Assembly: GCF_904849725.1 (NCBI RefSeq)
Contig: NC_058518.1
Location: 210,502,741-210,566,740, forward strand
Source: Hordeum vulgare subsp. vulgare
Taxonomy: Eukaryota; Streptophyta; Magnoliopsida; Poales; Poaceae
Length of the DNA stretch: 64,000 bases
Reading direction: 5' to 3'
Positions 1 to 64,000 of the stretch are shown in pieces. The notes beneath the pieces are model-generated. The model did not search any database, was not told the DNA's origin, and worked only from the letters and a program-made list of their open reading frames with translations. The stretch's first letter is position 1, and each line of letters starts with the position of its first letter. The position numbers and the translations under genes were made by a program.

Positions 1-274
1 CCTCCCAAGGAGAAAGAAAAAGCTTAAGTTTAAAAATATCACCATCTACTTCTTTGTACTTTTTCATATCACAAAGCTCAACAAAATTATTCAAGTGCAA
101 AGCAGCATCATCTCCAGCACCGGAGAATTGATCTTTCATAACAAGGTTCAGTAAAGCAGGTTTAATCTCATAGGAGGTAGCCTTAGTGGCGGGAGCAGCA
201 ATAGGAGTGCAGATAAAATCATTGTTGTTGTGACTAGTGAAGTCACACAACTTAGTGTTCTCAGTGGAACCCAT
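1..274 (-). pseudogene. LTR-retrotransposon gag N-terminus, partial
   Basis: Reading the minus strand from the ATG at 274 gives 91 codons without a stop, starting MGSTENTKLC and running into the window edge. It reads like the start of a Triticeae Gypsy-type gag: a low-complexity leader, then a helical capsid-type segment around residues 45-85 (LLNLVMKDQF, LHLNNFVELC). A plausible 1-bp deletion in the T-run near position 22 shifts the last codons away from the expected LFPFSLG-like motif, so the copy is probably dead. Upstream are a primer-binding site and an LTR in the same orientation, as expected for a 5' end. The family assignment is from memory of such gag starts; no zinc knuckle is inside the window. 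Confidence 0.72.
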
Positions 275-449
275 AGCAGCAGCAACAAGCAAGAACAAAG
301 CAACTAATTTTTTTTGTGGTTTTTAGTATAAGACTCTAAAGCAAAAACTAGAAAGCAAACTAAGAAGACTAGAAGCAAAGGTAAAGGATAGTGTGCAACT
401 CCCCTATCTTGAAGACTGGAGTCCCCGGCAACGGGGCCAGAAATTTTCT
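275..449 (-). other. Retrotransposon untranslated leader with primer-binding site
   Basis: This is the leader between the 5' LTR end (450) and the gag ATG (274), read on the minus strand. The 18 nt at 422-439 match the 3' acceptor end of plant tRNA-Asp (TCCCCGGCAACGGCGCCA) on the plus strand with one mismatch, at 435. That makes this a tRNA-Asp-type primer-binding site about 10 nt from the LTR edge. The tRNA end is recalled, not looked up. Confidence 0.66.
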
Positions 450-2067
450 TGATGACGAGTTGATGGATATACTTCTCGCCCCTTGTTGGTTACCCCAAGT
501 GGAAGGTGGAGATGCAGTCCGCAACAGATTTCCCTTACACGGGGACTGTAAGGTTTATCGAACCAGGAGGACTCCAAGGATCAACAAGTAGGTGTTCGCT
601 GCTCTGGCGCTAGCAGAAGACGTGGACCTGCACACACAACAAATAACTTTGCTCCTAACGAGTTCAGAGAGGTAATGAACATGTAGAATAGCGATAGTGA
701 TTGCAACGGAAAAGTAAATAAAAGCAGTAAATGGTGGAGGTGTAAAAAATGGTGGTAATATGGACCAGAGTCCCATGATGTTCACTAGTGATGTTTCTCT
801 CCCAAAAGACGATAAACAACTATGTCGGGTAAACAAATTAGAGTTGGGCAATTGACAGAATTATAAATGCACCGCAATGCTCATCATGCTACTAGAAAGA
901 TAGAGGCTCAAAAGTAATGGGAAGTACGCCAATACAAGTAGATCGTTTATCCATCAGCAGCTATTCTCTGATCATCAACCTTCAGATATCTATCCATAAC
1001 ATCTCGCTGGTATTAAGTTGCGAGCCCCACCCAAAGTCTAAAGTCAAAGCAACGGACAACTACTTTAACGAACTTTGCCTAAGGTAAACAATCCTTGCAA
1101 CCCTAGTCACAAGCACCGTTGTTTTCTCCCTCATGGAAACAAAACATCCCCTAGTCTGATGTTTCTATCACTCAAGCTAGACGTTAGGGGGCATGGACCC
1201 ACATTCATGCATAATGCTCCCTCTTGGCATTACAATCTACTACTCGGCCAAAGCAATAAAGATCAACGGAGAACATGCATGAATTACTCAAGAACATAAT
1301 ATACAAGGAGAACCAAATATATAACTCATCACAATCTGAACGTAATCTCATAATCCATCGGATCCCGGCAAACCAAGCATAGCAACAAGAGGTAAATTAC
1401 ATATATGTCTTGATCATGTAGGGCAGCTCACCAGGGCTAAGCATTGAAGCACAAGATTGGAGATAAGACATCACATAGCTACTGCTCATGGACTCATGGT
1501 CCAGGGAGGACTTCTCACCAACGTGCGAGAAGCGTCCATGGTGGTGGAGAAGCTCCCGGAGGTCAATCCTCACTCCGGCAGGGTGCCGGGAAGAGGTCTT
1601 CCGGCACTTCCGATCTTGGAAGCACTGCGGCGGCAGAATAGTGGAGAAATTCGCGATTATGGATCTGTTGTTAGGATTTTCTCTCAGATAGGTAAATATA
1701 GGCCAAAGGAGGGCACCAGAGGAGGTGGTCCCCACCCAGGCGTCCTGGTGGTGTGGCTAGGAGGTGGCTCGCACAGGGTGGCCACATAGGCGAGCCCTGG
1801 CTCCCCTCTGTCCCCACTGGATGCCTCGTGAAGCTTCCGTCACGCTGATATTATATATTTTTCTTGGAATTTTTGGGGCTGTGTAAATTGGGGTAAAAGT
1901 CCGTGCAAAAAAGAAATCAGCAGACAGAAATTAGCACCGGATGCACTGGGTTGGTAGGTTAGTCCAAATATGTGTAAAAAGGTACGAAAGTGTAGCAAAA
2001 CATATAACAATGTCACCCAAAAGATCACGGAACAAACACAAATTATAAATACGTTTGGGACGTATTA
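450..2067 (-). repeat. 5' LTR (about 1.6 kb) of the gag-bearing element
   Basis: On the minus strand it begins TAATACGTCCCAAACG (canonical TGATACGTC with one change) at 2067 and ends in TCA at 450. The start matches a very common Triticeae LTR class, which has a GACGTATCA-like inverted terminus. No coding capacity: the open frames at 1397-1789 are antisense shadows in a GC-rich stretch that probably holds the LTR promoter and leader. Positions from about 774 to 2067 recur inverted at 51429-52720. Positions 450-773 are not repeated there. The family name is not assigned. Confidence 0.75.
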
Positions 2068-2243
2068 GAAAGGCAACGATCATGAAGCCGAAGGACCACA
2101 TGATCCACAACTAACAGATGCCCCATGGCGTCTTCAAAGTTTGTGTGGCCGGTGTGAAAATGGGCATCAGGGATTAGCCTCTTCCGACACCACTCGATGA
2201 TGATGAGACCCCTAAGCACATTGGCGCATGCAAGACCTGGATC

Positions 2244-3327
2244 TTGCCTTGGCCGAAGACTCACCTTTGTGTCGAGACGCCGAATAGAACATCAACGACA
2301 ACTCCTCATCAAGTTATAAACACCACCCCAATTACCCAATTACATGCACCTGTCTTGGCGGGTGATATCGATCGACGCGACGAGGGAGAGCCTCCATTAG
2401 TGCCAGCTGACATCGCCCCCGTCAAAGAAGAAAATGTTGATGATGTCATGGAGGAGGATGCTGATGACCCTAACCAGTATATCAATACTGGCTACGATGA
2501 TGCTCGGGTGTATGCCTCAGGCTATGAGCATGGAGATGACTTGATGATGCCTGAACTGCCGGACCGCAACGTCCTACGAGTGATTGCAAAAAGCTCTCTT
2601 CATGCGATCCTCGTAGGAGACACCTCCAGATGCCGCCTCTACCCAGTAAGAACAACACGGGGGTCGTCCCCTGGTAATTCGCCCGACGACGCTGGGGGTG
2701 GTGGTTACGGAGGGTATGGTGGGCTCACTACCGCCACCTGCCAAGAAGCGAAGCAGTAGACCGGAGAAGAAAGAATCTAAAGGAGCGAGAGGTGCTTCAA
2801 GCAGTGACCCGCCTCTAAAGCCCCCGGAGGTAGACAGAGTACCTGTCGTAGGTGCGGATTGTTTCCATGTCGCTGGCAACCCGATCCTAGCTCAGATAGC
2901 GCTAGAGAACATACAGAACAATGATCTAAGGATACTTTGTGATGGTATGTTGGCCATAGAGAGAAGACTTGTCAACACGGAAAAACTAGGATTCTACGAG
3001 CTTTACCCGGCTCGGGTTCCGGGTGCGATGTCATACGTCGACAGACGGCCCGCGGATAAGTTCATCGTGTGATTTGACTACGTCTACGACATGTTCCACA
3101 TGACCAACCTATATTTTCAGTTCATCCTCATGTATGCGTTGTATCTCAACTACATCATCAGATGCGAGAACATAGAATATATCTGCGTCACGGAACCATA
3201 CTATATGCACGAGAGCTTCTTGGCAGTCTTCAAAGAGCACCGTGACTATGCGAGCAAGTACATTGGCGATTTCATGATCGCTAATAAGGACAAGGAAACG
3301 ATTCTCCTGCCTTATCATCCCACGTAA
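2244..3327 (+). pseudogene. CACTA-associated protein, N-terminal part (acidic region plus unnamed domain)
   Basis: Three frames join into one product. Positions 2244-2759 start MPWPKTHLCV and contain an acidic block (ENVDDVMEEDADDPNQYI). From about 2698 the frame is shifted by one and carries a basic linker (KKRSSRPEKKESKGARG), then VDRVPVVGADCF and a region to 3072. An in-frame TGA at 3070-3072 interrupts it, and 3073-3327 continues as FDYVYDMFHM to LLPYHPT. In the mirror copy the codon at the TGA is sense (ILPFDYVYD), so the stop is a left-arm mutation. A GTAAGT donor follows HPT at about 3325, so the Ulp1-like part probably begins in the next exon. The acidic segment is typical of the second ORF of Triticeae CACTA elements; its function is unknown. 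Confidence 0.6.
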
Positions 3328-3403
3328 GTCATCCGCGGATATCCTCTCATAAGTTTTGATCATTTCTTTGCAAGCATTGAGGCAAATTTGAGATGCACCT
3401 ATT

Positions 3404-4000
3404 TTGCGTAGTGGGGGAGGGGGCGTCCTCATCTGTCTGTACCCACAATACTCCCATGCTCTGTACTTGGACTCGTCGAAGAACACCGAGAAAAAGGATT
3501 ACACACACATAAAAAGTGTTCCCAATAGTGCCTTCATAGCCTTCAACCTTACTAGTGGATATATCAAGGTGAAAAAGTACAGGAATCAACCGCCGGCTTT
3601 TGGCCATAAGACCGACTTCTCGTGCATCCAGCAACTTCACACTAGTAAGGATGATGGATGCTACCTCATGCATCACATGATCGAGTATAGAAGGGATAAT
3701 CAATGCCTTTGCATGTCATCTAATTTCGGCGATATCGAGATTGTCAATTGGGTCACAAGCATAGGAACGACACCGGATCATCTAATCTGAGCTGAGTTTT
3801 ATCACATACAATGTGAACTTGCCCAAGTGATCGTGAAACAGGTCGTCGAACAAGGAGGGATGTTCTTCCATGGGCCAATGAGGTGGGAGAATGTCCGAGA
3901 ACTGCTACGCCCTTAGCGTCTGGACCTAAAGCCTTTCAACCAGCTCGGGTCATTCATCCCTGATTATGAGGATTGGGGCGCCGACATGGAGGAGTGATTA
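3404..4000 (+). pseudogene. Ulp1-type (C48-like) cysteine protease domain of a CACTA element
   Basis: Positions 3404-3790 encode LICLYPQYSHALYLDSSKN, then GYIKVKKYRN, then CIQQLHTSKDDGCYLMHHM. The aspartate of YLDS and the cysteine of DDGCYL fit the catalytic Asp and Cys of Ulp1/SENP-like proteases, and a Gln precedes the Cys segment. After a TGA at 3788-3790 the same frame goes on recognisably (AEFYHIQCELAQVIVKQVV), and it reaches an acidic tail after another stop near 3917. A TGA closes the frame at about 3999. Such domains are common passengers in plant CACTA and Mutator elements; activity on SUMO-like substrates is not established. At least two stops make this copy non-functional. The right-arm counterpart is truncated at about residue VVEHG. 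Confidence 0.68.
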
Positions 4001-4214
4001 ACGATGACAATGTGTGTTTATAATTATTACTAACGGCTTTCTATGAACTAGCGTATACATCGGTCTAGTTAATTAGATTGTGTATGAGGAACTTCGTTAT
4101 TTATGTTTAGTGCTTGTATTCTGCTAACTATGCCTCTTCGTGTTTCTCAAGTACATTATGTTGCATATTATATATCGTTGTTAATCAACTTACGATGCAT
4201 GTACATATAGACCG

Positions 4215-4560
4215 GAGATGGCGAAGGGCTGCTACGCGTATTCATTGGAAGGGTTCCAGGAGTGTACGACCACTCGCCAGATGCTCAGGCGTAGGCGAAC
4301 AGGTACCCGGGCGCTGGCCACGGAGGGTTCGACAGCAGAGCCGAATCGGAAATTAGTATCTTGAGGTGGATGCTATGGCAAGATACAGAGCGAAACTGGT
4401 GCCTCAAGAAGTACTGCATAGTCGCGCTCTTGCTCATGTTGATCGCTCTTCTCTTCTACATGATGATTTAGATAGTGATGATGAAACTTTTGGGTGTGCC
4501 ATCACATGCGTGTATCGCTATTTTCGAGATTTGATGATATTTGTGGGGGATAACAATATA
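4215..4560 (+). pseudogene. Viroplasmin / RNase H1 N-terminal-like small ORF with membrane tail
   Basis: An ATG at 4218 opens MAKGCYAY. With a one-base shift the sequence reads VFIGRVPGVYDHSPDAQA, which resembles the RNase H1 N-terminal hybrid-binding fold shared with caulimovirus viroplasmin (GRxPGVYxxWxxAxxQV, then FDSRAE). A stop and frameshifts follow. Around 4370-4470 the text reads like a short C-terminal transmembrane tail. Small ORFs of this kind follow the Ulp1-like gene in many Triticeae CACTA elements, by recollection. This copy is dead. Confidence 0.5.
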
Positions 4561-4939
4561 TGTGTTGGATAATGTTGATGATGGTATAAATGACGAGACT
4601 ACTTTATGTGTATGATATGATGAGAATAATGCATGTTTATTATGATACGATGAAACTAATGTTTAGAGCATGCACAAGTACGTAGAGGAGGCATAAATAC
4701 GACGGGAATTAAATATTGAAAGCAGGAATATTAGCAGTAGCGCTGGAATATTAGCCGTAGCGCTGGCTTAGCATTAGCGCTTTATTTATTCCAGCGTTGC
4801 TGCTAACGTAGATACGAGTAGCGCTTTAAACCCAGTTCTACTACTAACAGGTTTGCCGTAGCGCGTTAGAGGTAGCGCTGACCCCAACGCTACTGGTAAG
4901 GGAAAAACCAGCGCTACTAGTAGGCTTTCTCCTAGTAGT
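4561..4939. repeat. CACTA subterminal repeat array and terminus
   Basis: From about 4730 the motif GTAGCGCT / AGCGCTAC recurs at least eight times in both orientations, with spacing of roughly 20-40 bp. It ends in CAGCGCTACTAGTAGG and a TCCTAGTAG terminus at about 4939. Arrays like this bind the CACTA-encoded TnpA-type protein. Positions 4561-4729 are AT-rich with no feature seen. Confidence 0.65.
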
Positions 4940-5500
4940 CCAAGGTCACCTTGCTGTTCTCAAATGCAAATGCCTTGGTTGCTGAGAAGACTCAAAACAA
5001 CCTAGGAGCGCAATAGATTTCCACAAGGGTCCATCACGTGCAGGTTTTGTCATACAGATGCTGAAATCGTTCAGGGAAAATAGCTATAACAAAGAACTTA
5101 ATGTTTCATAACTTAGCTTTTCTTCGTTATACGTCTTGTCGTAAAATGATCAACCTTGAACACCGTTCGCGTATTCATACCATCACCTCCCCGGGGAAGA
5201 CTTGCATGCAAGAGCCCGTTCTATCCTTTGAGAAAAAGAAAGAAGAGAAAAGAGGGGTTTACGAACCTTGCTAGTTCAACAATCATTTCACCCAAGATAT
5301 CGTGATCACAACATTTCATACAATATACATAATTTAAATATCTACTTTGACAAAAATTTGCAGAACAATTAGCTTTTCTGATTATCATAGGTTCTTCTCA
5401 TGGCTTTGTACAAAGGTTTACATGCCTTGTCGACAAACTCCTACAAAAGGGGATTGCCAAGGGTCCTGTAGCAACTACGCCTCATGGGTGGAATTTGTGA
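4940..5500 (-). other. 3' flank of Tat-lineage Gypsy pol, non-coding
   Basis: This stretch lies between the CACTA terminus and the integrase C-terminus. I see no coding region here. A purine-rich run lies at 5231-5256. It is plausibly the start of the long 3' non-coding region of the Gypsy element, cut by the CACTA element. Confidence 0.4.
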
Positions 5501-6657
5501 AGAAGCTCAATATTCTAGGAGTTCAACAATAGAGTGCCATCTTCGGCCTCCACGAGGATTATGCCATGCCTCGTGACTCGTACCACCCGGTAAGGGCCTT
5601 CCCATTTTGGCGTCAACTTGTTTGATCCATTCACGGAATGGATTCGTCAAATAACAAGGTCGCATTCCTCAACTCTTCTCGCATGCACTTTGCGTCTATG
5701 ATAGCGGCACAAAGGTTGCTGGTACCAAGTGGCATGCAAGGCAGCCCAAAGACGATGTTCCTATAAGATCATGGCAACATTTTGCCATAGTTTCTCTTGC
5801 TCGTCTTCCTCGAAGGCTTGCACTCGAGGTGATCAGTATGTGAGTTATGTAAGGTGCACAGCTTCTGCAACATAAACCAGGAAGAAGGGTGTCTCGCCGC
5901 TGGCTCAATTTTGTGTCGTTGTGAGTGACCAAAGAACCACCGACAGCTCATCAATCCAATAACTTCCGCACTTGTGCAGCTTGTCGAATGTCCTTGTCTT
6001 GAGGACACACAACACTTCAGCATGCACTCTCTCTACCTAGCCATTGCTTCTAGGGTGAGCAGCTGATGCAAAGCAAATTATGGCACCAACATCGTGATAA
6101 TACTGCATGAAGGTGCCCCTTGTGAACTATGTGCCATTGTAAGTGATGATCGTGTTGGGGCCACCAAAACGGCAGTTTATTCATTTAAAAAGCTTGACGA
6201 CTACTTGTGTTGTTACCTTTCTCTCTCGCTCTACCTCATTCCACATTATGAACTTGTTGATTGAAATGAACTAGAACTCAGAGTCCCTAGTAACACGAGG
6301 AAAGGGTCGACGATGTGAATCCCCGAGATCGAGAAAGGCTAGGAGAGCGGTATGGTTTGAAGGGCTTGTAATGGCTAATGAATTTTCTTGGCGTGGAAAT
6401 GGCATGCTTCACATCTCCTTACCATCGCCAAGGTATCTTGAAGGGTTGTAGGCCAGTAGAAATCAAGACGGAGGGCCTTGCCAACAAGCACACGACAGCC
6501 GATATGGTAACCGCACATCCCTCCATGTATTTTTGCCAACAACTTTTGTCCATCTTCCCAATAGATACACTTCAATTTCACCCCATTTGGCCTTCTCTTG
6601 TAGAGAGTGTTTTCTACAAACTGTTACATGCTTGATTGTCGGCCTACTCTTTCAACT
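5500..6657 (-). pseudogene. Tat-lineage Gypsy integrase (zinc-binding, core and C-terminal parts)
   Basis: On the minus strand, 6581-6375 encodes LLAKIHGGMCGYHIGCR, LVGKALRLDFYWPTTL and RRCEACHFHAKKIH. This is the integrase HHCC zinc-binding segment, with the paired Cys of CEAC. The core (about 6340-5760) is heavily decayed by stops and shifts. At about 5610-5520 the text PKWEGPYRVVRVTRHG and LLLNS marks the integrase C-terminal region. The continuation upstream (protease, RT, RNase H) is at 14833-17610 because an 8.2-kb CACTA element sits between 6657 and 14833. The right arm has lost this segment. Confidence 0.8.
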
Positions 6658-7140
6658 CACTACAAGAAATATGTCAACCCGTGACCTTCAATATTGGTCA
6701 CTGAATGGCCATTGTTTTCCATTTATGACCTTTTTGTGACCAAAATGGGTTGCTCAAAAGATGACCGTCTCTAATGAACTATAACGACCTTTCTTCTGGA
6801 ATGGTCATAGACATTTACGACTAAACGAAAAGGTCGTTGGTCCTACGACCAATTGTTTTGAGCATTAGTTGTCTGCCTAGGGCATGTCGGATCCAACATC
6901 GCATGCCGACGAGGCAAAGTTACGACCAATTGGATTGGTCGTTGATAAGAATCAGCCTGGTCCAGTTCGGTATTTTACATGGGCTGAGCCCACTAATTCA
7001 GCCCATTTATATTTTTTCGTGCCAATTGGACAGTTTCACGAGCCAACCGTATAATTCAGCCTTTTTATTTTTTCAGCCATGGCCTTTTTTGACCAACAAT
7101 TTTAGTTCTCTTTTTTTATAAAATGGGTCCACTAGTCAAA
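6658..7140. repeat. CACTA left terminus and subterminal repeats
   Basis: After the terminal inverted repeat, motifs of the type ACGACC, GGTCGT, TGACC and GGTCA recur densely to about 6960 in both orientations, the signature of TnpA-type binding arrays. The far end (14570-14832) carries the same motifs. This set differs from the AGCGCTAC motif of the neighbouring CACTA element, so the two belong to different families. Confidence 0.75.
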
Positions 7141-7254
7141 TAGGTCCACCTTGTCACGTTCTAATAAGTGGGTCCCAGCTATTAGGCTTAGATTCTTCGT
7201 ATTTTAATTTGCAATAAGAAAATAACCAGTATTTCAATTGGCAAGCAAAAAACA

Positions 7255-7400
7255 TAATACAAGGTGTAAAATGAATCAATACAAGCTCTACAAGTGACAC
7301 AGAATACAAGTTGTACTTTACAAGCTCTACAAGTGTAATAACTACATACATGCTCTACAAGTATGGGAATCACGGTTACAAGCTCTACAAGTGTTCTCTT
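7255..7400. repeat. Short irregular tandem repeat, ACAAGCTCTACAAGTG
   Basis: A 16-bp unit ACAAGCTCTACAAGTG or a close variant occurs near 7282, 7319, 7348 and 7379, spaced 29-37 bp apart. It lies in the AT-rich CACTA interior and is not coding. Confidence 0.7.
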
Positions 7401-8880
7401 CTTCAGCATGGAGCTCCTTCGATGGCGATCAAAGGCCGACGTCACTTGAGGGCCATAGTCAGGGCTGGGACTTCCATGGTCATCCTATTACATAATCAGC
7501 TGAGAAGAATTAGAAAAATCGGAGCCAATATATTATGAACATTCCTTTCAAAAAACAAAATATATCCTAGACACGTTATGGACAGCCACCAAGGAAAATC
7601 AATAAACAAAAAGATCAGCGTATCAACACATTTCCATGGATGGATGGGATTGTCTAATGTACTACTTTTCTTAAATGTGCATGATGTAGTACTAGAAAGG
7701 AGATTTACTAGTGATCCATACATAGGGAATCTGCATGCGTATTTGTGCAGGATTGGGTCACAATATGGAATAGATGTTTGCAAGTGAACATGATATTTAA
7801 TTATTATTTTCTATAAACAATAGAGTTAATTCGGACTACCCTGCATTTTTTTAATGTGCACTATAAAAAAGACTTTTTGGATACAACCGCAAGAAAAAAA
7901 GATAATTCTTTGATTTAATATTTAAAATATTTTTTAAAGTACATAATTTATATACTAAGTGTTTTCTAACTTCAATTTGGACCTATATAATGCAAAAAAA
8001 TATTTCTTAGATTCCATAATGACCTATGGAAACACTTTTGCACTGATTTTTTTGAAATAGCATATATAAACCACATTGTATTCTCAAGCCTACGACATTA
8101 GATATCTTAAATTATTATTTCGAAGAACTGGGAAAATGTGATTTCTATGTCGACCAAGATGCAGCATAAAAAAGACATTAAATGATAATGAGCAATTTTA
8201 GGTATGCAAATGTGTGACATCCATGTGCACATCTCGAAGACTAAAATTCACATAATTTTAATGTTTTGTAACCATCTAATTCGTCGACAATAAAGAATCA
8301 ACTTAAACTATTCTGAAAGGGCATAACTATATTTTTGAATTACCGCTCAACAATAACCAATCCTAATTACATCAAATTGATAAAGGTAACTGAGACAAAA
8401 TGATTTTTCAGAGTAGAACCGATGCTCAAGACTTACAAGCAACTACCAAGCCTAACGGCTTCAATAAAGAAATTCAGGTGCAACATAAAAGATATCCTCA
8501 GCGTTGCAAAGTTAGAAACCCACAACAACTACCTAACACTAGCAGCAACCGGTGGAATAAATCTACACAAACCTAGACAAAGGAACAAGACCAGCACCAA
8601 TAGCATCTCGGACCTTCCGGTGCAGCAGCTCCTTCATCTCAGAATCATAATTCTTAGTGTCAAACTGGGAACCTTCCGATGCCATTCCTGCCATGGCTAT
8701 AGCAGAAATAACATACGTTAGCTCAAACAAGCAACATGAAAAGAGAGGTGAAACAAAACATGTACAAGATTAGTTAACCATAAAGTACATTGTCGTATAC
8801 AAAGATAACATCAACAAGATGGTAAGAGAGAAAAAACATCTCACACTACTCCATATTACATGTCTATTTTGATGTGGAAA
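7401..8880. other. AT-rich CACTA interior, nothing recognised
   Basis: I found no coding region, conserved domain or long repeat here. Open frames are short and show no family motif. Everything left of about 8822 has no counterpart in the right arm. Confidence 0.5.
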
Positions 8881-9970
8881 GTAGCACCTGAACAGGTCTA
8901 TTTCTGAGCGACAACACACACAGCAATGGACTACCACTCTTGTGTGAATGGTGATACGAAAGGAAACGATGGGTGGACAGTTAGTTTAGCAAAGATAAGT
9001 GGATACCCATTATAGTCCAGCATGTTCAGGTGTACCAAATCCTTCAATCAGCATATGGGATATATGACAGGAGAGAGTTCATCCAAACACAATTAAAGAA
9101 TTTGAAGCATTCTATCTAACAAGATGGAAAAACAAGATGGAAACAAAGCACACATATGCCACAATGGAGACCCGTGATGCCATCATTTACTCTCAGCACC
9201 GCAGGGAGAGCCATTCATACATAGTGCAAGCATGATTCAGTATTCCCTGGTGCAGCAGAAAAAACATGGTGCCCAGCCACATACATAATCACTAACCAAC
9301 AAGTACTTTCTTGTCTGGCACCATTTTGTGGTGTGGCCTGCAACACCAGCATACGTCGGCCAACGAAGTGAACCAACCATCCAGTAGGAATGGATCGAGA
9401 GCAAAAAGAAAAGATGGTTTTATTTTACAGGTGAAAATAACACACATGAGGTCGGACCTCCCAAAAAAAATAATATAGGAGTACATGTCAAGCTCTCGTA
9501 GTGTCTGTATGTGTGTGTGCAACAAGTAGGGAGAGAACAAAGGATTGCTCGGTCTTGCAAGCAACATCCGACCAACCAACAAGCTCCTTATTTGTCCGGC
9601 ATAGGAGCCGATGAGCCAGCCGGCAAAGGAAATCGACACTCCAACATGAACTCGAAGCATTTGAGGACAACATTAGAACGACTTCATTGCACTAATCACA
9701 GTTTGACAAACGAAGGAGGGAATTAATCCTCTCGTGGCACCAACTTCTAATGCTAATCAAGCAAGCGATGATTTTTTTTGCACACACATGGCGACATGGG
9801 AAGGGAAGTATCAGCTCAGAACTCAGCTGTGTTGCTGCAAAATGAGGCCCTAGACGACCCAGATCCACCCAATCCGCCCAAAAGGACCCGCATGCATAGA
9901 TCGGACTGGCGCGGTAGCAACGACGAGGAAGAGAAGCGAGAGACGACACCGAGGGAGGGAGAGGGATTAC
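8881..9970 (-). other. Captured gene segment, probable intron and downstream part
   Basis: It follows the exon-like fragment at 9994-10560 on the minus strand. The sequence after the conserved peptide reads CACCTTGTAATCCC, with a GT that could be a splice donor. The next kilobase is T-rich and non-coding in appearance, with a CTGGTGTTGCAGGCC acceptor-like site near 9337 (TTGCAG/GCC). The mirror copy at 48501-49600 keeps the same text. Intron identity is inferred from these splice-like sites only. Confidence 0.45.
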
Positions 9971-9993
9971 AAGGTGGGCGAGGAGCGCGTGGA

Positions 9994-10560
9994 TCCCGGG
10001 CGGACGTGCGCAGGCTCCATGCGGTCGAAGGGTTGGAAGTCAAAGTAGGTGAGCGGCGGGTTGATGATGTTGTCTCCGTATGCCACGGAGTTGGAGACAG
10101 CGGTGGATTAGGCGGAGTAGGCAGGTGTGGCGGAAGGGAATATGGTCGGGGCTGGGGGAGGAGGAGGCGGGGGACGACATAGGGACCTGCCGGCGAGGTG
10201 AGAAAGCTTTGGCTGGGTTGTGGTGGATCTCCCTCCCTTGTGTTCTTCTCTCCTTTCTGCTGATGGGAAGGGATGGGATGGGAGGGGAGGGGAGTGTACG
10301 GGAGGAGGAGGGCACGGAGGAGGCCATGTGCGGAGTGATGAGCTCCATGAGGGGAGGCGATGGGAGGACAGAGCACGGGAGGAGGGAGGAAGGAGAAGAG
10401 AGGAAGAAAGGAGGCAGGGGGTGGATGGAAAATGTGAGGAGGACAAAGCTACGTTCTTGGCTAGAGAGGTGCGGGCAGCCGTTGGATCCGGGATCATCCA
10501 ACGGTCTTTGATGCATAATCCGTCTGAGATACCCATGAACCAATTAAAACGCAATTAATA
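9994..10560 (-). pseudogene. Captured exon-1-like fragment of an oligopeptidase A (M3)-like host gene
   Basis: On the minus strand the frame reads GDNIINPPLTYFDFQPFD, then RMEPAHVRPG. The mirror copy is nearer the source: NPLLADFDFQPFDRIEP, then VHVRPG. Plant oligopeptidase A/thimet oligopeptidase-like proteins have NPLLxDFxFPPFDxVEPxHVRPGIxALL near the N-terminus, as I recall. Here the frame breaks right after HVRPG; restoring one A would give IHALLA. The same break is in both arms, so it predates the duplication. Upstream is GC-rich, Pro/Ser-coding-looking sequence, perhaps 5' UTR and transit-peptide region. It lies inside a CACTA element with no other host-like DNA. No metal-binding HEXXH segment is present. 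Confidence 0.62.
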
Positions 10561-11040
10561 CTATGAAGACGTTATGACCATCTAAATTGGTCTTAATTTA
10601 TTGAAAATAAGTTTTTTTCAGAGGAAAAACAATTTCTATTTTGAGTGACAAAGATGGTTGTTTTGTGAAGGATCTTGTTGACACCTGATTTTTTCACGGA
10701 AGGTAACATTATTATTATTGATTCAACTGAAGAAGTGCTCTACATGAAAAAGTTTTGCAGTGTTGACATGAACATCGTTGAAGTTTGTGTCATCACGGTA
10801 CAATTTCATGTCGAAGGCCGATCCACACGGCCCAAGTGGCGATCAGGTCGACATAGGGCAGCCCATAGCTGCGTCGCGCTCCTACGAGGTCCCTCCCTGG
10901 CATGTGGGGGTTCAGGTCCTCAAAAGAATCCATCGAACTGCTTACGGACCGCGCTTCCTGTCAGGTCTCCTTCGGAGTGAGCTGTGGTGCATCACCCTTG
11001 GCGTCGATGGTACACGGTGACATGTTCGCATATGGTCTAA
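10561..11040. other. CACTA interior between captured fragment and tandem repeats
   Basis: It includes a GC-richer patch at about 10810-11020 that is also conserved in the right arm (47445-47680). Its open frames are short, overlap on both strands and match no family I know. It may be another captured piece, but I cannot name a source. Confidence 0.35.
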
Positions 11041-13145
11041 TGATTTCTAAAAATGGTGTGGTGCCATTTTATGTCCAATTAACCAAACAGTTGGTTGTCA
11101 AAATCTTTCCATCCACCTCTCGTTCAAAAGACAAATTTCCTCCGATTCAACTCAAAGAGAGTCAAATTTGAACTACAACTGCCTCATAGATTTCTTTTTA
11201 TTTTTCTCAAATCTCATTTCTAGGTACATAAGTTTTCCAAGATTCAACCACTAGTTAGGACCGGTCATGCCCATTGTTTTGACCGCATTTTGAAACGGTC
11301 ATGAACAAAAATGGAAAACCTTCGCATTCTGTCATTATATGTGACCAAGTTAAGAGGAAAAGTAATAAACTTGTAATACGACAATTATTTTAAAAAAGTG
11401 TTCTCACAAATGAGCTATCATGTGTGAAGATTCATGGCTTTCAAGTCAAATGACCAATCTTCATCTTCTTTGGACGAAAAAATCCTTTTCCATTTTCATC
11501 TTACAATGGCAAACATTGTTGCCTAAGGAATTTTTCATTTTCTTTGGACGAAAAATTCATTTTCCATGTTTCGAGTGCCCAAAATGAGTTTTTTGAGAAG
11601 GACCTACCATATATTTGCTGCAAAATTGGACCAAATCATTTTTCTAAAATACTAGGCCATATTCAATATACACTTGACCAAATGGTTGGGTGTCAAAATC
11701 TTTTATCCACCTCTCGTGAAAAAGACAAATTTTCATCGATTGAGTTGGAAGCGGGTCAAATTTGAACCATAGTTGCCTTATAGTTTGATTTCTATTTTTG
11801 CCAAAAACAATTTTGACATACAAAAGTATCTATTTAATCAGAGAAACACTAAAAGTTTTCCAAGGTTCAACCACTAGCTAGGAACGGTCATACCCGCCGT
11901 TTTGACTGCATTTTGAAATGGCCATGAATTTTTTCTTGCAAAACCTTCGCATTGTGTCATTATATGTGACAAAGTTACCAGGAAAAATAATATACTTGTA
12001 ATACGGAAATTATTTAAAAAAAGTGTTCCCAGAAATGAGCTATCATGTGTGAAGATTCGTGGCTTTCAAGCCAAATGATCAATCTTATGGCGACATTCAT
12101 GGTATTGTTTGTTGTAATGATCTAATATTATGCACAAGGGTGCATATTGTAATGGAAAACAATGTTGACTAAGGAAGTTTCATTTTCTTTTGATGAAAAA
12201 TTCATTTTCCAATTTTTGAGGGCCCAAAATAAGTTTTTTTGTGCAGGACATACCATATATTTTTTGTAAAAGTGGACCAAACATTTTTCTAAAATATTAG
12301 GCCAAATTTAATTTACAATTGAACAAATGGTTTGTTGTCAAAATCTTTTATCCAACTCTTGTTAAAAAGACAAATTTTCGTCGATCTAGTTGGAAGCTGG
12401 TCAAATTTGAACTGCAACTGCCTTATAGTTTGTTCCTTATTTTTTCCAAAAATCATTTTTAGGTACACAAGTACCTATTTCATCATAGAAACACCAAAAC
12501 TTTTCCAAGATTCAACCACTAGCTAGGAACGATAATACCCGTCGTTTTGACCGCATTTTGAAATGGGCACGAAAAGTTTAAAAAGAATTATTGGAAAACC
12601 TTCGCATTGTGTCAATATATGTGACCAAGTTACTAGGTAGTATAAGAAACTTGTAATATGACAATAATTTTAAAAAAGTATTCTCAAAATGACCTATCAT
12701 GTGTGAAGATTCATGGCTTTCAAGCGAAATGATCAATCTTATGGCAGCATTCATGCAATAGTTTGTTGAAATGATATAATATTATGCAAAAGGGTGGATA
12801 ATGTAATGGCAAACAATGTTAAATAAGGAAGTCTTCATTTTCTTTGGACGAAAAATTCATTTTCCATTTTTGGAGTGCCCAAAAAGAGTTTTTTTGTGAA
12901 GGACCTACCATATATATGTTGCAAAATTGTAGCAAATCAATTTTCTAAAATACTAGGCCATATTTAATGTACAATTGACCAAATGGTTGGGTGTTAAATT
13001 TTTTGATCAACCTCTCATCAAAAAGACAATTTTTCGCTGATTCAGGTAGAAGTGGGTCAAGTTTGAACTATATCTGCCTTATAGCTTGATCTTTATTTTT
13101 TTTAATCATTTCTAGGTGCATTAGTATCTATTTAATCATAAATAC
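11041..13145. repeat. Tandem repeat of about 600-655 bp, some 3.5 copies
   Basis: The text ACCAAATGGTTGGGTGTCAA with its variants recurs near 11090, 11677, 12317 and 12975. Each is followed by an AAAGACAAATT-like and GTCAAATTTGAAC-like block. Each unit also carries a palindromic-looking GGTCAT...TTTTGACCGCATTTTGAAA...GTCATGA block and a TTCGCATTGTGTCATTATATG block. Copies are clearly diverged. The array is mirrored at about 45290-47440. The GGTCAT/TGACC content suggests amplified internal binding sites of the same CACTA family. Confidence 0.8.
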
Positions 13146-14569
13146 ATGGTGTGGTGGAGAGACGTCGAGGTTTGGATGCTGGGCGATGGCCCCAACTCCA
13201 GAGCGCGTAAACTAGCATGCCAGCTCGTGTGGTCACCGCGTGACCGTGGAGTTGCCACAAGTTCTGGGTGGACTAGGCATGTCTGGTGGGTTGGACAATC
13301 CCTCGGTAGGTGTTAGTAATAAGGATACAATAAAAGAATCTCAAAAGAAGACTGAACTAAGCTCAAACATGAATCAGCCAAGTGTTTGATCAGCGATGGG
13401 GGGAAATGCACATGGACAATGGGCCGAAATTTTGGCTGAAGATGATCATCTACTAAGGAGACTGTCTTGGCAATTTTTGAGCTCAAATTGATGATCCTAG
13501 GTGGAATTTTCTTTGCAGAGTACCAAACTGGGAGGAACTATGGATGTTGAAGCTGGGCTCAAATGAATGAATGGATCCTAGCTAGTACTTCCTTCACAAA
13601 GTTTCTTTGTGGATAGAAACTTTGGAAATTTTCTGAGGAATATTTACTAGGAAAATGGAGCTGAATTTTGGTATGTGACAAAGCTTTGTATATGGAATAT
13701 GTCCCAAATAGTTTGAGGGCAATAGGAGGGGTATAGATAGCACTTGCTTTGAAATGTGCCAATCAGGACACAAAATGCTAATTGAAACTGGGCTTATATA
13801 GATGATTGGATTGAGCTGCAATTTGGAGGAGGATGATAATTTGGGCACATTAAGGCAGTGCAAAAATTTCATAAAATTTGGATAAATAAAAAATTATACT
13901 TCCTTCACGATGCTCTCCACTTAACAGAACATTGGGAAAATATTGAGGGAAATTGTCCAAATTAATTGAGCTAAAATTTGGTGGAAGGAGGTTCTATGTT
14001 CCGTCTCATCTCGTGGTAAATTTTCATCAACTATAAAGTAATATAAAATGTACTTGCTTCAGAAACTGAAAATATTACCAAAAACAAAGATGAGCTCACA
14101 TGGATTGTTAGATGCGGCTCAAATTTTGTGGAGAGCTATGGTTTGGGCATATAGAAGATGTGAGAAAAATTCAACTCATTAGGATATCCCTACCTAGTAA
14201 TACCTTTACAAAGCTTCTATCTGAACACAAACTCTGGAAATATGCTGAGAAATATTTACTAGGAAAACGGAGATGAAGTTTTTCATGAGGCAATGATTTG
14301 GATAGGCAAGAGTGCCCAAAATGTTTGAGGGCAATCAAGAAAATATAAATAGAACATCCTTCACAAAGTGCTATTCAAAACAGAATAGGAAAATGAATAT
14401 TTCTAAATTATTTGCGAACTAGGGAAGGAAGGGTTTTGACATATTTGAGTAATATGTCATCCAAAGAATTTATGTGAATTTTTGGGGAATTTTGGGAACG
14501 ATAGAATAGTAGGTTGCTTCACAAACTAGGGCAAAAATTGACACATAGACATGACACATAGGCAAAACT
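13146..14569. repeat. CACTA interior with a second imperfect tandem repeat of about 620 bp
   Basis: Blocks such as TATTTACTAGGAAAATGGAG (about 13640) recur at about 14260 with preceding CTTCACAAAG and following TTTGAGGGCAAT blocks, a spacing near 620 bp. The first 180 bp (13146-13325) are GC-richer and unique. The mirror copy has about 230 bp extra at 44620-44850, probably part of another unit lost here. Confidence 0.55.
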
Positions 14570-14832
14570 GATGATGTGGCACCTAGTCATAGCTATGACC
14601 ATCTATATTGGTCATAATTAGCTAGAAATTAGGCAGCGAACCAGGGCTATCTGCTTTACGACCATTTCTCATAAGGAAATTATGACCTTTTTTATCAAAT
14701 TGGTCGTTATGGTTTGGGGATGGAGCCTCCCGAACAGCTTACGACCAATTTTTCTCAATTTGTCGTAGATTTACGACCATTTCAGCCAGGGTCACTGCGA
14801 GAAGTTCACTAGTTGACATATTTCTTGTAGTG
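14570..14832. repeat. CACTA right terminus and subterminal repeats
   Basis: It contains several GACCAT, GGTCGT and TACGACC motifs and ends in the terminal inverted repeat TTGACATATTTCTTGTAGTG at 14832. Confidence 0.85.
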
Positions 14833-17610
14833 GCTTATTCTTGCTCTTCTATAAGTTCCATTGTCTAAAGTTATTGGACTATATGTTGTGTCCACGCTGG
14901 AGCTTGTGGCTCAATGACAAGGATTAAAGGCATATCTTCTGTCGTGGGAGCGTTGGCTTCAATGTCAAGTACTTGATATCCTGTCGGAGTTTGCTGCTCA
15001 CCCGCAAGCAATGTGCTGTTTTCGGCAACTTTGTTAGGAATGGTTGGTAGCTACGCCAGAAATTAGTCACAAGAATTAATTTTCTCTTCTTGAATTGCCT
15101 CATTGATGGTGTGATAGATGGCTGAGTCTGTTGGACAACAAAAGTCATAGGTTACACATGCAGCTTCTAAACAACATGTTTTGACAAGTCATTAGGAATG
15201 TTGTTTTCAGAATGGGGAACATGCTCCGTTTGGAGACCGTCAAAGTTCTCTTCCAATTTTTTTACTTTATCGACATAAGCTTCCATCAAAAGGCTCTTAT
15301 AATCCTTGTTTACTTCACGTACGACAAGCTATGAACCTCCTCGAACGATTAGCTTCTTGATGCCAAGATAAACCCTAATTCATAGACTGATAAGCGGTCT
15401 TTCATATTCAGTAGTGTTGTTTGTCGATAGCTCCCTCGGAAAGTGCATTTGGATCATCTACTTGAGGAACTCTCTGGTGCGTGCGACAAGCAGCATGCCG
15501 GCCATCGGCGCCTTGCAGTGAAAAGGATTCTAAAGTACATAATCCACTCTTAAGGTGTTTCCTTATCAGGGAGGGATGTTTTTGTAATTTCCTCGTCTTG
15601 CATTGGTGTCCATTCGGTAATGAATTCCGCCAATGCTCTCCTTTGGGTAGTTGTTGTGCTTTCAAAACTTTGATCAATGCTGGCCAGCCCCAACGCCCAC
15701 TCAACAATCCTATTGGTGGCTTCTGGATTCCACAAGATGTGTTGTATGGAAAGTGAGTGACGAGGGTGATCTGGTGTTCTTCAAAGTAATGGCGCAACTT
15801 CCGGGAGGCAATGAGGAGGCAGAAAAGCAAATTTTGCATGCCATAATATCTTAACCTAGCCCCGTGCGGAAGAGAGATGACAAAATATACTCGGCGGTGC
15901 ACCATCTTCTTCTTCTGCACAACTTGTTGATTTTCTTCTTGTGGTGTATTTGTATTTGCAGCACCTAGGATTTCCGGAGTTAAATCTCGCTTGCCGACTG
16001 TCAGCTTAGGAGTTTCTACCTCTTTGTTCTTGGCTTCTCTCTCTGCCACAAGTGCAGCACTAACCACTTGATTGGTTGCTAAAAAATATAGCATCAAAGG
16101 CTCTTGCGGCATAGGCACAAGTAGTACTGACATCGAAGATAGGTACTTTTTCACATCTTGGAGCGCTGTCTCCGCTTCCGGAGTCCATTTCATTGGACCT
16201 TCCTCTTTCAAAATCTTGAAAAAACGATAGTGTGCATTCTGCACACTTAGAAATGAACATACCAAGGGCGGAAATACAACCTGCCAAGCGGTGCACATCC
16301 TTGACGCCCTTCGGTACCTCCAACTGCTTAGTTTCTTCGATCTCGGCGGGATTGGCTTCAATACTGTGCTAGGACACTAAGAACCCGAGGAGCTTGCTGG
16401 ATGGAATGCCAAACACGCACTTCACAGGATTGAGCTTCAAATTTATCTTGCGCAAGTTGTCAAATGTCTCTTGTAGGTCTTTGAATCAATGTGGCCTCGT
16501 GTTTTGTCTTGACCATTATATCAGCCATATATGTTTCCACATTTTTGTGTATATGGGGCTAAAAACCAATTTGATAGCTCTTGCAAATGTTAAGATAACA
16601 CTTCTTAGTCTGAAAGGCATATGCTTAAAGAAGTATGTTCCACACGGAGTAATAAATTTGGTTTTCTCTTTATCTTCCCTCATGATAATGACAGTAAGCA
16701 TCAAGGAAGGAGACTACACCGCAGCCGACAGTGGACTCCACTATTTGATCAATGCACGTCAAAAGAAAGGGATCTTTTGGACAAGCTTTATTTATATCAG
16801 TAAATTCGATACATAGCCTCCACTCTCAGTTTGCCTTCCTAACTACCACTGGGCTCGCCAACCAAGTTTGGTGGATCACTCCCTAATTAAGTCTGCCACT
16901 TCTAATTTCTTGATCTCTTCGACAATCAACTCTTGGCAGTCTAGATCTTCCTTCTTGACCTTATGCTTGATGGCATCTGCATGAGGCCAGACAGAAAGGT
17001 GGTGCTCCACCATCTCTCTGGGAACACTGAGGATGTCAGATGGTTTCCAAGAAAACACATTGACATTCCCCCGCAAGAAGGAGATGAGCTCAATTTCCTA
17101 TTTATTGTTGAGGGTGTCACTTATGGTAAAAGTGCCATCCTTGCCATCCTCACGTGCATTCACTTGCTTCGTATTGGGGGTTGCCACTTTGATCTTATTT
17201 CTCCTTGCGACGGAGCTCTTCGCTAAGTCCTTGGCGGGCATTCCGTTGTCCATTGTGCACTTCCCGAAGTCCTTGCGAGAGGTATTGTTGGTAGTCTTGT
17301 TCTTCTTCTCCCCGAAAGCTTTTTCGGCAGGAGCAGTGCCCTGTCGGCAGATGCTGTGACTGCCTCCTAGTAGAGCTTGTTGGCGCAGAGGATAATGCTT
17401 TTGCTGTTGGTATGGATGGTGATGACGCTCATCAGCCCTGGCATCTTCAGAGTATTGTAGGCATAGTGGGAAGCTCCGATCAATTTTGCTACCGACGGAC
17501 GACCCATGATACCATTGTAAGGTAGTGGTATCTTGCTTTGACCTTTTAAATAGTAGGAAAAGCTCTACTGCATTTGTATCAAAACCACTAACACTGTACA
17601 ACACTTAAAT
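14833..17610 (-). pseudogene. Tat-lineage Gypsy polyprotein: protease tail, RT, RNase H, linker
   Basis: On the minus strand the order is as follows. A protease-to-RT linker lies at about 17600-17098 (VSGFDTNAVELFL to TFTISDTLNNK). The RT start is at 17076-16876 (VPREMVEHHL, IKKLEVADLI). The RT core runs to about 16400. RNase H lies at about 16210-15700 (KWTPEAETALQDVKKYL, ATNQVVSAALVAERE, LIASRKLRHYFEEH). A linker at about 15300-14850 leads to the integrase. The catalytic YxDD box is degraded: the mirror copy reads AYIADIMVKTK, with the first Asp changed to Ala. At least four frames must be joined. The wording is typical of the Tat/Retand-type Gypsy lineage of grasses. The CACTA element interrupts it between linker and integrase. 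Confidence 0.85.
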
Positions 17611-17629
17611 GGAAAACAAAGCTAAGAAC

Positions 17630-19843
17630 AAAAGGGAAAGGGAAATCTATTGAGTTCCTATAGGTAGTTGTATCATTAATTGGTGTTTACAATGGCAGTA
17701 ATATGTTGTTGTTTTTTACTACAGGCCCTAAAGTTTCAGTTCCCAAAGTGAGTTTTAAATCTTGTTTTCCAGGATGCAACTGAAGGGGAGACCCCCATAA
17801 ATAAGTTATTCTTTCATTCTTTCGGGGCCTCCATTTAGCCTCAAGAATGATGTCAATGGCCAGTGGCTTTTGTATTTCCCTTTGGCTACTTCAATGAGCT
17901 TGAGTCTATTAGAATGGTGTGTCCAGTCAATAAGTTTCCGAATGTGTAATGAACCAATAGGTGCTCTACTGTTTCTTCAACATTTGTGTCACATAGTAAA
18001 TAATCAAAGTTATTTCCAATGTTGTAATGTCTTCTTTTTAGCATGTTGTGAGTTTTGAGGCTGTTAGAGAGCGGGAATCAGTCGAAGACCTTAATCTTGG
18101 GTATCCAGGTTGACTTGCAAAGCCACTTATACGCCGGATGGACTTGCACCTCCCTGAAATAATATGCATAATATTCTTTGGTCTTGAATTGAGTCTTCCC
18201 TCAAATATAGGTCCATATATCATGATTTTATCTAGAGATATATGTGTCTAGGGTTTCAACCTGCATTTGTTCGACTTCCTCATGGACTAGGACAGAGAGA
18301 GGTAATTGTAATACCACATTTGGATTTTTAATATGGAGGAAGTCATTGAATGAAATATCTTCTCTTGTTGTGTAGGAGTATGCTTGTGGGAAGGTTTTAG
18401 AAAACATTTCTTGGTTCGAGTAATCCTTCCAACAGAGAGTCGTGTCTCCGCTTCTCACCTAAATTGAGGTAATTCCCCTCTAGGTGGGGTTTAGTTGCCT
18501 AACATCTCTCCACTAGAATGATCTACATGGGTCTGAAGCATGAGGGCTTGATTTGCTATAGTATGTGTCCCAAATCAGTTTCACCCACGGAATGTCATGT
18601 CGATTATAAAATTTATGAAGGAATTTGAGCAGCATTGCATCGTCATGGACTTGAATGTCAAGCATGCCTAGCTTTCTATGCATCTTCAGGAGGCACATTA
18701 TGTCCCATGCAGCCAAAGAATTACTTTTCACACTACTATCATTCTTTTTTCTCCATAGGGATTGATATGATCTTTTCAAGTTGTTCCACTATCTTTGGAT
18801 GGAGTTGAATTGTGCCCATGGAGAAGAGGGCCCACGACGTGACGATTGAGTTGACAAGGGCTAGTTTACCAGCGTGTGACATTAGTAGCATTGTCACTAT
18901 AATTTTGCATTTTGTTCGACACACTACCGAAGTAAGGTCTTGAACTGATGGTTTTTTGGTACAAAGCGGCAGCCCCAGGTATGTAGATGGCATGGAAGCC
19001 ACAATACACCCAAAGATTGACATGATTCTATCACAAAGGTTTGTTGGTGTGTTAATAGGCATGATTGTAGATTTCTCAAAATTAAGTCAACGCCCAATTG
19101 ATGATGCATAGTTAGTGAGTACGAATTTCCACAACTTTGCTTGTGTTGGACATGCAGACAGGATTATAAGCATGTCATCAGCATATTGTGTCGCCGGAAA
19201 GTCTACACTACTATTCTCATTGATTAGATGGGTTAAGCATTGTTTGCGCAGAGCATCATTGATCGTAGCTTGGAGAAGTTCTGCGGCAAGAACAAAGATC
19301 AAGGGGGCAGGGGGTCTTCTTGGCGTACACCACATTTACATGGGAATTGGCGGCTTGGAAATCCGTTAAGCAAAATTGAAGGTTTTTCCAGAGGAGAATA
19401 GGCATTGGATCCATTAAAGCCATCGTTTGTAGAAACCCATTTTCTTGATCACTTGTATCATAGCAGAATGATCTATGGTGTCAAATTCATTTGTGAAGTC
19501 GAGTTAAAGCAAAATGATATGTACTTAGAGACTTGGCATTGATGAATGAATTAAAAAGCCCATGCAAGGTAGTCATGTATTGATGAGCCCTTCAGAAATT
19601 CGTATTGGTTATTATGAACTAGACCGTGGATGACTTTGTGTGCTCGATTAGCAAGAAGATTAGTCACAATTTTGAGGCAAGAACTAAGTAATGTGATGGG
19701 ATGGTACTCATTGACATTCTCCGGGGATTTGATCCTAGGAATCAACATGATGTGGTCATAGTTGAGACTCTCAATATCCAGAGTTCCCTCATGAATTCTG
19801 AACATAAGTGATAAAAATCTTGTTTTATAATGTGCCAACAAGG
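17630..19843 (-). pseudogene. LINE (L1-type) reverse transcriptase and zinc-finger tail, 5'-truncated
   Basis: On the minus strand, 19841-19551 encodes the non-LTR RT segment NEYHPITLLSSCLKIVTNLL, then ANRAHKVIHGLVHNNQYEFL. Positions 19335-19087 carry the catalytic box QYADDMLIILSA. Positions 19062-18739 encode STYLGLPLCTKK and HAGKLALVNSIVTSWALF, the thumb/connection region. Positions 18779-18513 continue it. A degraded zinc-knuckle region (zf-RVT-like, EETVEHLL) lies near 18000. Frames are shifted several times. No endonuclease is present because the Gypsy LTR edge at 19844 cuts the 5' side. The 3' end near 17630 is not sharp. Confidence 0.83.
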
Positions 19844-22800
19844 TGTGGGGACCCCGACTTATGAGTCGAGATCGTCGAATGAATGTGTACAGTGGTCCCA
19901 GAGATCAATGCTCACTAAACACACATATACTGAATAACAAGAGTCTTACATCCGAAATCAACGTCTGATACAATAAAGGAGCATCATGGTCAAGTCTTAC
20001 ATAGATAGGGCCAAGAAGGCCAAACACACCAACACAACTACTAGCGGAATACTTGGTAGTAAATGGCAACCCATGCCATCAACCTTAACCAACAGTCATT
20101 CTGACTGGGAAGCGTCCTAGTTCACGTGTCCGTGTCCGATGACGAATTCTTCTCCATACTCTGGTTCCTCCATGTCTGGCCATTAAAATAACCAGTGGCA
20201 AGCCAATGAGTATATTGAATGTCCTCGCAAACAACCCATGATATGGATGATGCAGTTGGTACTATAATAAAGTAATATGCATCCTTTGGGGAAAGCAAGT
20301 TTTAATTGAAACATGTGCATGGTCAATTTCTTGTATGGATATGCATCATAAGCTAGATGGTAATCATGATTACGAGTAACAGATATCATCATATCTGAGG
20401 AGGGCTGAACATCACTAGTTCACTTTATATGCCAAGTATGTAGACTTGTCATATCATCTTACTCACGTATCACCTTAATACACACACACACACTTGGTTT
20501 ACGCGGAAACGACTCGACATAGTTTAAGAAGGATTACCCAACTGTCCTTGAGCATGGACACGGCTATTCGAATAGTTTTACACTCTGCAAAGGTTGTTTC
20601 CGTGTACCCACGAGATCCGGGAATCTTCCGTGTCATCCACGTCTCGCGGTATATAACATACCCGAGGTATGTACGTGATCGTTATCGTTCCCTTGACGAC
20701 ACTAGACAAAGAGTCCACTCGATTGGTACCCAGCCCACATGATGTATGTCTTACAAGCACCAACTCTAGACCGTATCATCCATGCGAGGACCAACGATGT
20801 GCCCAGAACACGTAAAAACGGGATAGTCGACCTACCTGGTATGACCCCGTCACAAGAGTGACCACATATCACTCCCGCCACTAGTAATGCGAGCTCTTTG
20901 CTAGCACTGACCGAAGTAATCAACAAAGCCGCGTCCCATAAATGGGTATCATGGTCGCACATGTAAGGTTGGGACGGTCAACCCATCATGAATTTAATCC
21001 CATTTTTGAATCCACCCACACAAAACATTTCCGGTACACCACTTCTTTCTCAAGTTGCCATCCAGCTCAACACCATCACCCTCGGGCATTAGTCGCACCC
21101 AACAGGGTTCTTGAAAAACCTTTGATTTCAACCCTGTGTTACCATCATCATGCATATGATCATCCTATGTGTAGCACTACTACCACTTGTCAACTTTTAT
21201 CAACTTGACCCTCATAGATGGTAGGGTCATGCTCAATGCAACTGCTCCGAAGGAGCTATCGGAAACACCATGCTGGTGTGTACCGATTAACTTCACTATA
21301 TGCATATGAATAAAATAATCAACATGTCATGCATAAAACATTTTCTCACACATGGTCAAAGGGCTGCTTGCATTGATCAACTAGGTATCCGGGGTTTCGA
21401 GGTCTTTGGGTCCAAGTCCTTCGTCAAACGCATGATCTATCGTTGTAATAATAATAAGAAGAAGCACACTAAAAAACAGAGCACAAAATCATATTAAAAA
21501 TGTTACCCTATTCTGGAAGATTATATCCGTAGTTTTAAAATTGTTGGTTTCTGTTTTTCAGGTAAAAATGTATTTTTAAAGCTTCATTAAGAGAAGCTAA
21601 AAATATGTAACTAAGCTTTTTAATTAAAGTTGTGCATAAAAGTCTTTGCAAAAATTCACAGAACATAACTAATAAATTTTACAAATTTTAGAGAAATTAT
21701 GGCGGATTTTTTTTGAATTGAACTAAATATTTAATCCAATGAAAATTATTTAAAAACCTAGTTTAAAAGAAAATAGGAAAGGTCTTCACCCCTGTCCTGG
21801 CTCCGCCAGCAGCTGGGCCGGCCCAACCAGCCAACCGCCAGCCCACGCATGCGCTCGCCGTCAAGTTTTAACCTGACACACAGGCCCTGCGGTTAGTGGT
21901 AGAGAGGGGAGAGTGAGGGTCAGACAGGTCGCCGATGGGTGGGGCCTTCCTGTCGGGGTCGTCTTCCACCTTTTAACAAAGGGGTGGGGAGGCACGCCTC
22001 CGGCGGCTCCGACGCCCTCGTTGCCAAGTGAATGCAGAAATGGCACCACGACATTACCGCCTACCTGGTGGGGGTTGAAGGACCGGCGGGGAGGACCTGA
22101 GTCACCCGCGATGACGTGACCGCGGCAGAGACATTTCAGATGGTGGTGGAGATAGCTGTTATGGGCAGGGAAAAGCTCGGAGGAGAGGTGGAGAAGCTTC
22201 CCGATCTCAATACGGTCATGGATGAGGTGAGAGGAGCGCGAGAGCTGACCTGTAGCCCGAGATCGCCGGAGCTCCTAAGCGGCGACACCTTAGTCGATCT
22301 CGAGCACCGGGCTCTCCTTGCTAAAGTGGAGTGGCTAGGGGCTCTACTAAGGGTCTGGTTGAGAGGGGTGAGGTGCTGGAGTGAAGGGGGTGGGCCTATT
22401 TATAGGCCAGCAACGGTGCACCGAGCAGGGGAGTGCTGGTTGTTTCACCACGGCTGGAGGACAGGGAGATAGAGCTCGGGGCTGAAACCACGGTTTTGTG
22501 GACGTGGTTTGAGACTCCAGAGACTCAATGGGAGGAGCAGGGCCTCTGTGCGCGTGTGCTACAGGGCCGAGCCTACTGATCGAATTGGGTGGGCGGGCAC
22601 GTGTCGCCTGAGTCAGTAGAGAGGGGGAGAAGGGGGCCCTGAGGCTGCCCCGAGTCGGGTGGTTGTCGGGGACGTGGGGCGACATCGAGGGGAGGTGAGA
22701 CCCGGCTGGGGTTAGCCTCCCTTGCCTCGGATGCACCCTGTAATGCGTCTAGAGTGCAGTTTTGGCATGCCAGGGCATGCTGGCGCGATGTGGCGTGCTT

Positions 22801-24032
22801 TGTCCCTGTCTGGTGTGTCTAGGGGTGGCTTAGATGCCCCTCGGTTATTAGGAACCGAGAAGAGCAAGGCTGGTCAAAGGAGGTTGCTTTAAGAGATGCT
22901 CTCAGCTTTGAACCAGAAACTAAATTGGTGATTTTGGCTTACTCACATCGAACTAAAGAATGGCCACTCGTCTGCAGTTGAGGAGTGGTGCTGGCAACCT
23001 GTGCTGGGAGTTTGGAGTGAAGGGATTGGGTGTAGTTAGTGCTAGATGTTGTTTGACCAATCTGGCTGAATGTGTTTGATTTGTGTTTGGGGGTAGCTAA
23101 ACCTTTCCAATGATGCTGAAAGTTAACAACATTGGGTTTTAGGCAATATTAGGATGCTCTACCAAATTTGAGATCCATTGGACAAGTTTGGAAATGTAAA
23201 CTTGAAAACACCCCAAATGGACAGTTACGCCTTCTTAAAAGGAAATGTGAGCATTTTAATCCCCACAAATTCAGTTCTTTGCATAGACTCCTTATTTGGC
23301 ATAGTGAACACTCCTGCAAAGTTTTAGGCCATTTGGGCAAACTTTGCAATGTAGAGTTGCTCCAACTTGAATCTGCCCAGGGAGGGTTTCATGATTATTT
23401 GATGAACTAAACCACCTTGGAATGAGGTGAAACTTGGTATGCTCACCAAATATAGCTTGGGGAACATGCTAGAAGTTTCTGCAAATTTATTGAGAATATT
23501 TCCTTTGGAAATATTTCAAAAGGCCAAAATAGACATAATAGATTTTCAAAGGTTTTCTCAAATATTTTGAACATAAACAGGGGTTGAAAATCTTTTGTAT
23601 GGAAAATATATGTCCTGTGAGTATTTCCAAATTTTCTCAGATTTTTCTAAGGTAGAAAACTAATTTTCCACCCAGAAATATCATTTCTGGCCTCAGAAAA
23701 GGACATGCTAATAAAATAGAAAAATATATAATAAAATAATTATTTTATGATTTTGGAAAGTTATAATAGTGTTAAATCAGAATTCAATTTTTGGGTGAAG
23801 GCAACCCCTTGAAATCATGGACTTGTAGTGCAAACACAAAGCAAGGTTTTGATGTAACAAAATGAGAAAATGATTTTTATGAAAATATTATGTTATAAAA
23901 ATCATTTTTAGATCCAAACACTCAATCATACATACAATCATGGCACTCATAGCACTTGCTTAAAAAGTTTTAATCAAATCCAAATTTTTTAAAAGGTTAC
24001 AACATAAGGCAAAGTGAAAATAGGGTGTGACA
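19844..24032 (-). repeat. 4.19-kb Gypsy 3' LTR
   Basis: On the minus strand it begins TGTCACACCC at 24032 and ends GGTCCCCACA at 19844, a TG..CA LTR. A polypurine tract GTAAGGGGGATAGGTC lies directly upstream (24033-24048). The GC-rich part at about 21800-22740 contains a TATA-like CTATTTATAGG at 22398-22408 and a leader-like region, so it probably holds the promoter. Open frames there are not protein-coding. A (CA)7 microsatellite is at 20481-20494. No target duplication can be tested because the other LTR is absent. Confidence 0.87.
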
Positions 24033-24044
24033 GACCTATCCCCC

Positions 24045-24615
24045 TTACAAGAATGTCGTCACCAAGATTCCTAAGCTAGGTGCTAAAAAGTATGGAAATT
24101 TGGATCGGGGGTAGTCTTCATGCTCCCATGTTGCTTCTGCTTCGGTATGGTTTCTCCACTGAACCTTGAAGTACTTGATAGTGCGGCTTCTGGTGCAACG
24201 CTCGGCTTCATCCATGATGTGGATTGATCTCTCACAATAACTGAGGTGTGGCTGAAGATTGATGGGAACTTGGGGCAATTTTGGAGCTTCGTCCTTATAA
24301 TGATCTGGAGCTTTTTCCAAGATGCGGATTAGTTTCTCGTGGTAAGTGAGGTCAGGCTGAAGGTCAGTGGCCTGATGGTCGATGTCCTTATAAAGATCTG
24401 GACGGTTTGGCTCTTGAAGTCACTTCCAAAGTTGTGACACGTGGAAGACATTCTGCACACCCGAATGTTTCGGAGTTAGCTCCAACTGGTAAGTAACTTC
24501 TCCATGTCTTGTTGTGATCTTAAAAGGTCCAATGTACCTTGGAGCAAGTTTTGCTTTGACATGGAAACGCTTAGTCCCCTTGAGAGGTGTGACGCGGAGG
24601 TGATTTAATTGAGGA
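24045..24615 (-). pseudogene. Gypsy polyprotein C-terminus with chromodomain-like module
   Basis: On the minus strand it reads [34 protein letters not shown] and VFHVSQLWK, then a stop. It resumes with RCTRSRTIKYFKVQWRNHTE and EAEATWEHED, ending at the TAG or TAA just before the polypurine tract. This is the integrase tail plus chromodomain typical of Gypsy elements. The stop after QLWK is TGA where the mirror copy has TGC (Cys). About 39 bp of the linker found in the mirror copy are missing. The upstream pol is lost where another retrotransposon begins, at about 24620. Confidence 0.83.
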
Positions 24616-24620
24616 GAGGA

Positions 24621-25460
24621 CATGACTACCTTGGATATTATCACTATAATTGCATAAGAGTATTTATTTGAGGTGATTTCTGATAATAGTCATTCAATAA
24701 TTTATTTATGTTATTCGGAATAAAAATACTTCACGTGTTTTTATTTTATGCCTAAATGCAGAATGGCCGAACACTTGTATGAACCCGGTGTGATAACAAG
24801 GGAAGAGAAAATGGTTGAGTGCTATTCAAGAGGCCCTCTCATGTGAAATTGTTGTTCAAGAAGTTCTCTGACGTCACATTTAGGTCAAGAGAAGATAGAG
24901 TCCAAGTCTCTCATGTTCTAGACACATATTCAGACTGCATAGACATACCTGTAATGAAACACCTACAACTTTTACATCCGGACTCCGAATTGGGTGATTC
25001 GTTTTGTGGTGCAAAGTAGATTTTATGTGATTTCCAAGCCAATTGGGATCACCTTCAAATATGTCCGGAGCATGGAGATATCGACCAAACAATATGGTGT
25101 TGCACCAGAATCCAAGTGAAACAACAAGTCCAAAGGTGTTGCATCACCTCCACTTGGGCCCATAGGTAGTCATGTTCTTGCCGGATTGCCACCATTATCA
25201 ATACTTCATCTATATTCACAATATTTAGATTGCAATATCATATTCTTGCTTGTTCTTCGATTGCTTGCAGGAATAGACCTTCGTGGTCAGGTTGATCGTG
25301 CTCCGGCATGGTCAATAACCTCTTGGAGATTAGTTTAGTGATTGCTAAGGTGCAACGTCATGCATGTTTGTAGTCAGATCATCAAAGCATCACCTCCAAA
25401 TCTATAGTTATCATCTCATTGAAAGATCGGGTCCCTCGCCTCTATCAAGTGGTATCAGGA
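24621..25460 (+). repeat. First of two tandem LTRs of the second Gypsy
   Basis: It starts TGACTACCTTGG at 24623 and ends CCTCTATCA at 25447, followed by AG and a primer-site-like TGGTATCAGGA (25450-25460). It aligns along its length with 25463-26671, minus about 170 bp deleted near 25175. The mirror copy, 32523-33532, retains those bases. The LTR-end plus TGGTATCA arrangement fits a tRNA-Met primer site. Confidence 0.72.
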
Positions 25461-25462
25461 CA

Positions 25463-26671
25463 TGACTACCTTGGATATTATCACAATCATTGCACATGTG
25501 TATTTATTTGAGGTGATTTCGGATATAAGTCATGCAATAATTTATTTATCTTATCCACAACAAAAATACTTCACATGTTTTTATTTTATGCCTAAATGTA
25601 AAATGGCCCAAGACTTGTATGAACCACGTGTGATGACAAGGGAAGACGAAATGGTTGGATGCTATTCAAGAGGTCCTCTAATGTCAAAGGAAATAATTAG
25701 TTGTTGTTCAAGAAGTTCTCTCATGTCATTTTTATCCCAAGAGAAGATAGAGTCCAAGTCTCTCACGTTATGGACTCACATTCGAATTTCATAGACATGT
25801 GTGTCAAGGTTGTGAGAATCACGATTCTGAATTGGATCGGAGCTTTGTTGGTAGGATCATGAATCGTAGAATCATAACTACTAGGATTGTAGAAACTTAG
25901 ATTCTATGATAAAAATCATAGAATCGGAGGGCCTAGTTTGGATCGTAAACTCGTAATATTCTAAGACTCGAGTCACGATTCTGACAACTTTGATGCCTGT
26001 ACCAAAACGCGAAGAATTTTTACATCCAGACTCCAAATTGGGTGATTCTTTTTTGGCTGAAAATTAGATTTTATGTGCTTTCCAGGCCAATTGGATTCAA
26101 CTACAAATTCTTCCGGAGCGTCGATATATCGCCAAAAAATATGACATTGCACCAGAATCCGAGTCAAACAACAAGTCCAAAGGTGTTGCATCACCTCCAC
26201 TTGGGCCCATAAGACTTGTATGACCTAGGGTTAGTTTTAGGCTGCCTTGGGACATCCTCCCACCTCCTTGGCTGCCACCCCTTGCTCCCATGTATGTAGA
26301 TCAACCTAGTAGCTTTTTTCTTGGGATTTAATTAGTTAAAAGTTTGCCATTGCAAGTTCGTGTACTTCATTTCTGTCCAACGACCAGACTAAGACCGCTT
26401 TCGGATCCCACGCCTTCAATACTTCATCTATATTCGCAATATTTAGATTTTGATATCATATTCTTGCTTGTTCTTCGATTGCTTGTAGGAATAGACCTTC
26501 GTGATCAGGTTGATTGTGCTCCGGCATGGTTAATAACCTCTTGGAGATTCGTTTAGCAATCGCTAAGGCCCAACATCGTGCACGTTTGTAGTCGGACCGT
26601 CAAAATCATCTCCGCCAAATCGATAGCCACCATCTGATCGAAAGATTGGGACATCCTCGCCTCTCCTATCA
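25463..26671 (+). repeat. Second tandem LTR of the second Gypsy
   Basis: It starts TGACTACCTTGG and ends CCTCTCCTATCA at 26671. It is about 1.2 kb including a 190-bp MITE. It is followed by AG and TGGTATCCG (26674-26682), a mutated tRNA-Met primer site, then the leader and gag. Only 15 bp separate it from the first LTR. Confidence 0.74.
25804..25993. mobile_element. 190-bp MITE inside the LTR, hAT-like
   Basis: The terminal inverted repeats are TCAAGGTTGTGAGAATC and the complement of GATTCTGACAACTTTGA, with two mismatches in 17. The sequence is AT-rich with GATTCTA/TAGAATC motifs and has no coding capacity. It is absent from the first tandem LTR and present in the mirror LTR at 31977-32166, so it inserted before the inverted duplication. 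Target duplication is too degraded to size, so the superfamily is tentative. Confidence 0.7.
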
Positions 26672-27975
26672 AGTGGTATCCGTTTTGAGGTTGCTCGGTG
26701 AGAATTTCCAGTTATCCCTAGATTAGATTTATTTTTCTCACCTATTACCCAAGAAAAACCAACAAAAAAGAGTTAGATCTAGTCATCTTTGTCCAAGCCA
26801 GTTTGAGCCTTTGCAATTTTATTTTTAGTGCTTGCATAGTTGAATTATCGGTTGCATCGTCGTGTCAAGTTGCTGGTCTTAGCGTCTAGTCTTTTAGAGT
26901 TTCAAGTTCTGTTCACAAGTTGTCACGCCGCCGCGACACCATCTTCATCGCTGCTGACATATACCACCACCACGATGTCCTCATCCCTTCCGTTGTCGCC
27001 CACCACCATCCATCATTATGCACCACGTGCTCTAATTGTTCATTGTCATTATCTTACTTGAGGTCATTCGCATCTATTCTTTATCAAATCTGCATTTTAA
27101 TTGGTTGTTCGAGAGAAGAAAAAAAGTGAGAGCAAAAAAAGAGATAAAAAAAGTGAGAGAAAAATATAGAGAAAAAAATAGTAAAAACACGAGAAAAAAA
27201 TAAAGAGAGAAGAGAAAAAAATACAAATTTCGGATCTATCGAGAGTCAATCCCGTATTTGAACTCGGAATGGAAACTCTTTTGTGCACTATCCAGTAAAA
27301 CAAGTGTATCTTCCTCATACGAAGTCTGTTTTGGCTCCACGAGTACTCAAATTCGAGCTATCGACAAGACACATCTGAATAGTTCATCAAGCTTGTTCAT
27401 TATTGTCACGTTCATATTGGCTTCTAAATAGGACGTTTTTCTCTCCGAACGTTAGCAACACAGTTTGGGGGTCATTTATCATCACTATCTTTACAGCCAT
27501 TGTGATCTTCACTTATATCTTTCTCTTCAGAGCTACTTCATCTCATCCGTTGCTGCTATTTGTGATTTGACTTGACTCCGTTAGTGTTCTAGGCTCACAT
27601 CTCTAGTACGGTCTAGTCTAGGACCTGCACAGTACCGTCTTTGAGTGTTTATTCAACATTGCATGTCTGAATTGATTATTGCTAATATTTTGCTACCCTA
27701 TATTAATCTTTCCTAGCTCCACATATTTCTACACCGTGTATACATACGTTTACCTAGTAATTGCTTTACTCAATCTTTGGAGATATTGATACCATCGGTT
27801 GCCGGTCACCGCCTGCTGCATGGTTAGAATTTGTAAGGCATTGATATTTGCTTTACTGTGAGCGTTTTATCACCACATCCTCGTAGTTCATAGGAACAAT
27901 ATTCTTGGATTTTTTTTCTTGTTTCTACTAGTCATGACAGGATCTAGAGTTGTCAGTTAATGGGCTACTTCGATC
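26672..27975 (+). other. Gypsy leader with primer site and polypurine stretch
   Basis: This is the untranslated leader between the primer site and the gag ATG. Positions 27110-27225 are almost pure A/G on the plus strand with GAGAGA and AAAAAAAG runs. No gene is seen. Mirror: 29994-31297. Confidence 0.6.
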
Positions 27976-28316
27976 GTGGGAGACCTTCCACCACAACAAC
28001 TATTACGAGAGGTGCACAGAGATACAAATGCACATCATGAGGTTAATGCTTCTATACCACCATTTAATGGCCGTTTTAGACTTGCTTTATATATTAAATG
28101 GGAATTTGAAATAAATGATATATTTGCTTCCCATAATTTTGCTGAACATAGGAAAGTTAAGGTCGCGGTTTGTTCTTTCACCGGTTATGCTTCAGTTTGG
28201 TGGAGTGAATATTGTCGGTTACACCCTGATTATATACCTACAACTTGGGATGATTTGAAACTTAACATGAGACACACATTCGTTCCTACTTATTATACTT
28301 GGGCATGATTAAAAAG
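27976..28316 (+). pseudogene. Gypsy gag N-terminus, interrupted by Copia LTR
   Basis: It starts MGDLPPQQLLREVHRDTNAH and contains the retrotransposon gag signature KVAVCSFTGYASVWWSEYCR, then PTTWDDLKLNMRHTFVPTYY. The frame ends shortly before the Copia LTR edge at 28317, so gag is cut after about 110 codons. The order LTR, primer site, leader, gag is as expected for a 5' end. The mirror copy is 29652-29993. Confidence 0.82.
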
Positions 28317-28978
28317 TGTAAGTGCATCTAGTGCCCTTAGTGATTTTTGTGGTTTGAAGACTTATAGGTTAAGTAACTAATGTGTTTGTAAGTGTACACA
28401 TGCTCTATAAGTCGCTGAGGAGTTTGAGTTATATGATGAATATCGACCCCTAAAATTGTATATCTTTGGCTGAAGAAATTGGTCTTATAGACTTTCATCA
28501 CGAAGAAATTGTGATGAAATTGATATTCCTCATGAAGATATTGAAGATGAGGAATTCGGTGAGTCCTGAATAAAATCAATCCGAAAACTTTGAAGCGTGA
28601 AGATTTATTATTTCTGTTTCATTTTCTTCACTCTTGACTCATAGGAACACCATACTGTTAAAGGGGGTCGAGGTAACACTACGGAATGAATTTCCTCATG
28701 ATGCTCAATCGAAGCCTAATCCTACAAAAGCCTCAAGTGAGGAATATGAGAGACATGAGGACTCTCATAGTTGACAGCCCTGGCCGTTGCCGCAATTCGT
28801 GCCACCTTACCGATATTATCCACACCAACGGTCAAAATATTTAAGGGCATTTATGTCAAATCATGTCAGGATGCTCCCAGGCTATAAATAGCTGCCCCCC
28901 ACAACCATTAGTTGGTTGGCTACTGTGCGAGAAACTCACACTTGTCATTTAGAGCAACCCAAATTCCTCAGAGTCTTC
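28317..28978 (+). repeat. Truncated Sirevirus (Copia) LTR, left of the palindrome centre
   Basis: It begins TGTAAGTGCATCTAGTGCCC, the same start as the full LTR at 57195 (minus strand), and covers its first 662 bp. It stops abruptly at 28978 inside the LTR. A TATA-like CTATAAATAG is at 28882-28891, pointing towards the centre. Confidence 0.9.
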
Positions 28979-28996
28979 TATTACTCTCGAAGACTC
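28971..28996. repeat. Centre of the giant palindrome
   Basis: GAGTCTTC (28971-28978) pairs with GAAGACTC (28989-28996), leaving a 10-bp unpaired spacer at 28979-28988. The spacer continues the right-hand LTR text (TTACTCTC is also found in the intact LTR at about 56521-56528), so the left copy begins at 28978. Confidence 0.95.
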
Positions 28997-29651
28997 TGAG
29001 GAATTTGGGTTGCTCTAAATGACAAGTGTCAGTTTCTCGCAGAGCAACCAACCAGCTAATGGTTGTGGGGGCGCCTATTTATAGCCTGGGAGCATCCCGA
29101 CATGATTTTACGTAAATGCCCTTAAATATTTTGACCATTCGTGTGGATAAGTCGGTGAGGTGGCACGAATCGCGGCAACGGCTAGGGCTGTCAACTATGA
29201 GAGTCCTCATGTCTCTCATATTCCTCACTTGAGGCTTTTGTAGGATTAGGCTTGGGTTGAGCATCATGAGGAAATGCATTCCGTAGTGTTCCTTGACCCC
29301 CTTTAACAGTATGGTGTTCCTATGGCTCAAGAGTGAAGAAAATGAAACAGAAAGAATAAATCTTCACGCTTCAAAGTCTTCGGATTGATTTTCTTCAGGA
29401 CTCACCGAATTCCTCATCTTCAATATCTTCATGAGGAATATCAATTTCATTGCAATTTCTTCGCGATGAAAGTCTTAGCATAAGACCAATTTCTTCAGCC
29501 GAAGATATACAATTTTAGGGGTCGATATTCATCGTATAACTCAAACTCCTCAGCGACTTATAGAGCATGTGTACAGTTATAAACACATTAGTTTCTTAAC
29601 CTATAAGTCTTCATACCACCAAAATCACTAAGGGCACTAGATGCACTTACA
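28979..29651 (-). repeat. Truncated Sirevirus (Copia) LTR, right of the palindrome centre
   Basis: On the minus strand it begins TGTAAGTGCAT at 29651 and is the inverted partner of 28317-28978. A TATA-like CTATAAATAG on the minus strand (29075-29084) points to the centre, so the two truncated LTR promoters are convergent. Confidence 0.9.
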
Positions 29652-29993
29652 CTTTTTAATCATGCCACAAGTATAATAAGCAGGAACGAATGTTTTTCTC
29701 ATGTTAAGTTTCAAATCATCCCAAGTAGTAGGTATATAATCAGGGTGTAACCGACAATATTCGCTCCACCAAACTGAAGCATAGACGGTGAAAGAACAAA
29801 CCGCGACCTTAACTTTCTTATGTTCAGCAAAATTATGGGAAGCAAATATATCATTTATTTCAAATTCCCATTCAATATATAAAGAAGGTCTAAAACGTCC
29901 ATTAAATGATGGTATATAAACATTAACCTCAAGATGTGCATTTGTATCTCTCTGCACCTCTCGTAATAGTTGTTGTGGTGGCACGTCTCCCAC
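29652..29993 (-). pseudogene. Gypsy gag N-terminus, mirror copy
   Basis: It starts MGDVPPQQLLREVQRDTNAH and carries KVAVCSFTVYASVWWSEYCR and NMRKTFVPAYY. The frame reads on a few codons into the Copia LTR before stopping at 29637. It differs from the left copy by scattered substitutions, several of them amino-acid changing, as expected without selection. Confidence 0.82.
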
Positions 29994-31297
29994 GATCGAA
30001 GAAGCCCATTAACTGACAACTCTAGATCCTGTCATGACTAGTAGAAACAAGAAACAAAAATACAAGAATATTGTTCCTATGAACTATGAGGATGTGGTGA
30101 TAAAATGCTCACAGTAAAGCAAATAGCAACGCCTTACAAATTCTTACCATGCAGCAGGCGGGGACTGGCAACCGACGGTGTCAATATCTCCGAAGATTGA
30201 GTAAAGCAATTACCAGGTAAACGTATGTATACACGGTGTATAAGTATGTGGAGCTAGGAAAGCTTAATATAGGGTAGAAAAATATTAGCAATAATCAATT
30301 CAGAGATGCAATGTTGAATAAACGCTCAAGGACGGTACTGTGCTGGTCCTAGACTAGACCGTACTAGAGATGTGATCCTAGAACACTAACAGAGTCACGT
30401 CAAATAAAAAATAGCAGCAACGGATGAGATGAAGTAGCTCTGAATACAAAGATATAAGTGAAGATCACAATGGAAGTAAACATAGTGATTATAAATGACA
30501 CCCAAACTGTGTTCCTAACGTTCAGAGAGAAAAACGTCCTATTTAGAAGCCAATATGGACGTGACAATAATGAACATGCTTGATGAACTATTCAGATGCG
30601 TCTTGTCGATAGCTCGAATTTGAGTACTCGTGGAGCCAAAACAGACTTCATATGAGGAAGATACACTTGTTTTACTGAACAGTACACAAAAGAGTTTCCA
30701 ATCCGAGTTCAAATACGGGATTGACTCTAGATAGATCCAAAATTTGTATTTTTTCTCTTCTCACTTTACTTTTTCTTCTCGTGTTTTTACTATTTTTTTC
30801 TCTATATTTTTCTCTCACTTTTTTATCTCTTTTTTTGCTCTCACTTTTTTTCTTCTCTCGAACAACCAATTAAAATGCAGATTGGATCAAGCATGGATGT
30901 GAATGACCTTAAGTAAGATATGACAATGAACAATTAGAGCACGTGATGCATAATGATGGATGGTGGTGGGCGACAACGGAAGGGATGACGGCAGCATGGT
31001 GGTGGTATATGTCAGCAGCGATGAAGATGGTGTGGAGGCCTCCTGACAACTTGTGAACAGAACTCGAAACTCTAAAAGACTAGATGCTAAGACCAGTAAC
31101 TTGACACGACGATGCAACCGATAATTCAACTATTCAAGCACTAAAAAGAAAATTGCAAAGGCTCACACTGGCTTGGACAAAGATGACTAGATCTAACTCT
31201 TTTTTGTGGGTTTTTCTTGGGTAATAGGTAAGAAAAATAAATCTAATCTAGGGATAACTGGAAATTCTCACCGAGCAACCTCAAAACTGATACCACT
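29994..31297 (-). other. Gypsy leader, mirror copy
   Basis: A polypyrimidine stretch on the plus strand (about 30750-30862) mirrors 27110-27225. The primer site TGGTATCAG (minus strand) is at about 31287-31295. No gene seen. Confidence 0.6.
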
Positions 31298-32507
31298 TGA
31301 TAGGAGAGGCGAGGATGTCCTGATCTTTCAATCAGATGGTGGCTTCGATTTGGTGGAGATGATTTTGACGATCCGACTACAAACCTGCATGATGTTGGGC
31401 CTTAGCAATCGCTAATCCAATCTCCAAGAGGTTATCGACCATGCCAGAGCACAATCAACCTGACCACGAAGGTCTATTCCTACAAGCAATCAAATAACAA
31501 GCAAGAATATGATATCAAAATCTGAATATTGCGAATATAGATGAAGTATCGATAAGCGTGGGGATCCGAAAGCGGTCTTAGTCTGGTCCTTGGACATAAA
31601 CAAAGTACACGAACTTGCAATGGCATACTTTTAACTAACTAAATCCCAAGAAAAAAGCTACTAGGTTGATCTACTTATATAGGAGCAAGGGGTGGAAGCC
31701 AAGGAGGTGGGAGGACATCCCAAGGCAGGCTAAAACTAACCCTAGGTCGTACAAGTCTTATGGGCCCAAGTGGAGGTAATGCAACACCTTTGGACTTGTT
31801 GTTTGACTCCTATTCTAGTGCAACGTCATATTGTTTGGCGATATCTCCATGCTCCGGAAGAATTTGTAGGTGAATCCAGTTGGCCTGGAAAGCACATAAA
31901 ATCTAATTTGCAGCCAATAAAGAATCACCCAATTCGGAGTCCGGATGTAAAAGTTATTTGCGTTTTGGTACAGGCATCAAAGTTGTCAGAATCGTGACTC
32001 AAGCCTTAGAATCTTACGAGTTTACGATCCAAACTAGCCCCTCCGATTCTATGATTTTGCTCATAGAATCTAAGTTTCTACGATCCTAGTAGTTATGATT
32101 CTACGATTCATGATCCTACCAGCAAAGCTCCAATCCAATTCGGAAAACCGATTCTCACAACCTTGACACGGATGTCTATGCAATTCGAATCTGAGTCCAT
32201 AACGTTAGACACTTGGACTCTATCTTCTATTGGGATAAAAATGACGTGAGAGAACTTCTTGAACAACAACTAATTATTTCCTTTGACATGAGAGGACCTC
32301 TTGAATAGGATCCAACCACTTCCTCTTCCGTTGTCATCACACGTGGTTCATACAAGTCTTGGGCCATTCAACATTTAGGCATAAAATAAAAACACGTGAA
32401 GTATTTTTGTTCTCGATAACATAAATAAATTATTGCATGACTTATATCAGAAATCACCTCAAATAAATACACATGTGCAATGATTGTGATAATATCCAAG
32501 GTAGTCA
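31298..32507 (-). repeat. Tandem LTR with MITE, mirror copy
   Basis: The counterpart of 25463-26671, the same length within a base or two. It contains the 190-bp MITE at 31977-32166. Confidence 0.75.
31977..32166. mobile_element. 190-bp hAT-like MITE, mirror copy
   Basis: Terminal repeats TCAAAGTTGTCAGAATCG and AATCGATTCTC-type end (minus strand TCAAGGTTGTGAGAATC). Same 190-bp length as 25804-25993. Confidence 0.7.
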
Positions 32508-32522
32508 TGTCCTGATACCACT

Positions 32523-33532
32523 TGATAGAAGCGAGGGTCCCGATCTTTTGATCAGATGATAATTGTAGATTTGGAGGTGACGACTTTGATGATCTCACTA
32601 CAAACATGCATGACGTTGCACCTTAGCAATCACTAAACTAATCTCGAAGAGGTTATTGACCATGCTGGAGCACGATCAACCTGACCTTGAAGGTATATTC
32701 CTGCAAGCAATTGAAGAACAAGCAAGAATATGATATTTCAATTTGAATATTGCGAATATAGATGAAGTATTGATAAGGGTGGCGATCCGAAAGCGGTCTT
32801 AGTCTGGTCGTTGGACACAAACGGAGTACACGAAGTTGCAATAGCTAACTTTTAACTAAACAAATCCAAAGCAAAGAGCTACTAGATTGATCTACTTATA
32901 CAGGATCATAGGGTGACGTCCAAGGAGGTGGGAGGATGTCCCAAGGCATCCTAAAACTAACCCTAGGTCGTACAAGGCCTATGGGCCCAAGTGGAGGTGA
33001 TGCAACACCTCTGGACTTGTTGTTTCACTCGGATTCTGGTGCAACATCATATTGTTTGGTCGATATCTCGATGCTCCAGACAAATTTGAAGGTGATCCCA
33101 ATTGGGCTGGAAATCACATAAAATCTACTTTGCAGCACAAAAAGAATCACCCAATTTGGAGTCCGGATGTAAAAGTTGTAGGCGTTTCAGTACAGGTATG
33201 TGTGTGAAGTCCGAATCTGAGTCTAGAACATGAGAGACTTGGACTCTATATTCTCCTGGCCTAAATGTGATGTGATAGAACTTCTTGAACAACAACTAAT
33301 TATTTCCTTTAACATGAGAGGGCCTCTTGAATAGCACTCAACCATTTTCTCTTCCCTTGTTATCACACCGGGTTCATACAAGTGTTCGGCCATTCTGCAT
33401 TTAGGCATAAAATAAAAATAGGTGAAGTATTTTTATTGCGGATAGCATAAATAAATTATTCCATGACTTTTATCACAAATCACCTCAAATAAATACTCAT
33501 ATGCAATTATAGTGATAATATCCAAGGTAGCC
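32523..33532 (-). repeat. Second tandem LTR, mirror copy, without the 170-bp deletion
   Basis: The counterpart of 24623-25447. It keeps about 170 bp (within about 32820-33000) lost from the left copy, showing that the full LTR without MITE is about 1.0 kb. TGGTATCAGG lies at 32511-32520 on the minus strand. Confidence 0.74.
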
Positions 33533-34150
33533 ATATCCTCTCCTCAAGTAAATCACCTCCGCGTCACACCTCTCAAGGGGTCTAAGCGTTTCCATGTCAA
33601 AGGGAAACTTGCTCCAAGGTACATTGGACCTTTTAAGATCACAACAAGGCGTGGAGAAGTTGCTTACCAATTGGAGTTACCTCCTGAACTTTTGGGTGTG
33701 CACAATGTCTTCCACGTGTCACAACTTTGGAAGTGCCTTCAAGAGCCAAACCGTCCAGATCTTTATAAGGACATCGACCATCAGGCCACTGACCTTCAGC
33801 CTGACATCACTTACCGCAAGAAACCAATCCGCATCTTGGAAAAAGCTCCAGATCTTTATAAGGATGGAGCTCCAAAAGTGCCCCAAGTTCCCAACCGCCC
33901 GGAGCTCCATAAGGATATCGGTCATCAAGCCATCAATCTTCAGCCATACCTCACTTATTGTGAGAAATCAATCCACATCCTAGATGAAGCCGAGCGTTGC
34001 ACCAGAAGCCGCACCATCAAGTACTTCAAGGTTCTGTGGAGAAACCATACTGAAGCAGAAGCAACGTGGGATCATGAAGATACCTCCGATCCAAATTTCC
34101 TTACCTTTTTAGCACCTATCTTTGGAATCTCGGTGACGAGATTCTTGTAA
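33533..34150 (+). pseudogene. Gypsy polyprotein C-terminus with chromodomain-like module, longer copy
   Basis: The frame is open to the TAA at 34148-34150. It encodes [55 protein letters not shown], then a linker. The end is the chromodomain-like SRTIKYFKVLWRNHTEAEAT. Inside the linker a unit of about 45 residues is duplicated: PNRPDLYKDIDHQATDLQP and PNRPELHKDIGHQAINLQP each lead to an IRILEKAP- or IHILDEAE-like block. The stop seen in the left copy is absent. The frame's own ATG lies in the neighbouring LTR, so this is a pol fragment and not a gene. Confidence 0.83.
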
Positions 34151-34162
34151 GGGGGATAGGTC

Positions 34163-37100
34163 TGTCACACCCTATTTTCACTTTGCCTTATGTTGTAACC
34201 TTGTAAAATTTTTGGATTTGATTAAAACTTTTTAAGCAAGTGCTATGAGTGCCATGATTGTCATTGATTGTATGTATGATTGAGTGTTTGGATTAAAAAT
34301 GATTTTATAACATAATATTTTCATAAAAATCATTTTCTCATTTTGTTACTTCAAAACCTTGCTTTGGGTTTGCACTACAAGTCCGTGATTTCAAGGGGGT
34401 GCCTTCACCCAAAGATTGAATTCTGATTTTAACATTATTATAACTTTCCAAAATCATAAATTTTCTATTTTATTAGCATGTCCTTTTCTAAGGCCAGAAA
34501 TGATATTTCTCGGTGGAAAATTAGTTTTCTACCTTAGAAAAATCTGAGAAAATTTGAAAATACTCACACGACATATATTTTCCATACTAAAGATTTTTAA
34601 CCCCTGTTTAAGTTCAACATATTTGAGAAAACCGTTGAAAACCTATTATGTCTAATTTGTCCTTTTGAAATATTTTCAAAGGAAATATTCTCAATAAATT
34701 CGCAGAAACTTCTAGCATGTTTCCCAAGCTATATTTGGTGAGCATACCAAGTTTCACCTCATTCCAAGGTGGTTTAGTTCATCAAATAATGCTGAAACCC
34801 TCCCTGGCCAGATTCAAGTTGGAGCAACTCTACATTGCAAAGTTTGCCCAAATGACCTAAAACTTTGCAGGAGTATTCACTACCCCAAATAAGGAGTCTA
34901 TGCAAAGAACTGGATTTGTGGGGATTAAATTGCTCACCTTTCCTTTTAAGAAGGCGTAACTGTCCATTTGGGGGTGCTTTCAAGTTTACATTTCCAAACT
35001 TGTCCAATGGAGCTCAAATTTGGTAGAGCATCCTAATATTGCCTAAAACCCAATCCTGTTAACTTTCAACCTCATTGGAAAGGTTTAGCTACCCAAACAC
35101 AAATCAAATACCTTCAGTCAGATTGGTCAAACAACATCTAGCACTAACTACACCCAATCCCTTCACTCCAAACTCCCAGCATAGGTTGCCAGCACCACTT
35201 CTCAACTGCAGACGAGTGGCCCCTCTTTAGTTCGATGTGTGTAAGCCAAAATCACCAATTTAGTTTCTGGTTCAAAGCTGACAGCATCTCTTAAAGCACC
35301 ATCCTTTGACCAGCCTTGCTCTTCTCGGTTCCTAGTAACCGAGGGGCATCTAAGCCACCCCTGGACACACCAGACAGTGCCAAAGCATGCCACATCGTGC
35401 TAGCATGCCCTGGCATGCCAAAACAATGCTCTGGACGCGCTACAGGGCGCATCCGAGGTAAGGGAGGCTAACCCCAGCCGGTTCTCACCTCCCCTCGATG
35501 TCACACCACGTCCCCGACAACCACCCGACTCGGGGCAGCCTCTGGGCCCCCTTCTCCCCCTCTCTACTGACTCAGGCGATGCGTGCCCGCCGACCCAATT
35601 CGATCTGTAGGCGCGGCCCTGCAGCACACGAGCACAGAGGCCCTGCTCCTCCCATTGAGTCTCTGGAGTCTCAAACCACGTCCACAAAGTCGTGGTTATC
35701 AGCCCCGAGCTCTCTCTCCCTCTCCTGCAGCCGTGGTGAAACCACCAACACTCCCCCGCTCGGTGCACCGTTGCTGGCATATAAATAGGCCCACCCCCTT
35801 CACTCCAGCACCTCACACCTCTCCACCAGTCCGTTAATCGAGCCCCTAGCCACTCCACTTGAGCAAGGAGAGCCCCGGTGCTCGAGATCGACGAAGGTGC
35901 CGCTGCTTTGGAGTTCCGTCGATCTCAGGCTACAGGTTAGCTCTCGCGCTCCTCTCACCTCCTCCATGACCGTATTCAGCTCCGGAAGCTTCTCCACCTC
36001 TCCTCCGAGCTTTTCCCTGCCCATAGCACCTATCTCCACCACCATCTGAAATGTCTCCGCCACGGTCACGTCATCGCGGGTGACTCAGGTCCTCCCCGCT
36101 GGTCCTTCAACCCCCACTAGGTAGGTGGTGATGTCGTGGTGCCATTTCTGCATTCACTTGGCGACGAGGGCACCGGAGCCGCCGGCGGCGTGCCTCCCCA
36201 CCCCTCTATTAAAAGGTGGAAGATGACCCCGACAGGAAGGCCCCACCTGTCGGCGATCTGTATCACCCTCACTCTCCCCTCTCTAACAATGACCGCAGGG
36301 GACCGCATGTGAGGTTAAAACTTGATGATGAGCGCACGCCTTGGCTAGCAGTTGGCCAGTTGGGCCGGCCCAGCTGCTGGCGGAGCCAGGCCAGGGGTGA
36401 AGACCTTTCCTATTTTCTTTTAAACTAGGTTTTTAAGTAATTTTCATTGGATTAAATATTTAGTTCAATTCAAAAAAATCCACCATAATTTCTCTAAAAA
36501 TATGTAGAATTTATTAGTTCTGTTGTGTGAATTTTTGCAAAGACTTTTATGCACAACTTTAATTAAAAAGCTTAGTTAGGTATTTTTAGCTTCTGTTAAT
36601 GAAGCTTTAAAAATACATTTTTACCTCAAAAACAGAAACCAACAATTTTAAAATTACAGATATAATTTTCCAGAATAGGGTAATTTTTTTAATATGATTT
36701 TGTGCTGTGTTTTGAGTGTGCTTCTTCTTATTATTGTTACAACGATAGATCACGCGTTTGACAAAGGACTTGGACCCCAAGACCTTGAAGACCCCGGATA
36801 TGTAGTTGATCAATTCATGCAGCCCTTTGACCATGTGTCATAAAATGTTTTATGCATGACATGTTGATTATTTTATTCATATGCATATAGTGAAGTTAAT
36901 CGGTACACACCGGCATGGTGTTTCCGATAGCTCCTTCGGAGCAGTTGCATTAAGCATGACCCTACCATCTATGAGAGTCAAGCTGATAAAAGTTGACAAG
37001 TGGTAATAGTGCTACGCATAGGATGAGCATATGCATCATGATGGTAACACATGGTTGAAATCAAAGGTTTTTCGAAAGCCCTGTTGGGTGCGACTAATGC

Positions 37101-38344
37101 CCAAGGGTGATGATGTTGAGCTGGATGGCCACTTCAGAAAGAAGGGGTGTACCGGAAAGGTTTTGTGTGGGTGGTTTGAAAATGGGATTAGATTCATGAT
37201 GGTTTGACCGTCCCAACCTTACATGTGCGACCAGGATACCCATTTATGGGACGCGGCTTTGTTGATTACTTTGGTCGATGCTAGCAAAGAGCTCGCATTA
37301 CTAGTGGCGGGAGTGATATGTGGTCACTCTCGTGACAGGGTCATACCAGGTAGGTTGACTAAGCCGTTTTTACGTGTTCTGGGCACATTGTTGGTCCCCG
37401 CATGGATGATACGGTCTAGAGTTGGTGCTTGTAAGACATACATCATGTCAGCTGGGTACCAATCGAGTCGACTCTTTGTCTAGTGTCGTCAAGGGAACGG
37501 CAACAATCAGGTACTTACCTTGGGTATGTTATATACCGCGAGTCGTGGATGAGAAGGAAGATTCTCGGATCTCGTGCGTACACAAAACAACCTTTGCAGA
37601 GTGTAAAACTATTCTAATAGCCGTGTCCATGCTCAAGGACAGTTGGGTAATCCTTCTTAAACTACGTCGAGTCGTTTCCGCGTAAACCAAGTGTGTGTGT
37701 GTGTGTGTAATAAGGTGATACCTGAGTAAGATGATATGACAAGTCTGGAGACTTGGCATATAAAGTGAACTAGTGATGTTCAGCCCTCCTCGGATATGAT
37801 GATATCTGTTACTCGTCATCATGATTACCATCTAGCTTATGATGCATATTCATACAAGAAATTGACCATGCACATGTTTCAATTAAAACTTGCTTTCCCA
37901 AAAGGATGCATATTACTTTATTATAGTACAAACTGCATCATCCATATCATGGGTTGTTTGCGAGTACATTCAATGTACTCATTGGCTTGCCACTGGTTAT
38001 TTTAATGGCCAGACATGGAGGAACCAGAGTATGGAGAAGAATTCTTCATCGAAGACGGACACGTGAACTAGGACGCTTCCCAGTCAGAATGACTGTTGGT
38101 TAAGGTTGATGGCATGGGTTCCCATTTACTACCAAGTATTCCGCTAGTAGTTGTGTTGGTGTGTTTGGCCTTCTTGGCCCTATCTATGTAAGACTTGAAC
38201 ATGATGGTCCTTTATTGTATCAGACGTTAATTTCGGATGTAAGACTCTTGTTATTCAGTATCTGTGTGTTTAGTGAGCATTGATCTCTGGGACCACTGTA
38301 CACATTCATTCGACGATCTGGACTCGTAAGTCGGGGTCCCCATA
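34163..38344 (+). repeat. 4.18-kb Gypsy 3' LTR, mirror copy
   Basis: It begins TGTCACACCC at 34163, preceded by the polypurine tract GTAAGGGGGATAGGTC (34147-34162), and ends GGTCCCCATA (mutated CACA). A (GT) microsatellite at 37690-37708 is longer than the left (CA)7. A TATA-like CATATAAATAGG lies at about 35778-35789. Confidence 0.87.
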
Positions 38345-40580
38345 GATTTTTGGCAGATTATAAAACAAGATTTTTATCACTTATGTTCAGAATTTATGAG
38401 GGAACTCTGGTTATTGAGAGTCTCAAATATGACCACATCATGTTGATTCCTAGGATCAAATCCCCGGAGAATGTCAATGAGTACCATCCCATCACATTAC
38501 TTAGTTCTTGCCTCAAAATTGTGACTAATCTTCTTGCTAATCGAGCACACAAAGTCATCCACGGTCTAGTTCATCATAACCAATACGGATTTATGAAGGG
38601 CTCATCAATACATAACTACCTTGCATGGGCTTTTGAATTCAGTCATCAATGCCAAGTCTCTAAGAACATGTCATTTTTCTTTAACTCGACTTCACGAACG
38701 AATTTGACACCATAGATCATTCTACTATGATATAAGTGATCAAGAAAATGGGTTTCTACAAACGATGGCTTTAATGGATCCAATGCCTACTCTCCTCTAG
38801 AAAACCTTCAATTTTGCTTAACGGATTTCCAAGCTGCCAATTCCCATGTAAATGTGGTGTACGCCAAGAAGACCCCCTACCCCCTTGATCTTTGTTCTTG
38901 CCGCAGAACTTCCCCAAGCTACGATCAATGATGCTCTATGCAAACAATGCTTAACCCATCTAATCAATGAGAATAGTAGTGTAGACTTTTCGGTGACACA
39001 ATATGTTGATGACATGCTTATAATCCTGTCTGCATGTCCAACACAAGCAAAGTTGCAGAAATTCGTACTCACTAACTATGCAACATCAATTGGGCGTTGA
39101 CTTAATTTTGAGAAATCTACAATCGTGCCTATTAACACACCAACAAACCTTTGTGAGAGAATCGTGTCAATCTTTGGGTGTAGTGTGGCTTCCATGCCAT
39201 CTACATACCTGGGGCTGCCGCTTTGTACCAAAAAACCATTGGTTCAAGACCTTACTCCGGTAGTGTGTCGAACAAAATGCAAAATTATAGTGACAATGCT
39301 ACTAATGTCACATGCTGGTAAACTGGCCCTTGTCAACTCAATCATCACGTCGTGGGCCCTCTTCTCCATGGGCACAATTCAACTCCATCCTAAGATAGTG
39401 GAACAACTTGAAAATATCATACGTCAATCCCTATGGAGAAAAAATAATGATAGTGGTGTGAAAAGTAATTCTTTGGCTGCATGGGACATAATGTGCCTCT
39501 TGAAGATGCATAGAAAGCTAGGCATGCTTGACATTCAAGTCCATGATGATGCAATGTTGCTCAAATTCCTTCATAAATTTTATAATCGACATGACATTCC
39601 GTGGATGAAACTGATTTGTGACACATACTATAGCAAATCAAGCCCTCATGCTTCAGATCCATGTAGATCATTCTAGTGGAGAGATGTGAGGCAACTAAAC
39701 CCCACCTACAGGGGAATTACCTCAGCTTAGGTGAGAAGCGGAGACACGGCTCTTTGTTGGAAGGATTACTCAAACCAAGAAATATTTTCCGAAACCTTCC
39801 CACAAGCATACTCCTACACAACAAGATAAGATACTTCAGTCAATGACTTCCTCCATATTGAAAATACAAATGTGGTATTACAATTACCTCTCTCTGTCCT
39901 AGTCCATGAGGAAGTAGAACAGATGCAGGTTGAAACCCTAGACACATACATCTCTAGATAAAATCATGATATATGGACCTATATTTGAGGGAAGACTCAA
40001 TTCAAGACCAAAGAATATTATGCATACTATTTCAGGGAGGTGCAAGTCCATCCGCGTATAAGTGGCTTTGCAAGTCAACCTGGATACCCAAGATTAAGGT
40101 CTTCGGCTGATTCCCGCTCTCTAACAGCCTCAAAACTCACAACATGCTAAAAAGAAGACATTACAACATTGGAAATAACTTTGACAATTTACTATGTGAC
40201 ACAAATGTTGAAGAAACAGTAGAGCACCTATTGGTTCATTACACATTCGGAAACTTATTGACTGGACACAGCATTCTAATACACTCAAGCTCATTGAAGT
40301 AGCCAAAGGGAAACACAAAAGCCACGGGCCATGGACATCATTCTTGAGGCTAAATGGGGTCTCTCGAAAGAATGAAACAATAACTTATTTATGGGGGTCT
40401 CCCCTTCAGTTGCATCCTGCAAAACAAGATTTAAAACTCACTTTGGGAACTGAAATTTTAGGGCCTGTAATAAAAACAACAACATATTACTGCCATTGTA
40501 AACACCAATTAATGATACAACTACCTATAGGACCTCAATAGATTTCCCTTTCCCTTTTGTGCTTAACTTTCTTTTCCATT
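38345..40580 (+). pseudogene. LINE RT, mirror copy
   Basis: Positions 38350-38715 hold the NEYHPITLLSSCLK segment. Positions 38852-39100 hold the catalytic box, here QYVDDMLIILSA (YVDD in place of the left copy's YADD). Positions 39125-39676 hold STYLGLPLCTKK to the end of the connection region in one frame. Near 40140-40320 EETVEHLLVHYTFG marks the zinc-finger tail. The 5' side is cut by the Gypsy LTR edge. Confidence 0.83.
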
Positions 40581-40599
40581 TAAATGTTGTATATTGTTA

Positions 40600-43361
40600 G
40601 TGGTTTTGATACAAATGCAGTACAACTTTTCCTACTATTTAAAAGGTCAAAGTAAGATACCACAACCTTACAATGGTATCATGGGTCGTTCGACGGTAGC
40701 AAAATTCATCGCAGCTTCCCAATATGCCTACGATACTCTGAAGATGCCAGGGCTGATGAGCGTCATCACCATCCATACCAACAGCAAAAGCGTTAGCCTC
40801 TACGCCAACAAGCTCTACTAGGAGGCAGTCACAACATCTGCCGATAGGGCACTGCTCCTGTCGACCAAGATTTCGGGGAGAAGAAGATCAAGACTACCAA
40901 CAATACCTCTCGCAAGGACTCCGGGAAGTGCACAATGGATAGCGGCACGCCCGCCAAGGACATAGCTAAGAGCTCTCTCGCAAGGAGAAATAAGATCAAA
41001 GTGGCAAGCCCAATACGGAGCAAGTGGATGCACGTGAGGATGACAAGGATGGCACTTTTACCATAGGTGACACCCTCAACAATAAATAGGAAAGTGAGCT
41101 CATCTCCTTCTTGCGGGGGAATGTCAATGTGTTTTCTTGGAAACCATCTGACATCCTCGGTGTTCCGAGAGAGATGGTGGAGCACCACCTTTCTGTCTGG
41201 CCTCATGCACATGCCATCAAGCATAAGGTCAAGAAGGAAGATCTAGACTGGGAAGAGTTGATTGTCGAAGAGATCAAGAAACTAGAAGCGACAGACTTAA
41301 TCAGGGAGTGATCCGCCGAACTTGGTTGGCGAGCCCAGTGGTAGTTAGGAAGGCAAACGGAAAGTGGAGGCTATGTATCGAATTTACTGATATAAATAAA
41401 CCTTGTCCAAAAGATCCCTTTCTTTTGACGTGCATTGATCAAATAGTGGACTCCACCGTCGGCTGCAGTGTACTCTCCTTCCTTGATGCTTACTGTCATT
41501 ATCTTGAGGCCTTCATGATGAGGGAAGAGAAAGAGAAAACCACATTTATTACTCCGTGTGGAACATACTTCTTTAAGCATATGCCTTTCAGACTAAGAAG
41601 TGTTATCTTAACATTTGCAAGAGCTAACAAATTGGTTTTTAGCCCGATATGCACAAAAATGTGGAAGCATATATAGCTGATATAATGGTCAAGACAAAAC
41701 ACAAGGCCAAATTGATTCAAAGACCTACAAGAGACTTTGGCAACTTGCGCAAGATCAATTTGAAGCTCAATCCTGTGAAGTGCGTGTTTGGAATTCCATC
41801 CAGCAAGCTCCTCGGGTTCTTAGTGTCCTAGCACAGTATTGAAGCCAATCCTGCTGAGAACGAAGCAACTAAGCAGTTGGAGGTACTGAAGGGCGTCAAT
41901 GATGTGCACCGCTTGGCAGGTTGTATTTCCGCCCTCGGTATGTTCATTTCTAAGTGTGTAGAATGCACACCATCGTTTTTCAAGATTTTGAAAGAGGAAG
42001 GTCCAATGAAATGGACTCCGGAAGAAGAGACAATGCTCCAAGATGTGAAAAACTACCTATCTTCGATGCTAGTACTACTTGCGCCTATGCCCCAAGAGCC
42101 TTTGATGCTATATTTTTTAGCAACCAATCAAGTGGTTAGTGCTGCACTTGTGGCGGAGAGAGAAGCTAAGGAAAAAGAGGTAGAAACTCCAAAGATGACA
42201 GCTGGCACGCAAGATTTATCTCTGGAAATCCTAGGTGCCGCAAATACAAATACACCACAAGACGAAAATCAACAAGTTGTGCAGAAGAAGAAGATGGTGC
42301 ACCGCCGAGTATATTTTGTCAGCTCTCTTCTGCAGGGGGCTAGGTTACGCTATTCTGGCATGCAAAATTTGCTTTTCGGCCTCCTCATTGCCTCCCGGAA
42401 GTTGCGCCATTAATTTCAAGAACACCAGATCACCCTCGTCACTCACTTTCCATACAACACATCTTGTGGAATCCAGAAGCCACCAATAGGATTGTTGATT
42501 TGGCGTTGGAGCTGGCCAGCTTTGATAAAAGTTTTGAAAGCACAACAACTACCCAAAGGACAACCTTGGCGAAATTCATTACCGAATGGACACCTATGCA
42601 AGACGAGAAATTACAAAAACATACCTCCCTGATAAGGAAACAACTTAAGAGTGGATTATGTACTTTACGAATCCTTTTCACTGCAAGGCACCGATGGCCG
42701 GCATGCTGCTTGTCGCACGCACCGGAGAGTTCCTCAAGTAGATGACCCAAATGCACTTTCCCAGGGAGCTATCAACAAATAAAACTGCTGAATACGAAAG
42801 ACCGCTTATCGGCCTACGAATTATGGTTTATCTTGGCATCAAGAATCTAATTTTTCGAGGAGGTTCATAGCTTGTTGTACGTGAAGTAAACAGGGATTAT
42901 AAGAGCCTTTTGATGGAAGCTTATGTCGATAAAGTAAAAAAGTTGGAAGAGAACTTTGACGGTCTCCAAACGGAGCATGTTCCTCATTCTGAAAACAACA
43001 TTCCTAATGACTTGTCAAAACATTTTGTTTAGAAGCTGCATGTGTAACCTGTGACTTTTGTTGTCCAACAGACTCAGCCATCTATCACACCATCAGGCAA
43101 TTCAAGAAGAGAAAATTAATTCTTGTGACTAATTTCTGGCGCAGCTACCAACCATTCCCAACAAAGTTGCCGAAAAAAGACATTGCTTGCGGGTGAGCAG
43201 CAAACTCCGACAGGATATCAAGTACTTGACATTGAAGCCAACGCTCCCACGGCGAAAGATATGCGTTTAATCCTTGTCATTGAGCCACAAGCTCCAGCGT
43301 GGACACAACATATAATCCAATATCTTTAGACAACAGAACTTATAGAAGGGCAAGAAGAAGC
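40600..43361 (+). pseudogene. Tat-lineage Gypsy polyprotein, mirror copy up to the CACTA insertion
   Basis: Protease tail at about 40670-40820 (YNGIMGRSTVAKFIAASQYA). RT start at 41111-41311 (VPREMVEHHL). RT core at 41308-41676 (WLASPVVVRKANGKWRLCIE, FITPCGTYFFKHMPF). Degraded YxDD as YIADIMVKTK near 41660-41700. RNase H at 41877-42413 (KWTPEEETMLQDVKNYL, LIASRKLRH). Linker at 42870-43360. It ends AAGAAGAAGC directly at the CACTA terminus. The integrase is missing because of the right-arm deletion. Confidence 0.85.
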
Positions 43362-45289
43362 CACTACAAGAAATATGTCAACTAGTGAACTTCTCGAAGT
43401 GACCCTGGCTGAAATGGTCATAAATCTACGACCATTTGAGACAAATTGGTCGTAAGCTGTTTGAGAGGCTCCATCCCCAAAGCATAACGACCAATTTGAT
43501 CAAAAAAGGTCATAATTTCCTTATGAGAAATGGTTGTAAAGCAGATAGCCCTGGTTCGTTGCCTAATTTCTAGCTAATTATGACCAATATAGATGGTCAT
43601 AGCTATGACTAGGCGCCAGATCATCAGTTTTGCCTATGTGTTATGTCTATGTGTCAATCTTTTCCCTAGTTTGTGAAGCAACCTACTATTCTATCATTCC
43701 CTAAATTCTCCAAAAATTCTCATAAATCCTTTGGATGATATATTACTCAAATATGTCAAAGCCCTTCCTTCCCTAGTTCGAAAATAATTTAGAAATATTC
43801 ATTTTCCTATTCTGTTTTGAATAGCACTTTGTGAAGGAGGTGCTATTTGTATTTTCTTGATTGCCCTCAAACATTTTGGGCACTCTTGCCTATCCAAATC
43901 ATTGCCTCATGAAAAACTTCAGCTCCATTTGCCTAGTAAATATTTCTCAGCATATTTCCGAAGTTTGTGTTTAGCTAGAAGCTTTGTAAAGGTATTACTA
44001 GGTAGGGATATCCTAATGAGTTGAATTTTTCTCACGTCTTCTATATGCCCAAACCATAACTCTCCACAAAATTTGAGCCACATCTAACAATCCATGTGAG
44101 CTCATCTTTGTTTCTGGTAATATTTTCAGTTTCTGAAGCAAGTACATTTTATATTACTTTATAGTTGATGAAAATTTATCACGACATGAAACTAAACATA
44201 GAACCTCCCTCCACCAAATTTTAGCTCAATTAATTTGGACAATTTCCCTCAATATTTTTCCCAATCTTCTATTAAGTGGAGAGCATTGTGAAGGAAGTAT
44301 AATTTTTTATTTATCCAAGTTTTATGAAATTTTTACACTGCCTTAATGTGCCCAAATTATCATCCTCCTCCAAATTGCAGCTCAATCCAATCATCTATGT
44401 GAGCCCAGTTTCAATTAGCATTTTGTGCCGAAATTGGCACATTTCAAATCAAGTGCTATCTATACCCCTCCTATTGCCCTCAAACTATTTGGGACATATT
44501 CCATATCCAAATCTTTGTCACATACAAAATTCAGCTCTATTTTCCTAGTAAATATTCCTCAGGGAATTTCCAAAGTTTCTATCCACAGAGAAACTTTGTG
44601 AAGGAAGTACTAGCTAGGTTTATTCAAATGATCTGAGATTTTTCCAAATCTTCCACATGCTCAAATCATCAGTCTCCACCAAATTTTAGCTAATTTCATT
44701 TTTCCAATTCCTGTCAATAATTTCCCAAATTTTTTGTCCATGGAAGAGAATTGTGAAGTAAGTGTCACTTTGGCATGTCCAAATGGTATAACATATTAAA
44801 GTGCTTTCCTATGCCCAATCGAACATCATCCACCAAATTTCAGCTTAATCCATTCATTCATTTGAGCCCAGCTTCAACATCCGTAGTTCCTCCCAGTGTG
44901 GCACTTTGCAAAGGAAATGCCACCTAGGATCATCAATTTGAGCTAAAGTTTTTCCAAGAAACTCTCCTTAGTGGATGATCATCCTCAGCCAAAATTTAGG
45001 CCCATTGTCCATGTGCATTTCCCCCACCGCTAATCAAAAACTTGGCTGCTAATTCATATTTGAGCTTAGTTCAGTCTCCTTGTAAGATTCTTTTATTGTA
45101 TTCTTATTACTAACACCTACCGAGGGAGTGTCCAACCCACCAGACATGCCTAGTCCACCCAGAACTTGTGGGAACTCCACGGTCAGGCGGTGAGCACGCG
45201 GGCTGGCATGCTAGTTTACGCGCTCTGGAGTTGGGGCCATCGCCCATCATCCAAACCTCGACGTCTCTCCACCACACAATGTATTTATG

Positions 45290-47440
45290 ATTAAATAGAT
45301 ACTAATGCACCTAGAAATGATTTTTGAAAAAAATAAAGAGCAAGCTATAAGGCAGATATTGTTCAAACTTGACCCACTTCTACCTTAATCAGCGGAAAAT
45401 TGTCTTTTTGATGAGAGGTTGATAAAAAAATTTAACACCCAACCATTTGGTCAATTGTACATTAAATATGGCCTAGTATTTTAGAAAATTGATTTGCTAC
45501 AATTTTGCAACATATATATGGTATGTCCTTCACAAAAAAACTCTTTTTGGGCACTCGAAAAATGGAAAATGAATTTTTCGTCCAAAGAAAATTAAGACTT
45601 CCTTATTTAACATTGTTTGCCATTACATTATTCACCCTTGTGCATAATATTATATCATTTCAAAAAACTATTCCATGAATGCTGCCATAAGATTGATCAT
45701 TTCGCGTGAAAGCCATGAATCTTCACACATGATAGGTCATTTTGAGAAGACTTTTTTTAATTATTGTCGTATTACAAGTTTATTATATTACCTAGTAACT
45801 TGGTCACATATATTGACACAATGCGAAGGTTTTCCAATAAATTATTTTAAACTTTTCATGCCCATTTCAAAATGCGGTCAAAACGACGGGTATGACCGTT
45901 CCTAGCTAGTGGTTGAATCTTGGAAAAGTTCTGGTGTTTCTATGATGAAATAGGTACTTGTGTACATAAAAATGATTTTTGGAAAAAATAAAGAACAAAC
46001 TATAAGGCAGCTACAGTTCAAATTTGACCAGCTTCCAACTAAATCGACAAAAAATTGTCTTCTTAAGAAGAGTTGGAAAAAAGCTTTTGACACCAAACCA
46101 TTTGTTCAATTGTACATTGAATATGGCCTAATATTTTAGAAAAAATGCTTGGTCCAATTTTTTTAAAAAATATATGGTATGTCCTGCACAAAAAACATAT
46201 TTTGGGCACTCAAAAAATGGAAAATGAATTTTTCATCAAAAGAAAATGAAACTTCCTTAGTCAACATTGTTTGCCATTACAATATTTACCCTTGTGCATA
46301 ATATTAGATTATTACAACAAACAATACCATGAATGTCGCCATAAGATTGATCATTTGGCTTGAAAGCCACGAGTCTTCACACATGATAACTCATTTCTGG
46401 GAACACTTTTTTTAAATAATTTCCATATTACAAGTATATTATTTTTCCTGGTAACTTTGTCACATATAATGACACAATGCGAAGGTTTTGCAATTATTTT
46501 TTATTTTTCATGGCCATTTCAGAATGCACTCAAAATGGCAGGTATCACCGTTCCTAGCTAGTGGTTGAACCTTGGAAAACATTTTGTGTTTCTCTGATTA
46601 AATAGATACTTTTGTACGTCAAAATGGTTTTTGGAAAAAATAGAAATCAAACTATAAGGCAACTGCGGTTCAAATTTGACCCGCTTCCAACTGAATCGAC
46701 GAATTTTTTTCTTTTTCACAGGAGGTGGATAGAAGATTTTGACACACAACCATTTGGTCAAGTGTATATTGAATATGGCATAGTATTTTAGAAAAATGAT
46801 TTGGTCCAATTTTGCAACAAATATATGGTAGGTCCTTCTCAAAAAACTCATTTTGGGCACTCGAAACATGGAAAGTGAATTTGTCGACCAAAGAAAATGA
46901 AAACATCCTTAGGCAACAATGTTTTCCATTGTAAGATGAAAATGGAAAAGGATTTTTTGTCCAAAGAAGATGAAGATTGGTCATTTGACTTGAAAGCCAT
47001 GAATCTTCACACATGATAGCTCATTTGTGAGAACACTTTTTTAAAATAATTGTCGTATTACAAGTTTATTATTTTTCTTCTTAACTTGGTCACATATAAT
47101 GACACAGTGCGAAGGTTTTCCATTTTTTGATTTTGTTCATGAGCATTTCAAAATGCGGTCAAAACAATGGGCATGACCGGTCCTAACTAGTGGTTGAATC
47201 TTGGAAAACTTTTAGTGTTTCTCTCATTAAATAGATACTTATGTACCTAGAAATGAGATTTGAGAAAAATAAAAAGAAATCTATGAGGCAGCTATAGTTC
47301 AAATTTGACTCGCTTTCAATTGAATCGGAGGAAATTTGTCTTTGGAACGAGAGGTGGATGGAAAGATTTTGACAACAATTTGTTTGGTTAATTGGACATA
47401 AAATGGCACCACACCATTTTTAGAAATCATTAGACCATAT
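45290..47440. repeat. Tandem repeat of about 600-655 bp, mirror copy
   Basis: Copies of the CCAACCATTTGGTCAA-type block lie at about 45440, 46095, 46745 and 47385. This mirrors 11041-13145 without change in copy number. Confidence 0.78.
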
Positions 47441-47914
47441 GAAACATGTCACCGTGTACCATCGACGCCGAGGGTGATGCACCACAGCTCACTCCGAAGG
47501 AGACCCGACCGGAAGCGCACTCCGTAAGCAGTTCGACGGATGCTTTTGAGGACCTGAAACCCCACATGCCAGGGAGGAACCCCGTAGGAGCGCGGCGCGA
47601 CTATGGGCTGCCCTATGTCGACCTGATCGCCACTTGGGCCTTGTGGATCGGCCTTCGAGATGAAATTGTACGGTGATGACACAAACTTCAACGATGTTCA
47701 TGTGAACACTGCAAAACTTTTTCATGTAGAGCACTTCTTCAATTGGATCAATAATAATAATAATGTTACCTTCCGTGCAAAAATTAGGTGTCAACAAGAA
47801 CCTTCACAAAACAACCATCTTTGTCACTCAAAATAGAAATTATTTTTCTTGTGAAAAAAGTTATTTTCAATAAATTAAGACCGATTGAGATGGTCATAAC
47901 GTCTTCATAGTATT

Positions 47915-48500
47915 TATTGCATTTTGATTGGTTCATGGGGATCTCAGACGGATCATGCATCAAAGACCGTCGGATGATCCCGGATCCAACGACAGCCCAC
48001 ACCTCTCAAGCCAAGAACCTAGCTTTGTCCTCCTCACATTTTCCATCCACCCCCTGCCTCCTTTCTTCCTCTCTTCTCCTTCCTCCCTTCGTCCCATGGT
48101 CTGTCCTCCCATCGCCTCCCCTCATGGAGCTCACCACTCCGCACATGGCCTCCCCCGTGCACTCCTCCTCCCGTACACTCCCCTCCCCTCCCATCCCATC
48201 CCTTCCCATCAGCAGAAAGGAGAGAACAACACAAGGGAGGGAGATCCACCACAACCCAGCCAGAGCTTTCTCACCTCGCCGGCAGGTCCCTATGTCGTCC
48301 CCCGCCCCCTCCTCCCCCAGCCCCGACCATATTCCCTTCCGCCTCACCCGCCTGCTACGCCTACTCCACCGCTGTCTCCAACTCCATGGCATACGGCGAC
48401 AACATCATCAACCCGCTGCTCGCCGACTTTGACTTCCAGCCCTTCGACCGCATCGAGCCTGTGCACGTCCGCCCGGGATCCACGCGCTCCTTGCCCACCC
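47915..48500 (+). pseudogene. Captured oligopeptidase A-like exon fragment, mirror copy
   Basis: The better preserved copy. Positions 48386-48478 read MAYGDNIINPLLADFDF, then QPFDRIEPVHVRPG, close to the N-terminal motif of plant oligopeptidase A-like M3 peptidases. The frame is lost after HVRPG by the same one-base gap as on the left. Upstream, 47915-48385, is C-rich 5'-UTR or transit-peptide-like sequence. Overlapping Pro/Ser-rich frames on both strands are shadows. A GT at 48502 may be a captured splice donor. Confidence 0.62.
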
Positions 48501-49630
48501 CGTAATCCCTCTCCCTCCCTCGGTGTCGTATCTCACTTCTCTTCGTCGCCGTCGCTGCCGCGCCCGTCCGATCTATGCATGCGGGTGCTTTTGGGCGGAT
48601 TGGGTGGATCTGGGTCGGTCTAGGGCCTCATCCTGCGGCAAGACCGCCAAGTTCTGAGCTGATACTTCCCTTCCCTTGTCTCCATGCGTGTGCAAAAAAA
48701 ACCATCGCTTGCTTGATTAGCATTAGACGTTGGTGCCACGAGAGGATTACTTCCCTCCTCCGTTTGTCAAACTATGATTGGTGCAATGAAGTCATTCTAA
48801 TCTTGTCCTCAAATGCTTCGAGTTCATGTTGGAGTGTCGATTGCCTTTCCTGGCTGGCTCATCGGCTCCTATGCCGGACAAAAAGGAGCTTGTTGGTTGG
48901 TCGGATGTTGCTTGCAAGCCCGAGCAATCCTTTGTTCTCTCCCTACTTGTTGCACAAACACATACAGACAGTCCGAGAGCTTGACATGTATTCCTATATT
49001 ATAGTTTTTGGGAGGACCGACCTCATGTGGGTTATTTTCACCTGGAAAATAAAACCATCTTTTCTTTCTGCTCTCGATCCATTCCTACTGGATGGTTGGT
49101 TCACTTCGTTGGCCGACGTATGCTGGTGCTGCAGGCCACACCATAAAATGTTGCCAGACAAGCAAGTACTTGTTGGTTAGTGATTATGTATGTGGCTGGG
49201 CACCATGTTTTTTCTGTTGTGCCAGGGAATACTAAATCATGCTTGCACTATGTATGAATGGCTCTCCCTGCGGTGCTGACAGTAAATGATGGCATCACGG
49301 GTCTCCATTGTGGCATATGTGTGCTTTGTTTCCATCTTGTTAGATAGAATGCTCCAAATTCTTTAATTGTGTTTGGATGAACTCTCTCCTGTCATATATC
49401 ACATATGCTGATTGATGGATTTGGTACACCTGAACGTGCTGGACTGTAATGGGTATCCACTTATCTTGGCTAAACTAACTGTCCACCCATCGTTTATTTT
49501 CGTTTCACCATTCACACGAGAGTGGTAGTCCATTGTTGTGTGTGTTGTCGCTTAGAAATAGACCTGTTCGGGTGCTACTTTCCACATCAAAATAGACATG
49601 TAATATGGAGTAGTGTGAGATGTTTTCTCT
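48501..49630 (+). other. Captured gene segment, probable intron, mirror copy
   Basis: The counterpart of 8881-9970. T-rich with an acceptor-like GCTGCAGGCC at about 49128-49137. Positions 48575-49180 happen to be open, but show no family resemblance and are broken in the left copy. Confidence 0.45.
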
Positions 49631-49933
49631 CTCTTGACAACCATGTTCGACGACCTGCTTCACGATCACTTGGGTAAGTTCACACTGTATGTGATAAAAC
49701 TCAGACCAGATTAGATGATCCGGTGTCGTTCCTATGCTTGTGGCCCAATTGACAATCTTGATATCGTCGGAATTAGATGACATGCAAAGGCATTGATTAT
49801 CCCTTCTATACTCGATCATGTGATGCATGAGGTAGCACCCATCATCCTTACTAGTGTGAATTTGCTGGATGCACCACAAGTCGGTCTTATGGCCAAAAGC
49901 TGGCGGTTGATTCGTGTACTTTTTCACCTTCAT
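49505..49933 (-). pseudogene. Chimeric ORF: Ulp1-like protease tail fused to CACTA interior
   Basis: On the minus strand it starts MKVKKYTNQPPAFGHKTD and contains WCIQQIHTSKDDGCYLMHHM with the presumed catalytic Cys. It then crosses the deletion junction after VIVKQVVEHG and ends with about 47 codons of the other CACTA element, including HVYFDVESSTRTG. The stop that ends the left copy (TGA after TPDHLI) is TGG here, so the frame stays open. Expression is not indicated. Confidence 0.7.
49634..49647. other. Deletion junction joining two CACTA elements
   Basis: Sequence matching left 8826 and above joins sequence matching left 3853 and below. About 4.97 kb is missing. The join shows short shared text (AACA) and a few unmatched bases (about TTGTC), as in end-joining repair. 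Confidence 0.85.
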
Positions 49934-51252
49934 ATATCCACCAGTAAGGTTGAAGGTTATGAAGGCACTATTGAGAACACTTTTTATGTGTGTGTAATCC
50001 TTTTTCTCGGTGTTCTTCTACGAGTCCAAGTATAGAGTATGGGAGTATTGTGGGTACAGACAGATGAGGACGCCCCCTCCCTCGCTGGGCAAAATAGGTG
50101 CACCTCAAATTAGCCTAAATGCTTGCAAAGAAATGATCAAAACTTATGAGAGGGTATCCGCGGATGACTTACGTGGGATGATAAGGCAGGAGAATCATTT
50201 CCTTGTCCTTATTAGCGATCATGAAATCGTCGATGTACTTGCTCGCATAGTCACGGTGCTCTTTGCAGACTGCCAAGAAGCTCTCGTGCATATAGTATGG
50301 TTCCATGACGCAGATATATTCTATGTTCTCGCGCCTGACGATGTAGTTGAGATACAACGCATACATGAGGATGAACTAAAAACCTAGCTTGGTCATGTGG
50401 AACATGTCGTAGACGTAGTCAAATGGCAGGATGAACTTATCCGCGGGCCGTCTGTCGATGTTTGACATCGCACCCGTAACCCGAGCCGGGTAAAGCGGGT
50501 AGAATCCTAGTTTTTCCGTGTTGAGAAGTATTCTCTCTATGGCCAGCAGACCATCACGAACTATCCTTAGATCATTGTTCTGTATGTTCTCTAGTGATAT
50601 CTGAGCTAGGATCGGGTTGCCAGCTACATGGAAACAATCTGCACCTACGACACGTACTCTGTCTACCTCCCGGGGCTTTAGAGGCGGGTCACTGCTTGAA
50701 GAAGCTCTGGCGCCTTTAGATTCTTTCTTCTCCGGTCTACTGCTTCGCTTCTTGGCAGGTGGCGGTAGTGAGCCCGCCATACCTTCCCTAACCACCACCC
50801 CAGCGTCGTCGGGCGAATTACCAGCGGACGACCCCCGTGTTGTTCTTACTGGGTAGAGGCGGCATCTGGAGGTGTCTCCTACGAGGATCGCATGAAGCGC
50901 TCTTTTTGCAATCACTCGTAGGACGTTGCAGCTCTGGCAGTTCACCCATCATCAAGTCATCTCCATGCTCATAGCCCGAGGCATACTCCCGAGCATCATC
51001 GTAGCCAGTATTGATATACTGGTTAGGGTCATCAGCATCCTCCTCCATGACATCATCAACATTTTCTTCTTCGGCGGGGGCAATGTCAGCTGGCACTAAT
51101 GGAGGATCTCCCTCGTCGCGTCGATCGCTATTACCCGCCAAGACAGGTGCATGTAATTGGGTAAGTGGGGTGGTGTTCATAACTTGTTGAGGAGTTGTCG
51201 TTGATGTTCTATTGGGCATCTCGACACAAAGGTGAGTCATCGGCCAAGGCAA
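49934..51252 (-). pseudogene. CACTA-associated protein and protease front part, mirror copy
   Basis: Positions 51252-50818 carry MPWPMTHLCV and the acidic block ENVDDVMEEDADDPNQYI. Positions 50945-50376 continue after a frameshift: VLRVIAKRALHAILVGD, KKRSSRPEKKESKGAR, VDRVRVVGADCF and ILPFDYVYDMF without the left-copy stop. Positions 50366-50169 end LLPYHPT before a GTAAGT donor. The YLDS part of the protease lies at about 50030 in a separate frame. It is less damaged than the left copy but still broken. Confidence 0.6.
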
Positions 51253-51428
51253 GATCCAGGTCTTGCATGCGCCAATCTATTTAGGGGTCTCGTCATTATC
51301 GAGTGGTGTCGGAAGAGGCTAATCCTCGAAGCCTATTTTCACACTGGCCACACAAACTTTGAAGACGCCATGGGGCATCTGTTAGTTGTGGACCATGTGG
51401 TCCTTCGGCTTCATGATCGTTGCCTTTC
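51253..51428 (-). other. CACTA remnant next to the LTR, mirror copy
   Basis: The counterpart of 2068-2243. Conserved between the arms but with no recognisable product. Confidence 0.4.
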
Positions 51429-52720
51429 TGATACGTCCCAAAGATATCTATAATTTGTGTTTGTTCCATGATCTTTGGGGTGACATTGTTATATGTTTTG
51501 CTACACTTTCGTAACTTTTTCACATATTTGGACTAACCTACTAACTCAGTGCATCCAGTGCCAGTTTCTGTGTGCTGATGTCTTTTTTGCAGGGACTTTT
51601 ACCCCAATTTACAGAGCCCCAAAAATTCTGAGAAAAATATATAATATTAGCGTGACGGAAGCTTCACGAGGCATCCAGTGGGGCCAGAGGGGAGCCAGGG
51701 CTCGCCTAGGCGGCCACCCTGCGTGGGGAACCTCCTAGCCGCACCACCAGGCCGCCTGGGTGGGGGCCACCTCCTCTACTGCCCTCCTTTGTCCTATATT
51801 TACCTCTCTGAGAGAAAACCCTAACAGCAGATCCAGAATCGCAAATTTCTCTACCGTTCTGCCGCCGCAGCGCTTCCAAGATCGGAAGCGTCGGAAGACC
51901 TCTTCCAGGCACCCTGCCGGAGTGAGTATTGACCTCCGGGAGCTTCTCCACCACCATGGACGCTTCCCGCACATCCGTGCGTAGTCCTACTTGCACCATG
52001 AGTCCATGAGCAGTAGGTACGTGGTGTCTTCTCTCCAATCTTGTGCTTCAATGCTTAGCCCTGGTGAGCTGCCCTACATGATCAAGGAATATATGTAATT
52101 TACCTGTTGTTGCTATGCTCGGTTTGCTGGGATCCGATGGATTATGAGATTATGTTCAGATTGTGATGAGTTATATATTTGGTTCTCCTTGTATATTATG
52201 TTCTTGAGTAATTCATGCATGTTCTCCGTTGATCTTTATTGCTTTGGCCGAGTAGTAGATTGTAATGCCAACAGGGAGCATTATGCATGAATGTGGGTCC
52301 ATGCCCCCTAATGTCTAGCTTGAGTGATTGAAACATGAGACTAGGGGATGTGTTGTTGCCACGAGGGAGAAAACAATGGTGCTTGTGACCAGGGTTGCAA
52401 GGATTGTTCACCTTATGCAAAGTTCGTTAAAGTAGTTGTCCGTTGGTTTGAGTTTACACTTTGGGTGGGGTCGCACTTAATACCAGCGAGATGTTCTGGA
52501 TAGATATCTCAAGGTGGATGATTAGAGAGTAGCTGCTGATGGATAAACGTTCTACTTGTCTTGGCGTACTTATGATTACTTTTGAGCCTCCAACTTTCTA
52601 GTAGCAGGATTAGCATTGCGGTGCGTTTATAATTATGTCAATTGCCCAGCTGTAATTCGTTTACCCAGCATAATTGTTTATCGTCTTTTGGGAGAGAGAC
52701 ATCACTAGTGAACATCATGG
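51429..52720 (+). repeat. LTR, mirror copy, truncated at the end of the palindrome
   Basis: It begins TGATACGTCCCAAAG at 51429 (intact TG start) and matches 2067 down to about 774. It stops at about 52720 inside the LTR, so the last 320 bp or so (counterpart of 450-773) are missing. Confidence 0.82.
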
Positions 52721-52740
52721 GCTCATAGTGTTCACTAGTG
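52703..52740. repeat. Small palindrome at the right-arm end
   Basis: CACTAGTGAACA (52703-52714) and TGTTCACTAGTG (52729-52740) are perfect 12-bp inverted repeats with a 14-bp spacer. CACTAGTG is itself self-complementary. The plus-strand LTR and the minus-strand LTR meet between them. Confidence 0.9.
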
Positions 52741-53944
52741 GCTTCTCTCATGAAAGCAAGTACACGGTGGGTGTACGAATTACTGTCGAGCAATTGATAG
52801 AACCGCGCAAAGTCGTGACGTTATCTATGGCAATGATTATATCTATAGGCATCATGTCCAAAACAAGTAGACCGATACTTTCTGCATCTACTACTATTAC
52901 TCCACACGTCGACCGCTATCCAGCATGCATCTAGTGTATTAAGTTTATTAGAACAGAGTAACGCCTTAAGCAAGATGACATGATGTAGATGGACAATTTT
53001 ATATCTATAATAAAATCCCATCTTGTTACCCTTGATGGCAACAACATGATGCGTGCTTTGTTGCCCTTTCTGTCACTTGGAAAGGTCACCACACGGTATG
53101 AACCCAAAACCAAGCACTTCTCCCATTGCAAGAATCATAGATCTTGTTGGCCAAACAAAACCCAAGACTCGGAGAGACTTACAAGGATATCAAATCATGC
53201 ATATAAGAAATCAGCAAAGACTCAAATATATATCATAGATAATCTGATCACAAATCCACAATTCATCGGATCTCGACAAACACACCGCAAAGAGGATTAC
53301 ATCGGATAGATCTCCATGAAGATCATGAAGAACTTTATATTGAAGATCCAAGAGAGAGAAGAAGCCATCTAGCTACTAACTACGGACCCGTAGGTCTGAA
53401 GTGAACTACTCACGAGGCATTGGAGGGGCGATGAAGTTTATGAAGAAGCCCTCCGACTCCAAAGTCCCCTCCGGCGGGGCACCGGGAAGGGTCTCGAGAT
53501 GAGATCTCGTGGAAACGGAAGCTTGCGGCTGCGAAAAAGTATTTTCGTGGATCCCTCGATTTTTTCTGGATTTTTAGGGAATTTATTGGACAAAGACCAA
53601 GGGCAGGGGATCGCCAGGGGGCCACAAGCTTGGTTGCCGCGGCCTCCCCCCTAGCCACGGCAACAGGGCTTGTGGGCCCCCTGTGGGCCCACTTGCTTGG
53701 CCCTCAAGCCTCCCAATCTTCTTCCATTCTGGAAAAAATTATTTCGGGCATTTTATTCCGTTTGGACTCCGTTCCAAAATCAGATCTGTAAAGAGCCAAA
53801 AACACAGAAAAAAAGGAACTGGCACTTGGCACTAGATTAATAAGTTAGTCCCAAAAAAGATATAAAAGGTAAACAAAACATCCAAAGTTGACAAGATAAC
53901 AGCGTGAAACCATCAAAAATTATAGATACGTTTGAGACGTATCA
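52721..53944 (-). repeat. 3' LTR of a related retrotransposon, truncated
   Basis: On the minus strand it begins TGATACGTCTCAAACG at 53944. Just upstream (53945-53959) is AAGCTTGGGGATGCT, a polypurine tract. The sequence is a different subfamily from the LTR at 51429-52720: ends and some blocks are shared, most of the body differs. Its 3' end is lost at the head-to-head join near 52720. Confidence 0.78.
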
Positions 53945-53990
53945 AGCATCCCCAAGCTTAACTCCTGCTCGTCCTCGAGTAGGGAAGTGA
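53945..53990 (-). other. Polypurine tract and retrotransposon 3' internal edge
   Basis: Minus strand text CTCGAGGACGAGCAGGAGTT and then AAGCTTGGGGATGC directly before the LTR start, the usual arrangement upstream of a 3' LTR in this LTR class. Confidence 0.7.
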
Positions 53991-54140
53991 CACTACAACA
54001 AAAGTGATAATTTGTGACGCTCATTCCATGACGATTCACTGAAAAAACGTCACAGTTTGTGAAATTAAGATGATTCCGTGACGTTTTTGCACTGAATCAT
54101 CATGGAATGTGCGTCATGGATTATCACATTTGTTGTAGTG
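53991..54140. mobile_element. 150-bp CACTA MITE with 3-bp target duplication
   Basis: It starts CACTACAACAAAAGTGATAA and ends TTATCACATTTGTTGTAGTG, so the terminal inverted repeats are 20 bp with one mismatch. Inside, TGTGACG/CGTCA-type blocks are also arranged as inverted repeats. The trinucleotide TGA flanks both sides (53988-53990 and 54141-54143). It is inserted in retrotransposon internal sequence and looks recent. Confidence 0.9.
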
Positions 54141-55775
54141 TGATAAAGAATGGTTTTTTGATGATTTCATGCTGCCTAACATAGATATCCTTTGTAACTC
54201 CTCTTATGTGACGTGAATGTTCAGATCCATTAGACTCAAAACAATAGTTTGCTATTGACGTGGAAACAATAATACTTCAAGCAAACTAGCAAGGTAATCA
54301 TGAACTTTCAAAATAACAAGGGCAAAAGAAAGTTATCCCTACAAAATCATATAGTATGGCTATGCTCTATCATCATTGCACAACGAATTTAAATCATGCA
54401 CAACCCCAGTATTGGCAAAGTAATTGTTGTCACACCTTTACTTTCTCAAACTTTTTCAACTCTCACGCAATACATGAGCGTGAGCCATGGTTTTAGCACT
54501 ATAAGTGGTGTGGAGCGTGGTGGAGGTTGCAAGACAAACAAGGAGAAGATGGTCACATTAACTAGGCATAACAATGAGCTGTGGAGATGCTCATCAATAG
54601 ATATCAATGTGAATGAGTAGGGATTGCCATACAAATGATGCACTAGAGCAAAGAGTATGCGGAAGCTCTTAAAGAAAACTAGTGGGTGTGCATCCAACTT
54701 GCTTGCTCACGAATACCTAAGGCAAATTTGAGGAAGCCTATCATTGGAATATACAAGCCAAGTTATATAATAAAAATTTCCTACTAGCTATATGGTGGTG
54801 ACAAAATGAGAGACTCTCAATCATGAAGATCATGGTGCTTAATATGCACAAGTGTGGAAAGGTGGTAGCATTGTCCCTTCTCTTTTTTTCTCTCATTTTT
54901 TTGTGGGCTCTTTGGCCTCTTTTTTTTGGTGGGCATCTTTGGACTCTTTTATTTCCTCACATGGGACAATGCTCCATTAATGATGATCATCACACTTACA
55001 ACTCAAAACTTAGAGCAATGATGACTCTATATGGAATGCCTTCGGTAGTGTACCGTGACAATGATATAGCTTGGCATAGACATTAATGGAAACATCAAGC
55101 TAGCTATCTTACGATCGTGCAATGGCAATGTAGACGTGGTGGAACATGTCATGGTAGTAGTTGCATGCAATATATCTCGGAATGACTTTGAAAAAGCCAT
55201 AGTAGGTAGGTATGGTGGCTGTTTTGAGGGGGGCTAATGGTGGGTTTTGTGCACCGGCGAAAGTTGCATGACACTAAAGAAGATAGTGATGGTGGAAGGT
55301 GAAAGTGCACCTAAACCATGGACTCAACATTAGTCATGAAGAACTCATATACTTGTTGCAAAAGTTTTATTAGTAATCGAAACAAAGCATTCAACGCATA
55401 CACCTAGGGGAAGGGTTGGTAGGTATAAACCATCGCGCGATCCCGACCGCCACACAAAGGATGACAATCAATAGACTAATCATGCTCAGAATTCATCACA
55501 TAGCGGTTTATTGTACGTGCATGCTATGGGAATCACTAACTTCAACACAAGTATTTCTAGATCCACAACACCTTACTAATATAACTTCAACATTACCACA
55601 GCCACAACTCAAAACTAATTGAGATGAATCAAATTTCTCTAACTATTCAATGCACGTGAAGGTGGAAGTTTTCGTATCCCTTTGGATAACTACCCATTTT
55701 GAGACTACTTTCTAATCATAGATCAACTACCAAGCCACTCACCGCCATGCTCTAAAAGATATAAGTGAAGCACAT
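54141..55775 (-). other. Retrotransposon 3' internal non-coding region
   Basis: No coding region is recognised in 1.6 kb. Continuity with the polypurine tract at 53945 and the absence of pol motifs make it the non-coding stretch between pol and the 3' LTR. The Copia LTR inserted at 55776 cuts it. Confidence 0.55.
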
Positions 55776-57195
55776 TGAAAGTGCGTTATATCGACTAGAG
55801 GGGGGGGGGGTGAATAGGAGATTTTTAGAATTTCATCACTGAGGAAATTCCTTTTGAGGAAATTCCTCACTGATGACTAACTTACAGCGGAAACAATAAA
55901 GGATCAGACGTGCAAACGTTCACACCAGCAGTATTTCAGAGTGAAGAATGTGAAGACAGATCGCACAGTAAGCAGGCACGCAGAATAAAGATGATGATTA
56001 ACTATTGTGAAGAATTTGGGGTTGAGGAAATTCAGAGAAAGTCTTCAAAAGATTCTTCAAATAGTCATAGTGAAAGTCATCAACACATAATACAGAGAAA
56101 GTAAAGAGTTGAGGAATTAGAACCCGATTCTCAGAGACGACAGTCGTTGATGACCCAGTTCCAGCTGCTGTGATAGTTGTACATCTGGTTTGGAGCGGCT
56201 TGGTATTGAAACCAAAGGACACCCAGTCCCGGGACACACAGTCCCTACCGTATTCTCCTTGAGCTAAGGACACACAGTCCTCGCCCAACACTCGTGGTAA
56301 GTCTTCAGGGCAGACTTCCAAACCCTCACAAACTCGGTCACCCGGCGATCCACAATTGACTGCTGGATTGCTCTAGACCATGACGCCTAACCGTCTGGAG
56401 GATGCACAGTCCTCAAAGGTAAAAGGCTTCAGTCCCACACAGGAACAACTTCTTCAGTGATGCTCAATCACTAGGTTTGGTTTGTGGTTTCGGTGGGTGG
56501 TGTATTTCCTCACTGATGATTTACTCTCGAAGGCTCTGAGGAATTTGGGTTGCTCTTATGACAAGTGTCAGTTTCTAACGGAGCAGCCAACCAGCTAGTG
56601 GTTGTGGGGGGCGGCTATTTATAGCCTGGGAGCATCTCGACATGATTTGACACTAATGCCCTTAAATAATATGACCGTTGGAGTGGATAAGACCAGTGAC
56701 TTGGCGTGGTTATCGGAACGGTCGGGACCCTCAACTGTGAGAGTCCTCATGTCACTCATATTCCTCACTTGAGGCTTTTGGTAGGATTTGGCTTGGGTTG
56801 AGCATCATGAGGAAATCCATTCCATAGTGTTACTTTGACCCCCTTTAACAGTACGGTGTTCCTATTCATCAAATGCAAAGAAAGTAAAACAGAAAACGTA
56901 AATCTTCACGCTTCAATTTCTTCAGAACGATTTTCTTCAGGAACCACCGATCTTCTCAATATCAATATCTTCATGAGGAATATCCATTTCATCGCAGATT
57001 CCTCGCGATTCATTTCTTCAGCTTCAGACCAATTTCTTCAACTGAAGACATATATTTTTAGGGGTCGATATTCTTCAAATATCTCAAACTCCTCAATGAC
57101 TTATAGATCATGTGTACACTTATAAACACATTAGATACTTAACCTATAAGTCTTCAAACCACCAAAATCACTAAGGGGCACTAGATGCACTTACA
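55776..57195 (-). repeat. 3' LTR of the Copia element, full length (1.42 kb)
   Basis: It begins TGTAAGTGCATCTAGTGCCC at 57195 and ends CACTTTCA at 55776. A TATA box GGCTATAAATAG lies at about 56614-56625 (minus strand). A G10 run sits near the 3' end (55801-55810). ORF-like stretches at 55998-56321 are not genes. Confidence 0.88.
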
Positions 57196-57720
57196 ATCTC
57201 CCCCTTTTTGGTGGTTGATGACAATTAGGTTAAGTCTTCAACAGGGATAAAAAATATGAAGTGTAAATACTCATTTGAGGAATTTGAAGACAAGATTCAC
57301 AGAGACTCCCCCTGAAGATGTGCATACCTTGAGGATTCTGCTTTTATAGCAGATGCATATTGATGATTTATATCATGGAGATCTCCCCCTCAATCTTGTA
57401 AATCATGCATACATATAACATATCATATGAAGAATATGAAGATGCATGATGACAAATGGTATGTGACGAATTCCAGCATGCGTGCATTAAAACTTGAGGG
57501 ATAAGCATGCGAAGAAAAACGTTCAAAAGCATCAGAGTACCATCGGGCTTAAGTTACAACTCATTACATAAAAACTTCAGAAGAGCCAAGAGTTTGTAAC
57601 TTCAATATAGTTCATAGGCCCCAAAAATAAATCCCGTTTGAAGACTAACTCTCAAGTTTCTCCCCCTTTGTCATCAAGTGACAAAAAGGGACAAACTGAG
57701 GACTAACGCCCGTGAAGACT
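57196..57720 (-). other. Multiple polypurine tracts before the 3' LTR
   Basis: Four GGGGGAG-type tracts on the minus strand, at about 57198-57210 (AAAAAGGGGGAGAT, adjacent to the LTR), 57305-57313, 57381-57390 and 57659-57670. Reiterated polypurine tracts are described for Sireviruses. Confidence 0.8.
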
Positions 57721-60700
57721 TCATTTCTTGGCGGTTGATGAAGATCCTTGACGCTTCTTGGGTGTAGTATTCTTCCTTGGGCCTGTTGCGGTGTCGAGTT
57801 GTTCCTCATCAGACTCAGCGGTGCAGAATGAAGAGAAGGAGCTATCTTCAAGGTCTGGCACTGGAATGGGCCTGAACTTCTTCTTGGGAGGCCACGACCA
57901 GTCAAAGTCCTGCTCAAAGTTCATTTCTTCAAGATCAGTCTGGGTCTTCAGATGTGCAAGGGTAGCCTAGGTGTGATCAAAAACCTCATGCAGATAGTGA
58001 TGATTAATCTTCACAGAGTTTTGGGTTTCAGTGAGGGTTTTCAAAATGGCACCAAACTGGCGTTTGACCCATTTGTGGTTGTGATCCACCTTCTAATGAA
58101 GACTGAGGAGAAGCTCTCTGGTGTTTAGCACGCGAGGAGGAACAGGGCTGGGTGGACGAGTCTCAGTATCGTCCCATGAAGAATATGCATCTGGCTCTCT
58201 GAACTGACCATCAAGGGGCCTGCTGCCTTCTTCAATCACAGATTTTCCTTTTCCTTCAATGGGCTCAAAAGTCTTCTTGTTGACCCTGATAGGAGGTATA
58301 TACCCAACATGGTTTTGACAATCAGCATGAAAGTTGATGCCTGTCCTTGTCCTGATGAATCTCATGATCCATGGGGCATAAATCTTGTGATCAAAGGGGC
58401 ACATGGCATTGTCGGCCAAAGTCCTCCAGAAGAAATCATGGATATTCATAGGAATACCGTGAATGATGTTGAAGAGGATATTCTTCATGAGGCCGACAAC
58501 ATCTTCTTCATCGTCATGGCCTTTGATTGGCGCTAGTACACTGTAGAGAATGCGGTAGACAGACCGATGTGTGTACTTGAGCTCATGGACGAGGAATGTG
58601 GTTCTTTAGGGTTTTCCTGCAGCCAAAGGCTTCATGAGGACTTCCATCATTCCATTTGGCAGCTCACGCTCACCATAAAGCTTCACTGCCCCGTCTGAAG
58701 GAATTGGTACGGGCAGTTCTCTGAGGAGTTCAGAAGCGGGAGCCTTGTAGTGAGTGTTTTGGGTCATCCAGTCGAACACCCAAGTGTTGATGTCTTCAGG
58801 GTTGCCATAGATGTGCAGAGTTGCATAGAATTGAAGAATAAGCTCACTATTCCAATCTGATATGTCCGAGCACATAGGGAGCAAACCTGCATCATGGAGT
58901 ACACTGAGGACTGGTTCCAGGCAGGGTATTGCTTCAAGCTCCTCATGAGGAATGTGCCTGTGCTGGAATATCTTGTTGCGTCCACAGAGCACAGAAGCAT
59001 AGTAGTTCATCTGAGTCCTTGTCCAAAACTTCAGATGCCTCATTTGAGGCTTGTCATAAGGATTCTCTCCGATGAAATACATGCGTTCCTCAAAGAAATT
59101 TTCTTTCTGAAACTTTGGCCTCTTCGAGAATGGCTGGCGCTGAACTCGCTTGATATTATGCTGAGGAATGGGAGGGGAAACAACCATGGCAGTCTCTGGG
59201 TTGAGCACAATGAAGTCATTGTCAGGGGCGGGAACATTTTCTTCAGCATTTTCCTCAGGCTGAGGAATTTCATCAGCTGGTATTTCTTGCTCTGCCTGAG
59301 CTATAGGCTGAGGAATTTCTGCTTCCTTCTCAGCTTGAGGAGTTTGGTCAGCCTGTTCAGAGTGAGGAGCCTGCTCAGAATGGACATTTTCTTCAGCTTG
59401 TTTTTCTTCAGCTGGCTTTGTGGCAGATGCATTTTCATCAGCTCCTGCAGCTGAAGCTTGAGGAATCTCTGTGTGAGGAACATGAGGTTGAGGACTGTCA
59501 TCAATCTAGATTTCCTCATCAGTGTGTTCCTCAGAGGCGACATCCTTCATTTCCTCATCTGCCCTTGTAGTTTGGTCACCAATGACGACCATTTCATATG
59601 AAGGTGCAACATTTAGAGGCACCGGGTCCACAGGGGCAGATTCTTCAGTTTCCTTGAGGCGCTTTGCCTCTATCTTTTCTTCTGCTGAGGAAGCTTTTCT
59701 CTTCTTTGCTTCCTTCTCAGCAGCTCTTGTCTTCTTTGCGTCTGATGCAGATGGGATTATCTTCTTCACCTTTGAATCATTTAGTGAAGGTGTTCTTTCT
59801 GCAGATTCTTCAGCTGGTAGTGAGTACCAGCTGGAACAGAGTCATCAGCCTGCTTTGATGAAGCAGCTGGAACAGGAGCAGTTGCATCAGGGGTTGCAAT
59901 TTCATCAGTAGCAGTCTCGGTGATGATTTCTTCAATGGCCGGCTCATCAGCACGGCGCTCTTGGTGTTGTTCCTCAGCTTGAGGAGTTTCCTCCTTATCA
60001 GGAGATGCATCTTGTGGCTGCTCAACCAGGGGCTGAGGAGTTGGTGCTGGTGGTGGGTGTCGTTTGCTGTAGTCATCAACAGCACTAGTGTCTAGCTTGA
60101 TGAAATTGCGCTTGATGCTTTTGCGGTCTGACATTTTGTCACACTTGTCAGTCAAGACTTGCAGCTCTGCCTGGGTTGACACCAGTGCTTCATGCGTCCG
60201 CTTGAGGAGATTTTTCCTGAGGAATTTCTTCTTTTTGGCCTTTGCAACCCTTGCCTGCCTGGCCTTCTGTTCCTTCCACTTGGCTTCATTTATGAAGGTG
60301 GCCACCATGTGGCTGATGCCAGGAGGAAGTTTCAAATCATCAATGGGGGTGTTTGGGTCCTCATACCATATATTGATGAAGTCGAGGAGGACCTTGGGGT
60401 CCATGGCCAGAGGAATAGCACTGCCTGATGCTTGTGCTACCCTTTCTTGCTTGTTTCTGATGATGGCTTGCAGGGTTTCATTATCATAGTCATCACTTCC
60501 CTCTGATCCAGACGGGACTGCGATGATTTTGCTCGGGCTGGGCAGAGGTGCAGGTTGAGCAGTTGTCAAAGTCTTCACAAGTGGTGTTGAAGACTTTGTC
60601 TCCGAGCTAGTTGCAGCTGGGAGTGAGGAGCTGGAGCTGGCGGTCGTAGGCTTCACGACATGCTTCTATACTGGCTTTGGAGGTGGAGCTGAGGATTTTG

Positions 60701-61442
60701 GTGTAGAGGAGATGGGTGCTGAGGGTTTTGGCGCTGATGGTTTTGGTGTTGACGGTTTTGGAACCGAGGGTTTTGGAGCTGAGGGTTTTGTGACAGAAGC
60801 CTGTGCAGACTTCTTTTGAGGCTTTGGAGCCTTTGGCTTTGTTGGCACAGACTGCGGTTGAGGAATCTCTGAGCCTGAGGTTTCTGCTGCTGAGGAATGA
60901 GCAGCACCGGAGGCAGCAGCTGAGGATTCATTAAATTTCTTCACTGCAGCTTCTGCTTGCCTCTTGAGCTTGGCCAGATGCTTTTCTTTCTCATGTGGGT
61001 AGTCATCAATTGTCATGAGACTTGAGGGATGTGCTACTTGATGATCCTCAAGTGGGGCCCTTCTGCCAGGAGACTTCAAAGCGAATTTCTTCGCATATTT
61101 TGGAGTCACAAACCTGTACTCCTTCCACTCCTTTGCCCATCTGCGTTCAATTTTCTGCAGCCTAATCTTTCTCTTGGCCATTGTCTCAGGTTCTTCATCA
61201 GGCGTGCAATAGTCCATGTATATGTCCTCAGGAATATCAGCAGCTGTGTTCTGCTCCAGTTTCTTTCCTCCCTTCTGTTTCCTTTCTTCCTCCATTTTCT
61301 TCAGACGAGGAATTTGCTGATGATTTTGAACTCTTGAGGATTCTGATGAGCCTTGAAGAGTTTCTTCCAGAAACGCTGCAAATGAGTTAATGTGATGAGA
61401 ACCGAGAGATTCATCAGTTGACATGTGTGTACGTGTGAACAA
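57721..61442 (-). pseudogene. Third (envelope-like position) ORF of the Sirevirus, decayed
   Basis: About 1,240 codons in all. Positions 61442-59781 are one frame. They start MSTDESLGSHHINSFAAF after a possible earlier Met and continue with a basic coiled-coil-like stretch (KKMEEERKQKGGKKLE). A PKPSA repeat follows, then KQERVAQASG and a Lys/Arg-rich region. An in-frame TAG sits at 60666-60668. A frameshift at about 59790 leads to the second frame (59769-57721). That frame has an acidic/Gln-rich part, then a folded-looking domain: RPKFQKENFFEERMYFIGEN, ILQFYATLHIYGNPEDINTW, LADNAMCPFDHKIYAPWIMR. In-frame stops lie at 59506, 58606, 58093 and 57967. I see no signal peptide or clear membrane span. 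The domain resembles the uncharacterised plant transposon protein found in such ORFs; its function is unknown. Confidence 0.75.
60700..60800 (-). repeat. 15-bp minisatellite encoding PKPSA repeats
   Basis: Units encoding PKPSA, PKPSV and PKPST follow one another six or so times (about 60715-60795), each 15 bp with small changes, in frame inside the third ORF. Confidence 0.8.
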
Positions 61443-62780
61443 AGTATAGTTGCGAGGAATTTGGAGAGGTCATATGCGTTCTCAGATTTGAAGAAAATGA
61501 AAAAGTTTGACAGTTTGAGGAATATAACCAGTGGTTGAGGAATTTGTCTAAGCATACTGTTCTTGGGTTCCAGAGTTGTACAGATCCCAAAATTCGCACA
61601 ATTGAGGAATCTCGTGAAAATCTTAGATGCTTAGCTAGTTCATCAGTGATTGCGGTGATAGGTAGTGTTTGAGGAATCATGTGCGCATCGTATCTTGAGG
61701 AAAAACAGATTTCACATGGGATAGGTAAAATTTCAGATCTAATCTGCTGTAAAAATGGGGTATATTTACCCTAGAAGGTGCGAGCGAAGAACACAGAAAG
61801 TGGTGTTGGAGAGGCTCTTCGGTCGAGTGTCCAATGCACCCTAACTTGGCAGCAAAGGACGTCTACGACGGCGGCGGACGTAGATGGTCCGACTCCGGCG
61901 TGACCCTGGCGACGAAAAGGTCGAGGCAGTGAAGCTCTTCCTCTCCGGCGACAAGACTACCAACGGTGGCGCTAGGGTTCGGTGGAGTGTGCTGTGGCAG
62001 GAGAGCGATGAGGCGAAGAAGATGATACCGAGGGGGATAAGGACAAATTTATAGCCCGAAAGTTACTGTTTGGCGCGAAAGTTTTGGACCAAATAGCCCC
62101 TGCCTCTACATCTCCGCAGGACACGTGTAGCTCCCGTACGATGCGGTGGAGATAGTGGAGATCGTGGTTATCCGATCGTGGGAAGTGGGGGTTCAGTTAC
62201 TGTTCTTTTAAAGAAAACAATTTTTGAAGATTTGAGGATTTTCGTTACAAAATCATCAGCTGACAAGGATGCAGTGAGGATTTTAAACAAAGTTTCAAGT
62301 AGAACGCATATGAAGAATTGAATAGACTGGATAAGTATAGCATAGAGGGAAAGTGGGGTCCGATCACATTCACTTAGCAGAAACATCAACTTGAAGAAAT
62401 AGCAATAAGTGAATGCTGTTGAGGACTAGAAATCACAGTCTACCTAGGCAAATGAAAGTCATCAAGTGCTTTTGAAGATTTTGTAATAGATCATCACAAT
62501 GAAGAACAGCTGTTTTGAAGAAAAATGCATTGTGAGGAAATTGATCATTTGAAGAAAGTCAACTTGCGGAATTTCACATTGGGCGGTGGCGTTACCCAAC
62601 ATATAAGAATGTTGATTATAGACGCCGCGTACAATTGTCGTAGGGCCGTGAGAATCAATTTCTTTGTTAATTTCTTCACATTCAGAGTGACTTTCTTCAT
62701 CAATTAAAGAAAATCGTTTCATCATGTGTTGCACATCTAAGTCATCAATTTTGCATAAGTGTTAGGATGTGTGCATGTTT
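61443..62780 (-). promoter_or_regulatory. Spacer with internal promoter-like region upstream of the third ORF
   Basis: Between pol and the third ORF, 61790-62165 is GC-rich, unlike its AT-rich surroundings. On the minus strand GGCTATAAATTTG (62044-62056) is a TATA-like box. About 600 nt of leader, C/T-rich at first, separate it from the ORF start at about 61442. Positions 62166-62780 are AT-rich with no feature seen. Promoter function is inferred. Confidence 0.5.
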
Positions 62781-64000
62781 TTACAAAACATTTGAAGATT
62801 CTAAGATATTTAGCTCACACCGCAACTTGCAAAACCTTTTCTCATCCAAGGGCTTAGTGAAGATATCTGCCAGTTGATCATCAGTCTTCACATGGTCGAT
62901 GAGGATATTGCCCTTGAGGACATGGTCCCGAAGAAAATGATGACGAATCTGGATGTGCTTGGTCTTCGAGTGCTGTACTGGGTTATATGCAATCTTGATA
63001 GCACTCTCATTGTCACAGTAGAGAGGCACATTCTTCATGTTGATGCCGTAGTCCTTGAGGGTTTGCTTCATCCATAGCAATTGAGCACAGCAAGAACCAG
63101 CAGCAATGTACTCAGCTTCGGCAATGGAGAGTGATACGCAGTTCTGCTTCTTTGAGGACCAGCAAACTAGTGATCTTCTGAGGAAATGGCATGTGCCAGA
63201 AGTTGACTTGCGATCCACACGGTCACCAGCATAGTCTGAATCAGAATACCCTACCAGATGAAGATTGGAGCCCTTGGGATACCATAATCCTAGTGTTGGT
63301 GTGTGAGCTAAGTATCGAAGAATATGTTTCACAGCCTTATGGTGTGATTCCTTCGGTTTTGCTTGAAAACGTGCACACATGCAAACACTAAGCATTATAT
63401 CTGGCCTAGATGCACATAGATACAATAAGGAGCCAATCATAGAACGGTATACCTGTTTATCAAAATCTTTACCATTTTCATCAGTGCCGAGGTGACCGTT
63501 GGTAGGCATTGGAGTCTTGGCACCTTTGCATTCGTGCATGTCGAATTTCCTCAGAACATCCTTGAGGTATTTCTCCTGTGATATGAAGATTCCATTGCTT
63601 TGTTGACGAATTTGAAGACCTAAGAAGAATTTTAGTTCCCCCATCATGGACATCTGATATTCTTCACTCATCATGTAGGCAAATTCATCACTGTATCTTT
63701 TGTCAGTACAGCCAAATATGATATCATCAACATATATTTGACATACAAACAACTCATTATCATAAGATTTTGTGAAAAGAGTTGGATCGAGTGAACCAGG
63801 TTTGAAGCCTTTCTTCATGAGGAATTCCTTCAATGTATCATACCATTCCCGAGGGGCTTGCTTGAGGCCATACAGAGCCTTTTTGAGTCTGAAGACTTTG
63901 TCTGGATTCTTTGGATCCTCAAAACCTGGGGGCTGAGCAACATATACTTCTTCCTCAAGCTTACCATTGAGGAATGCACTTTTCACATCCATTTGATATA
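62781..64000 (-). CDS. Copia polyprotein: RT (RVT_2) C-terminal part and RNase H, partial
   Basis: The frame is open from the window edge to a stop at 62781-62783, over 400 codons, and continues past the edge. Counting from the Met at 63992, MDVKSAFLNGKLEEEVYVAQ is the conserved RT palm strand with the first catalytic Asp (residue 2). The YVDD box is at residues 87-90 (QIYVDDIIFG). SRPDIM lies at 195-200. The RNase H module starts near residue 247 (GYSDSDYAGDRVDRKSTSG), with AEAEY at 291-295 and DNESAI at 327-332. TDDQLADIFTKPL at 370-382 ends it, as in other Copia pol proteins. All visible catalytic residues are present and there is no stop, so this is the best preserved gene of the window. 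It is likely a fairly young copy, although its third ORF is broken. Confidence 0.93.
   Translation of the reverse strand, partial: YQMDVKSAFLNGKLEEEVYVAQPPGFEDPKNPDKVFRLKKALYGLKQAPREWYDTLKEFLMKKGFKPGSLDPTLFTKSYDNELFVCQIYVDDIIFGCTDKRYSDEFAYMMSEEYQMSMMGELKFFLGLQIRQQSNGIFISQEKYLKDVLRKFDMHECKGAKTPMPTNGHLGTDENGKDFDKQVYRSMIGSLLYLCASRPDIMLSVCMCARFQAKPKESHHKAVKHILRYLAHTPTLGLWYPKGSNLHLVGYSDSDYAGDRVDRKSTSGTCHFLRRSLVCWSSKKQNCVSLSIAEAEYIAAGSCCAQLLWMKQTLKDYGINMKNVPLYCDNESAIKIAYNPVQHSKTKHIQIRHHFLRDHVLKGNILIDHVKTDDQLADIFTKPLDEKRFCKLRCELNILESSNVL

Follow-up and report, generated by a model that had tools for sequence, protein, structure and literature searches.

The window, the whole 64,000-bp stretch of DNA analysed here, corresponds to C1:210502741-210566740 (chromosome position = 210502740 + window position). 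We take C1 (516,505,932 bp) to be, most likely, chromosome 1H of barley cv. Morex in the V3 assembly, a seven-chromosome, 4.21-Gb genome. Whole-genome probe searches covered 4,214,333,890 bases in 180 contigs, and excerpts of the MorexV3 report give an assembly size of 4.2 Gb (PMC8290290). For the extended analysis we lengthened the window by 100 kb in both directions (264 kb), with all positions kept in window coordinates; neither the window nor the whole 264 kb contained a single N. The window yielded no tRNA and no Rfam match. Pfam scans of 20 open reading frames in two rounds (threshold E<=0.01) matched seven, four above the curated cut-off (RVT_2, RT_RNaseH_2 twice, and Tf2-1 SH3) and three below it (RVT_1 twice, and Chromo); the frames scanned contained transposon domains only.

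Self-comparison of the window revealed two mirror arms, 772-28978 and 28989-52721, around a centre at 28983.5. Four main blocks make up the mirror, each running forward (+) in the left arm and reversed (-) in the right: 25182-28978 with 28989-32789 (K80 0.0668, 3,791 sites), 13577-25166 with 32978-44618 (K80 0.0569, 11,548 sites), 8824-13576 with 44848-49635 (K80 0.0580, 4,733 sites), and 772-3852 with 49644-52721 (K80 0.0710, 3,077 sites). Decayed gypsy-type pol pieces are paired across the centre (RT_RNaseH_2 at 15411-16376, mate at 41832-42410), and Pfam PF17919 occurs in both arms. Tandem units, each about 590-660 bp long and 75-80% similar to one another, also occur in both arms (11033-13146 and 45280-47437) and predate the palindrome.

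The arms diverge at 5.8% of 23,149 aligned sites (707 transitions, 639 transversions; K80 0.0606), in keeping with the few percent estimated in the first-pass annotation, and identity in 500-bp windows varies between 91.4 and 96.6%, neither rising nor falling toward the centre. That annotation had also listed indels of 4.97 kb, 230 bp, 170 bp, and 39 bp, and we recovered each at nearly the same size. The 4.97-kb segment at 3853-8823 is found in the left arm only and may be an insertion there or a deletion in the right arm; no clean target duplication was seen at its edges. A 229-bp segment (44619-44847) is confined to the right arm, 188 bp of the right arm (32790-32977) stand against 15 bp of the left (25167-25181), a difference of about 173 bp, and the 39-bp indel is likewise present.

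A ten-base-pair spacer within a copia LTR

The spacer predicted at 28979-28988 was confirmed, as was the centre within it. It reads TATTACTCTC, that is, TA followed by TTACTCTC, and is flanked by a stem that is perfect over the first 41 bp. Near position 748 of 1,422, the centre cuts an LTR of a Ty1/copia family (Y, whose reverse transcriptase is of the copia type, RVT_2), leaving one half-LTR at 28316-28978 on the minus strand (matching boundary 28316 or 28317) and the other at 28989-29651 on the plus strand. This LTR is present in very high copy (5,983 first-look candidates genome-wide). At the corresponding position, six of six ordinary genome copies read GATGAT|TTACTCTCGAAG, while the palindrome reads CTTC-TA-TTACTCTC-GAAG; homology to the ordinary Y LTR ends at 28978 for the left arm and starts at 28981 for the right. 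Judged against these copies, TA is filler that the usual repeat lacks, and TTACTCTC is ordinary repeat sequence present once. Thus, the LTR extends 8 bp farther in the right arm than in the left, with TA in addition. None of the six ordinary copies has a native inverted repeat at the junction. Relative to these copies, the central part of the left arm carries 17-21 derived sites and that of the right arm 12-17, so neither arm has clearly evolved faster.

Extent of the mirror beyond the window

The first-pass annotation had placed the ends of the palindrome at 774 and 52720, giving an extent of 52 kb. We ruled out both positions as ends. On the left, genome copies of the element that spans position 772 (X) continue straight through it; this boundary is therefore ordinary element sequence. 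On the right, the sequence beyond 52721 belongs to a different family (X'), which is truncated there, and the edge is an insertion boundary past which the mirror resumes. The insertion, a 22.4-kb retrotransposon present in the right arm only (52722-64000, on to 75136), consists of X' with a nested Y element: X' LTR remnants lie at 52726-53945 and 73914-75134 (LTR-pair K80 0.064), and Y lies at 55774-70190 (LTR-pair K80 0.030), with copia RVT_2 at 62784-63998. The right-arm partner of left position 673 is 75137 and that of 772 is 52721, leaving 98 bp of X (674-771) in the left arm only. We rejected this right boundary as part of the original event and read X' as a later insertion accompanied by a small deletion. 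The X and X' LTRs, about 58% alike, are joined in opposite orientation at equivalent LTR positions, and a 12-bp inverted repeat (CACTAGTGAACA / TGTTCACTAGTG) lies across the join (window 52698-52735).

Past the insertion, the left arm continues outward from 673 through the window's first position (1-673, +) in a block that pairs -10359 to 673 with 75137 to 86272 (K80 0.0586, 11,002 sites). Eight more main blocks and two short ones follow, reaching -69893 with 157829 within the 264 kb compared. Over this region the best collinear mirror chain is 61.3 kb long (15 blocks, 88-95% identity), omitting a 5.0-kb block (-27791 to -22793 with 120507 to 125535) because of a tandem-repeat overlap, as against 28.1 kb in 10 blocks for a direct-orientation control chain. 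Half of the control blocks (5/10) are copies of family Y (83-100%), and the other five are short matches at 68-78%. The mirror order therefore exceeds chance, and the self-comparison and this disparity bear out the earlier reading of the locus as a real palindrome of nested transposons. K80 lies between 0.049 and 0.088 in all 16 measured alignments, two of which match a single left stretch near -10354 to different partners on the right. About 4.9 kb of the right arm (85504-90394) recurs in direct order at 94350-95221 and 109448-113467, split by Y_R2; both right-arm copies match a single left copy, and the repeat spanning 85504-113467 is a local direct duplication.

Nine outer probes were searched genome-wide, and four of them, with 40 candidates scored for each, had an inverted partner farther out on C1. 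C1:210429740-210432640 pairs with 210678049-210680987 at 94% (next best copy 88% over 2,429 of 2,901), C1:210422790-210425640 with 210685106-210686939 and 210686994-210687632 at 92 and 94%, C1:210366900-210369799 with 210698519-210701438 at 92%, and C1:210316900-210317799 with 210768003-210768877 at 92% over 900 (next best 88% over 707). The four pairs are consistent in order and orientation, and in all four of these informative probes the best non-self match was a single inverted C1 partner (92-94%), above every other scored copy. The outer pairs thus extend the mirror from 52 kb to at least 451,978 bp (C1:210316900-210768877), with a left arm of at least 214.8 kb and a right arm of at least 237.1 kb; no outer end was found out to either of these positions. 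For the other five probes, no inverted partner was found among the scored candidates. These were a right-flank high-copy repeat, an old left Y element, two young high-copy families, and an LTR junction at C1:210285.7 kb (40 candidates scored); they may represent high-copy elements, one-arm insertions, or sequence past the end of the palindrome. The high-copy right-flank element holds a tandem array of 56- and 70-bp repeats (162758-164000), and 35 of its 40 scored copies, self included, match at least 2,900 bases at 90% or more. A low-copy repeat 80-85% like its probe occurs twice per arm in mirror order (C1:210369946-210372250 and C1:210696061-210698372).

Age of the arms and exchange between them

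Shared and arm-specific transposons bracket the duplication. An LTR of element X lies at 450-2065 on the minus strand, with the other LTR of the pair at -6410 to -4780, and the element is present in both arms; its LTR pair has a K80 of 0.125 in the left arm and 0.110 in the right, where the mate LTR is truncated (51431-52721). By these LTR distances, X is older than the duplication. Five elements were found in one arm only, with an LTR K of 0.013-0.067, and by the same measure are younger than the arms or about as old; X' and Z are close to the arms in age. Two of the one-arm insertions are flanked by 5-bp target duplications, and the matching site in the other arm is empty. With substitution rates of 1.3e-8 and 6.5e-9 per site per year, an arm K80 of 0.061 corresponds to 2.3 and 4.7 My, respectively, which fits the order of 1-3 million years proposed earlier. 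Given the even divergence across blocks and the common older insertions, we read the arms as the product of one event, and the best reading is a single inverted duplication about 2-5 million years ago.

The first-pass annotation had further suggested that gene conversion between the arms is weak. This holds at the kilobase scale: mismatches amount to 5.99% over 65,714 sites in 15 blocks, and none of 59 one-kb windows (90.0-96.5% identity) contains a conversion tract of that size. Arm identity is also below the roughly 99% expected of a gene-converting palindrome of the sex-chromosome type. The suggestion holds less well for short tracts. Under a uniform model, 0 of 300 simulations gave a fifth-longest identical run as long as the 145 bp observed; when the rate varied per 200 bp, 17 of 300 did, which places the observation close to the edge of that model. 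The mild surplus over the uniform model makes short conversion tracts possible.

Origin of the palindrome and comparison with known systems

We favour an origin in which a single end, broken within the Ty1/copia LTR, was replicated and its sister copies fused, with more than 200 kb in each arm, and assign this reading a probability of about 0.5. The chromosome would have broken inside the family Y LTR and, after replication, both sister copies of the broken end would have been joined, one of them 8 bp longer than the other and with 2 bp (TA) added. The resulting bridge would then have broken more than 200 kb away, as in a chromatid-type breakage-fusion-bridge cycle, and the far end presumably rejoined the remaining chromosome; later, the arms would have drifted and gained separate transposons. 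The near-zero spacer and the equal repeat position in both arms point to two slightly differently trimmed copies of one broken end. Since all six ordinary copies lack a native inverted repeat there, the fusion need not invoke pairing between inverted repeats that already existed, and no such pairing is seen. PMC3907307 singles out the lack of a single-copy spacer as the hallmark of sister (U-type) fusion; here the spacer comprises 8 bp of single-copy sequence and a 2-bp filler. On the evidence of the 40 candidates scored for each informative probe, the event would have been a duplication and not a triplication.

A less probable route, which we nonetheless consider seriously, is fold-back or template switching at a stalled fork (MMBIR- or ODIRA-like), in which synthesis would jump across about 10 nt, copy back more than 200 kb, and rejoin. 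Such events can produce a short spacer and a 2-bp filler, and passages of PMC10766186 describe palindromes formed by switching at short inverted repeats with interruptions of 40-80 nt. In the barley palindrome, however, the spacer is 10 nt and the ordinary copies carry no inverted repeat at the centre. ODIRA, moreover, begins with an inverted triplication and uses short native inverted repeats 40-80 nt apart; there was no third copy among the 40 candidates scored for each of the four informative probes, although one may have been lost later. Fold-back after resection is recognised by a single-copy loop at least hundreds of bp long with inverted microhomology at its edges, and its spacers in the human series measure 766-70,466 bp (PMC3907307); here the spacer is 10 bp and none of the six ordinary copies shows an inverted match. 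We consider it improbable that a tandem duplication was followed by inversion of one copy, or that a copy inserted inverted exactly at its own end: this would likewise yield two old, equally diverged arms, but it requires the chromosome to break again no more than 10 bp from the duplication joint, and the 264 kb contain no direct-orientation chain of comparable quality. An assembly artefact, from misjoined haplotypes or copies or from a false join through gap filling (used in MorexV3, according to parts of PMC8290290), appears very improbable even with the centre in so high-copy an LTR, since the arms differ by 6%, carry separate insertions (two of them bounded by target duplications, with the mate site empty), stop at an equal repeat position within 10 bp, and lie in 264 kb with zero N. 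The earlier rejection of a chimeric read is upheld.

If the arms arose by sister-copy fusion, the locus could be a fossil breakage-fusion-bridge event of more than 450 kb, healed into a working autosome with its centre kept for about 2-5 million years, and long palindromes could thus be stably heritable in cereal heterochromatin; we put this forward tentatively, with somewhat less confidence than the fusion itself. A palindrome of at least 452 kb whose centre was retained for millions of years would offer a dated natural test of palindrome tolerance in plant heterochromatin, and of whether sister fusions can heal into heritable chromosomes. Among the mostly open-access papers searched, we found no publication describing this locus.

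Known U-type fusion cases are mostly terminal, experimental, or in tumours. The barley palindrome shares with chromatid-type breakage-fusion-bridge products its mirror arms, almost absent single-copy spacer, and small end trimming; unlike them, it lies in the interior of a chromosome-scale contig that is otherwise intact, and its age is millions of years. Human fold-back inverted duplications are likewise large and derive from a broken end, but their spacers, in the portion of the series cited, measure 766-70,466 bp, in contrast to 10 bp and no terminal deletion seen in barley (PMC3907307). The 200-kb willow W palindromes are also large plant palindromes dated by retrotransposons; as described in passages of PMC7023750, they contain genes and arms homogenized in part by gene conversion, whereas the barley arms have no kilobase tract. 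ODIRA inverted triplications, in the sections of PMC10766186 that treat them, share a palindromic junction with a short interruption but have three copies, against two in barley among the scored candidates and no native inverted repeat at the junction. Palindromes that are long but have short spacers are, according to the same paper, unstable and seldom found in natural genomes (PMC10766186). With its long inverted arms, high identity, and shared origin, we conclude that the barley locus belongs to a known class, the large palindromic inverted duplications (inverted segmental duplications), and that it is unusual within that class in its size, its nearly spacerless centre, its age, and its lack of large-scale conversion between the arms.
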